Shown in pieces: positions 1-64,000 of a stretch of DNA of 64,000 bases. This DNA comes from Zygaena filipendulae (Eukaryota; Arthropoda; Insecta; Lepidoptera; Zygaenidae), in contig OU015654.1 in assembly GCA_907165275.2 (NCBI GenBank), positions 823,501-887,500 on the forward strand, in the 5' to 3' direction. The first letter of the stretch is position 1. Every line of letters starts with the position of its first letter. Position numbers and translations under genes: made by a program. The notes under the pieces are model-generated. The model did no database searches. It saw only the letters and a list, made by a program, of their open reading frames with translations, and had not been told where the DNA came from.

Positions 1-1036
1 CTCACAAAATTATTTCAAACTTTTATAAAACCCACACTGACTCATTATTTCATTTTATTTTTCTTTGCGAGTCGCGTGTTCGAGGTTAAGTTTCAGAGCG
101 CACGTCTCGACACCACGTCGCGTCGTATCGGCTGCAGTGCGACTGACGAACTGAAATGCCTGAACATTGGAGCTGCAGAAATAACCACCGTGAATACAAC
201 TATATATCACAACTACAGCTAACAACTACTAGCCGAAGGCCGACTCCAATCTTCCCCCAAACATAAAATAAGTACCTCATTATGAATGGAATTATACAGT
301 TCATAAATGGACATAGATAAGCAATAGTGTGTTAACCCACACTGGAAAAATTTTGAGTAAATCGTGTTTTAAAATTATAGCGCCATTTTCTGTCAACATT
401 TTTTATGTTCAATATTTTGTTACATACTTAAACAATGTAATAAGGTAAACACATAATTAAAAAAACCTTCCCTAACTCTCAATAAATCGTTCTGAATAGG
501 TAACTTAATTTTGTGGGTTAATATGTTATTGCTTATCTGCATCCAAATAGCCTATCCTGTTTCCCCCGAGGAAAACTTTACAACGCAAAAATAAATCCTT
601 TTTAGGGTTCCGTAGCCATATGGCAAAAACCGGAACCCTTATGGATAATTTGGAAACTCAAAAAAAATACTTTTTTCCTTTCATCATCATTGAAAACGGA
701 CTTACTTATAGCTTTTTATTTTCATATTTACTAATGACAGATAAGGCTACCGCAATAAAAATAAATAGTACAAACTCACAACAAATCATTCAGATCACGA
801 GTAGGTAGGTCTTAGGTAGTTCTTAGGTAGGTCTCAATGCTCATTTCAGAAACCAAAGACGTGTTTATAATTGTACATGTCGATAGATTTAGTATTTACC
901 TACTAGGTAGGTAAAGACAATACCACTGGAGGAACTTTGCGGGATGGTGTTAAGGCAGGCGTTCGGTAAGCCCTTGAGGGATACCTACGTGATTTGCGAT
1001 TAGGTAAATACCTCCGTAAATCTCTCCACTTTTAGT
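1..1036. other. Intergenic, AT-rich, no gene recognised
   Basis: I see no convincing coding region here. A 62-codon open frame at 620-808 has no recognisable motif and begins inside a repeat-like sequence (604-639). Several short GTAGGTA-rich stretches near 800-930 are low-complexity. Confidence 0.5.
600..660. repeat. Dispersed insect repeat fragment (GGGTTCCGTA type)
   Basis: AGGGTTCCG at 604-612 is followed by its inverse CGGAACCCT at 631-639. The GGGTTCCGTA ... AACCGGAACCCTTAT context resembles a repeat often seen in insect genomes. The family assignment is from memory; the 9 bp inverted repeat is seen directly. Confidence 0.4.
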
Positions 1037-1364
1037 ATGGGCATGTGGACTAATTTTTATTTTTTAGCCCGTCTTGTAGATTATTAAAAAATATTGGACA
1101 CGTATTTTTTCTTTTTTTACGTAATCAAAAAATAACGGCGATATATTGAGTTGAAATTTCGCGTGACGTCACTATTCTGACAGTTTGTATGGCGGTTTTA
1201 GCGGTTAGTGACGTCACGACCCCCTCACCCTAAACTTTAATGCGCTTTATCTCTGTATATTTTAATTTATTTAAAAAAGCAAAAAACACGTGTCTATTGT
1301 TTTTTATTTTCTAACTGACGGACTAATTAGAATTTCGATTTTCAAAAATAGTCCACATCCCCAT
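1037..1364. mobile_element. MITE with 16 bp terminal inverted repeats and two TGACGTCA palindromes
   Basis: The left end ATGGGCATGTGGACTA is an inverted match, with one mismatch, to the right end TAGTCCACATCCCCAT. There is no coding capacity. The interior carries two GTGACGTCAC palindromes about 50 bp apart. A second copy lies at 10580-10880 and shorter relatives occur near 22.9 kb, at 29.6 kb and in the array units. The TA target seen at the second copy hints at a Tc1/mariner-like origin. Confidence 0.75.
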
Positions 1365-1403
1365 TGCAATAATCCCACGAGATTTCTTGGCATTTTGATT
1401 TTA

Positions 1404-1717
1404 TCCTTACTAATATTGTAAATGCGAAAGTGAGTTTGTTTGTTTGTTACGCTTTCACTACTTAACCGATCACCACGAAATTTTGCATAAACGTTGTCCG
1501 GAGTACAGAGAAGGATATAGGCTATTTTTTAACCTGGTATTCCACGGGAATTTCGAAATTAACGCTGAAGAAACTACATTAAATATCGCATACTACCTAC
1601 ACGTTGTCAAGGGTAGGTACAGAAAAAATATAGGTTAGTAACTAGTAAGTACTTTTATTTCGAAATAGCCGCGGGATCTCCGAAACTAACGCGGGTGAAA
1701 CCGCGGGGAACAGCTAG
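1404..1717 (+). mobile_element. Non-autonomous Helitron-like element (Lep1-like)
   Basis: It begins TCCTTACTAATATTG after a host A and ends CAGCTAG before a host T, with the CCGCGGG and ACGCGGGTGAAACCGCGG core typical of this lepidopteran family. There are no inverted ends or target duplication, as expected for a Helitron. The 64-codon open frame inside it (1444-1638) is not a gene. The boundary model is supported by the empty-site comparison in the array (see 35133-35249). Confidence 0.7.
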
Positions 1718-2535
1718 TTGTTACATTAAAAAGGTTTAATTATCGACGCATTGTTTTTTTGCTAGGCGTATCTATCGTACCTACAACTCGACTTTAGAAT
1801 AGTATCGATAGGCATAGATCCGCCATGGAACATCAAGTATGGTGAAAACAGCTTACTATACGTATACAACACGCAAACACAATTTCGAACGTAATTTTGT
1901 ATGAAACCAACGCTAGCTATGTTTGTAAAAAAATGTAGTGATTAAATAAAATAAGTACCTAATAATTCAAACGTGGTAGGTACTGTGAGATATATAACAC
2001 GTGGCTTAAGTGATTGTGGCAATGACAATGTGTGACTTGATAGACCAAGCAACATGAAGGACTTAACACGTTACTCTATGCTCAAATTACACAAATATAC
2101 ATACCATATATGATTGTAGCAGCCGGTTATCTATACATATAAATAAAATTGAAGTGTCTGTTTGCCAGTAAAAATCCGGTTAAAATTGATCAAGCCGTTT
2201 CAGAGAAAAATTTATTAAATTGTTTTATGTAAGTACCGTATTTACTTAGTTACAAACAGACACTACAATTTTATTTATAATTATGTACAGATGTACAGAT
2301 AAGGTACTTGTTTAATCGCCAGAATATAAAAGGAATTAATATGTTCTTTAACTAATTATACTGGAAAGCTCAATTTTATAAGTTTTTGCTATGGCAACAC
2401 TAATGGTAACTTAAGGCAATATATATGACTTTAAAACGCGATTTACTCTCAGTCTACTAAAGGTGCTGTTAGAGTGAACACTATAATAGCTCTGCGAGTG
2501 CATAAGCAATATAAAATAAAAAACTATTCATAAAA
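1718..2535. other. Intergenic region upstream of the first gene
   Basis: No gene is recognised. It holds a short foldback element (2139-2278) and presumably the promoter of the gene starting at 2536; no clear TATA box or initiator could be chosen. Confidence 0.45.
2139..2278. repeat. Short foldback (inverted-repeat) element
   Basis: The left arm, about 2139-2164 (ATAAATAAAATTG...GTGTCTGTTTG), pairs with the right arm, about 2252-2278 (CAAACAGACAC...CAATTTTATTTAT), with very few mismatches around an interior of roughly 90 bp. It may be a degenerate MITE; no family is assigned. Confidence 0.6.
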
Positions 2536-4276
2536 ATGACCTGGATCGATCATACAAAGAACTTTGGAGCAGGCAAAAATTATGGGATTGGTAAGTCTTT
2601 TGCATTATTGTATTCTTAACAAAGGCAGTTAGTCAAAGACCAAGGATCGGTTGTTGAAGAGATCCTTAGGGAAGACCTTTGCCCTGCGTACCTATGATTT
2701 TTCTCAGTAGTCTGTTCGTTAGCGATTTTCGAATAAAAATTATATTCATCATGTTTATATTTTCCTTTACAGGCGAAACAGTATGTAATATGAACAGTCC
2801 TCTTCGGATTACAAAAACCAAGAGGCCTCGGCTAGAAAATTTCTCGTGTCCTAATCCTGCTATTACAAATAAAAATAGCTTACGTTCCTCTAAAATTCGA
2901 ACTGAAGCTTCGTCCACAAACTTACAGGTACAAGATTAAGCATTGTGCATTGTGCATCGCGGTTTCACCCGCGTTAATTTCAGAGTTCCCGCGGGAATTC
3001 CGGGATAAAAAGTACCCTGTGTGTTAATCTGATGTTTAAGCTATATTATTGTAAAGTTTCATTTAAATCCATTCAGTAGTTTTTGCGTGAAAGAGTAACA
3101 AACATCCATCCATACTCACAAACTTTCGCGTTTATAATATTGGTAGGATTACAAGTCTCACATTTTGGTTTCAACAATCATATCTTTAATATTATTATTT
3201 TTGGTTTTCAGAGGTCATCGTTAGATAGATGCAAAATATACAAAACAAGATATATTTCATCCCAGAAATTTCCGCTTCATTGTACCAATGCCAATCTTTA
3301 TCAAGACACGACAAACAAACATCCAAGACGGTTCCCGATCAAATGCAGTAACAATTTTTCGTATTATAAAAGCCCACGGGACGCTTCTTACAATTACAAA
3401 CAATCCTGCCAGGAACACAATTTTCCTCAAAAAATTAATTATTCATATGATAAATTTAATTATAATTATTTACTCCCAGAGGATCTTCAAGCTCGTAAAG
3501 ATAAGATACTAAAAACTAACCGAAAAAAACCAGAAGATTTCTTCATTGATCTAAGAAACCTTGAATCATTCCCCGATAAAACAGAAACAGAAGAAATATT
3601 CAACCCAGATGTAAAAGAAGTGAAAAAGGAAGAAAATTCTACAGAAATAGATTCTCTAAATCCTATGATCCATGAAAATGATCCGATAGTACCTCTAGTT
3701 CCAGAGGATTTACAAGCTCTTGAAAAGAAGCTGCTAAACACTAACCGAATAAAACCCGAAGATTTCTTAATGGATATGAGAGACCTAGAATTATTTCTTG
3801 ACAAAATGGAATCTGCAGAAATATTTAACCCGGATGTAAATGAAGTAAGAGAAGAAGCAAATTCTTTGGGGATAAAACCTCCTGATCTCATGATCCAAAC
3901 TTTCCAATCAAATGTGTATGAAAATAAAGATGCTGAAAAATGTTTAGAGATAGGAGAACTTAACAAAATTGAAGATACATTATACCGCATCGGAGACCAC
4001 GTATTGTTAAAGTGTTCTCAAATTCACCCGAAGTGGCAGCGTGGAGTTGTCACGGCGATCACAGAACCAGGTATATATGACGTTCAAACAATGGATGGTG
4101 AAATTCACAAGTCAAATGTGAGCCAGCTTTTTAAAACCAGACTTCCTGGAGTAAAGGCTGCTGAGATATATTCATTTGATATTGAAGTTGAAGACGTAAA
4201 CGAAGAGTTTATGAGGCAACTGGTTATACCACCACCGGAAGAATGGGCTGACATAATTGGGATTCAACCTAATTAG
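2536..4276 (+). CDS. Unknown protein with two internal repeats and an integrase-like SH3 module
   Basis: I propose three coding exons: 2536-2590, 2773-2927 and 3212-4276, giving 424 residues. The junctions are GT-AG (ATTG|gtaagt, tttacag|GCG, ACAG|gtacaa, tttcag|AGG) and the frame is continuous. The start is the first ATG of exon 1 (MTWIDHTKNFG). Residues about 48-58 of the joined protein are basic and could be a nuclear localisation signal. Two segments, about residues 139-194 and 214-269, are clearly duplicated; both contain PEDLQA, a K/R-PEDF block, a DLR/DMRD-LE block and EIFNPDV. Residues about 308-363 (IGDHVLLK, HPKWQRGVV, YDVQTMDGE, VSQL) resemble the C-terminal SH3-like fold of Ty3/gypsy integrases; a Tudor-like barrel is the alternative. 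A poly(A) signal AATAAA lies at 4488-4493. I do not recognise the gene. Intron 2 carries a Helitron-like remnant, so frames that read through it are not real. Confidence 0.65.
2950..3148 (-). mobile_element. Helitron-like remnant in intron 2
   Basis: Read on the minus strand it begins TCCTACCAATATTATAAACG at 3148 and runs to the GCGGGTGAAACCGCG core near 2960. The terminal CTAG is not preserved. It lies wholly within the intron between the second and third exons of the gene at 2536-4276. Confidence 0.6.
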
Positions 4277-4561
4277 CTATTACCAGATGTAAATAATTTT
4301 GCATTACTCAAACTCGGAAAGTAGGTCTGAAGTTGCCTGAGAAGCGGGTTGAAAGTAACACTTTTCAGCCCTAGGGAGAATCGCTTTCAACTGACAGCTG
4401 GATACTGCAGAAACTCAAGTTTTTTTTTTTATGTCATAGGGGGCATACTTACTGGCCAGTAGCACACCTAATGGTTGATTTATGTAAAATAAAATTCACT
4501 CATTTTTTTCTTTAGCTAATTCCAATTTTGACTTTCCTTGCATTCGTAATGAAAAGCACAG

Positions 4562-4656
4562 TGTTATCCTCGGGAGAAAGACTTATTTAGTCCCTCGATC
4601 TATTGGCCAAACCCCGTCTCGAGATTAAATAAGTTACTTTCACCCCTAGGATAACA
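4562..4656. repeat. Imperfect hairpin, arms of about 40 bp
   Basis: TGTTATCCT at 4562-4570 pairs with AGGATAACA at 4648-4656. Pairing continues inwards imperfectly through GACTTATTTAG versus TTAAATAAGTTAC and CTCGA versus TCGAG, around the loop TATTGGCCAAACCCC. It could be a small foldback transposon or a transcribed hairpin; nothing shows which. Confidence 0.5.
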
Positions 4657-5922
4657 ATTTACTATGCCAGTTCATGTTATTAGCTTCGTGTTATGGCAAA
4701 TGTGATGAATGCGGTAATTATTGATAACTAGCAATAAGGATTATATTAATAATTTAATTATAATCACCGCGTCATTTGGTAAATGTGATATATACAAGAA
4801 AAGATAATTGATTTATATTAATAATTACCGATACAATTATTAACTGGTAAAAGTGATTAATAGAGAGTGAGTTCTGCTAATTACCGGTCTGTAATCATTA
4901 TTAAAAACCAGATAATGTCATAAACTAATCACTTTCACTCTTATACTGGTAATTTTGAATTACCTATAACAAATTAATTTTATTTACCTACTAATACTAA
5001 TACAAACGATATTGAAGTTTTATTGTAAAATAATTGTTATGTTTTCCTTATTTAATAAAATATCTTCATTTTGTTACAAAATTGTTTTACTTTTATTAAT
5101 ATTTACATACTGTTGCAGAAAATAACCAAAAAAGACTAGATATTATTTACTAATTTACTTTTTAAATATAAACTGCCAACTGAATGCCTGTATCCAAAGA
5201 TGTAGGATAAACTTACGACATATTATTTTATGAGATATCTTCCGATCAATTTTTTTCGCTGCTTATCGGCTACTTTACACAATTTTTTTTTTCTAAAAAC
5301 GTCCAAACACTTAAAAATCAATAACCACAACCTAATTATCATAATATAACCTCAACTGCCTCATGTCAAATAAAAAACTAAAATTTATACTCATGGTATT
5401 AGATTAGGTTAGATTTATTTATTTCACATTATCAGATTCAAAATTACATCAAATTATAATATGTCAAAGGATAAAGTAATCGTCAGGTAAATTTCAAAAA
5501 ATATAAGTATATGTCAATAAGTGTAAATAAACGTCAATATACAATTACAAAATACTGCCAAAATTCATAAAAAGAAAAATTAATTTAAATGTCAAACAAA
5601 GTAAGTATTATTCAAAACTTAGTATCTATCACCACATATAAATTAAAGTAAAGTATTATGTTACTCAATGAGTTTTAATGATGCTTGATATCTTAATGAC
5701 AATTGATGGATTTTAAATCAGTTACTGAAATATTGAAATATGGACCCTAATTACTATTTTACGGATTTTTTAATATCTACTGAAAAATCGATAAATACGA
5801 GTTCAGAATATGTTCCCGCCATCGCAAAATGACTGGAACACTTTGGTATACCAAAATCTGGCCATTGCATGAGGTGGCTGAATTAAAAACCAAAATTGCC
5901 TGGTGTTAAAACCATTTCATAA

Positions 5923-6330
5923 CTAGCTGTGCCCCGCGGTTTCACTCGCGGTAATTTTGGAGTTCTCGTGGAAATTCCGGGATCAAAAGTACCCTATGTT
6001 CTTCTCGTACCCCTGACAACGTGCATGCCAAATTTCATCCAAATCCGTCGAGCCGTTTTTGCGTTATTAAATAAACGTATGCGAGGATAAGAGCTCGAAA
6101 GCGCAATTTCATCCGACTTGCTTCAAATTTATCGTCACTGCTCAGCTCCTATGTGTCTTAGCGTTATGTTATATAGTCTATAACCTGCCCAGGAGTAGAC
6201 TACAATCGTACCAAGTTTGGTTAAAATCCCTTCAGTAGTTTTTGACCCATGTGTGCACATACAGACAAAAAATTTACTGATTGCATTTTTGGCATCAGCA
6301 TTGTTCAGGAGAAAACCTCTTTATGTTTTT
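5923..6330 (-). mobile_element. Helitron-like element with adjoining related sequence
   Basis: It begins at CTAG (5923-5926), followed on the plus strand by CTGTGCCCCGCGGTTTCAC, the reverse complement of the usual 3' end. The part to about 6076 is family-typical. The rest contains the related phrases TCCCTTCAGTAGTTTTTG and ACATACAGACA. The far end is not defined. Confidence 0.5.
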
Positions 6331-7019
6331 ATAGTATGTACCTACTAGATGGCATAATGATCGAATTCCATCGCGCTATGGTTTTGTTACCATCCAAAGT
6401 ATAATAAATTTGTAAATACATTGTACATTTGTTCCACGCAATAAATCCTAGTTTGACCCTCGTAAAACTGAAGTTTTGATTCGTCTTCAAGTATCGATCC
6501 ATTCATCCTCCAATATTAATTTTGAATATATATTCAATGTACAGAATTGACCTCTCTACAGTTTTATTATAAGTACCTATGGATTTAAACATAATCGTCA
6601 TTGTGTAACTAACTCTAATGTACCTGCATCTTTCTAGAACGATCACACCTGATCTGAAAATAGGTAGATACTGTAATATCATGTCCTTTTTTTAAGCACA
6701 TATCAATCTTTTAAGGCTACACAAGAGTTACGAACCTGTTTACAAGGAATATTAAAAAATCATAATGAAATTATAATTTTATTTTTTTTTAACGACAAAT
6801 CTTGCCAGAAAATTCTAAAAAAATTCAGTTTTTCCGTTCATAAACTGGTCGTAATTCGATTATTTTTTCTTTCCAATAGATATTTAAAAATGCATTAAAA
6901 AAAATAATAATAATTCACATCACAACACACAGATCGACATGATCCCATACTAAGCTATACGCTTGTCTCGTGGAAACCAAACAAACATGGTAACTATATA
7001 CTACATATTATAACATATA

Positions 7020-7166
7020 AATATTATACTATAAATATATATACACGCCCAGACTGGAAAGTGGAACTCCATATTCTTCACAAAAAGTCCACCCTCATTG
7101 GGAACTGAACCCGGAACCCCTTGATTAGCGGGTAGGCACGGTGACGTACTGCGCCAATCGAGCCGT
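7020..7166 (-). mobile_element. tRNA-derived SINE
   Basis: On the minus strand it has a Pol III A-box-like TGGCGCAGTACG (within 7142-7156) and a B box GGTTCAGTTCC (7101-7111), followed by a non-tRNA body and an AT-rich tail. Head and spacing look like a degenerate tRNA, but the extra body makes a functional tRNA unlikely. Its partner in the duplicated segment is at 13615-13777, so it predates the duplication. Confidence 0.75.
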
Positions 7167-7301
7167 TGTAAATTTCAAAATTAGTTATTAATTAGTGTCA
7201 TTAAGATATCAAGAATCATTAAGATTCATTAAGCAACATAATGTTAGTAATTTTCAATCTGTGGTAGGTAAGAGCTGGCAATTTGTTGGTAAAAAGTTGG
7301 G

Positions 7302-7309
7302 TATAAATA
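7302..7309 (+). promoter_or_regulatory. TATA box of ALYREF-like copy 1
   Basis: TATAAATA lies 107 bp upstream of the start codon. Downstream, at about 7340-7368, is the 5' leader motif CTCGAGCGGTCAGGAG followed by GGACGTGT, which recurs in most paralogues. Confidence 0.6.
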
Positions 7310-7408
7310 GGACAATCAGTTTGAACTTAAAGCAAAGTTAACTCGAGCGGTCAGGAGAGAGGACGTGTAGTGTTATTGTTCAACTTTATCCGACTTTTCA
7401 GTGTGAAA

Positions 7409-8930
7409 ATGGTTTCAAATATGATTGATCCCACGGAAGTTTCGTTAGAAGAAATTATCAAAGCAAGCAAGAAAGGTGTTAACAAAAGAAAATTGCCGAT
7501 GAAGCCTGGAAAGTCTGGCAAAACGTCGAAAAGAGAAATACGATCCCGAAAAAAGAACGCACAAGATGTATCTTCTAATAAAAAGAAGTTTGCTGGAGTT
7601 GGTGGCGTGTCCAAGCCCAAGAACAAACGGATAATTTCCACAGAGGGAGCTACTAAGTTAGTAGTGTCGAACTTAGACTACGGTGTTTCTGATACTGACA
7701 TGCAAGAACTATTCTCCGAATTTGGGATGTTGAAAAAAGCAAATATTAATTACGACAGATCTGGAAGATCTTTGGGTAAGCCTTTTATTTATAATATCTT
7801 TTTACTGATTTAGTTTTATTATGTTAAAATATGTACGCACATATATTTGCATCCTTAGTGAGTCTTTTTCTCCAAAATCTTTATTTTATTTGCAATGTTT
7901 GTAAAATTTAAGTTTTCCGCACTTCTCATAAAAATTTGCAAACTATTACCACTTTTTGGAATCTGATTAAGAATTTGGCAGACCTATAACTAAGTATTAT
8001 TATAATATATACAAGCTGATATGATGACGAAGCCGGGATACATGTACTTCCTGATTATAAATAGTAGGATAGTAGATAGTTCGCTATAGTTTTCTTATTT
8101 TCATAAGTATTTTCCATTATACTATATGATGACAAGGGTCTGAAGATAGTTTTGTCATTATAACGAGCTAATTAGTCACTGGAACTCCCTAATGAAAACA
8201 GCAAAGAAAGTCGGGTATGCGCTCCTATATTTTGTCTCCCTTGGGTGCAATAAATAAATAAACGATGAAACTGGTTTTTAAATTTTAATACATTTCATTA
8301 TTACACTTTCAGGAACAGCACACGTGTTCTTTGAGAGGAAAGCTAACGCCATACGTGCTATGAGGCAGTACGACGGCGTGCCGTTGGATGGTAGAGTCAT
8401 GAAAATTGAACTGTGTACTTCACAAGTAAAATCTTTCGCTCTCGGAGAGAAAGAGCACTGCCAAGTGACTGATAAAGTTGCAGGCAGGAAATTCAGAGGT
8501 ACGACTCACTGTGTTTTTTATTGTCCAAGATAGGTGCAGGGTAAAAATTTTACCTGCTAATTGTTGAATAGTTCTCAGGCATAAGAATATATAATTAAAA
8601 TAATTAAAATAACACAAGTTCCCGTCCCATCTCATATCACAGGTCATCCTAGATACCTAACAGCGCAGAACACAGAACGAAAAATCAAAGCCTATTTTAG
8701 AAAGTTTAAGCTAACAAAATAATAAAATCACAGTTTTCATTTCATTCCATTTAGTATGCATTAATTAATAATTATTTTCTTTATTAGGTTTTGCGGCAAG
8801 GAAACGTGAGAATAGCAAACATTCCACTTCCAGTGGTGGCCGCCGCCGCGGCGGCAAGCGCCCTCGCCTCACAACGGAGCAACTGGACGCGGAGCTCGAA
8901 GAAATGATACATTCTATGAAGTCAGATTAA
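7409..8930 (+). CDS. ALYREF-like mRNA export adaptor, copy 1 (least derived)
   Basis: Exons 7409-7775, 8313-8498 and 8788-8930 encode 231 residues; all junctions are GT-AG and both introns are phase 1. Residues 7-20 ([14 protein letters not shown]) match the UAP56-binding motif of ALYREF. Residues 30-80 are Lys-rich. The RRM spans about 83-160 with RNP2 LVVSNL at 84-89 and RNP1 GTAHVFFE at 123-130, plus the family signature GVPLDGR. Residues 201-212 are an Arg/Gly patch ([12 protein letters not shown]), and the C-terminal [12 protein letters not shown] is the second UAP56-binding motif. ALYREF proteins act in the nucleus, bridging UAP56/DDX39B in the TREX complex to the export receptor NXF1. 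This copy keeps every element of that design, though it is shorter in RGG sequence than typical ALYREF. Poly(A) signals are at 9045 and 9083. The gene is convergent with copy 2. Whether it is the ancestral orthologue is unknown. Confidence 0.88.
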
Positions 8931-11301
8931 GCCATATCAAGCGCTTAAGGACTTTTTACCAATTAAATTTTCGTTTACTTTCGTCTTCTTTATGTTAAAT
9001 ATTTTAATTAATTCTTCTCTAAATTTTAAGTAAAATATTATGTTAATAAATCTGTATAAGTTAAATTTTTCAAATACAATTTAATAAATACTGTTATACA
9101 ATTTGAATGTTTTATAATTTAATCATTCCTTAATATCTTTTCCAAAATATCGTAGTTTAAGTTGACCCAAAAATTAGCTATTCCAAATATAGGTATTATG
9201 ATTAATAGATTAACGGATAGTGATCTATCGGATAAACCTATAACACAATCGAAATATTTTAAGTGAAATATTTTAAATGACAAGCAATAAATCAGCGACT
9301 AAATTTATGATCAAATTAAAGCTTTCTAAAACCTAGTCGGCGAGAAGTGTTTTCGTTTATATTTTATAAGGAAATTGTATCTGCTATAACCTGTTGCAGT
9401 ATATTTTTATAGTCTAAATAAAACCCACAAACTCTGGAAAAAACTAACACTTCCTGAGAGAACGCCAAATTAAAGCGGGTGAATTTGCGGTCAGCGGTAG
9501 GTATATGAGTAGTTTTGCAACTTTATTCATTCTTTTCAAGAACCAGTTCACTCTAGAGGTTTCTGGAAAATTTTGTATGTTTCAGTTCAACTAATCGTTT
9601 TATGAATATTTTATTTATCAATAGATATTTAAAAATACATCAAAATATTATTCAGATATATGTTTTAAAACTTCAAGTGGTACAATAAAATCCATTAAGT
9701 GTCATTAATGTTAAGGTATCATTAAGCTCAACTAAGTAGGTATCATTAGCAAACCGAGCCTGAACTATTTACTTACTTACTACAAAACTTTACCCAACTC
9801 AGTGAAACTAACCATATACATTATTAAAACAGTAGGTATAATAACAGTAACAACAAACCGATCTAAATAAAATTGACCACGAAATAAAAACTGGTGAATT
9901 TCTGACCACAACTATTTTGAGTCTAAATTTCAAACACACTATGGAAGTAGAACCGCCAATTAATTAATTATCTGATACCTAAATTTAGTTTTACCAACCG
10001 ATTTTCTCTGTTTACTTGGATTTTTCTTCAAAATACTGTAAAAAACATTAGGTAACACAAAAATTAACTGGTGAGCAATTATTAACACCTGTATTGCACT
10101 GCTAATGAGTAATGAGTATAATGTGAGAGTCGAAGCTACGCTATTCGCAGGTACTTAGGCACACGTGGCGTACCTAATATTTGCCCCGCTCAAGTGATTC
10201 TTTAATACCAATCACACTTCTTGTTTCTACGCGCATTGTTGCGCGGTGCTTGTGCAACTTATGTGGTAGGTACTACATAATATTATATGTGTGTATAATA
10301 TCAATAAGTTTGAGTTTTATTTATAGAAGTGTTTATGTCAAATAGATTTCGTTATTGAGAGGTCAAAAGTACCTAGCTCCATATGGTTCATGTAAACGGC
10401 TACTACGTCGCCAGTTTCTTTTTCTTCGCTAGAACTTGACATTCTACCTTGTGTAAAGATTTATAATACTGATTTATACTACTTTTCATATATAGAGATA
10501 GTCAAGATACTGCAGTCTGTAGTCGTGGAATATTATGGCTCTCTTTTCTAAGTAAAGAAACGCCTATTTCAGGAACCTAATGGGCATGTTGACTAATTTT
10601 TAAAAAATATTGGACACGTATTTTTTCTTTTTTTACGTAATCAAAAAGTAACGGCGACATATTGAGTTGAAATTTCGCGTGACGTCACTTTTCTGACAGT
10701 TTGTATGGCGGTTTTAGCGGTTAGTGACGTCACGACCCCCTCACCTTAAACTTTAATGCGCTTTATCCCTGTACATTTTAATTTATTTTAAAAAGCAAAA
10801 AATACGTGTCTATTGTTTTTTATTTTCTAAATGACGGACTAATAAGAATTTTGATTTTCAAAAGTAGTCCACATCCCCATTATGAGTAAGAGTAAAGAGC
10901 ACGCGAGTTAAACTGTGATATTCACACTAGTGATATGTGATATGCAGTGTCCATTATATTAAATTTACAAACGTATAGAAACGTATGTAAGTGTACCTAC
11001 GCTGTACATAGTCTTTTCGACTGACTTAAAATGGATTCAACTCTTCTCACTATGATTTTAACTATCTAAATAATATTAGTAATTTAAGGGTCCATGCAAT
11101 CGTGTTTGTGATGCAGTATACCTACTACATGAATTATTTCGATGGATATTTGGAACAATGATACAATTATTAAAGATATGCAATGATTTATTAAATTTTA
11201 ATAATACAAAGACTCAATAACATTTATATACACAGGTAAAATAATAAAAAGAAACAAAAAGGAAAAAAATATACTATTTTCCTTTTCAAAAACATTCTTC
11301 T
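8931..11301. other. Spacer between convergent copies 1 and 2
   Basis: No gene is seen. It holds the poly(A) region of copy 1, a patch at about 9117-9353 almost identical to 17982-18221, AT-rich sequence shared with the second duplicated segment, the MITE at 10580-10880, and the copy 2 poly(A) signal (AATAAA on the minus strand at 11187-11192). Confidence 0.55.
10580..10880. mobile_element. MITE, second copy, with TA target duplication
   Basis: Ends ATGGGCATGTTGACTA and TAGTCCACATCCCCAT are inverted repeats with two mismatches. The flanks read TA on both sides (CC-TA before, TA-TG after), consistent with a TA target duplication. It shares two TGACGTCA palindromes with 1037-1364. It is absent from the matching place in the second duplicated segment, so it either inserted after the duplication or was lost there. 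Confidence 0.75.
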
Positions 11302-12325
11302 TTAGTTAGGGGTTGTTGACTGCGTGAAATCCATCATCTCATTGAGCTGCGCGTCCAGTTTCTCCGCTGTGAATTGAGGCCGTTTGCTGCGGCGGCGGTC
11401 ACTATTGGAAGTGGAATGTCCAGTATTATTTTTATGCCACCTTGCCCCAGAACCTAATATATATAAATAATAACTAATTAATGCGGTTCGAAATCGTTCG
11501 TACAATGTACACTAAGAATGTTCAGAGCTATAAGGATGACCTGTATTTTAGAAACACAAAATAACTACCTGTGATGTGCCTATTGAAAGAATGTGTAGGT
11601 ATCTTTTTGGTACCTGCGTCTTGCATATCAAAAGAAAACAATAATCTTACCTTTGCGTTTTCTTTCTGTGACTTTATCAGCTGCACTGGATTGTTTCTTC
11701 GGACCAGTTTTGAAAGGTTTAAACTGTGAAATAGTCAATTGTAATTTCATGGCCCTTCCATCCAACAGCACGCCATCATAACACCTCATAGCATGTAAAG
11801 CGTCAGCTTTCCGTTTAAAAGACACATTTGCTGTTCCTATAAAAAGAAAATAGGTTAAAAAATTATAAAACAACACTGATATATTAAAGTAATAAGAATA
11901 AAAACAACAAATAATAAAACTTTTAAACATATTCAAAAGGTCTTACCCAAAGATCTTCCAGATCTGTCATAGTTAACATTTGCGCTCTTTAATATTCCTA
12001 ATGGGGAGAATAACTCGTGCATATCGGAACTGGAAACACCGTAGTCTAAGTTGGAAACAACTAACACTCTGGACATTATCCACTTATTTTTCTTCTTGTT
12101 GCATCCACCAAAGACTTTTTTCTTAGGCTTGGACACGCCGCCAGCATCAACTCCAACTTTCTTCTTCCGAGATGCATTTTTATCGTTCTCTTTTCTAAAT
12201 TGTGATCTTATTTCCGAGCTTTTTCCAGGTTTCGCAGGTTTCACTTGCTTCAGTTTGCCTTTGTTGGTAGCCTTGATGATTTCGTCCAAAGATACTTCCG
12301 TTGGATCCATCATAATTGCAACCAT
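11302..12325 (-). CDS. ALYREF-like mRNA export adaptor, copy 2
   Basis: Exons on the minus strand are 12325-11947, 11836-11651 and 11453-11302, giving 238 residues with the family's phase-1 introns. The second exon is exactly 186 nt, as in copies 1, 3 and 4. The N-terminus ([15 protein letters not shown], residues 6-20) is the UAP56-binding-like motif. A long Lys-rich stretch covers residues 22-82. RNP2 is VLVVSNL at 87-93, and RNP1 in exon 2 reads GTANVSFK. The linker has basic [10 protein letters not shown] instead of RGG, and the C-terminal motif is [18 protein letters not shown] is kept, but VLLDGR replaces VPLDGR. The start is the first of three nearby Met codons; copy 4 has lost this ATG. 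The poly(A) signal is about 110 bp past the stop. Confidence 0.87.
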
Positions 12326-12429
12326 TTTTACAATTTTTATTACTTACTTTAAAGAAACAAATAGTTTTAAATACGTCCTCTCTCTTGACCGCTCGAGTTA
12401 AGTTTGATTTCGTTTCGAACTGCTCGCTT

Positions 12430-12437
12430 TATTAATA
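12430..12437 (-). promoter_or_regulatory. TATA-like box of copy 2
   Basis: TATTAATA lies about 105 bp upstream of the start codon. Between the two is the leader motif CTCGAGCGGTCAAGAG followed by AGGACGT, shared with copies 1, 3 and 4. Confidence 0.5.
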
Positions 12438-12622
12438 CCAAATTTTTTGTGAAAAGCTTGCCAGGTGCCAGCTCTTGCCAGATGAAAAAAAATATATAAT
12501 TTGGAAAAATTTGCTCAGCTAAATGACAATATGTCTTACTAGTCCTTAATGTATCTTAATGATACTTGATAATTTTTTAAATAATATAAGATAAGATAAA
12601 CTTTATTTAGCAATATAAAAGA

Positions 12623-13173
12623 CCACAACCACTCAAAAACACTTTACAATTGAAAAATATGTAATCTAATGTATAAGTAAAATGCACGGAGAAAAATTTC
12701 CCAATTATGGCAACAAACTGTTTATTTATCTGCAATGTATAATCATTCCAGAAAGACGCAGGTACTGAGTTCTAGTGTCAGAAAAGGAAGAATGTGTTTT
12801 TTACCGTATATGGACGGCATTGCCCAACCCTTACCTTTTTACATTTCAGGCATGATTGTTATAAAACGACGCAGGTAGAAGACGGGCGGAGTCCACAGTG
12901 ACAATTATGTTTTTAACCTATAACTATAATATTTTTAGCACTGTTAGCTGTTCTTTGCGGTTTCACCAGCGATACTTTCAGATTTTCTGCGGGAATTTCA
13001 GGATTAAGGGTTACTCTATGTCCTTCTTTGTACACCTCACAACGTGTAGGTGCATGGTGATCGGTTAAGCCGCTAAGATGTAAAAACGTAAAAAACAAAA
13101 TAACTCACTTTGCATTTACAATAGTAAATCCTTACTATACATATAATCATCACTCTGAGCTCGCCTGATGTAC
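12623..13173. other. Junction between duplicated segments; Helitron-like remnant
   Basis: No gene is seen. From about 12948 to 13130 there is a degenerate minus-strand Helitron-like sequence (TTGCGGTTTCACC ... CTCACTTTGCATTTACAATAG). The 61-codon open frame in it is repeat-derived. Confidence 0.45.
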
Positions 13174-13614
13174 TGTACCTGCATCTTTCTAGAACGATCT
13201 TACCTGATCTGAAGAAAGTTAGATACTGTAAAGTCCTTTTTTAAAGCACATAACAGTCGGTCAATAACGGCAGGCCGCAATCTTTTAATGCAACACAAGA
13301 GTTACGAATCTTTATAAGGAATATTGAAGCTTCATGATAAAATTCTAATTTTATTGTCTTCCACGACAAATCCTGCCCAAAAATTCAAAATAAAAATTTA
13401 GTTTTTTCCGTTTATAAACTCATCCTTTAACGAATATTTTTACTTTCCAGTAGGTAGGTAGGTACGTTACTTAAATAATAATAATAAAAAATTATTATTA
13501 TTTACATCACAACACACAGATCCACTTAATCCTACATTAAGCTATAATTTTGTGACGTGGGAACCAAGCAAACGACCTACATATTATTACATGTATTAAC
13601 TAAATTATTATTAT

Positions 13615-13777
13615 TATTTATAATATATTATACTTTAGATATATATATATACACGCACAAACTGGAAAGTGGAACTCCGTGCAGTTCATCACAAAAAGCC
13701 CACCCTCACCGGGAACCGAACCCGGAACCTCTTGATTAGTGGGTAGAAACGGTGACCTACTGCGCCAATCAGGCCGT
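13615..13777 (-). mobile_element. tRNA-derived SINE (partner of 7020-7166)
   Basis: On the minus strand the A box TGGCGCAGTAGG (within 13753-13767) and B box GGTTCGGTTCC (13712-13722) are closer to consensus than in the partner copy. The 60-codon plus-strand open frame over it is a shadow. Confidence 0.75.
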
Positions 13778-13913
13778 CATAAATAACATTAAGAAGCATA
13801 TTTCAAAATTACAATGATTAGTTATTAATTAGTGTCATTAAGATATCAAGAATCATTAAGACTCATTAAGTAATACAATTATAGTAATTTTCAATCTGAG
13901 ATACAAAGTTGGG

Positions 13914-13921
13914 TATAAATA
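13914..13921 (+). promoter_or_regulatory. TATA box of copy 3, cut off from its gene
   Basis: TATAAATA is identical to the copy 1 box. The jockey insertion begins 34 bp from its first base, so the box is now about 2.47 kb from the copy 3 start codon and faces into retrotransposon sequence. Confidence 0.6.
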
Positions 13922-13936
13922 GGACAAGCAGTTTGA

Positions 13937-13947
13937 GCTAAAAGCAA
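13937..13947 (+). repeat. Target site duplication, left
   Basis: GCTAAAAGCAA here is repeated exactly at 16297-16307 across the retrotransposon. Copy 1 has one related site (CTTAAAGCAA), as expected of an unoccupied target. Confidence 0.85.
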
Positions 13948-13948
13948 G

Positions 13949-16096
13949 CGGACGTCGTTCCAACCCGACGTCATCGACCTAATAGCCCACCGTGGGCTCC
14001 TCTGCCGGCCCTCTATAGAGGCCCTGCCCGAGGACATGGGCTCCGACCATGTCCCGGTCCTGGTCGTCCTGGCGAACATGCCACAGAGAGTCTCGCCACC
14101 AGCGCCGCGTCGATCGACCAACTGGAGACGGTTCTCCAGCTCGATGGCGACGAGCACCCCCTCGAGGCCCCTTGTCTCTCCGGGGGACGTTGAGCTTCTA
14201 GCTTCGGACATCACCGCCTGCATTCAAGGCGCCCTTGACACCTCCTCGCGCACCATGCCGACGGGGGGCAGGTTACCCCCGCTCCCCGCCGACATCAGGA
14301 ACTTAATAGGCGAGAAGAGGCGCCTGCGCAGGCGGTGGCAGCAATGTCGCTGCCCACGGATGAAGACGGAGCTCAACGCCCTCACGGACAAGATAAAGGA
14401 TGCCCTGAGGGAGCATGAAGCCGACGCATGGGAGAGGCGCATAGAGGCGGCAAGCGAGGACTGGACCAGTGTCCATCGCCTCTGCCGCCAACTCTCTGGC
14501 GCCCGCCCCCCGATCAGACCGCTTCAAGCGGACGACGGTACGCTGAGGTACCGCGCGGAAGACCGCGCGAGGATCCTCGCCGACCATCTCGAGCGCCAGT
14601 TCCGCCCAAATCCCACCGACGACGTGGAGCACGTCGCAGCAGTGGAAGCCCAGCTTCGGGAGTATTTCGCGGCGCCGATGGCGCCGGAGGAGGACCCTGT
14701 CGTGTTCTCCCCAGGCGAGGTGCAGCGGATGACCCGAAAGCTGAAGCCGGGTAAGGCCCCGGGCGCAGACGGTATCACCAATGCAGCGCTGCGTCACCTG
14801 CCATTTCGCTCTATAGCGGCGGTGACGCGCCTGTATAACGGTATCCTGCGCACGGGGCACTATCCCACTCTGTGGAAATCCGGCAGGGTCATCATGCTGC
14901 CCAAACCGGGGAAGAATGTTGCCCTCCCCGGCAGCTATCGCCCCATCACGCTGCTGCCCACGCTCTCGAAGCTGTTCGAGCGGCTACTGCTGCGACGTAT
15001 GTCACCACACATTGCTCCCAGGAGGGAGCAATTTGGGTTCCGGGCGGAACACTCCACCACCCTCCAACTGTCAAGGGTGGTTCAGCATATGACGGTGGCC
15101 CTCAACGAGAGGGCAACCACCGTCGCTGTCCTCCTTGACATGGAGAAGGCGTTCGATAGGGTCTGGCATGAGGGTCTTCTGCTGAAGCTATCGTCGTCCG
15201 CGCTTCCCCGGCGTATAGTCCGGGTGGTGGCGTCCTTCTTATCCGACCGCCGCTTCTGTGTGGCGGTCGAGGACGTCACCTCGACTGAGCGTCTGATCGG
15301 GGCTGGCGTGCCACAGGGCAGCTGCCTCTCCCCGGCCTGTTACTCCCGATACACCGACGACATCCCAGTGGGGGATGGGGTCGAGTTGGCTCTGTACGCC
15401 GATGACGCGGCGTACTACACCTCCAACAAAAACTCGAAGTACGCCGCGCTCCGGCTGCAGCGTACGCTCGACCTCCTCCTGGACTGGCTCTCCAAGTGGA
15501 GATTGTCGGTCAATGTCGGGAAGACACAGGCCATATGCGTCGGCAACCTGAAACGCCCGCCGAATCCTCTCCGCCTCTACGGACAGGACATAGCGTGGTC
15601 CTCCCAGGTGAAATATCTGGGGGTCACGCTGGATCGTCGGCTCACGATGCAAACGCACGTGAGAAACGTCATCGCGAGCGCTCGCGTCGCGCGGTATCAG
15701 CTGCGCAGCGTGCTCGGCTCCCGGCTCCCTCTGAGGGTTAAGGTCGGGGTCTACAAGACCTACATTAGGCCCCGACTCACCTACGCCGCTCCGGCATGGT
15801 ACGCACTGCCATGTGCGTCCCTGCGCGCGAGCCTGCAATCGCAGCAAGCCATGGCACTGCGTGCCGCTGCCGGAGCTCCGCGCTACGTGCGGAACTCCGT
15901 GATCCAGAGGGACCTGAAAGTCGAGCCGCTGGACGAGTTCGTCCAACGGCTCACCTCTCGGATGTTCGAGCGGGCGGATGCGTCGGACCACGAGCACATC
16001 CGTGGTCTGGCCCCCCTCCACGCCCGCCCACCCGAGGGGAGGCGATATCCGCGCGAGCTTATCGCTCGCGATGACGAGCCAACGCTGCCCACCTAG
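13949..16096 (+). CDS. Endonuclease (C-terminal end) and reverse transcriptase of jockey-type element, partial
   Basis: The frame is open from the first bases of the insertion, giving 715 residues with no true start; the ATG at 14036 is internal. The start of the fragment has the last endonuclease motifs (QPDVIDLI, then GSDHVPVLV). The reverse transcriptase follows, with KAPGADGI, GSYRPITLLPTLSKLFERLL, EQFGFRAEHST, DMEKAFDRVWHEGLL, GVPQGSCLSP and the catalytic ALYADDAAYYT (YADD codons at 15395-15406), then WLSKWRLSVNVGKTQ and VKYLGVTLD. The protein would copy element RNA at a nicked target. The missing 5' part makes this copy non-autonomous. The several overlapping open frames in this GC-rich block are shadows. 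Confidence 0.88.
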   Translation, partial: RTSFQPDVIDLIAHRGLLCRPSIEALPEDMGSDHVPVLVVLANMPQRVSPPAPRRSTNWRRFSSSMATSTPSRPLVSPGDVELLASDITACIQGALDTSSRTMPTGGRLPPLPADIRNLIGEKRRLRRRWQQCRCPRMKTELNALTDKIKDALREHEADAWERRIEAASEDWTSVHRLCRQLSGARPPIRPLQADDGTLRYRAEDRARILADHLERQFRPNPTDDVEHVAAVEAQLREYFAAPMAPEEDPVVFSPGEVQRMTRKLKPGKAPGADGITNAALRHLPFRSIAAVTRLYNGILRTGHYPTLWKSGRVIMLPKPGKNVALPGSYRPITLLPTLSKLFERLLLRRMSPHIAPRREQFGFRAEHSTTLQLSRVVQHMTVALNERATTVAVLLDMEKAFDRVWHEGLLLKLSSSALPRRIVRVVASFLSDRRFCVAVEDVTSTERLIGAGVPQGSCLSPACYSRYTDDIPVGDGVELALYADDAAYYTSNKNSKYAALRLQRTLDLLLDWLSKWRLSVNVGKTQAICVGNLKRPPNPLRLYGQDIAWSSQVKYLGVTLDRRLTMQTHVRNVIASARVARYQLRSVLGSRLPLRVKVGVYKTYIRPRLTYAAPAWYALPCASLRASLQSQQAMALRAAAGAPRYVRNSVIQRDLKVEPLDEFVQRLTSRMFERADASDHEHIRGLAPLHARPPEGRRYPRELIARDDEPTLPT

Positions 16097-16114
16097 CTTG
16101 GCTGACGGGGCCTG

Positions 16115-16279
16115 GACGCCGCCCTGACGGGCGGCGTCGGCCCCGCCCCGACGATCCACGCGGTCCTTAGACCGCCCCCCAGTTCCTGTCCGTAGTGGCG
16201 GACAGCGCAGGATTACCCACTGCAGGGGGCTCTGCCCCGACGCAGTTACCTCTGCTGCCTCCCCTTCGGGGAGGCAGCA
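16115..16279 (+). other. Three stem-loops in the retrotransposon 3' UTR
   Basis: There is a perfect 10 bp stem at 16115-16124/16129-16138 (GACGCCGCCC, loop TGAC). A 5 bp GGGGC/GCCCC stem lies at 16226-16230/16234-16238. A perfect 12 bp stem lies at 16253-16264/16268-16279 (TGCTGCCTCCCC, loop TTC). The last ends 17 bp from the insertion boundary. In elements without a poly(A) tail such structures may be the 3' recognition signal for reverse transcriptase; that role is inferred. Confidence 0.6.
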
Positions 16280-16296
16280 AGAGAAGGCCCACGCGC

Positions 16297-16307
16297 GCTA
16301 AAAGCAA
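16297..16307 (+). repeat. Target site duplication, right
   Basis: Second copy of GCTAAAAGCAA; the copy 3 leader (AGTTAACTCGAGCGG) resumes directly after it. Confidence 0.85.
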
Positions 16308-16380
16308 AGTTAACTCGAGCGGTTACGAGAGAGGACGTGTAGTGTTATTGTTCAACTTTATCTGACTATTCAGTGTGAAA

Positions 16381-17830
16381 ATGGTTTCAAACATGATTGA
16401 TCCCACGGAAGTTTCGTTAGAAGAAATTATCAAAGCAAGCAAGAAAGGTGTAAACAAAAGAAAATTGCCGATGAAGCCTGGAAAGTCTGGCAAAACGTCG
16501 CGAAGAGAAACACGATTCCGAAAAAATAACGCACATGATGCATCTTCTAAAAAGAAATTTGCTGGAGTTGGTGGCGTGTTGAAGCCCAAAAACAAACAGA
16601 TAATTTCCACAGAGGGAGCTACTAAGTTAGTAGTGTCGGTGTCTAAGACTACGGTGTTTCTGATACTGACATGCAAGAACTATTCTCCGAATTTGGAATG
16701 TTGAAAAGCGCAAATATTAATTACGACAGATCTGGAAGATCTTTGGGTAAGACTTATTTTTTAACTAAATACTTTACTAATAATATTGGTCAATAATCTT
16801 TTTGTACCTTTCATAAAAATTTGCAAACTATGTATGCACAACCACTTCCTTGGAATCTGATTAAGATGAAATTTGGCAGACCTATACTAAATGTACCTAA
16901 TATTACATATATACAATCCAATATTTTATGTTAAATGGTAGGACAGTCGATAGTTCACTATAGTTTTCTTATTGCCATAAGAATTTTTATTATACATATA
17001 TCATGACATAGGTCTGAAGATAGAGTTTTGTCCTTATAACGAGCTAGAACTCCCTAATAAAAACAGCAAAGACAGTCGGGTCTAGGCTCGTTTATTTTTT
17101 CTCCTTTGTGTGCAATAAATATACCTAAATAAATAAATTCGTTTTTAATTCATTCCATTATTACACTTTCAGGAACAGCACACGTGTTCTTTGAGAGGAA
17201 AGCTAACGCCATACGTGCTATGAGGCAGTACGACGGCGTGCCATTGGATGGTAGAGTCATGAAAATAGAACTGTCTACTTCACAAGTAAAATCTTTCGCA
17301 CTCGGAGAGAAAGAACACTATAAAGTGACTGATAAAGTTGCAAGCAGGAAATTCAGAGGTACGACGACTCATTGAGTGTTTTTTGTTGTCCAAGATGCCT
17401 GCAGGATAAAAATTTTACCTGCTAATTGTTCAATAGTTCACAGGCATAAGAATACAAAAGAACACAAGTTCCCGTCCCATCCCATATCACAGGTCATCCT
17501 AGATAACAGTGCAGAACCAGGAATGAAAAATTTAAACCCATAAATTCAGAAAGTTAAAGCTTAGAAAATATTAAAATTAAAATCGTGGATAGGTACGTGT
17601 TGATTTCTTTCCATTTAGTATGCATAAATTAATAATTATTTTCTTCATTATGTGTAGCGGCAAGGAGACATGAGAATAGCAAAGCCACCATTTCCAGTGG
17701 TGGCCGCCGCCGCGGCGGCAAGCGCCCTCGCCTGACAGCGGAGCAACTGGACGCGGAGCTGGAAGAAATGATAAATTCAATGAAATCAGATCAAGCGAAG
17801 TCAAGCGCTAAAGGATTTTTTACCAATTAG
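16381..17830 (+). pseudogene. ALYREF-like copy 3, disrupted
   Basis: Ancestral exons map to 16381-16746, 17173-17358 and about 17658-17830. Compared with copy 1, exon 1 carries a change at 16639-16646 (eight bases where copy 1 has six) right after the codons for VVS in RNP2. This shifts the frame and ends it at 16704, before the rest of the RRM. Exon 2 is open and intact. The exon 3 acceptor AG is mutated to AT, but an AG six bases further in (17656-17657) would restore splicing in frame, losing only Gly-Phe. The copy 1 stop TAA is replaced by CAA, so the frame runs twelve more codons to TAG at 17828. A retrotransposon separates the leader from the TATA box. A truncated peptide with the UAP56-binding-like N-terminus could still be made if transcribed. 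Confidence 0.85.
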
Positions 17831-19879
17831 TTTTCAATTACTTTCATCTCCTATAAGTGAAATATTGTAATTAAATCTTCTCTAAATTTTAAGTGAAATG
17901 TTATGTTTACAAATCTTTATAAGTTAAATTATTCAAATACAATTTACTAAATACTACTAAATAAATTGAATGTTTTTTTAATTTTATCATTCCTTAATAT
18001 CTTTTCCAAAATATCGTAGTTTAAGTTGACCCAAAAATTAGCTATTCCAAATATAGGTATTATGATTAATAGATTAACGGATAGTGATCTATCGGATAAA
18101 CCTATAACACATTCGAAATATTTTAAGTGAAATATTTTAAATGATAAGCAATAAATCACCGACTAAATTTATGATCAAATTAAAGCTTTCTAAAACCTAG
18201 TCGGCGAGAAGTGTTTTCGTTTATTACTATTCCCTACGGTTTCGAAATTTCCACGCAAATTAGTATAGTCCCAAACAGTAGGTACTCGACATCCTTTTAC
18301 ATACCTCTGACAACGTCTATGCAAAATTTCATGGTGATCGATATAAGAGTTAAAAATATTTTATAACTAGCTATTCCCCGCAGTTTCACCCGCGGTAATT
18401 TCAGAATTCCCCCGGGAATTCCGGGACAGAAAGTACCCTATGTTCTTCTCTGTACCCCTACAGTGTGTATAGAAAATTTCGTGATGATCAGTTGAGCCGT
18501 TAAGGCGTGAAAGCGTAATAAACAAACAAACAAACTCACTTTTGCATTTATTTTATTAGTAGGTAAGGATTAATAAGGATATAACCTACAAATTCTGGAA
18601 GAAACTTTGACAATTTCTGAGGGAACGTTGAGATTAACGCGGGTGAATTGGCGGTTGGCGGTAGGTATAAGTAGTTTTGCATTTAACTTGATTAAATTTT
18701 TAAAAAACCAGATCATTCTAGAATCTAGAGGTCTCTAGAAAATTCTGTGTCTTTTCTTCGTTCACTAATGCTTATGTGAATATTTTAGATATCAATAGAT
18801 ATTTAAAAACTAAAAATACATCAAGACGTCATCATTCAGATACATATTTCAAACTTCAAGTGGTACAATGAAATCCATTAGATGTCATTAATGATAAGAT
18901 ATCAATTATCATTAAGCTCAACTAAGTAGGTATCATTAGCAAACCGAGCCTGAACTATTTACTTACCTACAACAAAACATCGCCCAACCCAGTAATAAAC
19001 TAACTAAACTAACCATATAATTAAAACAGTAGGTATATAATAACAGTAACAACATCCGATCTAAATAAAATTGACCACGAAATAAAAACTAGAGATTCTC
19101 TGACCACAAATATTTTGAGCCCAAATTTCAAAATAAGAACGGAAGTAGAACCGCCAAATGAACCGCCAATTTATTTGTTATCTAATATGTACCTAAATTA
19201 AGTTAGATTCACCGACCGATTTTCTCTTTTTATTTGGATTTTTTTTTATAATACTGTAAAAAATATTAACACAAAAATTAACTGGTGAGCAATTATTTAC
19301 ACCTGTATTGCACTGCTAATGAGTAATGAGTACGATGTGAGGGTCGAAGCTGCGTGATTTGTAAGTACTTAGGTACAATTGTGTCATACCTAATATTTGC
19401 CCCATTCGAGCCAATAAGAACACTTCTTGCTTCTACGCGCATTATTGCGCGGTGCTCGTGCAACTTATATAGTAGTAAGTTAATATAATTATTATGTATT
19501 TATAATATCAATTAGTTTGAGTAATAAAAATTGAGTTTCATTTATACAATTAAGGGTCCTAGTTAATCTGAGGGGTTTTAATAAATAAACCAAATTTCAT
19601 GTATTTATGTCAAATAGATTTCATTACTCAAAACTACCTAGATTCAAATCTATCTAAATAATATTAGTAATTTAAGGGTTCATGCAATCGTGTTTATGAT
19701 GCAGTATACCTACTACATGAGTTAATTTGACTGATATTTAGAACAATGATACAATTATTAAAGATATGCAATAATTTATTAAATTTTAATAATACAAAGA
19801 CTCAATAACATATTATAATATTATATAGACAGGTAAAAGAATAAAAAGAAAACTATTTTAATTTTCAATAACATTCTTC
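17831..19879. other. Spacer between convergent copies 3 and 4
   Basis: No gene is seen. It contains AATAAA at 17960-17965, a stretch (17982-18221) almost identical to 9117-9353, the Helitron-like element at 18367-18569, spacer sequence shared with 9450-10380 and 11080-11290, and the copy 4 poly(A) signal (minus strand, 19775-19780). Confidence 0.55.
18367..18569 (-). mobile_element. Helitron-like element, complete ends
   Basis: On the minus strand it starts TCCTTACCTACTAATAAAAT and ends in CTAG (18367-18370), with host A and T at the two flanks. It is not found at the matching place in copy A of the duplication (near 9360-9420), so it probably inserted afterwards. Confidence 0.65.
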
Positions 19880-20968
19880 TTAACCCACTGAAGGGGTTGC
19901 TGACTGCGTGAAATTCATCATCTCATTGAGCTGCGAGTCCAGTTGCTCCGCTGTGAATTGAGGCCGTTTGCTGCGGCGGCGGTCACCATTGAAAGTGGAA
20001 TGCCCAGTATAATTGTTATACCATCTTGCCCCTGAACCTAATAAAGAAATAAATAATAATTAATGCGGTTTGAAATCGTTTGTACAAATACGCAGAAAAA
20101 CCTAACACTTGTAAAAATAAGTTTTCCAACTAAAAATGTTCAGAACTTTAGGGATGACCTGTGTTTTAGAAACACAAAATAACTACCTGTGACGCACCTA
20201 TTGAAAGAATGTGTAGGTATCTTTTTTTGTTACCTGCGTCTTGCATATCAAAAGAAAACAATAAACTTACCTTTGCGTTTTCTTTTTGTGACTATATCAG
20301 CCGCACTGGAGTGTTTCTTCGGACCAGTTTTGAAAGATTTAAACTGCGATATAGCCAATTGTATTTTCATGGCCCTTCCATCCAACGGCACGCCATCATA
20401 TTGCCTCATAGCACGTATAGCATCAACTTTCCTCTTAAAAGACACGTTTGCTGTTCCTATAAAGAAAAAATATAGGTTACAAAATTAGAAATTACAACAG
20501 TAATATATAAAAGTATTAAGAATACAAACAACTAAGAACTGGATAAAAGTATTTTTTGACAAGAGTGTTAAAAGATATTCAAAAGGTCTTACCCAAAGAT
20601 CTTCCAGATCTGTCGTAATTAACATTTGCACTCTTTAATATTCCCAATGGGGAGAATAACTCCTGCATATCGGAACTGGAAACACCGTAGTCCAAGTTGG
20701 AAACAACTAGCACTTTGGACATGATCCACTTATTGGTCTTCTTGTTGAATCCACCAAAGACTTTGTTTTTAGGCTTGGACACGCCGCTAGCACCAACACC
20801 AACTTTCTTCTTCCGAAATGCATCTTTTTCGTTCCCTTTTCTAAATTGTGCTCTTCTTTCAGAGCTTTTTCCAGGTTTCGCAGGCTTCACTTGCAGTTTG
20901 CCTTTGTTTCTACCTTTCTTGGTAGCCTTTATGATTTCGTCCAGAGACACTTCCGTTGGATCAATCAT
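19880..20968 (-). CDS. ALYREF-like mRNA export adaptor, copy 4
   Basis: Minus-strand exons 20968-20593, 20456-20271 and 20037-19880 encode 239 residues. The ATG used by copy 2 is ATC here, so translation would start at the next in-frame Met ([16 protein letters not shown]), five residues further in but still before the UAP56-binding-like motif. A Lys/Arg-rich stretch follows. RNP2 is VLVVSNL, then [15 protein letters not shown] and YDRSGRSLG. Exon 2 supplies [10 protein letters not shown] and GVPLDGR. The C-terminal motif is [16 protein letters not shown], and the tail extends to TPSVG. It is the partner of copy 2 and convergent with pseudogene copy 3. All splice sites are canonical and no disabling change was seen. 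Confidence 0.87.
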
Positions 20969-21089
20969 AATTGAAACGATTTTTACAATTTTTACAAATG
21001 TAAAGGAACAAATATTTAAACGATAATACGATACGTCCTCTCTCTTGGCCGCTCGAGCTAAGTTTGATTTCGGTTCGAACGGCTCTCTT

Positions 21090-21097
21090 TATTTATA
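21090..21097 (-). promoter_or_regulatory. TATA box of copy 4
   Basis: TATAAATA on the minus strand, about 130 bp before the start codon used here. The leader between them carries CTCGAGCGGCCAAGAG and AGGACGTA. Confidence 0.55.
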
Positions 21098-22924
21098 CTA
21101 TTTTTTTGGTTAAAAGCTTGCCAGGCGCCAGCCCTTGCCAGATAAAAAAAAATGTTCTAAATTGTAAATATTTACTTAGTTAATGACAATGTATCTTACT
21201 GTCACTTAATGTATTTTATACTTATGATATATTATCTTTTATCTTAATGATACTTGATATTTTTTTAAGCTAAGATAAGGCAAGATAAGATACTCTTTAT
21301 TTAGCAAAATAAAAGTGCGCGTAATTTCAGAATCGCCGTGGGAATTCCGGGACATAAGTTCCCTACGTCACGTATCTTTAATAATGATGATACTTAAGAT
21401 TTAGTATTTAAGGCGTCAAAGCAAACAAACATTATAAAATACCTCATACTCTCATTGGTTAGAATTTTAAATTAACGTGGATGAAACTGCTGCCAACAGG
21501 CGTACTAGTGTTTTTGTAATTTATTATTTGTAACAACAAATTCAACTCAAAAATTTCAGTTTTTTTTTTACTTTGTAAACGGTGTAATTCCATTTTCCTT
21601 CCATCCCAACGATCTTCATCTTTTTCATGAGTCATCACTTTTGTGGGTTTGTAACATTTTATTAGCTACTTCCTTTTCTTAGACAAAAATGACTCGGATC
21701 AAGATCATTCGTCCTTCATTAATATTCAAGTTTACGACTTGACCTCAAACTTGCTGGATTTTCTACTGGCTCGACAATAGGTTATCTATCTATCTATCGC
21801 AGTTATTTGATAATGCATCCTCTTACCATAAGTAGTTCAAGGTTGATGAAGCTTATGGAAATTTGAAACGCTCCTCTTCAAAGAGAATATATTATAACGG
21901 GTGGAGACGACAATACGAAAATAAATACACCGGCAGTACTAGAAATAAAGAAAGCACCAAAAAAAACACATACACAGAACAAAACAGATGAAAACTAAAA
22001 CCAAATTTAAGTAATAATAACAATTTAAACAGGACTATTGTAGGATCAAAATAGACCTTGACTCAGCATTATGTCGTGAGTGTCCAAGAGTCAAAATGAA
22101 CATTAAACGTTTTTGAATGTGATAGTGCCTGGGTGACCAAGCTTCGCTCGATTTTTTCTGGTAAAATCGTACTTTTTCGTAAATCTTCCAAAAAATGCTA
22201 TTTTATACAAAAAAAATATGGAAAGTAGGTAAAGTTGTTTCGTGACGCAATTTTTAATTTAAAATTGCGTTTTTTTTCATGATGGACACCTGAATAAATA
22301 AACTTAAAATTTAAAACATTATCTAAATATTTCTTTTTCCAAATTGTTATCGAGATAAACGAAGTATATTTAAAAATTTCTCGCTTAAAGTTATTAGATG
22401 TACCTACCTACGTACCTAAATATTATAGTTCCTTTTTTACCGAAGCTACCGTTTTCAATTGGAAAAAGTTCTTGGATAAACTTAGATTATTAAAACAAAA
22501 AGGTTTCTTATAAGTTATGATACTCGTATAATAAGTGTCAACATCTGAAACCCAATAATAAGCTATCATCAAACAAGTCTCTTTCTCCAGACATTAAAAA
22601 ATTGAACGCACAGACTTAGAAAGCGCAAAATATAACCAGGCTATATGACATATAAATACAGAAAATGGAACATTATTCCAACCAAAAAGCCGAACGTTAT
22701 TATAAAAGGGAAACCGTTAAAACTTCAAATACCCATAAGAATATTTTTTTAAGCACATTTTGTATGTATCGCGCTTTTCTCAACATAACGATTCAATTAT
22801 TATTCATACCTAATACAAGATATTGTTAGAAAAGACGATTGATGAATTTTCAAAATCGGTCCATTAGTTTATGATTAAAATCGTAACAAACAAACAAACA
22901 AAACTTTCCTTTTTATAATATTAG

Positions 22925-23145
22925 TATAGATAAAGCGTGGGGGCTCGTGCCGGTTAACCTTTTTTTAATCTTAAAATTAACCGGTATAAGCAACCATACA
23001 AACTGCACCGGATAGCGACGTCACGCGTAATTTCAACTCTATGTATCGCCGTTATTTTTTGGTAACGTAAAAAAATAAAAAATATTTCCCCAATATTTTT
23101 TATTAATCTACAAAACGGACTAAAAAAAATTGTCAAATAGCCCAT
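22925..23145 (-). mobile_element. Relative of the TGACGTCA MITE
   Basis: It shares, in reverse orientation, GCGACGTCACGCGTAATTTC, TATCGCCGTTATTTTTTG, TTACGTAAAA and a right end close to TAGCCCATT with the MITE at 1037-1364. Only one of the two palindromes remains, with one base changed. Confidence 0.55.
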
Positions 23146-23154
23146 TGTGTGACG

Positions 23155-23250
23155 TTTTACATTTATTTATTTAAAGAACTTTATTGCACAGTTTCGTACA
23201 AAAGGCGGACTTAATGCCTAAGGCATTCTTTATCAGTCAACATCAGTTTT
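23155..23250 (-). repeat. Dispersed retroposon-like 3' tail
   Basis: On the minus strand it reads GATAAAGAATGCCTTAGGCA, TTAAGTCCGCCTTTTGTACG, then GTGCAATAAAGTTC and a TTTAAATAAATAAA run. I recall very similar phrases as a common lepidopteran repeat; the family name is not assigned. Confidence 0.45.
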
Positions 23251-23668
23251 ACATCTTTGTTTTCGTAATATCGTTTGGAAATAATGCGGTCGACCTCGTA
23301 GTCGTGTTCGAAGTAAATTACGAGTAAATCATAAGAAAACAAAACATAATCATGGTTAATTTTAATTACAGCCATACTTAACAACTTAACTTTATAACTT
23401 TTAAACTGACATTGACTTTTCCGAGAGCAACGTATCTCAACAACTCGTACGGTACTTTTACGAGTAAACATTATTCGTCACGTTTGTTTTTGTTACGTTT
23501 TTTTATGATTTTGCGGTGTATGTTTTTCTCTAACTCTATGGGCATATCAGATGAATGAACTTTAACTGAAGTATTACATTGCTCTAACTTAACCACTGAT
23601 GGAATGCCAAATATTGCAAATTTAGTTCTATTACGTGCCGACAGCAATAAATAATTAATATTATACAT
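23211..23668 (-). other. Possible coding relic with chromodomain-like phrase
   Basis: Two adjoining minus-strand open frames (23668-23471 and 23471-23211) are in different frames. The second contains FEHDYEVDRIISKRYYENKD, which resembles the first strand of a chromodomain, and then runs into the retroposon tail (LTDKECLRH). No intron structure, start context or full domain is visible. It may be a decayed retrotransposon or gene fragment, or chance. Confidence 0.2.
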
Positions 23669-25224
23669 TTATGTAGCTAAGAAAACTATTCCAAAGCTAT
23701 CGAGTGAAATTACATGGAGATAAGTGTAACATAGCTTAAAATTACAAGGAGAGCGTTGATGTAAAAGAATTTGTACCTATGGGTAGGTATTTAGTAGGTA
23801 AACGAACTATGAGACACGTTATTTTAGAAGACTATTTTAGAGAGACTTTCTTTAGACAAGAAATATTTGCTGAATATATTTCCTACTGTCAGATCATTGT
23901 AAATTTTAACTAAAAGTCCGTTCGTGTATTGAAAAATTACAATTTAATTCACGAATGGTCCCCATCACCGAGCGCATTCGTGTAAATTGAGGATCAAAAT
24001 CGACTCTTCTGTTTATATCGATCCTACTTGTCTATAATATTGTATTAAATATGATTTTTTACCGATTTGTGACAATTTTATTTCTCCGAATAGGTATTTA
24101 AAAACTTCCAACTGGTATCGCCTTAATCTAAGAGCGCCTCTAAAATTAATTAAAAATATCTCTCAACAACTTGTCAGGTTGAGAAAGGTTTTCGGTCAGG
24201 TAGCGCGCCCGACTACCTGGAAAAACTTAGTAATAGTCAACGCAGGTACATAGTAAAAGACCACACTGAAGAAGCCCTAGACAGTCTAGACACTGGTCTG
24301 ATCAGGTGACCTATTTTTTTTTGTCCTATTTCGATGAAACAAAGCCTATATTATGTTGCCCCAGACTTAGCTTAATCTACTACCGAAAACTGCATGACAA
24401 TACGTTCAGTAAATGCGGAGATTATCGCGAGTAGACAGACAGACAGACAGAAAATAATTTTAAAAACTTTTTTTGGGCTGTGTTACTCTTCTTTTATCAC
24501 CCCTCTCAATTTTAGGTAAAAAAAAATATTCAATGTACAGAATCGCGGATTCTTCTCTTTTATTGTAGTATAGATGTATTACGTAGGCGCTAAACCGCAG
24601 TCGGCTTATTATTCTTTTTCTGAAAGTTTCCGCGATTTGCATTTCGCTTTTGCCTACAGCAGATGGCGTGATGTTGTTGTTAAAGTTTAGATTGAAATTT
24701 TTCATTTTTAATTACCTTTTTTTTGGCTCTTCTGCGCAGCTCACATTCTGGATCGCTTTAAAAATAGGTACCTATACTTCAAAAGCCTTGTAAATACCTG
24801 TAATTTAATTTTACGACAGACAAATAGGTGTGTAGATTGCGTGATTGTAGCTATAATAAAACTGCCTGTTTGTCTATCTATGCATGTTTTAATCAGAAAA
24901 TATTGAACGGTTTTAATTAAAACTAGTTCGCGGCTCAAGATCCTTACTAATGTCTAATAATATCTAATAAAAACGCAAAAGTTTGTATGTATGTATGAAA
25001 AGCTATACTGAATGGATTTTAGTGTAACTATAAAATAATATAGCTTATACATCAGAATATCAGATAGGTAGGGTACTTTTATCCCGGAATTTACGCGGGA
25101 TCTCCGAAATTAACTTGAGTGAGATTAAATTAATTATTGCATAGTATATAGATATTTTAACTCTCGTGAAAAAAATAATTCCTTGAGAAATCCCTTAAAA
25201 CCAGATGAAAATATCGACCAGTTA

Positions 25225-25441
25225 AAGCCTTAATATTATTGTAAATGTGAATTTGAGTTTTGTTTGTTTATTTGTTTGTTACGATTTCACGCTTTAACTA
25301 CCTACTTGACCAATTATTATACGTGTAAATCATTATTTGATTTTGTATATGGGATTCAGAAAAAGCCACAGGATACTTTTATCCTGGAATTCCCGCGGCA
25401 ACTCTGAAATTGCCACTGATGAAACCGCGAGGAACAGCTAG
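25225..25441 (+). mobile_element. Helitron-like element, 3' end intact
   Basis: It carries AATATTATTGTAAATGTGAA at its left, the CCCGCGG core, and ends GGAACAGCTAG before a T. The 5' terminus is not sharply defined. Confidence 0.6.
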
Positions 25442-26410
25442 TCAAAAAAAAACAATAAATTTGCTTAAGCGTTAATTACTTGCTCAGTTCAGATTCAGAT
25501 CGATTTAATTATTAGTCAATTCGCCATAATATTAGCATTACTTAATCATTAAATAGGATAGGAAGATGGGAGAAAATAGGTCAAGCCACGATTACACCCG
25601 CTCGATTTCAGAATTTTACTAGAAACTATATCAAGAGAAAGTATAGGTATATTTTTGAAATCCAGGCAAAATTAAAAAATATAAGTACGTAAACGTCGAG
25701 TTAAGTAGCAATAAATTTAATTCACCCAAAAAAAACTATTAGCTAATCAGTTTGTTTTCTTCAAAGTGCCAAAGAACATGCAATCACAAAAACTGCACAA
25801 AGAAAAAGGATTTGTGGCTCTCGTAGCAATCACGTAGCACTTGCGTAGCCTCGTAGTCTACTATAGTTTACGTCGTAGCACTCCGTCTAACCATTAGATA
25901 TAATTTGCATAAAGCAACGTTATCTTTTTATTCTTCGTGAATTTCATTCGATATCTTAAAAATCAAAACTATTTCTTGCGAGTTTTGTCTTTGTTCGCGA
26001 CAATCGGCAAAGTGATTCTACAACGAAATGATTGCATTCGCATTTTGAAAGAGAAATAAATGTTTCAAGGAATGCATTAAAAACAAACCACCGGGGACCG
26101 AGTTCATTCTAATGCTAAGCTCTGAATTGTTATTTCTGCATCTTAATTTTTATTGTTTTCTCGCTCAGATAGAGATATTTAAGTACATATTTTATTACTA
26201 ACTTCACTAGCCCGTTCCAGCGGTTTCACTCGTTTCAACCACAGGAGTTCAATTATTGAATAAAAATAGAAGTGGTAAATCGAAAAGTGTATTTTTTTTT
26301 TATTTAAAAAGAAAAACAGCTGATCTTCAAAATTAATCGTACTTCCACACAAACTTTCATCCCCCACCCCCCTTTTGAAGTTTCGTCGTGCATATTTAGG
26401 TAAATAGATA

Positions 26411-26619
26411 TCTTTACTAATATTGTAAAAACGTAAAGTTTGTGAGTTTGTGAGTTTGTGACGTCGCGTTGTAAGGGATAATATCTGGATCTACTGAACT
26501 GATTTTGAAAATTCTTTCACTTATAGGAAGCTAAAGTGATCCTGAAGGTCATAGGTTACTTTTTATTCCGGAAATCTCGCGGGAAATTACCGCGGGTGAA
26601 ACCGCGGGGGGTCAGCTAG
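26411..26619 (+). mobile_element. Helitron-like element
   Basis: It runs from TCTTTACTAATATTG after a host A to GGTCAGCTAG before a host T, with the CGCGGGTGAAACCGCGG core. It lies just beyond the 3' end of copy 5. Confidence 0.65.
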
Positions 26620-26778
26620 TAGAAAATAAAATAAAAAATATCTTTAGGGCATAAATTTAAAGCATTTATTAAAACATGAGAAGGCTACCCAGTTGAAAAA
26701 TTATAGCATGGTATTATAAAACATTACGTTGAATATCAAAATTAGTTGTCTCATATTATTTCTTATAGTAAAAAATCT

Positions 26779-28734
26779 TTATTTTTCTACATCCTGTGAG
26801 GTTGAAGTCTTCTCTGCGTTCAGCTCTATGTCCAGTTCTTCAGCTATATGACTACCAGGAATAATACTGCATTCATCCTCTTTTTCTCTATCCATCTCAA
26901 ATCCTTTAAAAAAAGAAGTAACTGTGTAGCTGAATCCTTACTAATATTATAAATGCAAAAGTAAGTTTGTTTGTAAAGCTTTCACGCCTTAACGGCTCAA
27001 CCGATCACCATGAAATTTTATATACACGTTGTTAAGAGTACCGAAAAGGACATAGGGTACTTTTTGCCCCGGAACGCCCACGGGAACTCTAGAATTACCG
27101 CGGGTGGAACCGCGGGGAATAGCTAGTACATATTATATAAATGCGAAAGTGTATTTGTTACGCTTTCACGCCTTAAAGGGTCAAACGATCATCATTAAAT
27201 TTTGCATGCACGTTATCAGAGGTACAGACAAGGACATAGGGTGCTGTTTATCCCGGAATTCATGCGGGAACTCCGAAATTACTACGGGTTGAACTGCGCG
27301 GATAATAATAATGCTTTTTATTTCATGTATAAAAAGAATTTTTAACAATTTAGATATTTTTACATATATGTAAGTATACCAAAATACAATACCTAAGTTA
27401 CAGTCTAGGTATATAGTTATTTTAATTAAGATATCGTGTTTCACATTCCAGGTTTTATTAATTAGTTTCCAAGTAGTATTAATTAGTTATAACCATGACT
27501 ATTTTATCGTTTCAATTCAAATGCCTATCTATGACAACATGCGCGGACCAGCTATGGTAATCAATAAAACTAATCTAGAAATATTTGAGTAAAACAAATT
27601 GTAGTGGGATCAAGTAGATCTGTGTGTTGTGAAGTGGATTAATATTATTATATTACCTGTACCTTGATGGCTTCTAGTAGCGTAAGTGGTTTTGGTATTT
27701 ATAGGGACCAATTCAATGATCACTTTCCTCCCATACAAGGTTGTGCCTTGAAACTGCTTCATAGCACGTATGGCTTCAGATTTCCTATCAAATATCATGA
27801 AAGCTGTTCCTGTATACAAAAACACAATGGAAAATTATTATTAAAAAGAGATTTACAAGACAATAATTATTAGTGCTTCATTCGAATAGCGGTAAAAATA
27901 TATTTATAAAACAACTAGCTGTGCCCCGCGGTTTCACCCGCGTGAGTTTCGGGATTCCGGCGGGAACAATTTTTTTTCTAAAATAACAGTTGCCTAAGTA
28001 ACTCCTTATAACATCAGAGTGAGAGTCCAGCTAATATCGGCCCAGCCGTTTCAGAGACTAGTCGGAACAAACAGACAGAGAGACAAACAAAAATTTTAAA
28101 AATTGATTTTTTATTTAGTATATACTTTCATAATTATGCATTCAGTGAAAACCTGTTAATTTGGAATTACAAACATATACCTAACCTATAGTTTTATTTA
28201 TATGTATAAATAAATGGGAAGTGGCGATCAACAACAATAAATTAAAGGGAGTGATTTGTCTGCCAACAAACTGTTATGCAGTTTGGCGGGTGTAATTAGA
28301 AATAAGATTGATTTGTTTTGATTGAATAAAAAGTTGTTATTATTATTCTTACCGGGAGACCTTCCAAATCTGTCACAGTTTAGGTACTTGGCGCATCTTC
28401 TAACACCGTATTCAGCAAACATATCGTATAGATTATCATCTGAAACCTCGTAGCTTAAGTTTGAAACCTTCAGCCCCGCAGCTCCCTTAGTGAAAAGCCT
28501 GATCCCAACTCTCTTCCCACAAAATCCACTGACCACGCAATGTTCAGGTTTGTCAACCCCAACGCCTTCAGAGAATTTCTTGTTCCAAGGTGTACCTCTT
28601 ACAATTTTCTTCCGTAACCTTAAACTTTCCAGTCCTTCACCAAACATGAGTTTAACGTGCAAGTTGCCTTTGATAACGTCCTTTTGGCCAGTCTTGACGA
28701 TCGCTTCCAATGAAATCTCCGTCGGATCAACCAT
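26779..28734 (-). CDS. Divergent ALYREF-like gene, copy 5
   Basis: Minus-strand exons 28734-28353, 27809-27657 and 26903-26779 give 219 residues. A donor six bases earlier (exon 2 ending at 27663) would also keep frame; the one chosen aligns with the array genes. The N-terminus VDPTEISLEAIVKTG is the UAP56-binding-like motif. The RRM reads LKVSNLSYEVSDDNLYDMFA, then YLNCDRFGRSPG, GTAFMIFDRK and TTLYGRKV, so the usual GVPLDGR is lost. Exon 3 is short and acidic (MDREKEDE) but keeps IAEELDIELN, the C-terminal motif. There is no Arg/Gly patch. Intron 2 contains Helitron-like elements. It shares YLNCD/YVNCD and a short exon 3 with the array genes and may be their nearest relative outside the array. 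It is intact by inspection, but rapid divergence leaves function open. Confidence 0.75.
26935..27126 (+). mobile_element. Helitron-like element in intron 2 of copy 5
   Basis: TCCTTACTAATATTATAAAT at the left and GGGGAATAGCTAG at the right, between host A and T. A second, degenerate copy follows directly (about 27127-27300), ending without CTAG. Confidence 0.65.
27915..28090 (-). mobile_element. Helitron-like remnant in intron 1 of copy 5
   Basis: CTAG at 27915-27918 is followed by CTGTGCCCCGCGGTTTCACC, the inverse of the usual 3' end; the other end fades into ACAGACAGAGAGACAAAC. Confidence 0.5.
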
Positions 28735-29105
28735 ATTTTGTATGTTAAAATATTGCGCACTTTTAAATAAAACTCAATCAAACGCCACACGTCTTAACTC
28801 TGGAACGTTCTGGTTGTCTTTTCTTTCCGTTACAAGTCCTCATCGTATTTATACCAAGTTTAGGTATTTATGTACCTACCTGATATCGTACTTTGTTTTT
28901 TTTTAATAGTTACTATACCACAGATAAAATAAATTAACTAGAGATGACATGTAGGCGGGGTGGGGCTACCGTTGCAAAGGAAGTTAGAACAAATGCTCTA
29001 ACTTGCCCAAAACTTCTTTTGCTAGTATCCCAAGTGTATTTTCCACATTATTCCCAAAACTGTGTTTTTGAAAACATTGGCTAAGTAAAAACGTAACTAA
29101 AATGC
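28735..29105. other. Upstream region of copy 5 up to the array
   Basis: Apart from the copy 5 promoter and leader nothing is recognised. Homology with the array units begins at about 29106. Confidence 0.5.
28846..28853 (-). promoter_or_regulatory. TATA box of copy 5
   Basis: TATAAATA on the minus strand, about 119 bp before the start codon. The leader has a weaker form of the shared motif (GAGTTAAGACGTGT). Confidence 0.55.
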
Positions 29106-30596
29106 GTTTAATACATTTCTTTACGTTAATATTTTAATGCGTGATGAATAGTTTTGTGTGCGAAAATCACCCGGCGCCACCGGTTTTCACCTGTTATCAT
29201 ACTAAACTAAGTTGATGTCCCTTCTATCAGTTTTCCGTTCTGTGGTTACTACCTACTCTGTGCTACAGGTACATGAAACTACAGCTGCCTGAGAAAGGTA
29301 AAGGAGTTATTTTTACCTGATACCTAGTTGCCTATCTTGTACCTACTTAGCATAATATGAAAAACTTAATACCTGAAGGTTTAAGATTTTAATAGTTGCA
29401 TTCGATGTATGTAGGTCAAAAGGGCTTTGAAGGAAGCTATATTCCAGCAATGGAAGCCTATTTGCAAAGTTGATGACGATAATTTTCTTCATTTACTTGT
29501 AGAATTACGTATCTTAATTTAATACAATAGGCATGTTGCTGGAGTGTCAAAATCTAAATTATATATATGTACATACCTAGCTCGTCAGTTACTAATAAAA
29601 AAATTATGGACACGTATGTATTTTTGCAATGTGACGTCACGCAACATTTCGACTCAATGTATCACCGTTATATTTTGTTTACGTTTAAAAATTTAAAAAA
29701 TACCTGTGTGTTAAATATTTTTTTTATTAATCTGTAGTTCAATAAAAAATGCCAGACTTAAAACTAAAGCGTCAAAATATAGCCTATTATTTACGTGCCT
29801 AATTACATAAAATGCTTAAAATTACAAGATGTAATTAGGGATCCACTCGTAATACACTGTAGGTATTAATTAAGTAACCTGATGAATTTGTTAATGATAT
29901 TTTAATGACAAATCTATTAATCAACAAAGCTAACATATTGGTAATCAATAAATCATTAATGAAATGAGGCTCAAATCATTATTACGGGACTGAAGTAGGT
30001 ACCTAAATAATTAGTGAAATTTATAGCTAATGATATTTTTAACGACTAAACTATGGCCCAACTAAGCTTGCCGTAACTGCCTAACCTGACAACTAAGTTA
30101 CGGAGTTCCTCAAGGCAGTGTATTCGGGCTTCCAATCTTTCAGATTATAAGAGATTATATTTTAACGAATAATAGGTATTTTATATCGAAACATTTGCCT
30201 CTTTGTAAATTTCTTACCAACGATACACTTAAATTCAGAAATTATTATATGTTACCTAACACGTCAACCAACTCGATTTTCTTAAGAAGGAAAAGGAGAC
30301 ATTGAAATATAAAAAAAGAGTAATTCTTAATACTAAAATTATATATTTTATTCAAATACATTACTTAAAAAAGAACTTAAAACTAAAAGATTTATTTTTA
30401 CAAAGAAATTAAAATACGATGACATAATAGCTACATCCCAAAACTCTATTTTGCTGCTAATGTCAAAGATATTTGTATTTTTGGACGTCTGGGACTCAAT
30501 TACACACATAAAGCGAGATAAGATATAAGAGAACGACTTTTCATTACAATTCAAAGAGTTCCCGAGGGTAAACCAAAATTTGCTAATCCATACTAA

Positions 30597-30760
30597 TATT
30601 ATAAAGAGAAAAGATTTGATTTTTTGTATGTCTGTTTGTTTTACAGATTTAAAAAATATTGCAAGGAAAGCTAGACTCTACAGTATTCCTTGGTAACATA
30701 GGGTACTTTTATCCCGGAATTCCCAGGGTAACTCCGAAATTACAGTGACGGATAGACTAG
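30597..30760 (+). mobile_element. Older Helitron-like element shared by all array units
   Basis: It begins TCCATACTAATATTATAAAG and ends GATAGACTAG before a C. Counterparts lie in reverse orientation in the direct units (for example 34513-34665). In units 7, 9 and 10 it has lost a stretch of just under 20 bp around the TTACCGTGGGAATTCC core, while units 12 and 15 keep it. Confidence 0.6.
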
Positions 30761-30972
30761 CATTACATAATTTAGTCATCATAAATGTAAATCAGATGTA
30801 TTCATTGTACCAATAGCAGACAATATAAAAATGTATTTATTATACACTAACGTTACAAAAAACATACAACTAATTACCTACATGACTAAACAAAAATGTT
30901 TGGGATAGAATTACATTCGATTATTTTTATCCCCCTGAATGAACACAAGCATAATCCTCTTCAAGGACTATC

Positions 30973-32166
30973 TTACGCGCGTCTTGACGTAACTGCTGAT
31001 CGCATGGATGTCATAATTGCGTCGAGTTCCATGTCCAATTCTTCAGCTGAGGGAGGAGAGTGCTTGATGCTGCGATCGCTATTGGATGTTTTGCCAGCGT
31101 AATTTTGATATCTTTTCTTTTTTACAACACCTTAGGAAGAAAATGACTATAAGTTCATGGACTTTTTTTTACTTTAATCAAACTATTATGAGGCTATATT
31201 GGTACACGTATTTTTTTAACTAATGATAGAACACAAAAATAATCAATTAGTTATTTATGTAATAAAATAAAACAAAGAATAAGATTTTGGCTTATAAAAA
31301 ATGGATCAATTTTTACCTGTGGTTCTTTCAGGTCTGTAGTAATTCGAATATTTTTTATCATGCTTTCTAGATATTTCAGAAGACATTCGAAAATGTCTTC
31401 TTTCTCCATTGGTTTCTGAGTTAGCTAACCGTATTCTCAATTCCCTTCCATCCAACGGCACGCCATTGTACTTTTTCATTGCACTTATGGCGTCTGATTT
31501 CTTATTAAACATCACGTTGGCTACTCCTGAAGAAAGAAAACCAGAAATATTATTTCTTGCTTGCTTCTAGCACAAAAATATAGATTAAGAAATATTGCAA
31601 TGAACAATATACATATATTTCTCTCTCTCTATTTCTTATTCTGAAAATCGTTTTAATGCTGGTCAGACAGCGTAATAAATGGAAATTTCAAGCAAAATTT
31701 CAAGTTCTAACATTTCAATCTATACGTTAGTCATCAGTCAGTCAGTAAGTTTCTCCTTTTAATTTGATGAAAATATAATATTATCCTTTTACAATAATAG
31801 AGTTATTAGAACAAAACTTGATAGAGTCTCACCTAGAGATTTTCCAGATTTATCACAATTCACGTATTTCTTATTTTTTACAATACCATATTCTTCGAAC
31901 AACTCTTCTATATCGGCATCGTTCACACCGAAATCCAAGTTTGACACCAATAACATAGCTGGTATGTCTGTAAAAACACTGCTTCTTATTTTCTTCTCAT
32001 GAAATCCACTGGTCATCTTTCTAGGCTTCGATACGCTGCCAAAACCGGCAAATTCTCGGTCTATCCTTCGGTAGTTGTTCCGTTCCTTTGGTGATGTTCT
32101 GTCAATCTCATCTATATTCCTTGCCTTGATAACTTCTTCTAGAGACATTTCCATCGGATCACTCAT
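30973..32166 (-). CDS. ALYREF-like array gene, copy 6 (inverted)
   Basis: Minus-strand exons 32166-31833, 31526-31317 and 31130-30973 encode 233 residues; introns are in the same phase as copies 1-5. Residues 4-17 ([14 protein letters not shown]) match the UAP56-binding motif. The RRM covers about 70-148: RNP2 LLVSNL at 72-77, [29 protein letters not shown]1 GVANVMFN at 112-119 and GVPLDGR at 133-139. The linker 149-208 is basic and Tyr/Ser-rich with no RGG tract. Residues 209-226 ([13 protein letters not shown]...) are the second UAP56-binding-like motif. Differences from most direct copies are EFAG for ESAG, KMTSG for KMASG, and TDIP for TEIP. It is divergently transcribed from copy 7 across a short spacer. 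A nuclear export-adaptor role is inferred from the family; loss of the Arg-rich region argues for an altered one. Confidence 0.86.
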
Positions 32167-32281
32167 TGTAAACAGAAAATTAAAATTAAAATTTCGAATT
32201 GGAGAATGAAACTATACACAAGACACGTCCTACCTCTTGACTGATCGAGTGCAAACTGCAAAGTGATGTTTGACTATTTCC

Positions 32282-32289
32282 TTTAAATA
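32282..32289 (-). promoter_or_regulatory. TATA box of copy 6
   Basis: TATTTAAA on the minus strand, 123 bp before the start codon, mirror image of the copy 7 box; the two face away from each other about 700 bp apart. The leader contains CACTCGATCAGTCAAGAG and GGACGTGTCTTG; TCAGTC fits the arthropod initiator consensus. Confidence 0.65.
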
Positions 32290-32555
32290 CACGACCTAAG
32301 TAATAGACAATTGTAACCTCTAGAACTTTTTACCTGCGACATAATTAGGTATTAGGTATTCACGTTAGGATTGCTATCATGAACTTCGTTTTGAACAATG
32401 ATAGGTATCTGCAGGGTAAAGATAAGGTAGAAAAAAACATTTTGTGCATAATCTGCCTGGAATAAAAAGATATTATTACCTATAACTTACATATTATACC
32501 TGGGTAGGTTACTTGCGTTTGTTTTTAATGTTTTTGTATGAGTATCTATGTCACT

Positions 32556-32715
32556 TTGTAAAAATCTCAATAATTATACATTTTGATTGATTCATATTTT
32601 ATTATTGAAAACATTTTACTTTCAATAAAAACTCTCTTCCACCCCGGAATATTATATTCCTGTCGAAAGTCTTCGATAGCACTTTCTGGAATAATTAAAG
32701 ATCTCAACAAAAAAT
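32556..32715. other. Non-symmetrical spacer at the centre of the inverted duplication
   Basis: This AT-rich stretch of roughly 160 bp does not match its own reverse complement. It separates the arms of units 6 and 7. No gene is seen. Confidence 0.6.
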
Positions 32716-32981
32716 AGATACTCATGCAAAAACATCAAAAACAAACGCAAGTGACCTACCCAGATAAACCATCAGGCATAAAATGAAAGCATAAAATAAT
32801 ATATTTTTATTCCAGGCAGATTATGCACAAAATGTTTTTTCTACCTTATCTTTACCCTGCAGATACCTATCATTGTTCAAAACGAAGTTCATGATAGCAA
32901 TCCTAACGTGAATATCTAATGCCTAAATTTGTCGCAGGTAAAAAGTTCTAGAGGTTACAATTGTCTATTATTTAGGTCGTG

Positions 32982-32989
32982 TATTTAAA
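32982..32989 (+). promoter_or_regulatory. TATA box of copy 7
   Basis: TATTTAAA exactly 123 bp before the ATG, a spacing kept in every array unit. The possible initiator TCAGTC is at 33027-33032, rather far from the box, so the true start site is uncertain. Confidence 0.65.
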
Positions 32990-33104
32990 GGAAATAGTCA
33001 AACATCACTTTCCAATTTGCACTCGATCAGTCAAGAGGTAGGACGTGTCTTGTGTATAGTTTCATTCTCCAACTCGAAATTTTATTTTTTATTTTCTGTT
33101 TACA

Positions 33105-34302
33105 ATGAGTGATCCGATGGAAATGTCTCTAGAAGAAGTCATCAAGGCAAGGAATATAGATGAAATTGATAGAACATCACCAAAGGAACGGAACAACTAC
33201 CGAAGGATAGACCGAGAATCTGCCGGTTTTGGCAGCGTATCGAAGCCTAGAAAGATGGCCAGTGGATTTCATGAGAAAAAAATAAGAAGCAGTGTTTTTA
33301 CAGAGATACCAGCTATGTTATTGGTGTCAAACTTGGATTTCGGTGTGAACGATGCCGATATAGAAGAGTTGTTCGAAGAATATGGTATTGTAAAAAATAA
33401 GAAATACGTGAATTGTGATAAATCTGGAAAATCTCTAGGTGAGACTCTATCAAGTTTTGTTCTAATAACTCTATTTTTGTAAAAGGATAATATTATATTT
33501 TCATCAAATTAAAAGGAGAAACTTACTGACTGACTGATGACTAACGTACAGATTGAAATGTTAGAACTTGAAATTTTGCTTGAAATGTCCATTTATAATG
33601 CTGACTGACCAGCATTAAAACGATTTTCGGAATAAGAGATAGAGAGAGAGAAATTTATGTAGGTATATTGTTCATTGCAATATTTCTTAATCTATATTTT
33701 TGTGCTAGAAGCAAGCAAGAAATAATATTTCTGGTTTTCTTTCTTCAGGAATAGCCAACGTGATGTTTAATAAGAAATCAGACGCCATAAGTGCAATGAA
33801 AAAGTACAATGGCGTGCCGTTGGATGGAAGGGAATTGAGAATACGGTTAGCTAACTCAGAAACCAAGGGAGAAAGAAGACATTTTCGAATGTCTTCTGAA
33901 ATATCTAGAACGCATGATAAAAAATATTCGAATTACTACAGACCTGAAAGAACCACAGGTAAAAATTGATCCATTTTTTATAAGCCCAAATCTTATTCTT
34001 TGTTTTAATTTATTACATAAATAACTAATTGATTATTTTTGTGTTCTATCATTAGTTAAAAAAATACGTGTACCAATATAGCCTCATAATAGTTTGATTA
34101 AAGTAAAAAAAAGTCCATGAACTTATAGTCATTTTCTTCCTAAGGTGTTGTAAAAAAGAAAAAATATCAAAATTACGCTGGCAAAACATCCAATAGCGAT
34201 CGCAGCATCAAGCACTCTCCTCCCTCAGCTGAAGAATTGGACATGGAACTCGACGCAATTATGACATCCATGCGATCAGCAGTTACGTCAAGACGTGCGT
34301 AA
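33105..34302 (+). CDS. ALYREF-like array gene, copy 7
   Basis: Exons 33105-33438, 33749-33958 and 34145-34302 give 233 residues. Layout is as for copy 6. Distinguishing residues are TKGERR in place of [14 protein letters not shown] in place of ISRKHDKK, and KKKKYQ in exon 3. Exon 3 is the 158 nt alpha class (ending [15 protein letters not shown]). It is divergent from copy 6. No disabling change is seen. Confidence 0.86.
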
Positions 34303-35132
34303 GATAGTCCTTGAAGAGGATTATGCTTGTGTTCATTCAGGGGGATAAAAATAATCGAATGTGATTCTATCCCAAACATTTTTGTTTAGTCATGTAGGTA
34401 ATTAGTTGTATGTTTTTGTGACGTTAGTGTATAATAATTAAATTTTTATATTGTCTGCTATTGGTCAATGAATACATCTGATTTACATTTATGATGACTA
34501 AATTATGTAATGCTAGTTTATCCGTCACTGTAATTTCGGAGATAAAAGTCTCCTATGTTACTAAGGAATACTCTACAGCTAGCTTTCTTTACAATATTTT
34601 TTAAATCTGTAAAACAAACAGACATACAAAAATCAAATCTTTTCTCTTTATAATATTAGTATGGATTAGAAAATTTTGGTTTTCCCTCGGGAACTCTTTG
34701 AATTGTAATGAAAAGTCGTTCTCTTATATCTTATCTCGCTTTATGTGTGTAATTGGGTCCCAGACGTCCAAAAATACAAATATCTTTGACATTAGCAGCA
34801 AAATAGAGTTTTGGGATGTACCTATTATGTCATCGTATTTTAATTTCTTTGTAAAAATAAATCTTTTAGGTTTAAGTTCTTTTTTTAATAATGGATTTGA
34901 ATAAAATATATAATTTTGGTATTAAGAATTACTCTTTTTTATATTTCAATTTCCCCTTTTCCTTTTTAAGAAAATCGAGTTGGTTGACGTGTTAGGTAAC
35001 ATATAATAATTTCTGTATACCTAAGCACAAGAAATATTGACCATAAGAATGAATTTTAGTGTAGCGTAAGTAAGAAATTTACAAAGAGGCAAATGTTGCG
35101 ATATAAAATACCTATTACTCGTTAAAATATAA

Positions 35133-35249
35133 TCCTAATAATATTATAAATGTGAAAGTGTGGATGTTTGGATATTTGTACTTTTTATCCTGGAGTTCCC
35201 ACGGTAACTCTGAAATTAACGCGGGTGAAACGGCAGGGCGCAGCTATAG
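35133..35249 (+). mobile_element. Helitron-like element with an empty site in unit 6
   Basis: It runs from TCCTAATAATATT after a host A to the CTAG-type end before a host T; this copy reads GCTATAG. Unit 6 has the uninterrupted host sequence (AAAATATAATCTCTTATAAT on its coding strand), showing insertion between A and T without target duplication. Copies of 115 bp occur at the same place in units 8 (38850-38964), 9 (42567-42681), 10 (46593-46707), 11 (49981-50095), 12 (53960-54074), 13 (57348-57462) and 14 (60736-60850). Confidence 0.85.
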
Positions 35250-35664
35250 TCTCTTATAATCTAGAAAGACTGAAAGCCCCAATATACTGCCTAGAGGAAC
35301 TCCGTAACTTAGTTGTCAGGTTAGGCAGTTATGGCAAGCTTAGCTAGGCCATAGTTTAGTCGTTAAAAATATCATTAAGCTAAAAATTTCACTAATTATT
35401 TAGGTACCTACTTCATCACCGTAATAATGATTTGAGCCTCATTACGTTAATGATTTATTGATTACCAATATGTTAGCTTTGTTAATTAATAGATTTGTCA
35501 TTAACATATCATTAACAAATTTATCAGGTTACTTAATTAATACCTACAATGAATTACGAGTAGATACCTAATTACATCTTGTAATTGTTAGTATTTTATG
35601 TAATTAGGTGCCTAAATAATAGGCTATGTTTTGACGTTTTAGTTTTAAGTCTGGCATGAAGATT

Positions 35665-35943
35665 CTTCTTCTTCTTCTTCTTTAATAATGGCGTCTATAA
35701 TTATAATTTGCCAATGACAACGTTTCTTAGTAATAAAAATTTCTTTATCTACTTCTTCAATTATGGCGAAACGCCAATGACAATGTTAGATTGTTCCCCA
35801 AGTTAAAACATGGCTCTCTTCAAAGCCAGTTTCCTGCTCGGGGTCCAAAATAGATGCTAAAAAGTGACTGAAATAACGAAGACTTCGCGTGACACGCGTG
35901 TGTTCGGTCCGGCTTTCACTCTTCAACAACCGGCATGAAGATT
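35665..35943 (-). mobile_element. Retroposon-like insertion with 12 bp target duplication
   Basis: GGCATGAAGATT occurs at 35653-35664 and again at 35932-35943. Unit 6 has a single related site at this place. Read on the minus strand the inserted DNA ends in an (AAG)n run, like a SINE or other retroposed RNA with a simple-repeat tail. It is also in units 8, 11 and 14, truncated in unit 9, and largely deleted in units 10, 12 and 13. Its source RNA was not recognised. Confidence 0.65.
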
Positions 35944-36145
35944 GATAAAAAATATTGGACACAGAGGTTTTTTTTTAATTTTTTATTACGTAATCAAAAT
36001 ATAACGGTGATACATTTAGTCGAAATGTTGCGTGACGTCACGATCTGGTATACTTTATACGAAATTATGACGTCACGAGCCTCCACTTCTAAACTTTATG
36101 CGCTCTATCTTAGTGTAGCAAAAATACATACGTGTCCATAATATG
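35944..36145 (+). mobile_element. MITE relative in the array
   Basis: It contains TATTGGACAC, TTACGTAATCAAAATATAAC, two TGACGTCA palindromes about 35 bp apart, and CATACGTGTCCATAAT. Counterparts are at about 39623-39822 (unit 8), 50745-50985 and 51000-51205 (unit 11, in tandem) and 61511-61713 (unit 14); units 10, 12 and 13 keep only the right part. Clear terminal repeats are lacking. Confidence 0.55.
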
Positions 36146-36741
36146 GAATATAGCTTCCTTCAAAGCCCTTTTGACCTACTTACGTCGATTGCAACCATTA
36201 AAATCTTAAACCTTCAAGTATTAAGTTTTTCATATGCTAAGTAGGTACAAGATAGGTAACTAGGTATCAGGTAAAAATAACTCCTTTACCTTTCTCAGGT
36301 AGCTGTAGTTTCATGTACCTGTAGCACAGAGTAGATAGTAACCACAGAACGGAAAATAACTGATAGAAGGGACATCAACTTAGTATAGTATGAAAACAGG
36401 TGAAAACCGGTGGCACCGGGTGATTTTCGCACACAAAACTATTCATCACGCATAAAAACATTCACCAACGTAAAGAAATGTATTATGTACATGTACAAAA
36501 ACATTAAAAACAAACGCAAGTAACCTACCCAGGTATAAAATGTAAGCTATAGGTAATAATATTTTTTTATTCTAGGCAGATTATACACAAAATGTTTTTT
36601 TCTACCTTATCTTTACCCTGCAGATACCTATCATTGTTCAAAACGAAGTTCACGATAGCAATCCTAACGTGAATAACTAATACTTCGCATGTCGCAGGTA
36701 AAAAGTTCTAGAGGTTACAATTGTCTATTACTTAGGTCGTG

Positions 36742-36749
36742 TATTTAAA
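36742..36749 (+). promoter_or_regulatory. TATA box of copy 8
   Basis: TATTTAAA, 123 bp before the ATG. Confidence 0.65.
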
Positions 36750-36864
36750 GGAAATAGTCAAACATCACTTTGCAGTTTGTACTCGATCAGTCAAGAGGTA
36801 GGACGTGTCTTGTGTATAGTTTCATTCTCCAATTCGAAATTTTTATTTTTATTTTCTGTTTACA

Positions 36865-38023
36865 ATGAGTGATCCGATGGAAATGTCTCTAGAAGAAGTC
36901 ATCAAGGCAAGGAATATAGATGAGATTGATAGAACGTCACCAAAGGAACGGAACAACTACCGAAGGATAGACCGAGAATCTGCCGGTTTTGGCAGCGTAT
37001 CGAAGCCTAGAAAGATGGCCAGTGGATTTAATGAGAAAAAAATAAGAAGCAGTGTTTTTACAGACATACCAGCTATGTTATTGGTGTCAAACTTGGATTT
37101 CGGTGTGAACGATGCCGATATAGAAGAGTTGTTCGGAGAATATGGCATTGTAAAAAATAAGAAATACGTGAATTGTGATAAATCTGGAAAATCTCTAGGT
37201 GAGACTCTATCAAGTTTTGTTCTAATAACTCAATTTTTGTAAAAGGATAATATTATATTTTCATCAAATTAAAAGGAGAAACTTACTGACTGACTGATGA
37301 CTAACGTACAGATTGAAATGTTAGAACTTGAAATTTTGCTTGAAATGTCCATTTATAATGCTGACTGACCAGCATTAAAACGATTTTCGGAATAAGAGAT
37401 AGAGAGAGAGAAATATATGTATATTGTTCATTGCAATATTTCTTAATCTATATTTTTTATGCTAGAAGCAAGCGAGAAATAATATTTCTGGTTTTCTTTC
37501 TTCAGGAGTAGCCAACGTGATGTTTAATAAGAAATCTGACGCCATAAGTGCAATGAAAAAGTACAATGGCGTGCCGTTGGATGGAAGGGAATTGAGAATA
37601 CGGTTAGCTAACTCAGAAACCAATGGAGAAAGAAGACATTTTCGAATGTCTTCTGAAATATCTAGAAAGCATGATAAAAAATATTCGAATTACTACAGAC
37701 CTGAAAGAACCACAGGTAAAAATTGATTCATTTTTTATAAGCCCAAATCTTATTCTTTGTTTTAATTTATTACATAAATAAGTAATTGATTATTTTTGTG
37801 TTCTATCATTAGTTAAAAAAATACGTGTACCAATATAGCCTCATAGTAGTAGTCATTTTCTTCCTAAGGTGTTGTAAAAAGGAGATATCAAAATTACGCC
37901 GGCAAAACATCCAATAGCAATCGCAACATCAAGCACTCTCCTCCCTCAGCTGAAGAATTGGACATGGAACTCGACGCAATGGTGACATCCATGCGATCAG
38001 TAGTTACGTCAAGACGTGCGTAA
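36865..38023 (+). CDS. ALYREF-like array gene, copy 8
   Basis: Exons 36865-37198, 37506-37715 and 37869-38023 give 232 residues. Distinguishing residues are GFNEKK for GFHEKK, TDIP (as in copy 6) and LFGEYG for LFEEYG. Exon 3 is the 155 nt beta class (VVKRRYQ ... [15 protein letters not shown]), with SNRNIKH for SDRSIKH unique to this copy. The second UAP56-binding-like motif is unchanged. Confidence 0.86.
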
Positions 38024-40420
38024 GATATACTTTGAAGAGGATTATGCTTGTGTTCAATCAGGGGGATAAAAATAATCGAATGTGATTCTATCCCAAACAT
38101 TTTTGTTTACTTATTAGGTAATTAGTTTTATATCTGTTGTTACGTTATTGTATAATAAATTTTCTAATGTCTATACTATTGGTACAATAAATACATCTGA
38201 TGACTTAATTATGTAATACTAGTCTATCCCTCACTGTAATTTCGATGTCACCGTGGAAATTCCGGGATAAAAATACCCTATGTTACTAAGAAATACTGTA
38301 GCTGTAAAGAATTTTTTAAATCTGTAAAACAAACAAACATACAAAAAATCAAATCTTTCTCTTTATAATATTAGTAAAGATTAGCTAATTTTGATTTTCA
38401 CTGGGAACTCTTTGAATTGTAATGAAAAGTCGTTCGTAAGATCTGTTATCTCGCTTTTTGTGTATCTCGCTTTTTGAGTTCCAGACGTCCAATAATACAA
38501 ATATCTTTGACATTAGCAGGAAAGTAGAGTTTTGGGATGTACCTATTATGTCATTGCATTTTAATTTTTTTGTAAAAATAAATCTTTTAGTTTTAAGTTT
38601 TTTTTTTAATAATGGATTTAAATAAAATATATAATTTTAGTATTAAGAATTACTCTTTTTTTATTTCAATTTCCCCTTTTCCTTTTTAAGAAAATCGAGT
38701 TGGTTGACGTACCTAACGTATAATAATTTCTGTATACCTAAGCACAAGAAATATTGACCATAAGAATGAATTTTAGTGTAGCGTAAGTAAGAAATTTACA
38801 AAGAGGCAAATTTTGCGATATAAAATACCTATTACTCGTTAAAATATAATCCTAATAATATTATAAATGTGAAAGTGTGGATGTTTGGATATTTGTACTT
38901 TTTATCCTGGAATTCCCGCGGAAACTCCGAAATTTACGCGGGTGAAACGGCAGGGCACAGCTAGTCTCTTATAATCTAGAAAGACTGAAAGCCCCAATAT
39001 ACTGCTTAGAGGAACTCCGTAACTTAGTTGTCAGGTTAGGCAGTTACGGCAAGCTTAGCTAGCCCATAGTTTAGTCGTTAAAAATATCTTTAAGCTAAAA
39101 ATTTCACTAATTATTAAGGTACCTACTTCATCACCGTAATAATGATTTGAGCCTCATTACGTTAATGATTTATTGATTACCAATAAATCATTAACAAATT
39201 TATCAGGTCACTTAATTAATACCTATGATGAATTACGAGTAGATACCTAATTGCATCTTGTAATTGTTAGTATTTTATGTAATTAGGTGCCTAAATAATA
39301 GGCTATGTTTTGACGTTTTAGTTTTAAGTCTGGCATGAAGATTCTTCTTCTTCTTCTTCTTTAATAATGGCGTGTATAATTACAATTTGCCAATGACAAC
39401 GTTTCTTAGTAATAAAAAATTCTTTATCTACTTCTTCAATTATGGCGAAACGCCAATGACAATGTTAGATTGTTTCCCAAGTTAAAACATGGCTCTCTTC
39501 AAAGCCAGTTTCCTGCTCGGGGTGCAAAATAGATGCTAAAAGTGACTGAAATAACGAAGACTTCACGTGACACACGTGTGTTCGGTACGGCTTTCACCCT
39601 TCAACAACTGGCATGAAGATTGATAAAAAATATTGGACACAGAGGTATTTTTTAATTTTTTTTTACGTAATCAAAATATAACGGTGATACATTGAGTCGG
39701 AATGTTGCGTGACGTCACGATCTGGTATACTTTATACGAAATTATGACTTCACGAGCCCCCACTTCTAAACTTTGTGCACTCTATCTTAGCGTAGCAAAA
39801 ATACATACGTGTCCATAATATGGAATATAGCTTCCTTCAAAGCCCTTTTGACCTACTTACGTCGATTGCAACCATTAAAATCTTAAACCTTCAAGTATTA
39901 AGTTTTTCATATGCTAAGTAGGTACAAGATAGGTAACTAGGTATGAGGTAAAAATAACTCCTTTACCTTTCTCAGGTAGCTGTAGTTTCATGTACCTGTA
40001 GCACAGAGTAGGTAGTAACCACAGAACGGAAAATAACTGATAGAAGGGACGTCAACTTAGTATAGTACGAAAACAGGTGAAAACCGGTGGCACCGGGTGA
40101 TTTTCGTACACAAAACTATTCATCACGCATAAAAACATTCACTAACGTAAAGAAAATGTATTATGTATATGTACAAAAACATTAAAAACAAACGCAAGTA
40201 GCCTACCCAGGTATAAAATGTGAGCTATAGGTAAAAATATTTTTTTATTCTAGGCAGATTATGCACAAAATGTTTTTTTCTACCTTATCTTTACCCTGCA
40301 GATACCTATCATTGTTCAAAACGAAGTTCATGATAGCAATCCTAACTTGAATACCTAATACCTAATTATGTGGCAGGTAAAAAGTTCTAGAGGTTACAAT
40401 TGTCTATTACTTAGGTCGTG

Positions 40421-40428
40421 TATTTAAA
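40421..40428 (+). promoter_or_regulatory. TATA box of copy 9
   Basis: TATTTAAA, 123 bp before the ATG. Confidence 0.65.
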
Positions 40429-40543
40429 GGAAATAGTCAAACATTACTTTGCAGTTTGCACTCGATCAGTCAAGAGGTAGGACGTGTCTTGTGTATAGTT
40501 TCATTCTCCAACTCGAAATTTTATTTTTTATTTTCTGTTTACA

Positions 40544-41736
40544 ATGAGTGATCCGATGGAAATGTCTCTAGAAGAAGTCATCAAGGCAAGGAATATATAT
40601 GAGATTGATAGAACATCACCAAAGGAACGGAACAACTACCGAAGGATAGACCGAGAATCTGCCGGTTTTGGCAGCGTATCGAAGCCTAGAAAGATGGCCA
40701 GTGGATTTCATGAGAAGAAAATAAGAAGCAGTGTTTTTACAGAGATACCAGCTATGTTATTGGTGTCAAACTTGGATTTCGGTGTGAACGATGCCGATAT
40801 AGAAGAGTTGTTCCAAGAATATGGTATTGTAAAAAATACGAATTACGTGAATTGTGATAAATCTGGAAAATCTCTAGGTGAGACTCTATGAAGTTTTGTT
40901 CTAATAACTCTATTTTTGTAAAAGGATAATATTATATTTTCATCAAATTAAAAGGAGAAACTTACTGACTGACTAATGACTAACGTATAGATTGAAATGT
41001 TAGAACTTGAAATGTTGCTTGAAATGTCCATTTATAATGCTGACTGACCAGCATTAAAACGATTTTAGGAATAAGAGATAGAGAGAGAGAAATATTGTAT
41101 ATTGTTCATTGCATAATTTCTTAATCTATATTTTTTGTGCTAGAAGCAAGCGGGAAATAATATTTCTGGTTTTCTTTCTTCAGGAATAGCCAACGTGATG
41201 TTTAATAAGAAATCAGACGCCATAAGTGCAATGAAAAAGTACAATGGCGTGCCGTTGGATGGAAGGGAATTGAGAATACGGTTAGCTAACTCAGAAACCA
41301 ATGGAGAAAGAAGACATTTTCGAATGTCTTCTGAAATATCTAGAAAGCATGATAAAAAATATTCGAATTACTACAGACCTGAAAGAACCACAGGTAAAAA
41401 TTGATCCATTTTTTATAAGCCCAAATCTTATTCTTTGTTTTAATTTATTACATAAATAACTAATTGATTATTTTTGTGTTCTATCATTAGTTAAAAAATA
41501 CGTGTACCAATATAGCCTCATAATAGTTTGATTAAAGTAAAAAAAAGTCCATGAACTTATAGTCATTTTCTTCCTAAGGTGTTGTAAAAAAGAAAAGATA
41601 TCAAAATTACGCTGGCAAAACATCCAATAGCGATCGCAGCATCAAGCACTCTCCTCCCTCAGCTGAAGAATTGGACATGGAACTCGACGCAATTATGACA
41701 TCCATGCGATCAGCAGTTACGTCAAGACGTGCGTAA
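40544..41736 (+). CDS. ALYREF-like array gene, copy 9
   Basis: Exons 40544-40877, 41184-41393 and 41579-41736 give 233 residues. Distinguishing residues are ARNIYEID for [14 protein letters not shown], and [10 protein letters not shown] for [10 protein letters not shown]. The last change removes two Lys from the loop leading to the second RRM strand. Exon 3 is alpha class. The in-frame stop just inside intron 1 differs from other copies (TATGA), which does not affect the spliced product. Confidence 0.86.
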
Positions 41737-43291
41737 GATAGTCCTTGAAGAGGATTATGCTTGTGTACATTCAGGGGGATAAAAATAATCGAATGTGATT
41801 CTATCCCAAACATTTTTGTTTAGTCATGTAGGTAATTAGTTGTATGTTTTTTGTGACGTTAGTGTATAATAATTAAATTTTTATATTGTCTGCTATTGGT
41901 ACAATGAATACATCTGATTTACATTTATGATGACTAAATTATGTAATGCTAGTCTATCCGTCACTGTAATTTCGGAGATAAAAGTCTCCTATGTTACTAA
42001 GGAATACTCTACAGTCTAGCTTTCTTTACAATATTTTTTAAATCTGTAAAACAAACAGACATACAAAAATCAAATCTTTTCTCTTTATAATATTAGTATG
42101 GATTAGAAAATTTTGGTTTTCCTTCGGGAACTCTTTGAATTGTAATGAAAAGTCGTTCTCTTATATCTTATCTCGCTTTATGTGTGTAATTGAGTCCCAG
42201 ACTTCCAAAAATACAAATATCTTTGACATTAGTAGCAAAATAGAGTTTTGGGATGTACCTATTATGTCATCGTATTTTAATTTCTTTGTAAAAATAAATC
42301 TTTTAGTTTTAAGTTCTTTTTTTAATAATGGATTTGAATAAAATATATAATTTTGGTGTTAAGAATTACTCTTTTTTATATTTCAATTTCCCCTTTTCCT
42401 TTTTAAGAAAATCGAGTTGGTTGACGTACCTAACTTATAATAATTTCTGTAAACCTAAGCACAAGAAATATTGACCATAAGAATGAATTTTAGTGTAGCG
42501 TAAGTAAGAAATTTACAAAGAGGCAAATGTTGCGATATAAAATACCTATTACTCGTTAAAATATAATCCTAATAATATTATAAATGTGAAAGTGTGGATG
42601 TTTGGATATTTGTACTTTTTATCCTGGAGTTCCCACGGTAACTCTGAAATTAACGCGGGTGAAACGGCAGGGCGCAGCTAGTCTCTTATAATCTAAAAAG
42701 ACTGAAAGCCCCAATATACTGCCTAGAGGAACTCCATAACTTAGTTGTCAGGTTAGGCAGTTACGGCAAGCTTAGCTAGGCAATAGTTTAGTCGTTAAAA
42801 ATATCATTAAGCTAAAAATTTCACTAATTATTTAGGTACCTACTTCATCACCGTAATAATGATTTGAGCCTCATTACGTTAATGATTTATTGATTACCAA
42901 TATATTAGCTTTGTTAATTAATAGATTTGTCATTAAAATATCATTAACAAATTTATCAGGTTACTTAATTAATACCTACAATGAATTACGAGTAGATACC
43001 TAATTACATCTTGAACTGTTAGTATTTTATGTAATTAGGTGCCTAAATAATAGGCTATGTTTTGACATTTTAGTTTTAAGTCTGGCATGAAGATTCTTCT
43101 TCTTCTTCTTCTTTAATAATGGCGTCTATAATTATAATTTGCCAATGACAACGTTTCTTAGTAATAAAAATTTCTTTATCTACTTCTTCAATTATGGCGA
43201 AACGCCAGTGACAATGTTAGATTGTTCCCCAAGTTAAAACATGGCTCTCTTCAAAGCCAGTTTCCTGCTCGGGGTCCAAAATAGATGCTAA

Positions 43292-43702
43292 TTAACAAAA
43301 AAATTAAAACCGACTTCCAAAAACACAAAACTAAAAAACTAAAAATAAAAAGCTAAAAATAACAAAATACCGATTTAATCCAAAAGACAAAAAAACACGT
43401 AATATTATTATTGGTTTGTGCTACCACTGATCGGTTTGAATTCGGTGACAAGCCCGCTGGTGTCTGCCCACTTGGGTTGTTCTGCTCACGAAGAGCTGGT
43501 GGCGGGAGTCGACTTAGCCCATCTTCCCCCTCCATATTTGGCTTGTCACCGACTTCATACCGATCAGTGGTAGCACAAACCAATAATAATATTACGTGTG
43601 TTTTTGTCTTTTGGATTAAATCGGTATTTTGTTATTTTTAGCTATATATTTTTAGTTTTTTAGTTTTGTGTTTTTGGAAGTCGGTTTTAATTTTTTTGTT
43701 AA
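43292..43702. mobile_element. Foldback element with TTAA at both ends
   Basis: Arms of about 150 bp (43296-43450 and 43545-43698) are near-perfect inverted copies, starting CAAAAAAATTAAAACCGACT and ending with its reverse complement, around a centre of roughly 95 bp. TTAA flanks both ends, which would fit a piggyBac-type target, although the terminal bases are not the usual piggyBac ones. The similar 76-codon open frames on both strands are a consequence of the symmetry. Confidence 0.75.
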
Positions 43703-44253
43703 AATTTTGTTTATTTCTCGCTTTTAAGTGACTTAGTTCGTAATTTCTCTAAGTTACAATAGCCTAATGTCAACTACTCATCACCTTTTACAAAATATTG
43801 CTTTTCCTGACGCAGGGACGTTAATTGTTGAGGAGTTCTCCTGGTACATCATCATCAGTTCCACTTCACTATATTCATTGTGACGGGCATAAATTGTTTA
43901 GAAACCATATTAAAGTTAACGATTCGGAACCCGTGAAATACCCATTATTGAGTAGTTCTGATGGCCATCTGTGGTCTTCATCATCAGTTCCTCTTCTTCA
44001 AATTTTGCTTTCCGAAAGCAAATAAACGATTTACTATAAAAAATACAAAAATCGCTATAAGTGTTTTCATAATTTTTGAAGAGTTCCCTCGATTACTCCA
44101 AGATTCCATCATCAGATTTTTAAATTGCGTCAATCGGAACCCGTGAAATACGTATTATTTTTGAGTTGTTCCGATGACCACCTGTGGTCTTTATCATCAG
44201 TTCCACTTCTTCAAATTTTGCTTTCCGAAAGCAAATGAACGATTAACTATCAA
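43703..44253. repeat. Block with two diverged tandem repeats of about 210 bp
   Basis: CGGAACCCGTGAAATAC, then CATCTGTGGTCTTCATCATC and CTTTCCGAAAGCAAATAAACG recur in the same order at about 43925-44030 and 44130-44245 with some differences. A partial third copy may precede (CATCATCAGTTCCACTTC near 43850). It occurs only in unit 9 of this array and is probably part of a larger insertion; the family is not recognised. Confidence 0.6.
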
Positions 44254-44468
44254 AAATAGGTATAAAATGTAAGCTATAGGTAATAATATTTTTTTATTCT
44301 AGGCAGATTATGCACAAATGTTTTTTTCTACCTTATCTTTACCCTGCAGATACCTATCACTGTTCAAAACGAAGTTCATGATAGCAATCCTAACGTGAAT
44401 ACCTAATACCTAATTATGTCGCAGGTAAAAAGTTCTAGAGGTTACAATTGTCTATTATTTAGGTCGTG

Positions 44469-44476
44469 TATTTAAA
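44469..44476 (+). promoter_or_regulatory. TATA box of copy 10
   Basis: TATTTAAA, 123 bp before the ATG of the broken gene; the promoter itself looks intact. Confidence 0.65.
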
Positions 44477-44591
44477 GGAAATAGTCAAACATCACTTTCC
44501 AATTTGCACTCGATCAGTCAAGAGGTAGGACGTGTCTTGTGTATAGTTTCATTCTCCAACTCGAAATTTTATTTTTTATTTTCTGTTTACA

Positions 44592-45764
44592 ATGAGTGAC
44601 CCGATGGAAATGTCTCTAGAAGAAGTCATCAAGGCAAGGAATATAGATGAGATTGATAGAACATCACCGAAGGATAGACCGAGAATCTGCCGGTTTTGGC
44701 AGCGTATCGAAGCCTAGAAAGATGGCCAGTGGATTTCATGAGAAGAAAATAAGAAGCAGTGTTTTTACAGAGATACCAGCTATATTATTGGTGTCAAACT
44801 TGGATTTCGGTGTGAACGATGCCGATATAGAAGAGTTGTTCGAAGAATATGGTATTGTAAAAAATAAGAAATACGTGAATTGTGATAAATCTGGAAAATC
44901 TCTAGGTGAGACTCTATCAAGTTTTGTTCTAATAACTCTATTTTTGTAAAAGGATAACATTATATTTTCATCAAATTAAAAGGAGAAACTTACTGACTGA
45001 CTGATGACTAACGTACAGATTGAAATGTTAGAACTTGAAATTTTGCTTGAAATGTCCATTTATAATGCTGACTGACCAGCATTAAAACGATTTTCGGAAT
45101 AAGAGATAGAGAGAGAGAAATTTATGTATATTGTTCATTGCAAAATTTCTTAATCTATATTTTTGTGCTAGAAGCAAGCAAGAAATAATATTTCTGGTTT
45201 TCTTTCTTCAGGAATAGCCAACGTGATGTTTAATAAGAAATCAGACGCCATAAGTGCAATGAAAAAGTACAATGGCGTGCCGTTGGATGGAAGGGAATTG
45301 AGAATACGGTTAGCTAACTCAGAAACCAATGGAGAAAGAAGACATTTTCGAATGTTTTCTGAAATATCTAGAACGCATGATAAAAAATATTCGAATTACT
45401 ACAGACCTGAAAGAACCACAGGTAAAAATTGATCCATTTTTTATAAGCCCAAATCTTATTCTTTGTTTTAATTTATTACATAAATAACTAATTGATTATT
45501 TTTGTGTTCTATCATTAGTTAAAAAATACGTGTACCAATATAGCCTCATAATAGTTTGATTAAAGTAAAAAAAAGTCCATGAACTTATAGTCATTTTCTT
45601 CCTAAGGTGTTGTAAAAAAGAAAAGATATCAAAATTACGCTGGCAAAACATCCAATAGCGATCGCAGCATCAAGCACTCTCCTTCCTCAGCTGAAGAATT
45701 GGACATGGAACTCGACGCAATTATGACATCCATGCGATCAGCAGTTACGTCAAGACGTGCGTAA
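44592..45764 (+). pseudogene. ALYREF-like array copy 10, frameshifted
   Basis: Exon equivalents are 44592-44905, 45212-45421 and 45607-45764. Exon 1 is 314 nt instead of 334. Twenty bases between the codons for RTSP and RRIDRE are missing, and ACC occurs at both edges of the deletion, suggesting a microhomology-mediated loss. Translation from the normal ATG would stop at 44715-44717 after 41 codons, leaving only the N-terminal UAP56-binding-like motif. All splice sites and exons 2 and 3 remain intact. Exon 2 has MFSEIS for MSSEIS. An open frame at 44647-44949 is the out-of-phase remainder of exon 1. Confidence 0.88.
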
Positions 45765-47837
45765 GATATACTTTGAAGAGGATTATGCTTGTGTTCATTC
45801 AGGGGGATAAAAATAATCGAATGTGATTCTATCCCAAACATTTTTGTTTAGTCATGTAGGTAATTAGTTGTATGTTTTTGTGACGTTAGTGTATAATAAT
45901 TAAATTTTTATATTGTTTGCTATTGGTACAATGAATACATCTGATTTACATTTATGATGACTAAATTATGTAATGCTAGTCTATCCGTCACTGTAATTTC
46001 GGAGATAAAAGTCTCCTATGTTACTAAGGAATACTCTACAGTCTAGCTTTCTTTACAATATTTTTTAAATCTGTAAAACAAACAGACATACAAAAATCAA
46101 ATCTTTTCTCTTTATAATATTAGTATGGATTAGAAAATTTTGGTTTTCCCTCGGGAACTCTTTGAATTGTAATGAAAAGTCGTTCTCTTATATCTTATCT
46201 CGCTTTATGTGTGTAATTGAGTCCCAGACGTCCAAAAATACAAATATCTTTGACAATAGCAGCAAAATAGAGTTTTGGGATGTACCTATTATATCATCGT
46301 ATTTTAATTTCTTTGTAAAAATAAATCTTTTAGTTTTAAGTTTTTTTTTAATAATGGATTTGAATAAAATATATAATTTTGGTATTAAGAATTACTCTTT
46401 TTTATATTTCAATTTCCCCTTTTCCTTTTTAAGAAAATCGAGTTGGTTGACGTACCTAACATACAATAATTTCTGTATACCTAAGCACAAGAAATATTGA
46501 CCATAAGAATGAATTTTAGTGTAGCGTAAGTAAGAAATTTACAAAGAGGCAAATGTTGCGATATAAAATACCTATTACTCGTTAAAATATAATCCTAATA
46601 ATATTATAAATGTGATAGTGTGGATGTTTGGATATTTGTACTTTTTATCCTGGAGTTCCCACGGTAACTCTGAAATTAACGCGGGTGAAACGGCAGGGCG
46701 CAGCTAGTCTCTTATAATCTAGAAAGACTGAAAGCCCCAATATACTGCCTAGAGGAACTCCATAACTTAGTTGTCAGGTTAGGCAGTTACGGCAAGCTTA
46801 GCTAGGCCATAGTTTAGTCGTTAAAAATATCATTAAGCTAAAAATTTCACTAATTATTTAGGTACCTACTTCATCACCGTAATAATGATTTGAGCCTCAT
46901 TACGGTAATGATTTATTGATTACCAATATGTTAGCTTTGTTAATTAATAGATCTGTCATTAAAATATCATTAACAAATTTATCAGGTTACTTAATTAATA
47001 CCTACAATGAATTACGAGTAGATACCTAATTACATTTTGTAATTGTTAGTATTTTATGTAATTAGGTGCCTAAATAATAGGCTATATTTTGACGTTTTAT
47101 TTTAAAATCTGGCACGAAGATTCTTCTTCTTCTTTAATAATGGCGTCTATAATACGAAATTATGACGCCTCGAGCCCCCACTTCTAAACTTTATGCGCTC
47201 TATCTTAGTGTAGCAAAAATACATACGTGTCCATAATATGGAATATGGCTTCCTTCAAAGCCCTTTTGACCTACTTACGTCGATTGCAACCAGTAAAATC
47301 TTAAACCTTCAAGTATTAAGTTTTTTATATGCTAAGTAGGTACAAGATAGGTAACTAGGTATCAGGTAAAAATAACTCCTTTACCTTTCTCAGGTAGCTG
47401 TAGTTTCATGTACCTGTAGCACAGAGTAGGTAGTAACCACAGAACGGAAAATAACTGATAGAAGGGACATCAACTTAGTATAGTATGAAAACAGATGAAA
47501 ACCGGTGGCACCGGGTGATTTTCGCACACAAAACTATTCATCACGCATAAAAACATTCACCAACGTAAAGAAATGTATTATGTATATGTACAAAAACATT
47601 AAAAACAAACGCAAGCAGCCTACCCAGGTATAAAATGTAAGTTATAGGTAATAATATTTTTTTATTCTAGGCAGATTATGCACAAAATGTTTTTTTCTAC
47701 CTTATCTTTACCCTGCAGATACCTATCATTGTTCAAAACGAAGTTCACGATAGCAATCCTAACTTGAATACCTAATACCTAATTATGTCGCAGGTAAAAA
47801 GTTCTAGAGGTTACAATTGTCTATTATTTAGGTCGTG

Positions 47838-47845
47838 TATTTAAA
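47838..47845 (+). promoter_or_regulatory. TATA box of copy 11
   Basis: TATTTAAA, 123 bp before the ATG. Confidence 0.65.
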
Positions 47846-47960
47846 GGAAATAGTCAAACATCACTTTGCAGTTTGCACTCGATCAGTCAAGAGGTAGGAC
47901 GTGTCTTGTGTATAGTTTCATTCTCCAACTCGAAATTTTATTTTTTATTTTCTGTTTACA

Positions 47961-49152
47961 ATGAGTGATCCGATGGAAATGTCTCTAGAAGAAGTCATCA
48001 AGGCAAGGAATATAGATGAGATTGATAGAACATCACCAAAGGAACGGAACAACTACCGAAGGATAGACCGAGAATCTGCCGGTTTTGGCAGCGTATCGAA
48101 GCCTAGAAAGATGGCCAGTGGATTTCATGAGAAAAAAATAAGAAGCAGTGTTCTTACAGAGATACCAGCTATGTTATTGGTGTCAAACTTGGATTTCGGT
48201 GTGAACGATGCCGATATAGAAGAGTTGTTCGAAGAATATGGTATTGTAAAAAATAAGAAATACGTGAATTGTGATAAATCTGGAAAATCTCTAGGTGAGA
48301 CTCTATCAAGTTTTGTTCTAATAACTCTATTTTTGTAAAAGGATAATATTATATTTTCATCAAATTAAAAGGAGAAACTTACTGACTGACTGATGACTAA
48401 CGTACAGATTGAAATGTTAGAACTTGAAATTTTGCTTGAAATGTCCATTTATAATGCTGACTGACCAGCATTAAAACGATTTTCGGAATAAGAGATAGAG
48501 AGAGAGAAATATATGTATATTGTTCATTGCAATATTTCTTAATCTATATTTTTTATGCTAGAAGCAAGCGAGAAATAATATTTCTGGTTTTCTTTCTTCA
48601 GGAGTAGCCAACGTGATGTTTAATAAGAAATCAGACGCCATAAGTGCAATGAAAAAGTACAATGGCGTGCCGTTGGATGGAAGGGAATTGAGAATACGGT
48701 TAGCTAACTCAGAAACCAATGGAGAAAGAAGACATTTTCGAATGTCTTCTGAAATATCTAGAAAGCATGATAAAAAATATTCGAATTACTACAGACCTGA
48801 AAGAACCACAGGTAAAAATTGATTCATTTTTTATAAGCCCAAATCTTATTCTTTGTTTTAATTTATTACATAAATAAGTAATTGATTATTTTTGTGTTCT
48901 ATCATTAGTTAAAAAAATACGTGTACCAATATAGCCTCATAATAGTTTGGTTAAAGTAAAAAAAAGTCCATGAACTTATAGTCATTTTCTTCCTAAGGTG
49001 TTGTAAAAAGGAGATATCAAAATTACGCTGGCAAAACATCCAATAGCGATCGCAGCATCAAGCACTCTCCTCCCTCAGCTGAAGAATTGGACATGGAACT
49101 CGACGCAATGGTGACATCCATGCGATCAGTAGTTACGTCAAGACGTGCGTAA
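47961..49152 (+). CDS. ALYREF-like array gene, copy 11
   Basis: Exons 47961-48294, 48602-48811 and 48998-49152 give 232 residues. It carries SSVLTEIP for SSVFTEIP, shared with copies 13 and 14. Exon 3 is beta class with SDRSIKH. RNP motifs and both terminal UAP56-binding-like motifs are unchanged. Confidence 0.86.
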
Positions 49153-51795
49153 GATATACTTTGAAGAGGATTATGCTTGTGTTCAATCAGGGGGATAAAA
49201 ATAATCGAATGTGATCCTATCCCAAACATTTTTGTTTACTTATGTAGGTAATTAGTTTTATATCTGTTGTTACGTTATTGTATAATAAATTTTCTAATGT
49301 CTATACTATTGGTACAATAAATACATCTGATGACTTAATTATGTAATACTAGTCTATCCCTCATTGTAATTTTGATGTCACCGTGGAAATTTCGGGATAA
49401 AAATACCCTATGTTACTAAGAAATGCTGTAGCTGTAAAGAATTTTTAAAATCTGTAAAACAAACAAACATACAAAAAATCAAATTTTTTCTCTTTATAAT
49501 ATTAGTAAAGATTAGCTAATTTTGATTTTCACTGGGAACTCTTTGAATTGTAATGAAAAGTCGTTCGTAAGATCTGTTATCTCGCTTTTTGTGTATCTCG
49601 CTTTTTGAGTTCCAGACGTCCAATAATACAAATATCTTTGACATTAGCAGGAAAGTAGAGTTTTGGGATGTACCTATTATGTCATTGCATTTTAATTTTT
49701 TTGTAAAAATAAATCTTATAGTTTTAAGTTTTTTTTTTAATAATGGATTTAAATAAAATATATAATTTTAGTATTAAGAATTACTCTTTTTTTATTTCAA
49801 TTTCCCCTTTTCCTTTTTAAGAAAATCGAGTTGGTTGACGTACCTAACGTATAATAATTTCTGTATACCTAAGCACAAGAAATATTGACCATAAGAATGA
49901 ATTTTAGTGTAGCGTAAGTAAGAAATTTACAAAGAGGCAAATGTTGCGATATAAAATACCTATTACTCGTTAAAATATAATCCTAATAATATTATAAATG
50001 TGAAAGTGTGGATGTTTGGATATTTGTACTTTTTATCCTGGAGTTCCCGCGGTAACTCCGAAATTAACGCGGGTGAAACGGCAGGGCACAGCTAGTCTCT
50101 TATAATCTAGAAAGACTGAAAGCCCCAATATACTGCCTAGAGGAACTCCGTAACTTAGTTGTCAGGTTAGGCAGTTACGGCAAGCTTAGCTAGGCCATAG
50201 TTTAGTCGTTAAAAATATCATTAAGCTAAAAATTTCACTAATTATTAAGGTACCTACTTCATCACCGTAATAATGATTTGAGCCTCATTACGTTAATGAT
50301 TTATTGATTACCAATAAATCATTAACAAATTTATCAGGTTACTTAATTAATACCTACAATGAATTACGAGTAGATACCTAATTACATCTTGTAATTGTTA
50401 GTATTTCATGTAATTAGGTGCCTAAATAATAGGCTATGTTTTGACGTTTTAGTTTTAAGTCTGGCATGAAGATTCTTCTTCTTCTTCTTCTTTAATAATG
50501 GCGTCTATAATTATAATTTGCCAATGACAACGTTTCTTAGTAATAAAAATTTCTTTATCTACTTCTTCAATTATGGCGAAACGCCAATGACAATGTTAGA
50601 TTGTTCCCCAAGTTAAAACATGGCTCTCTTCAAAGCCAGTTTCCTGCTCGGGGTCCAAAATAGATACTAAAAAGTGACTGAAATAACGAAGACTTCGCGT
50701 GACACGCATGTGTTCGGTCCGGCTTTCACCCTTCAACAACCGGCATGAAGATTGATAAAGAATATTGGACACAGAGATTGATAAATAATATTGGACACAG
50801 AAGTATTTTTTAATTTTTTTTACGTAATCAAAATATAACGGTGATACATTGAGTCGAAATGTTGCGTGACGTCACGATCTGGTATACTTTATACGAAATT
50901 ATGACGTCTCGAGCCCCTACTTCTAAACTTTATGCGCTTTATCTTAGTGTAGCAAAAATACATACGTGTCCATAATTTTTTTATTAGTAAGTAAGGGGCA
51001 TGAAGATTGATAAAAAATATTGGACACAGAGGTATTTTTTTTACGTAATCAAAATATAACGGTGATACATTGTCGGAATGATGTGTGACGTCACGATCTG
51101 GTATAGTTTATACGAAATTATGACGTCACGAGCCCCCACTTCTAAACTTTATGCGCTCTATCTTAGTGTAGCAAAAATACATACGTGTCCATAATATGGA
51201 ATATGGCTTCCTTCAAAGCCCTTTTGACCGACTTACGTCGATTGCAACCAGTAAAATCTTAAACCTTCAAGTATTAAGTTTTTCATATGCTAAGTAGGTA
51301 CAAGATAGGTAACTAGGTATCAGGTAAAAATAACTCCTTTACCTTTCTCAGGTAGCTGTAGTTTCATGTACCTGTAGCACAGAGTAGGTAGTAACCACAG
51401 AACGGAAAATAACTGATAGAAGGGACATCAACTTAGTTTAGTATGAAAACAGGTGAAAACCGCTAGCACCGGGTAATTTTCGCACACAAAACTATTCATC
51501 ACGCATAAAAACATTCACCAACGTAAAGAAATGTATTATGTATATGTACAAAAACATTAAAAACAAACGCAAGTGACCCACCCAGGTATAAAATGTAAGC
51601 TATAGGTAATAATATCTTTTTATTCTAGGCAGATTATGCACAAAATGTTTTTTTCTACCTTATCTTTACCCTGCAGATACCTATCATTGTTCAAAACGAA
51701 GTTCATGATAGCAATCCTAACGTGAATACCTAACACCTAATTATGTCGCAGGTAAAAAGTTCTAGAGGTTACAATTGTCTATTACTTAGGTCGTG

Positions 51796-51803
51796 TATTT
51801 AAA
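51796..51803 (+). promoter_or_regulatory. TATA box of copy 12
   Basis: TATTTAAA, 123 bp before the ATG. Confidence 0.65.
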
Positions 51804-51918
51804 GGAAATAGTCAAACATCACTTTGCAGTTTGCACTCGATCAGTCAAGAGGTAGGACGTGTCTTGTGTATAGTTTCATTTTCCAATTCGAAATTTTAAT
51901 TTTTATTTTCTGTTTACA

Positions 51919-53112
51919 ATGAGTGATCCGATGGAAATGTCTCTAGAAGAAGTCATCAAGGCAAGGAATATAGATGAGATTGATAGAACATCATCAAAGG
52001 AACGGAACAACTACCGAAGGATAGACCGAGAATCTGCCGGTTTTGGCAGCGTATCGAAGCCTAGAAAGATGGCCAGTGGATTCCATGAGAAGAAAATAAG
52101 AAGCAGTGTTTTTACAGAGATACCAGCTATGTTATTGGTGTCAAACTTGGATTTCGGTGTGAACGATGCCGATATAGAAGAGTTGTTCGAAGAATATGAT
52201 ATTGTAAAAAATAAGAAATACGTGAATTGTGATAAATCTGGAAAATCTCTAGGTGAGACTCTATCAAGTTTTGTTCTAATAACTCTATTTTTGTAAAAGG
52301 ATAATATTATATTTTCATCAAATTAAAAGGAGAAACTTACTGACTGACTGATGACTAACGTACAGATTGAAATGTTAGAACTTGAAATTTTGCTTGAAAT
52401 GTCCATTTATAATGCTGACTGACCAGCATTAAAACGATTTTCGGAATAAGAGATAGAGAGAGAGAAATATATGTATATTGTTCATTGCAATATTTCTTAA
52501 TCTATATTTTTTATGCTAGAAGCAAGCGAGAAATAATATTTCTGGTTTTCTTTCTTCAGGAGTAGCCAACGTGATGTTTAATAAGAAATCAGACGCCATA
52601 AGTGCAATGAAAAAGTACAATGGCGTGCCGTTGGATGGAAGGGAATTGAGAATACGGTTAGCTAACTCAGAAACCAATGGAGAAAGAAGACATTTTCGAA
52701 TGTCTTCTGAAATATCTAGAAAGCATGATAAAAAATATTCGAATTACTACAGACCTGAAAGAACCACAGGTAAAAATTGATCCATTTTTTATAAGCCCAA
52801 ATCTTATTCTTTGTTTTAATTTATTACATAAATAACTAATTGATTATTTTTGTGTTCTATCATTAGTTAAAAAATACGTGTACCAATATAGCCTCATAAT
52901 AGTTTGATTAAAGTAAAAAAAAGTCCATGAACTTATAGTCATTTTCTTCCTAAGGTGTTGTAAAAAAGAAAAGATATCAAAATTACGCTGGCAAAACATC
53001 CAATAGCGATCGCAGCATCAAGCACTCTCCTCCCTCAGCTGAAGAATTGGACATGGAACTCGACGCAATTATGACATCCATGCGATCAGCAGTTACGTCA
53101 AGACGTGCGTAA
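51919..53112 (+). CDS. ALYREF-like array gene, copy 12
   Basis: Exons 51919-52252, 52560-52769 and 52955-53112 give 233 residues. Distinguishing residues are RTSSKERN for RTSPKERN and EEYDIVKN for EEYGIVKN; the second replaces a conserved RRM loop Gly and is shared with copy 14. Exon 3 is alpha class. Intron 1 is beta-like and intron 2 alpha-like, so the gene itself looks mosaic. Confidence 0.86.
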
Positions 53113-55204
53113 GATAGTCCTTGAAGAGGATTATGCTTGTGTACATTCAGGGGGATAAAAATAATCGAATGTGATTCTATCCCAAACATTTTTGTTTAGT
53201 CATGTAGGTAATTAGTTGTATGTTTTTTGTGACGTTAGTGTATAATAATTAAATTTTTATATTGTCTGCTATTGGTCAATGAATACATCTGATTTACATT
53301 TATGATGACTAAATTATGTAATGCTAGTCTATCCGTCACTGTAATTTCGGAGTTACCGTGGGAATTCCGGGATAAAAGTCTCCTATGTTACTAAGGAATA
53401 CTCTAGAGTCTAGCTTTCTTTACCATATTTTTTAAATCTGTAAAACAAACAGACCTACAAAAATCAAATCTTTTCTCTTTATAATATTAGTATGGATTAG
53501 AAAATTTTGGTTTTCCCTCGGGAACTCTTTGAATTGTAATAAGAAGTCGTTCTCTTATATCTTATCTCGCTTTATGTGTGTAATTGAGTCCCAGACGTCC
53601 AAAAATACAAATATCTTTGACATTAGCAGCAAAATAGAGTTTTGGGATGTACCTATTATATCATCGTATTTTAATTTCTTTGTAAAAATAAATCTTTTAG
53701 TTTTAAGTTTTTTTTTAATAATGGATTTGAATAAAATATATAATTTTGGTATTAAGAATTACTCTTTTTTATATTTCAATTTCCCCTTTTCCTTTTTAAG
53801 AAAATCGAGTTGGTTGACGTACCTAACATATAATAATTTCTGTATACCTAAGCACAAGAAATATTGACCATAAGAATGAATTTTAGTGTAGCGTAAGTAA
53901 GAAATTTACAAAGAGGCAAATGTTGCGATATAAAATACCTATTACTCGTTAAAATATAATCCTAATAATATTATAAATGTGATAGTGTGGATGTTTGGAT
54001 ATTTGTACTTTTTATCCTGGAGTTCCCACGGTAACTCTGAAATTAACGCGGGTGAAACGGCAGGGCGCAGCTAGTCTCTTATAATCTAGAAAGACTGAAA
54101 GCCCCAATATACTGCCTAGAGGAACTCCATAACTTAGTTGTCAGGTTAGGCAGTTACGGCAAGCTTAGCTAGGCCATAGTTTAGTCGTTAAAAATATCAT
54201 TAAGCTAAAAATTTCACTAATTATTTAGGTACCTACTTCAGCACCGTAATAATGATTTGAGCCTCATTACGGTAATGATTTATTGATTACCAATATGTTA
54301 GCTTTGTTAATTAATAGATCTGTCATTAAAATATCATTAACAAATTTATCAGGTTACTTAATTAATACCTACAATGAATTACGAGTAGATACCTAATTAC
54401 ATTTTGTAATTGTTAGTATTTTATGTAATTAGGTGCCTAAATAATAGGCTATATTTTGACGTTTTATTTTAAAATCTGGCACGAAGATTCTTCTTCTTCT
54501 TTAATAATGGCGTCTATAATACGAAATTATGATGCCTCGAGCCCCCACTTCTAAACTTTATGCGCTCTATCTTAGTGTAGCAAAAATACATACTTGTCCA
54601 TAATATGGAATATGGCTTTCTTCAAAGCCCTTTTGACCTACTTACGTCGATTGCAACCAGTAAAATCTTAAACCTTCAAGTATTAAGTTTTTTATATGCT
54701 AAGTAGGTACAAGATAGGTAACTAGGTATCAGGTAAAAATAACTCCTTTACCTTTCTCAGGTAGCTGTAGTTTCATGTACCTGTAGCACAGAGTAGGTAG
54801 TAACCACAGAACGGAAAATAACTGATAGAAGGGACATCAACTTAGTTTAGTATGAAAACAGGTGAAAACCGCTAGCACCGGGTAATTTTCGCACACAAAA
54901 CTATTCATCACGCATAAAAACATTCACCAACGTAAAGAAATGTATTATGTATATGTACAAAAACATTAAAAACAAACGCAAGTGACCCACCCAGGTATAA
55001 AATGTAAGCTATAGGTAATAATATCTTTTTATTCTAGGCAGATTATGCAGAAAATGTTTTTTTCTACCTTATCTTTACCCTGCAGATACCTATCATTGTT
55101 CAAAACGAAGTTCATGATAGCAATCCTAACGTGAATACCTAACACCTAATTATGTCGCAGGTAAAAAGTTCTAGAGGTTACAATTGTCTATTATTTAGGT
55201 CGTG

Positions 55205-55212
55205 TATTTAAA
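55205..55212 (+). promoter_or_regulatory. TATA box of copy 13
   Basis: TATTTAAA, 123 bp before the ATG. Confidence 0.65.
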
Positions 55213-55327
55213 GGAAATAGTCAAACATCACTTTGCAGTTTGCACTCGATCAGTCAAGAGGTAGGACGTGTCTTGTGTATAGTTTCATTCTCCAACTCGA
55301 AATTTTATTTTTTATTTTCTGTTTACA

Positions 55328-56519
55328 ATGAGTGATCCGATGGAAATGTCTCTAGAAGAAGTCATCAAGGCAAGGAATATAGATGAGATTGATAGAACAT
55401 CACCAAAGGAACGGAACAACTACCGAAGGATAGACCGAGAATCTGCCGGTTTTGGCAGCGTATCGAAGCCTAGAAAGATGGCCAGTGGATTTCATGAGAA
55501 AAAAATAAGAAGCAGTGTTCTTACAGAGATACCAGCTATGTTATTGGTGTCAAACTTGGATTTCGGTGTGAACGATGCCGATATAGAAGAGTTGTTCGAA
55601 GAATATGGTATTGTAAAAAATAAGAAATACGTGAATTGTGATAAATCTGGAAAATCTCTAGGTGAGACTCTATCAAGTTTTGTTCTAATAACTCTATTTT
55701 TGTAAAAGGATAATATTATATTTTCATCAAATTAAAAGGAGAAACTTACTGACTGACTGATGACTAACGTACAGATTGAAATGTTAGAACTTGAAATTTT
55801 GCTTGAAATGTCCATTTATAATGCTGACTGACCAGCATTAAAACGATTTTCGGAATAAGAGATAGAGAGAGAGAAATATATGTATATTGTTCATTGCAAT
55901 ATTTCTTAATCTATATTTTTTATGCTAGAAGCAAGCGAGAAATAATATTTCTGGTTTTCTTTCTTCAGGAGTAGCCAACGTGATGTTTAATAAGAAATCA
56001 GACGCCATAAGTGCAATGAAAAAGTACAATGGCGTGCCGTTGGATGGAAGGGAATTGAGAATACGGTTAGCTAACTCAGAAACCAATGGAGAAAGAAGAC
56101 ATTTTCGAATGTCTTCTGAAATATCTAGAAAGCATGATAAAAAATATTCGAATTACTACAGACCTGAAAGAACCACAGGTAAAAATTGATTCATTTTTTA
56201 TAAGCCCAAATCTTATTCTTTGTTTTAATTTATTACATAAATAAGTAATTGATTATTTTTGTGTTCTATCATTAGTTAAAAAAATACGTGTACCAATATA
56301 GCCTCATAATAGTTTGGTTAAAGTAAAAAAAAGTCCATGAACTTATAGTCATTTTCTTCCTAAGGTGTTGTAAAAAGGAGATATCAAAATTACGCTGGCA
56401 AAACATCCAATAGCGATCGCAGCATCAAGCACTCTCCTCCCTCAGCTGAAGAATTGGACATGGAACTCGACGCAATGGTGACATCCATGCGATCAGTAGT
56501 TACGTCAAGACGTGCGTAA
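55328..56519 (+). CDS. ALYREF-like array gene, copy 13
   Basis: Exons 55328-55661, 55969-56178 and 56365-56519 give 232 residues. The predicted protein is identical to copy 11 over the exon 1 and exon 2 open frames and in beta-class exon 3. This marks the pair as products of a very recent duplication or conversion. Confidence 0.86.
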
Positions 56520-58592
56520 GATATACTTTGAAGAGGATTATGCTTGTGTTCAATCAGGGGGATAAAAATAATCGAATGTGATCCTATCCCAAACATTTTT
56601 GTTTACTTATGTAGGTAATTAGTTTTATATCTGTTGTTACGTTATTGTATAATAAATTTTCTAATGTCTATACTATTGGTACAATAAATACATCTGATGA
56701 CTTAATTATGTAATACTAGTCTATCCCTCATTGTAATTTTGATGTCACCGTGGAAATTTCGGGATAAAAATACCCTATGTTACTAAGAAATGCTGTAGCT
56801 GTAAAGAATTTTTAAAATCTGTAAAACAAACAAACATACAAAAAATCAAATTTTTTCTCTTTATAATATTAGTAAAGATTAGCTAATTTTGATTTTCACT
56901 GGGAACTCTTTGAATTGTAATGAAAAGTCGTTCGTAAGATCTGTTATCTCGCTTTTTGTGTATCTCGCTTTTTGAGTTCCAGACGTCCAATAATACAAAT
57001 ATCTTTGACATTAGCAGGAAAGTAGAGTTTTGGGATGTACCTATTATGTCATTGCATTTTAATTTTTTTGTAAAAATAAATCTTATAGTTTTAAGTTTTT
57101 TTTTTAATAATGGATTTAAATAAAATATATAATTTTAGTATTAAGAATTACTCTTTTTTTATTTCAATTTCCCCTTTTCCTTTTTAAGAAAATCGAGTTG
57201 GTTGACGTACCTAACGTATAATAATTTCTGTATACCTAAGCACAAGAAATATTGACCATAAGAATGAATTTTAGTGTAGCGTAAGTAAGAAATTTACAAA
57301 GAGGCAAATGTTGCGATATAAAATACCTATTACTCGTTAAAATATAATCCTAATAATATTATAAATGTGATAGTGTGGATGTTTGGATATTTGTACTTTT
57401 TATCCTGGAGTTCCCACGGTAACTCTGAAATTAACGCGGGTGAAACGGCAGGGCACAGCTAGTCTCTTATAATCTAGAAAGACTGAAAGCCCCAATATAC
57501 TGCCTAGAGGAACTCCGTAACTTAGTTGTCAGGTTAGGCAGTTACGGCAAGCTTAGCTAGGCCATAGTTTAGTCGTTAAAAATATCATTAAGCTAAAAAT
57601 TTCACTAATTATTTAGGTACCTACTTCATCACCGTAATAATGATTTGAGCCTCATTACGGTAATGATTTATTGATTACCAATATGTTAGCTTTGTTAATT
57701 AATAGATCTGTCATTAAAATATCATTAACAAATTTATCAGGTTACTTAATTAATACCTACAATGAATTACGAGTAGATACCTAATTACATTTTGTAATTG
57801 TTAGTATTTTATGTAATTAGGTGCCTAAATAATAGGCTATATTTTGACGTTTTATTTTAAAATCTGGCACGAAGATTCTTCTTCTTCTTTAATAATGGCG
57901 TCTATAATACGAAATTATGACGCCTCGAGCCCCCACTTCTAAACTTTATGCGCTCTATCTTAGTGTAGCAAAAATACATACGTGTCCATAATATGGAATA
58001 TGGCTTCCTTCAAAGCCCTTTTGACCTACTTACGTCGATTGCAACCAGTAAAATCTTAAACCTTCAAGTATTAAGTTTTTTATATGCTAAGTAGGTACAA
58101 GATAGGTAACTAGGTATCAGGTAAAAATAACTCCTTTACCTTTCTCAGGTAGCTGTAGTTTCATGTACCTGTAGCACAGAGTAGGTAGTAACCACAGAAC
58201 GGAAAATAACTGATAGAAGGGACATCAACTTAGTATAGTATGAAAACAGATGAAAACCGGTGGCACCGGGTGATTTTCGCACACAAAACTATTCATCACG
58301 CATAAAAACATTCACCAACGTAAAGAAATGTATTATGTATATGTACAAAAACATTAAAAACAAACGCAAGCAGCCTACCCAGGTATAAAATGTAAGTTAT
58401 AGGTAATAATAATTTTTTATTCTAGGCAGATTATGCACAAAATGTTTTTTTCTACCTTATCTTTACCCTGCAGATACCTATCATTGTTCAAAACGAAGTT
58501 CACGATAGCAATCCTAACTTGAATACCTAATACCTAATTATGTCGCAGGTAAAAAGTTCTAGAGGTTACAATTGTCTATTATTTAGGTCGTG

Positions 58593-58600
58593 TATTTAAA
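58593..58600 (+). promoter_or_regulatory. TATA box of copy 14
   Basis: TATTTAAA, 123 bp before the ATG. Confidence 0.65.
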
Positions 58601-58715
58601 GGAAATAGTCAAACATCACTTTGCAGTTTGCACTCGATCAGTCAAGAGGTAGGACGTGTCTTGTGTATAGTTTCATTCTCCAACTCGAAATTTTATTTTT
58701 TATTTTCTGTTTACA

Positions 58716-59907
58716 ATGAGTGATCCGATGGAAATGTCTCTAGAAGAAGTCATCAAGGCAAGGAATATAGATGAGATTGATAGAACATCACCAAAGGAAC
58801 GGAACAACTACCGAAGGATAGACCGAGAATCTGCCGGTTTTGGCAGCGTATCGAAGCCTAGAAAGATGGCCAGTGGATTTCATGAGAAAAAAATAAGAAG
58901 CAGTGTTCTTACAGAGATACCAGCTATGTTATTGGTGTCAAACTTGGATTTCGGTGTGAACGATGCCGATATAGAAGAGTTGTTCGAAGAATATGATATT
59001 GTAAAAAATAAGAAATACGTGAATTGTGATAAATCTGGAAAATCTCTAGGTGAGACTCTATCAAGTTTTGTTCTAATAACTCTATTTTTGTAAAAGGATA
59101 ATATTATATTTTCATCAAATTAAAAGGAGAAACTTACTGACTGACTGATGACTAACGTACAGATTGAAATGTTAGAACTTGAAATTTTGCTTGAAATGTC
59201 CATTTATAATGCTGACTGACCAGCATTAAAACGATTTTCGGAATAAGAGATAGAGAGAGAGAAATATATGTATATTGTTCATTGCAATATTTCTTAATCT
59301 ATATTTTTTATGCTAGAAGCAAGCGAGAAATAATATTTCTGGTTTTCTTTCTTCAGGAGTAGCCAACGTGATGTTTAATAAGAAATCAGACGCCATAAGT
59401 GCAATGAAAAAGTACAATGGCGTGCCGTTGGATGGAAGGGAATTGAGAATACGGTTAGCTAACTCAGAAACCAATGGAGAAAGAAGACATTTTCGAATGT
59501 CTTCTGAAATATCTAGAAAGCATGATAAAAAATATTCGAATTACTACAGACCTGAAAGAACCACAGGTAAAAATTGATTCATTTTTTATAAGCCCAAATC
59601 TTATTCTTTGTTTTAATTTATTACATAAATAAGTAATTGATTATTTTTGTGTTCTATCATTAGTTAAAAAAATACGTGTACCAATATAGCCTCATAATAG
59701 TTTGGTTAAAGTAAAAAAAAGTCCATGAACTTATAGTCATTTTCTTCCTAAGGTGTTGTAAAAAGGAGATATCAAAATTACGCTGGCAAAACATCCAATA
59801 GCGATCGCAGCATCAAGCACTCTCCTCCCTCAGCTGAAGAATTGGACATGGAACTCGACGCAATGGTGACATCCATGCGATCAGTAGTTACGTCAAGACG
59901 TGCGTAA
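58716..59907 (+). CDS. ALYREF-like array gene, copy 14
   Basis: Exons 58716-59049, 59357-59566 and 59753-59907 give 232 residues. It combines SSVLTEIP (as in copies 11 and 13) with EEYDIVKN (as in copy 12), a combination best explained by exchange between neighbours. Exon 3 is beta class. Confidence 0.86.
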
Positions 59908-62294
59908 GATATACTTTGAAGAGGATTATGCTTGTGTTCAATCAGGGGGATAAAAATAATCGAATGTGATCCTATCCCAAACATTTTTGTTTACTTATGT
60001 AGGTAATTAGTTTTATATCTGTTGTTACGTTATTGTATAATAAATTTTCTAATGTCTATACTATTGGTACAATAAATACATCTGATGACTTAATTATGTA
60101 ATACTAGTCTATCCCTCATTGTAATTTTGATGTCACCGTGGAAATTTCGGGATAAAAATACCCTATGTTACTAAGAAATGCTGTAGCTGTAAAGAATTTT
60201 TAAAATCTGTAAAACAAACAAACATACAAAAAATCAAATTTTTTCTCTTTATAATATTAGTAAAGATTAGCTAATTTTGATTTTCACTGGGAACTCTTTG
60301 AATTGTAATGAAAAGTCGTTCGTAAGATCTGTTATCTCGCTTTTTGTGTATCTCGCTTTTTGAGTTCCAGACGTCCAATAATACAAATATCTTTGACATT
60401 AGCAGGAAAGTAGAGTTTTGGGATGTACCTATTATGTCATTGCATTTTAATTTTTTTGTAAAAATAAATCTTATAGTTTTAAGTTTTTTTTTTAATAATG
60501 GATTTAAATAAAATATATAATTTTAGTATTAAGAATTACTCTTTTTTTATTTCAATTTCCCCTTTTCCTTTTTAAGAAAATCGAGTTGGTTGACGTACCT
60601 AACGTATAATAATTTCTGTATACCTAAGCACAAGAAATATTGACCATAAGAATGAATTTTAGTGTAGCGTAAGTAAGAAATTTACAAAGAGGCAAATGTT
60701 GCGATATAAAATACCTATTACTCGTTAAAATATAATCCTAATAATATTATAAATGTGAAAGTGTGGATGTTTGGATATTTGTACTTTTTATCCTGGAGTT
60801 CCCGCGGTAACTCCGAAATTAACGCGGGTGAAACGGCAGGGCACAGCTAGTCTCTTATAATCTAGAAAGACTGAAAGCCCCAATATACTGCCTAGAGGAA
60901 CTCCGTAACTTAGTTGTCAGGTTAGGCAGTTACGGCAAGCTTAGCTAGGCCATAGTTTAGTCGTTAAAAATATCATTAAGCTAAAAATTTCACTAATTAT
61001 TAAGGTACCTACTTCATCACCGTAATAATGATTTGAGCCTCATTACGTTAATGATTTATTGATTACCAATAAATCATTAACAAATTTATCAGGTTACTTA
61101 ATTAATACCTACAATGAATTACGAGTAGATACCTAATTACATCTTGTAATTGTTAGTATTTCATGTAATTAGGTGCCTAAATAATAGGCTATGTTTTGAC
61201 GTTTTAGTTTTAAGTCTGGCATGAAGATTCTTCTTCTTCTTCTTCTTTAATAATGGCGTCTATAATTATAATTTGCCAATGACAACGTTTCTTAGTAATA
61301 AAAATTTCTTTATCTACTTCTTCAATTATGGCGAAACGCCAATGACAATGTTAGATTGTTCCCCAAGTTAAAACATGGCTCTCTTCAAAGCCAGTTTCCT
61401 GCTCGGGGTCCAAAATAGATACTAAAAAGTGACTGAAATAACGAAGACTTCACGTGACACGCGTGTGTTCGATACGGCTTTCACCCTTCAACAACCGGCA
61501 TGAAGATTGATAAAAAATATTGGACATAGAGGTATTTTTTAATTTTTTTTTTACGTAATCAAAATATAACGATGATACATTGAGTCGAAATGTTGCGTGA
61601 CGTGACGATCTGGTATACTTTATACGAAATTATGACGTCACGAGCCCCTACTTCTGAACTTTATGCGCTCTATCTTAGTGTAGCAAAAATACATACGTGT
61701 CCATAATATGGAATATAGCTTCCTTCAAAGCCCTTTTGACCTTACGTCAATTGCAACCATTAAAATCTTAAACCTTAAAGTATTAAGTTTTTCATATGTA
61801 AAGAAGGTACAAGATAGGTAACTAGGTATCAGGTAAAAATAACTCCTTTACCTTTCTCAGGTAGCTGTAGTTTCATGTACCTTTAGCACAGAGTAGGTAG
61901 TAACCACAGAACGGAAAATAACTGATAGAAGGGACATCAACTTAGTATAGTATGAAAACCGATGAAAACCGGTGGCACCGGGTGATTTTCGTACACAAAA
62001 CTATTCATCACGCATAAAAACATTCACCAACGTAAAGAAATGTATTATGTATATGTACAAAAACATTAAAAACAAACGCAAGTAACCTACCCAGGTATAA
62101 AAATGTAAGCTATAGGTAATAATATTTTTTTATTCTAGGCAGATTATGCACAAAATGTTTTTTTCTACCTTATCTTTACCTATCATTGTTCAAAACGAAG
62201 TTCATGATAGCAATCCTAACGTGAATACCTAATACCTAATTATGTCGCAGGTAAAAAGTTCTAGAGGTTACAATTGTCTATTACTTGGGTCGTG

Positions 62295-62302
62295 TATTTA
62301 AA
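62295..62302 (+). promoter_or_regulatory. TATA box of copy 15
   Basis: TATTTAAA, 123 bp before the ATG. Confidence 0.65.
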
Positions 62303-62417
62303 GGAAATAGTCAAACATCACTTTGCAGTTTGCACTCGATCAGTCAAGAGGTAGGACGTGTCTTGTGTATAGTTTCATTCTCCAACTCGAAATTTTATTT
62401 TTTATTTTCTGTTTACA

Positions 62418-63597
62418 ATGAGTGATCCGATGGAAATGTCTCTAGAAGAAGTCATCAAGGCAAGGAATATAGATGAGATTGATAGAACATCACCAAAGGA
62501 ACGGAACAACTACCGAAGGATAGACCGAGAATCTGCCGGTTTTGGCAGCGTATCAAAGCCTAGAAAGATGGCCAGTGGATTTCATGAGAAGAAAATAAGA
62601 AGCAGTGTTTTTACAGAGATACCAGCTATGTTATTGGTGTCAAACTTGGATTTCGGTGTGAATGATGCCGATATAGAAGAGTTGTTCGAAGAATATGGTA
62701 TTGTAAAACATAAGAAATACGTGAATTGTGATAAATCTGGAAAATCTCTAGGTGAGACTCTATCAAGTTTTGTTCTAATAACTCTATTTTTGTAAAAGGA
62801 TAATATTATATTTTCATCAAATTAAAAGGAGAAACTTACTGACTGACTGATGACTAACGTATAGATTGAAATGTTAGAATTTGAAATTTTGCTTGAAATT
62901 TCCATTTATAATGCTGACTGACAAGCATTAAAACGATTTTTGGAATAAGAGATAGAGAGAGAGAAATATTGTATATTGTTCATTGCATAATTTCTTAATC
63001 TATATTTTTTGTGCTAGAAGCAAGCAAGAAATAATATTTCTGGTTTTCTTTCTTCAGGAATAGCTAACGTGATGTTTAATAAGAAATCAGACGCCATAAG
63101 TGCAATGAAAAAGTACAATGGCGTGCCGTTGGATGGAAGGGAATTGAGAATACGGTTAGCTAACTCAGAAACCAATGGAGAAAGGAGACATTTTCGAATG
63201 TCTTCTGAAATATCTAGAAACCATGATAGAAAATATTCGAATTACTACAGACCTGGAAGAACCACAGGTAAAATTTGATCCATTTTTTTGTAATCCCAAA
63301 TCTTATTATTTATTTTAAATAAGTAATTGATTATTTTTGTGTTCTATCATCAGTTAAAAAAATACGTATTCTAATATAGCCTCATAATAGTATGATTAAA
63401 GTAAAAATAAGTCCATGAACTTAAAGTCATTTTCTTCCTAAGGTGTTGTAAAAAGGAGATATCAAAATTACGCTGGCAAAACATCCAATAGCGATCGCAG
63501 CATCAAGCACTCTCCTCCCTCAGCTGAAGAATTGGACATGGAACTCGACGCAATGGTGACATCCATGCGATCAGTAGTTACGTCAAGACGTGCGTAA
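62418..63597 (+). CDS. ALYREF-like array gene, copy 15
   Basis: Exons 62418-62751, 63058-63267 and 63443-63597 give 232 residues. Distinguishing residues are VKHKKYVN for [16 protein letters not shown] for SRKHDKKY, and RPGRTTG for RPERTTG. It is among the more diverged direct copies. Exon 3 is beta class, but the 3' flank right after the stop is alpha class, an unusual junction (see findings). Confidence 0.86.
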
Positions 63598-64000
63598 GAT
63601 AGTCCTTGAAGAGGATTATGCTTGTGTTCATTCAGGGGGATAAAAATAATCGAATGTTATTCTATCCCAAACATTTTTGTTTAGTCATGTAGGTAATTAG
63701 TTGTATGTTTTTTGTGACGTTAGTGTATAATAATTAAATTTTTATATTGTCTGCTATTGGTACAATGAATACATCTGATTTACATTTATGATGACTAAAT
63801 TATGTAATGCTAGTCTATCCGTCACTGTAATTTTGGAGTTACCGTGGGAATTCCGGGATAAAAGTACCCTATGTTACTAAGGAATACTCTAGCTTCCTTT
63901 AAAAGAATTTTTTAAATCTGTAAAACAAACAAAAGTACAAAAAAATCAAATCTTTTTTCTTTATAATATTAGTATAGATTAGCTATTTTTGATTTTCACT

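Follow-up and report, generated by a model that had tools for sequence, protein, structure and literature searches.

Organization of the locus

We identified 15 ALYREF-like loci in the analysed stretch of Zygaena filipendulae DNA (64 kb, hereafter the window), 13 with intact reading frames and two that are pseudogenes. The youngest ten form an array at 30973-63597, with three exons in each copy. The other five are located upstream of it, beyond the region covered by a preliminary description of this DNA, which missed them. The array copies were located by blastn using the exons of one copy as the query:

Copy A (inverted), 30973..32166, minus strand: exons 32166-31833, 31526-31317, 31130-30973; 233 aa; class I 3' flank
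Copy B, 33105..34302, plus strand: exons 33105-33438, 33749-33958, 34145-34302; 233 aa; class I
Copy C, 36865..38023, plus strand: exons 36865-37198, 37506-37715, 37869-38023; 232 aa; class II
Copy D, 40544..41736, plus strand: exons 40544-40877, 41184-41393, 41579-41736; 233 aa; class I
Copy E, 44592..45764, plus strand: pseudogene with a 20-bp deletion in exon 1 and a stop after 41 codons; class I
Copy F, 47961..49152, plus strand: exons 47961-48294, 48602-48811, 48998-49152; 232 aa; class II
Copy G, 51919..53112, plus strand: exons 51919-52252, 52560-52769, 52955-53112; 233 aa; class I
Copy H, 55328..56519, plus strand: exons 55328-55661, 55969-56178, 56365-56519; 232 aa; class II
Copy I, 58716..59907, plus strand: exons 58716-59049, 59357-59566, 59753-59907; 232 aa; class II
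Copy J, 62418..63597, plus strand: exons 62418-62751, 63058-63267, 63443-63597; 232 aa; class II exon 3, mosaic 3' flank
Copies A and B, 31610-33661, no strand assigned: head-to-head palindrome, arms 31610-32436 and 32835-33661 (827 nt, 97% complementary)

All ten copies have GT-AG junctions and nine have open frames of 232-233 aa. Thus, blastn, junctions and frames agree with the previous count of ten three-exon copies, nine of them intact. The units had been put at 3.3-4.1 kb, which matches start-to-start spacings of 3369-4048 bp over the eight intervals between the nine forward copies. These nine are in tandem, as described, but copy A is inverted and faces B from the opposite strand, the arms of their palindrome being separated by 398 nt. 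The right edge of the window, said to cut a unit, truncates only the spacer of J; the gene itself is present in full, with its stop at 63597.

Pairs of units share 90-98.8% identity in their main blastn pieces (down to 82% in smaller pieces), with private indels and differing spacer lengths; the closest pair is F and I (98.8% over 3.4 kb). Because the units differ and carry their own indels, a simple assembly duplication is disfavoured.

The older paralogues, and a non-LTR retrotransposon among them, are:

P1, 7421..8930, plus strand: exons 7421-7775, 8313-8498, 8788-8930; 227 aa, intact; an additional in-frame ATG lies 12 nt upstream
P2, 11302..12313, minus strand: exons 12313-11947, 11836-11651, 11453-11302; 234 aa, intact; convergent with P1
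Retrotransposon, 13937..16307, plus strand: RVT_1 match in the open reading frame at 13937-16096
P3, 16393..17830, plus strand: duplicate of P1, pseudogene; exon-1 frameshift, altered exon-3 acceptor, promoter split by the LINE
P4, 19880..20968, minus strand: duplicate of P2; exons 20968-20593, 20456-20271, 20037-19880; 239 aa, intact
P5, 26779..28734, minus strand: most diverged paralogue; exons 28734-28353, 27809-27663, 26903-26779; 217 aa, intact (stop position derived from the exon lengths and 217 aa)

The retrotransposon sits between the TATA and the downstream element of P3 and is flanked by an 11-nt target-site duplication (13937-13947 and 16297-16307). No known structural RNA (Rfam, at gathering scores) or tRNA was identified in the window. 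Open reading frames of 143 aa in the spacers after E and G were rejected as genes, the one examined (46069) having no Pfam match.

A shared core promoter

The earlier placement of a TATA box 123 bp before every ATG holds throughout the array: TATTTAAA lies 123 bp upstream of the ATG in 10 of 10 copies, and TATTTAAAGG begins 123 bp before the ATG in all ten. This constancy goes deeper than recency, as four older paralogues share the spacing from TATA to downstream element:

32225..32289, minus strand: core promoter of copy A, TATTTAAA-N51-GGACGT
Starts 7302 (plus), 12437 (minus), 21097 (minus) and 28853 (minus): same layout at older loci, by pattern match
Starts 32982, 36742, 40421, 44469 and 47838, plus strand: same layout at forward array copies, by pattern match
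Starts 51796, 55205, 58593 and 62295, plus strand: same layout at the remaining forward array copies, by pattern match

The pattern TATA-N51-RGACGT matches 14 times in 64 kb, always at ALYREF-like genes (14 of the 15 loci), compared with a mean of 0 in 20 shuffles, a control that is optimistic because the pattern was defined after seeing the data. The TATA to RGACGT spacing is 59 in all 14 matches, which fits a fixed-spacing layout of TATA and DPE (RGWYV). For composite promoters, PMC1538597 gives TATA at -33 to -23, a DPE maximum at +28 and an Inr-DPE distance of 27 bp. In eight of the ten array copies a putative initiator, GCAGTT, places its A 27 nt upstream of the DPE-like box; B and E have CCAATT instead, and the match is weak in the four older paralogues. 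Intron 1 of copy G and the older paralogues have only chance-level matches of 21-25 nt in common. Heat-shock elements were rejected, since the best-scoring candidates in the promoters did not stand out from a background set of 500 random stretches.

Gene conversion and a dimorphic 3' flank

Gene bodies and introns of the array differ by about 1-4%. The 3' flank (roughly 560 bp) falls into two classes that are about 12-17% apart in its core:

34303..34870, plus strand: dimorphic 3' flank, copy B as approximate example (about +1194 to +1760 from the ATG in copy G numbering)

Fixed class differences occupy 52 of 516 ungapped columns in the flank versus 0 of 305 in intron 1, a contrast whose p-values are optimistic because the classes were chosen after the pattern had been seen. 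The PHI test on all ten copies gave p=0.001 and the minimum number of recombination events (Rm) is 9-15. Copy J combines a class II exon 3 with a mixed 3' flank. The array shows both mosaic tracts and a similarity among its copies beyond that expected from their history, as in a concertedly evolving multigene array, and we conclude from these patterns that the array copies undergo gene conversion. Amplification and concerted evolution, both raised in the preliminary description, are thus upheld by the recombination statistics and by a homogenized gene body next to a dimorphic flank. The label "recent" suits the gene bodies, but not the flank classes or the adjacent older paralogues, for which dS ranges from 0.2 to above 1.5.

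Predicted proteins

The spliced product of copy B has ALYREF/REF chains as its best PDB matches (THOC4 in 7znk, E=5e-29) and an RRM of the ALY/REF type (Pfam RRM_1, E=6e-14); FoP_duplication at its C-terminus is sub-threshold (18.4 versus the 24.6-bit cut-off). The RRM is retained by all 13 intact proteins of the window. UBM-like (UAP56-binding-like) motifs, assigned by sequence pattern, are present at the N-terminus of 12 of the 13 (in P5 only with a looser pattern) and at the C-terminus of all 13, and identical patterns match 165 (N) and 154 (C) of 179 fetched homologues.

WxHD (W.HD) is found in 0 of the 13 proteins versus 161 of the 179 homologues; its absence alone is no proof of new function, because 18 of the 179 homologues also lack it. 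Each protein has 1-6 RG/GR dipeptides where the median homologue has 22; the RG-rich linkers are lost. At the position of human R144 (the Arg144 "R-finger"), counted on the 7znk alignment, Lys occurs in all nine intact array copies and Arg in P1, P2, P4, P5 and 167 of the 179 homologues, the other 12 being without a pattern match. According to PMC7614608, WxHD and R144 contact the exon-junction complex (EJC) and RG motifs bind RNA; in PMC4797287, WxHD is needed for interaction with eIF4A3 and CBP80. RNA binding by the window proteins may persist because other basic residues partly offset the RG loss: both linkers of P1, P2 and P4, and the C-linker of the array, are as basic as in canonical proteins. 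Charge drops in the array N-linker (+5 to +6 versus a median of +15) and in the linkers of P5 (+9, -3).

Constraint and relationships

Within the array dN/dS is 0.42-0.46, a relaxed value, with nonsynonymous changes depleted (26 per 555 sites versus 16 per 144; Fisher p=0.009). The ratio is 0.39 for P2-P4 and 0.30 for P1-P4. Judged by their substitutions, the window proteins are under constraint. Eight of them group separately from 44 canonical insect proteins in a tree (support 98/95), though on long branches. Neither this grouping nor the lack of WxHD and RG-rich linkers in 13 of 13 intact proteins supports the idea of an amplified housekeeping ALYREF.

No close relative of the array protein was found among 113 matches of a protein search that requires shared 5-residue words and similar length; the best match was Cephus THOC4 (36% identity). 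In searches with P4 or a five-row alignment, canonical lepidopteran THOC4 came first, apart from P0114 and P0115, odd proteins that head the alignment list; because this list holds the best 120 of 2495 matches, weaker-scoring paralogues could be hidden. Gaps in the annotation of relatives could also hide close paralogues elsewhere. A second Parnassius protein was rejected as a paralogue, being the canonical protein with RRM residues missing. Literature searches, with a coverage that excludes most subscription papers, returned no lepidopteran ALYREF expansion.

Retrocopy origin was rejected because the array and the older paralogues have two introns at corresponding positions. Viral origin was likewise rejected, on account of the introns and of a scan of viral contigs with A1 that gave 33 pattern matches and no confirmed one. 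A search of a phage collection found nothing, as expected.

Comparison with known systems

Canonical ALYREF, which connects splicing with mRNA export, is usually considered a low-copy factor. ALYREF/THOC4 proteins (e.g., Bombyx ALY P0122) and the window proteins have the same order of N-UBM, RRM and C-UBM, and the older paralogues share lepidopteran-like wording with them (SKKG, GGVSKP, EQLDAEL). The window family differs in being multicopy and in its loss of WxHD and RG-rich linkers, and the array also in its Lys at the R144 position; the array protein is about 35-46% identical to canonical ALYREF over longer alignments.

Divergent ALY-like proteins, with no W.HD and at most six RG/GR, make up 9 of 231 fetched proteins of 200-300 aa (e.g., of the Copidosoma P0080 and P0244 type). 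They have lost WxHD and RG as in the window, and 8 of the 9 have the SLDE/D-type N-terminus, as in window proteins. They differ in sequence and in their longer linkers (7 of the 9 are 281-293 aa), and probably arose independently of the window family. One of the nine, P0167, has two RRMs and no clear UBMs.

ALY/REF paralogues of C. elegans reportedly affect the export route of tra-2 mRNA (work by Kuersten in 2004), and so resemble the present case in that ALY paralogues can redirect the export of particular mRNAs. These worm genes are not known to form a converting tandem array. UIF, CHTOP and LUZP4 share with the window proteins a short UBM as the route to UAP56, and LUZP4 is said to complement ALYREF knock-down (both from PMC4797287); unlike these three, the window proteins carry the ALYREF RRM and are ALYREF paralogues. 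Nuclear-transport genes of Drosophila have likewise duplicated repeatedly, and the duplicates there are testis-enriched. Most of them are retrogenes, and PMC8645118 gives trees for Ntf-2, Ran and importins, while the terms Ref1 and Aly are absent from its main text. The window copies, by contrast, are DNA-level duplicates of intron-bearing ALYREF.

Interpretation

We give about an even chance to the locus being an ALYREF-derived multigene family with new properties, rather than extra copies of a housekeeping export adaptor. Our best reading is that of an apparently lineage-restricted family of UAP56 ligands whose members evolve in concert, are regulated together and have lost their coupling to the exon-junction complex. 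From their sequences, the proteins would still dock on the helicase UAP56 and would no longer select spliced, EJC-marked mRNA. They could then serve particular RNAs as adaptors that work independently of the EJC, or act as competitors and so adjust the loading of TREX. Gene conversion would maintain function in the majority of array copies. Joint expression would follow from the rigid promoter, probably confined to a certain stage or tissue, for which the germline is our guess. A more specific version is tentative and on balance improbable: a lineage-specific, concertedly evolving array of TREX modulators, without the elements for spliced-mRNA recognition and synchronised by its single TATA/DPE design, might flood UAP56 in a particular (perhaps germline) window of expression and re-route or block export of an RNA class, with copy number under selection.

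Ordinary export adaptors, in which ALYREF keeps its canonical role with relaxed linkers and the array adds dose, would explain the retained RRM, the two UBM-like ends and the linkers that are still basic. We consider this unlikely given the missing WxHD, the few RG/GR dipeptides, the array's Lys in place of R144 and the separate, long-branched group. Still less likely is genomic conflict, in which the array would drive or suppress, by sex linkage or in the germline, with copy number under arms-race selection. In its favour are the multicopy array, the palindrome, gene conversion and relaxed protein constraint; sex chromosomes are reportedly home to multicopy, palindromic gene families with gene conversion (PMC4772468, PMC3403216). 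Against it, positive selection is not indicated by dN/dS, which stays below 1.

Tandem duplicates without function, kept alike by conversion while slowly decaying, would account for the two disabled loci of 15 and the relaxed dN/dS. The 13 intact frames, the nonsynonymous depletion (p=0.009) and a promoter spacing that is exact across paralogues whose introns show chance-level similarity at most make this reading quite improbable, ranking below conflict. An assembly artefact, with haplotypes or mis-joined reads inflating the copy number, is very improbable: nothing positive favours it beyond the array reaching the window edge, and the main pieces of the units are about 1-10% apart (98.8% identity in the closest pair), with private indels and spacer lengths.

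As a family that would keep the grip on UAP56 and lacks the known EJC contacts, where most fetched homologues retain the canonical ALYREF motifs, the window genes offer a natural test of which parts of ALYREF serve which cargo. With its conserved promoter spacing and dimorphic 3' flank, the array is well suited to work on where gene conversion stops, and it is a test of whether export adaptors may be recruited into dosage or conflict systems.

Organization of the locus

We identified fifteen ALYREF-like loci in the 64-kb window, thirteen of them intact. Ten form the array (copies A-J): blastn with the exons of one copy as query recovers ten high-identity matches, as the preliminary description had it, with GT-AG junctions in all three-exon copies (10/10). 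The nine genes described as intact do code for proteins of 232-233 aa; in copy E, an exon-1 deletion of 20 bp leads to a stop after 41 codons. Start-to-start distances of 3369-4048 bp (nine forward copies, eight intervals) agree with the reported 3.3-4.1 kb units. A tandem arrangement, as claimed, holds for the nine copies on the forward strand, but copy A lies on the reverse strand, head-to-head with copy B (arms of 827 nt each, 97% complementary). The right edge was said to cut a unit; gene J itself is whole and ends at 63597. Open frames of 143 aa occur in the spacers after copy E (46069-46500) and copy G (53436-53867), and are probably chance or transposon-derived; no Pfam match was found for the frame at 46069, the one of the two that was examined.

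Five older paralogues (P1-P5) lie upstream of the array, and the intact ones encode proteins of 217-239 aa.

ALYREF-like loci upstream of the array (locus, position, strand, state)
P1, 7421, +, intact
P2, 12313, -, intact
P3, 16393, +, disabled
P4, 20968, -, intact
P5, 28734, -, intact

P3/P4 is a copy of the convergent pair P1/P2, with blocks 81-99% identical and ~8.6-9.2 kb apart (best 20 of 25 repeat families). Two lesions disable P3: an exon-1 frameshift and a non-LTR element (13937-16307; RVT_1 match) that is bounded by an 11-nt target-site duplication (13937-13947 / 16297-16307). This LINE insertion separates the TATA from the DPE-like box, and the flanks rejoined without it match the P1 promoter. 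Values of dS are 0.21 for P2-P4, 0.80 for P1-P2 and 0.88 for P1-P4, and reach about 1.5-1.6 when array copy G is compared with P1, P4 or P5. The fifteen loci appear to fall into three or more age layers.

Elsewhere in the window, an open frame of 398 aa (3080-4276, +) has 75 aa duplicated in tandem (TRF period 225). It matches a retroviral integrase C-terminal domain weakly and below threshold (E=0.1), and is possibly a retroelement fragment. Short repeats with GCGGGTGAAACCGCGG-like wording occur at 26560-27300, 27930-28060 and 35160-35260, and we take them to resemble common lepidopteran repeat tails.

Protein motifs and selection

The spliced sequence of copy B has matches to THOC4/REF chains (7znk, E=5e-29; 2f3j, E=8e-28). 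According to PMC7614608 and PMC4797287, human ALYREF contacts the EJC via WxHD and the RRM with R144, and binds RNA via RG motifs and UAP56 via UAP56-binding motifs (UBMs). Using the same patterns throughout, we identified an N-terminal UBM-like motif in 12/13 intact window proteins and 165/179 homologues (length 225-300 aa with an initial Met, out of 211), and a C-terminal one in 13/13 and 154/179, respectively. The N-terminal motif of P5 (ISLEAIV) is matched by a looser pattern only. W.HD is present in 161 of the 179 homologues (195/231 of those of 200-300 aa, third search included), whereas none of the thirteen intact window proteins has it. Array proteins have 1-2 RG/GR dipeptides and the older paralogues 2-6, compared with a homologue median of 22. 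Every intact array copy (9/9) has Lys at the position of human R144, where P1, P2, P4, P5 and 167/179 homologues have Arg (the remaining 12 lack a pattern match). Thus, given the motif roles in human ALYREF, these counts indicate that the window proteins have retained predicted UAP56-binding ends and lost known parts for mRNP recognition.

As a caution, the linkers of P1, P2 and P4 are no less basic than canonical ones: their N-linkers carry charges of +19 to +21, compared with a lepidopteran median of +15 (medians from the 27/30 proteins that could be parsed). Array linkers have charges of +5 to +6 (N) and +10 to +11 (C; median +11), and those of P5 are +9 and -3. RNA binding may remain.

The array and the older paralogues P1, P2 and P4 are under relaxed purifying selection. 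The nine intact array copies (copy E excluded) have 16 synonymous changes in 144 sites versus 26 nonsynonymous in 555 (ratio 0.42, Fisher p=0.009), and the pooled pairwise dN/dS ratio is 0.46. Ratios are 0.39 for P2-P4 and 0.30 for P1-P4; neither these pairs nor the array copies show any sign of a ratio >1.

Core promoter

The claim of a constant TATA holds: TATTTAAAGG begins 123 bp upstream of the ATG in all ten array copies. The pattern TAT[AT][AT]A[AT]A-N51-[AG]GACGT, formulated after inspecting the promoter alignment, has 14 matches on both strands of the window, all at family genes (ten array genes, P1, P2, P4, P5), with none elsewhere in the window and a mean of 0 in 20 single-base shuffles. 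Among TATA-to-RGACGT pairs 30-99 nt apart, 14/16 are at exactly 59, and the distance to the ATG varies (119-129). A leader block of 41 nt is 78% identical between the array and P1 (E=0.001). Intron 1 of array copy G gives chance-level matches of 21-25 nt with P4, and no match with P1, P2 or P5.

PMC1538597 puts the TATA window at -33 to -23 and the DPE maximum at +28, with an Inr-DPE distance of 27 bp and a favoured TATA-Inr distance of 31-32; PMC6472829 places the DPE at +28 to +34. For a start 27 nt upstream of the box, the favoured TATA-Inr distance exceeds that of the window genes by one or two. GCAGTT is found at this predicted start in 8/10 array copies. By comparison with these published spacings, the layout fits TATA, predicted start and DPE.

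Gene conversion

Pairwise, array copies differ on average by about 1-4% between -330 and the end of intron 2 and by 4% over the whole of exon 3. The mean climbs to 8-11% at ~+1240 to +1680 and drops again to about 2-5% across the distal spacer (to +2570); the comparison starts at -330 because further upstream inverted copy A forms the flank of copy B, making it meaningless. The rise is a dimorphism of two 3' flank classes (class I: A, B, D, E, G; class II: C, F, H, I), which are about 12-17% apart at +1240 to +1750 and differ by 0-3% within class. Copy J is a mosaic. With classes picked after the pattern was visible and J excluded, fixed differences in ungapped columns are 52/516 in the 3' flank, 0/305 in intron 1, 2/152 in intron 2, 4/155 in exon 3, 2/462 in the distal spacer, and 0 in promoter, leader, exon 1 and exon 2.

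Introns, silent sites and exons are uniform to about the same degree, which points to gene conversion, not protein selection, as the homogenising force. The PHI test (p=0.001 with all ten copies; p=0.005 with A-I, confined to the gene) and a minimum of 9-15 recombination events support the concerted evolution proposed earlier.

Relatives and placement

No close relative of the array protein was found among the matches from a 5.8-billion-protein search, the top one being Cephus THOC4 (36% identity). Canonical lepidopteran THOC4 ranks first with P4 as query (best 120 of 124 matches), and with a five-row alignment (A1) as query it ranks first after two odd proteins (best 120 of 2495). The latter are ALY-like: P0114 has three RRM-like stretches, and in P0115, a partial record from Myotis, the ALY body is repeated. 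The best matches of P4 and wording common to window proteins and Lepidoptera (SKKG, GGVSKP) argue for a lepidopteran affinity.

In a 52-row tree, eight window proteins form one side of a branch (support 98/95), but the branches of P5 and the array are very long, and the composition of several window rows is unusual. In the best trees, the window proteins join the branch that separates canonical Lepidoptera from other insects. Constraining 'Lepidoptera plus window' or 'Lepidoptera alone' brings no loss, and sometimes a higher likelihood than the quick search. This position is compatible with an early duplication or with long-branch effects, and does not put the window proteins within the canonical lepidopteran clade.

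Loss of W.HD together with ≤6 RG/GR occurs in 9/231 fetched homologues, perhaps of independent origin. Several ALY-like proteins on short contigs (P0244, P0246, P0259, P0266 and others) lack WxHD, have few RG and a UBM-like start; they may represent a parallel case from another lineage. No ALYREF expansion of this sort was found in a literature search that covered few subscription journals.

Possible function

Anatomy, constraint, conversion, promoter spacing and motif loss are observed features of the locus. From these we infer that the window proteins could dock on UAP56 without EJC selection and act as alternative adaptors or TREX competitors, and that the family genes would share their expression in a restricted setting. 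Concerted evolution in an expanded gene family is already known in kind; this expansion shows a clear, testable loss and retention of ALYREF parts.
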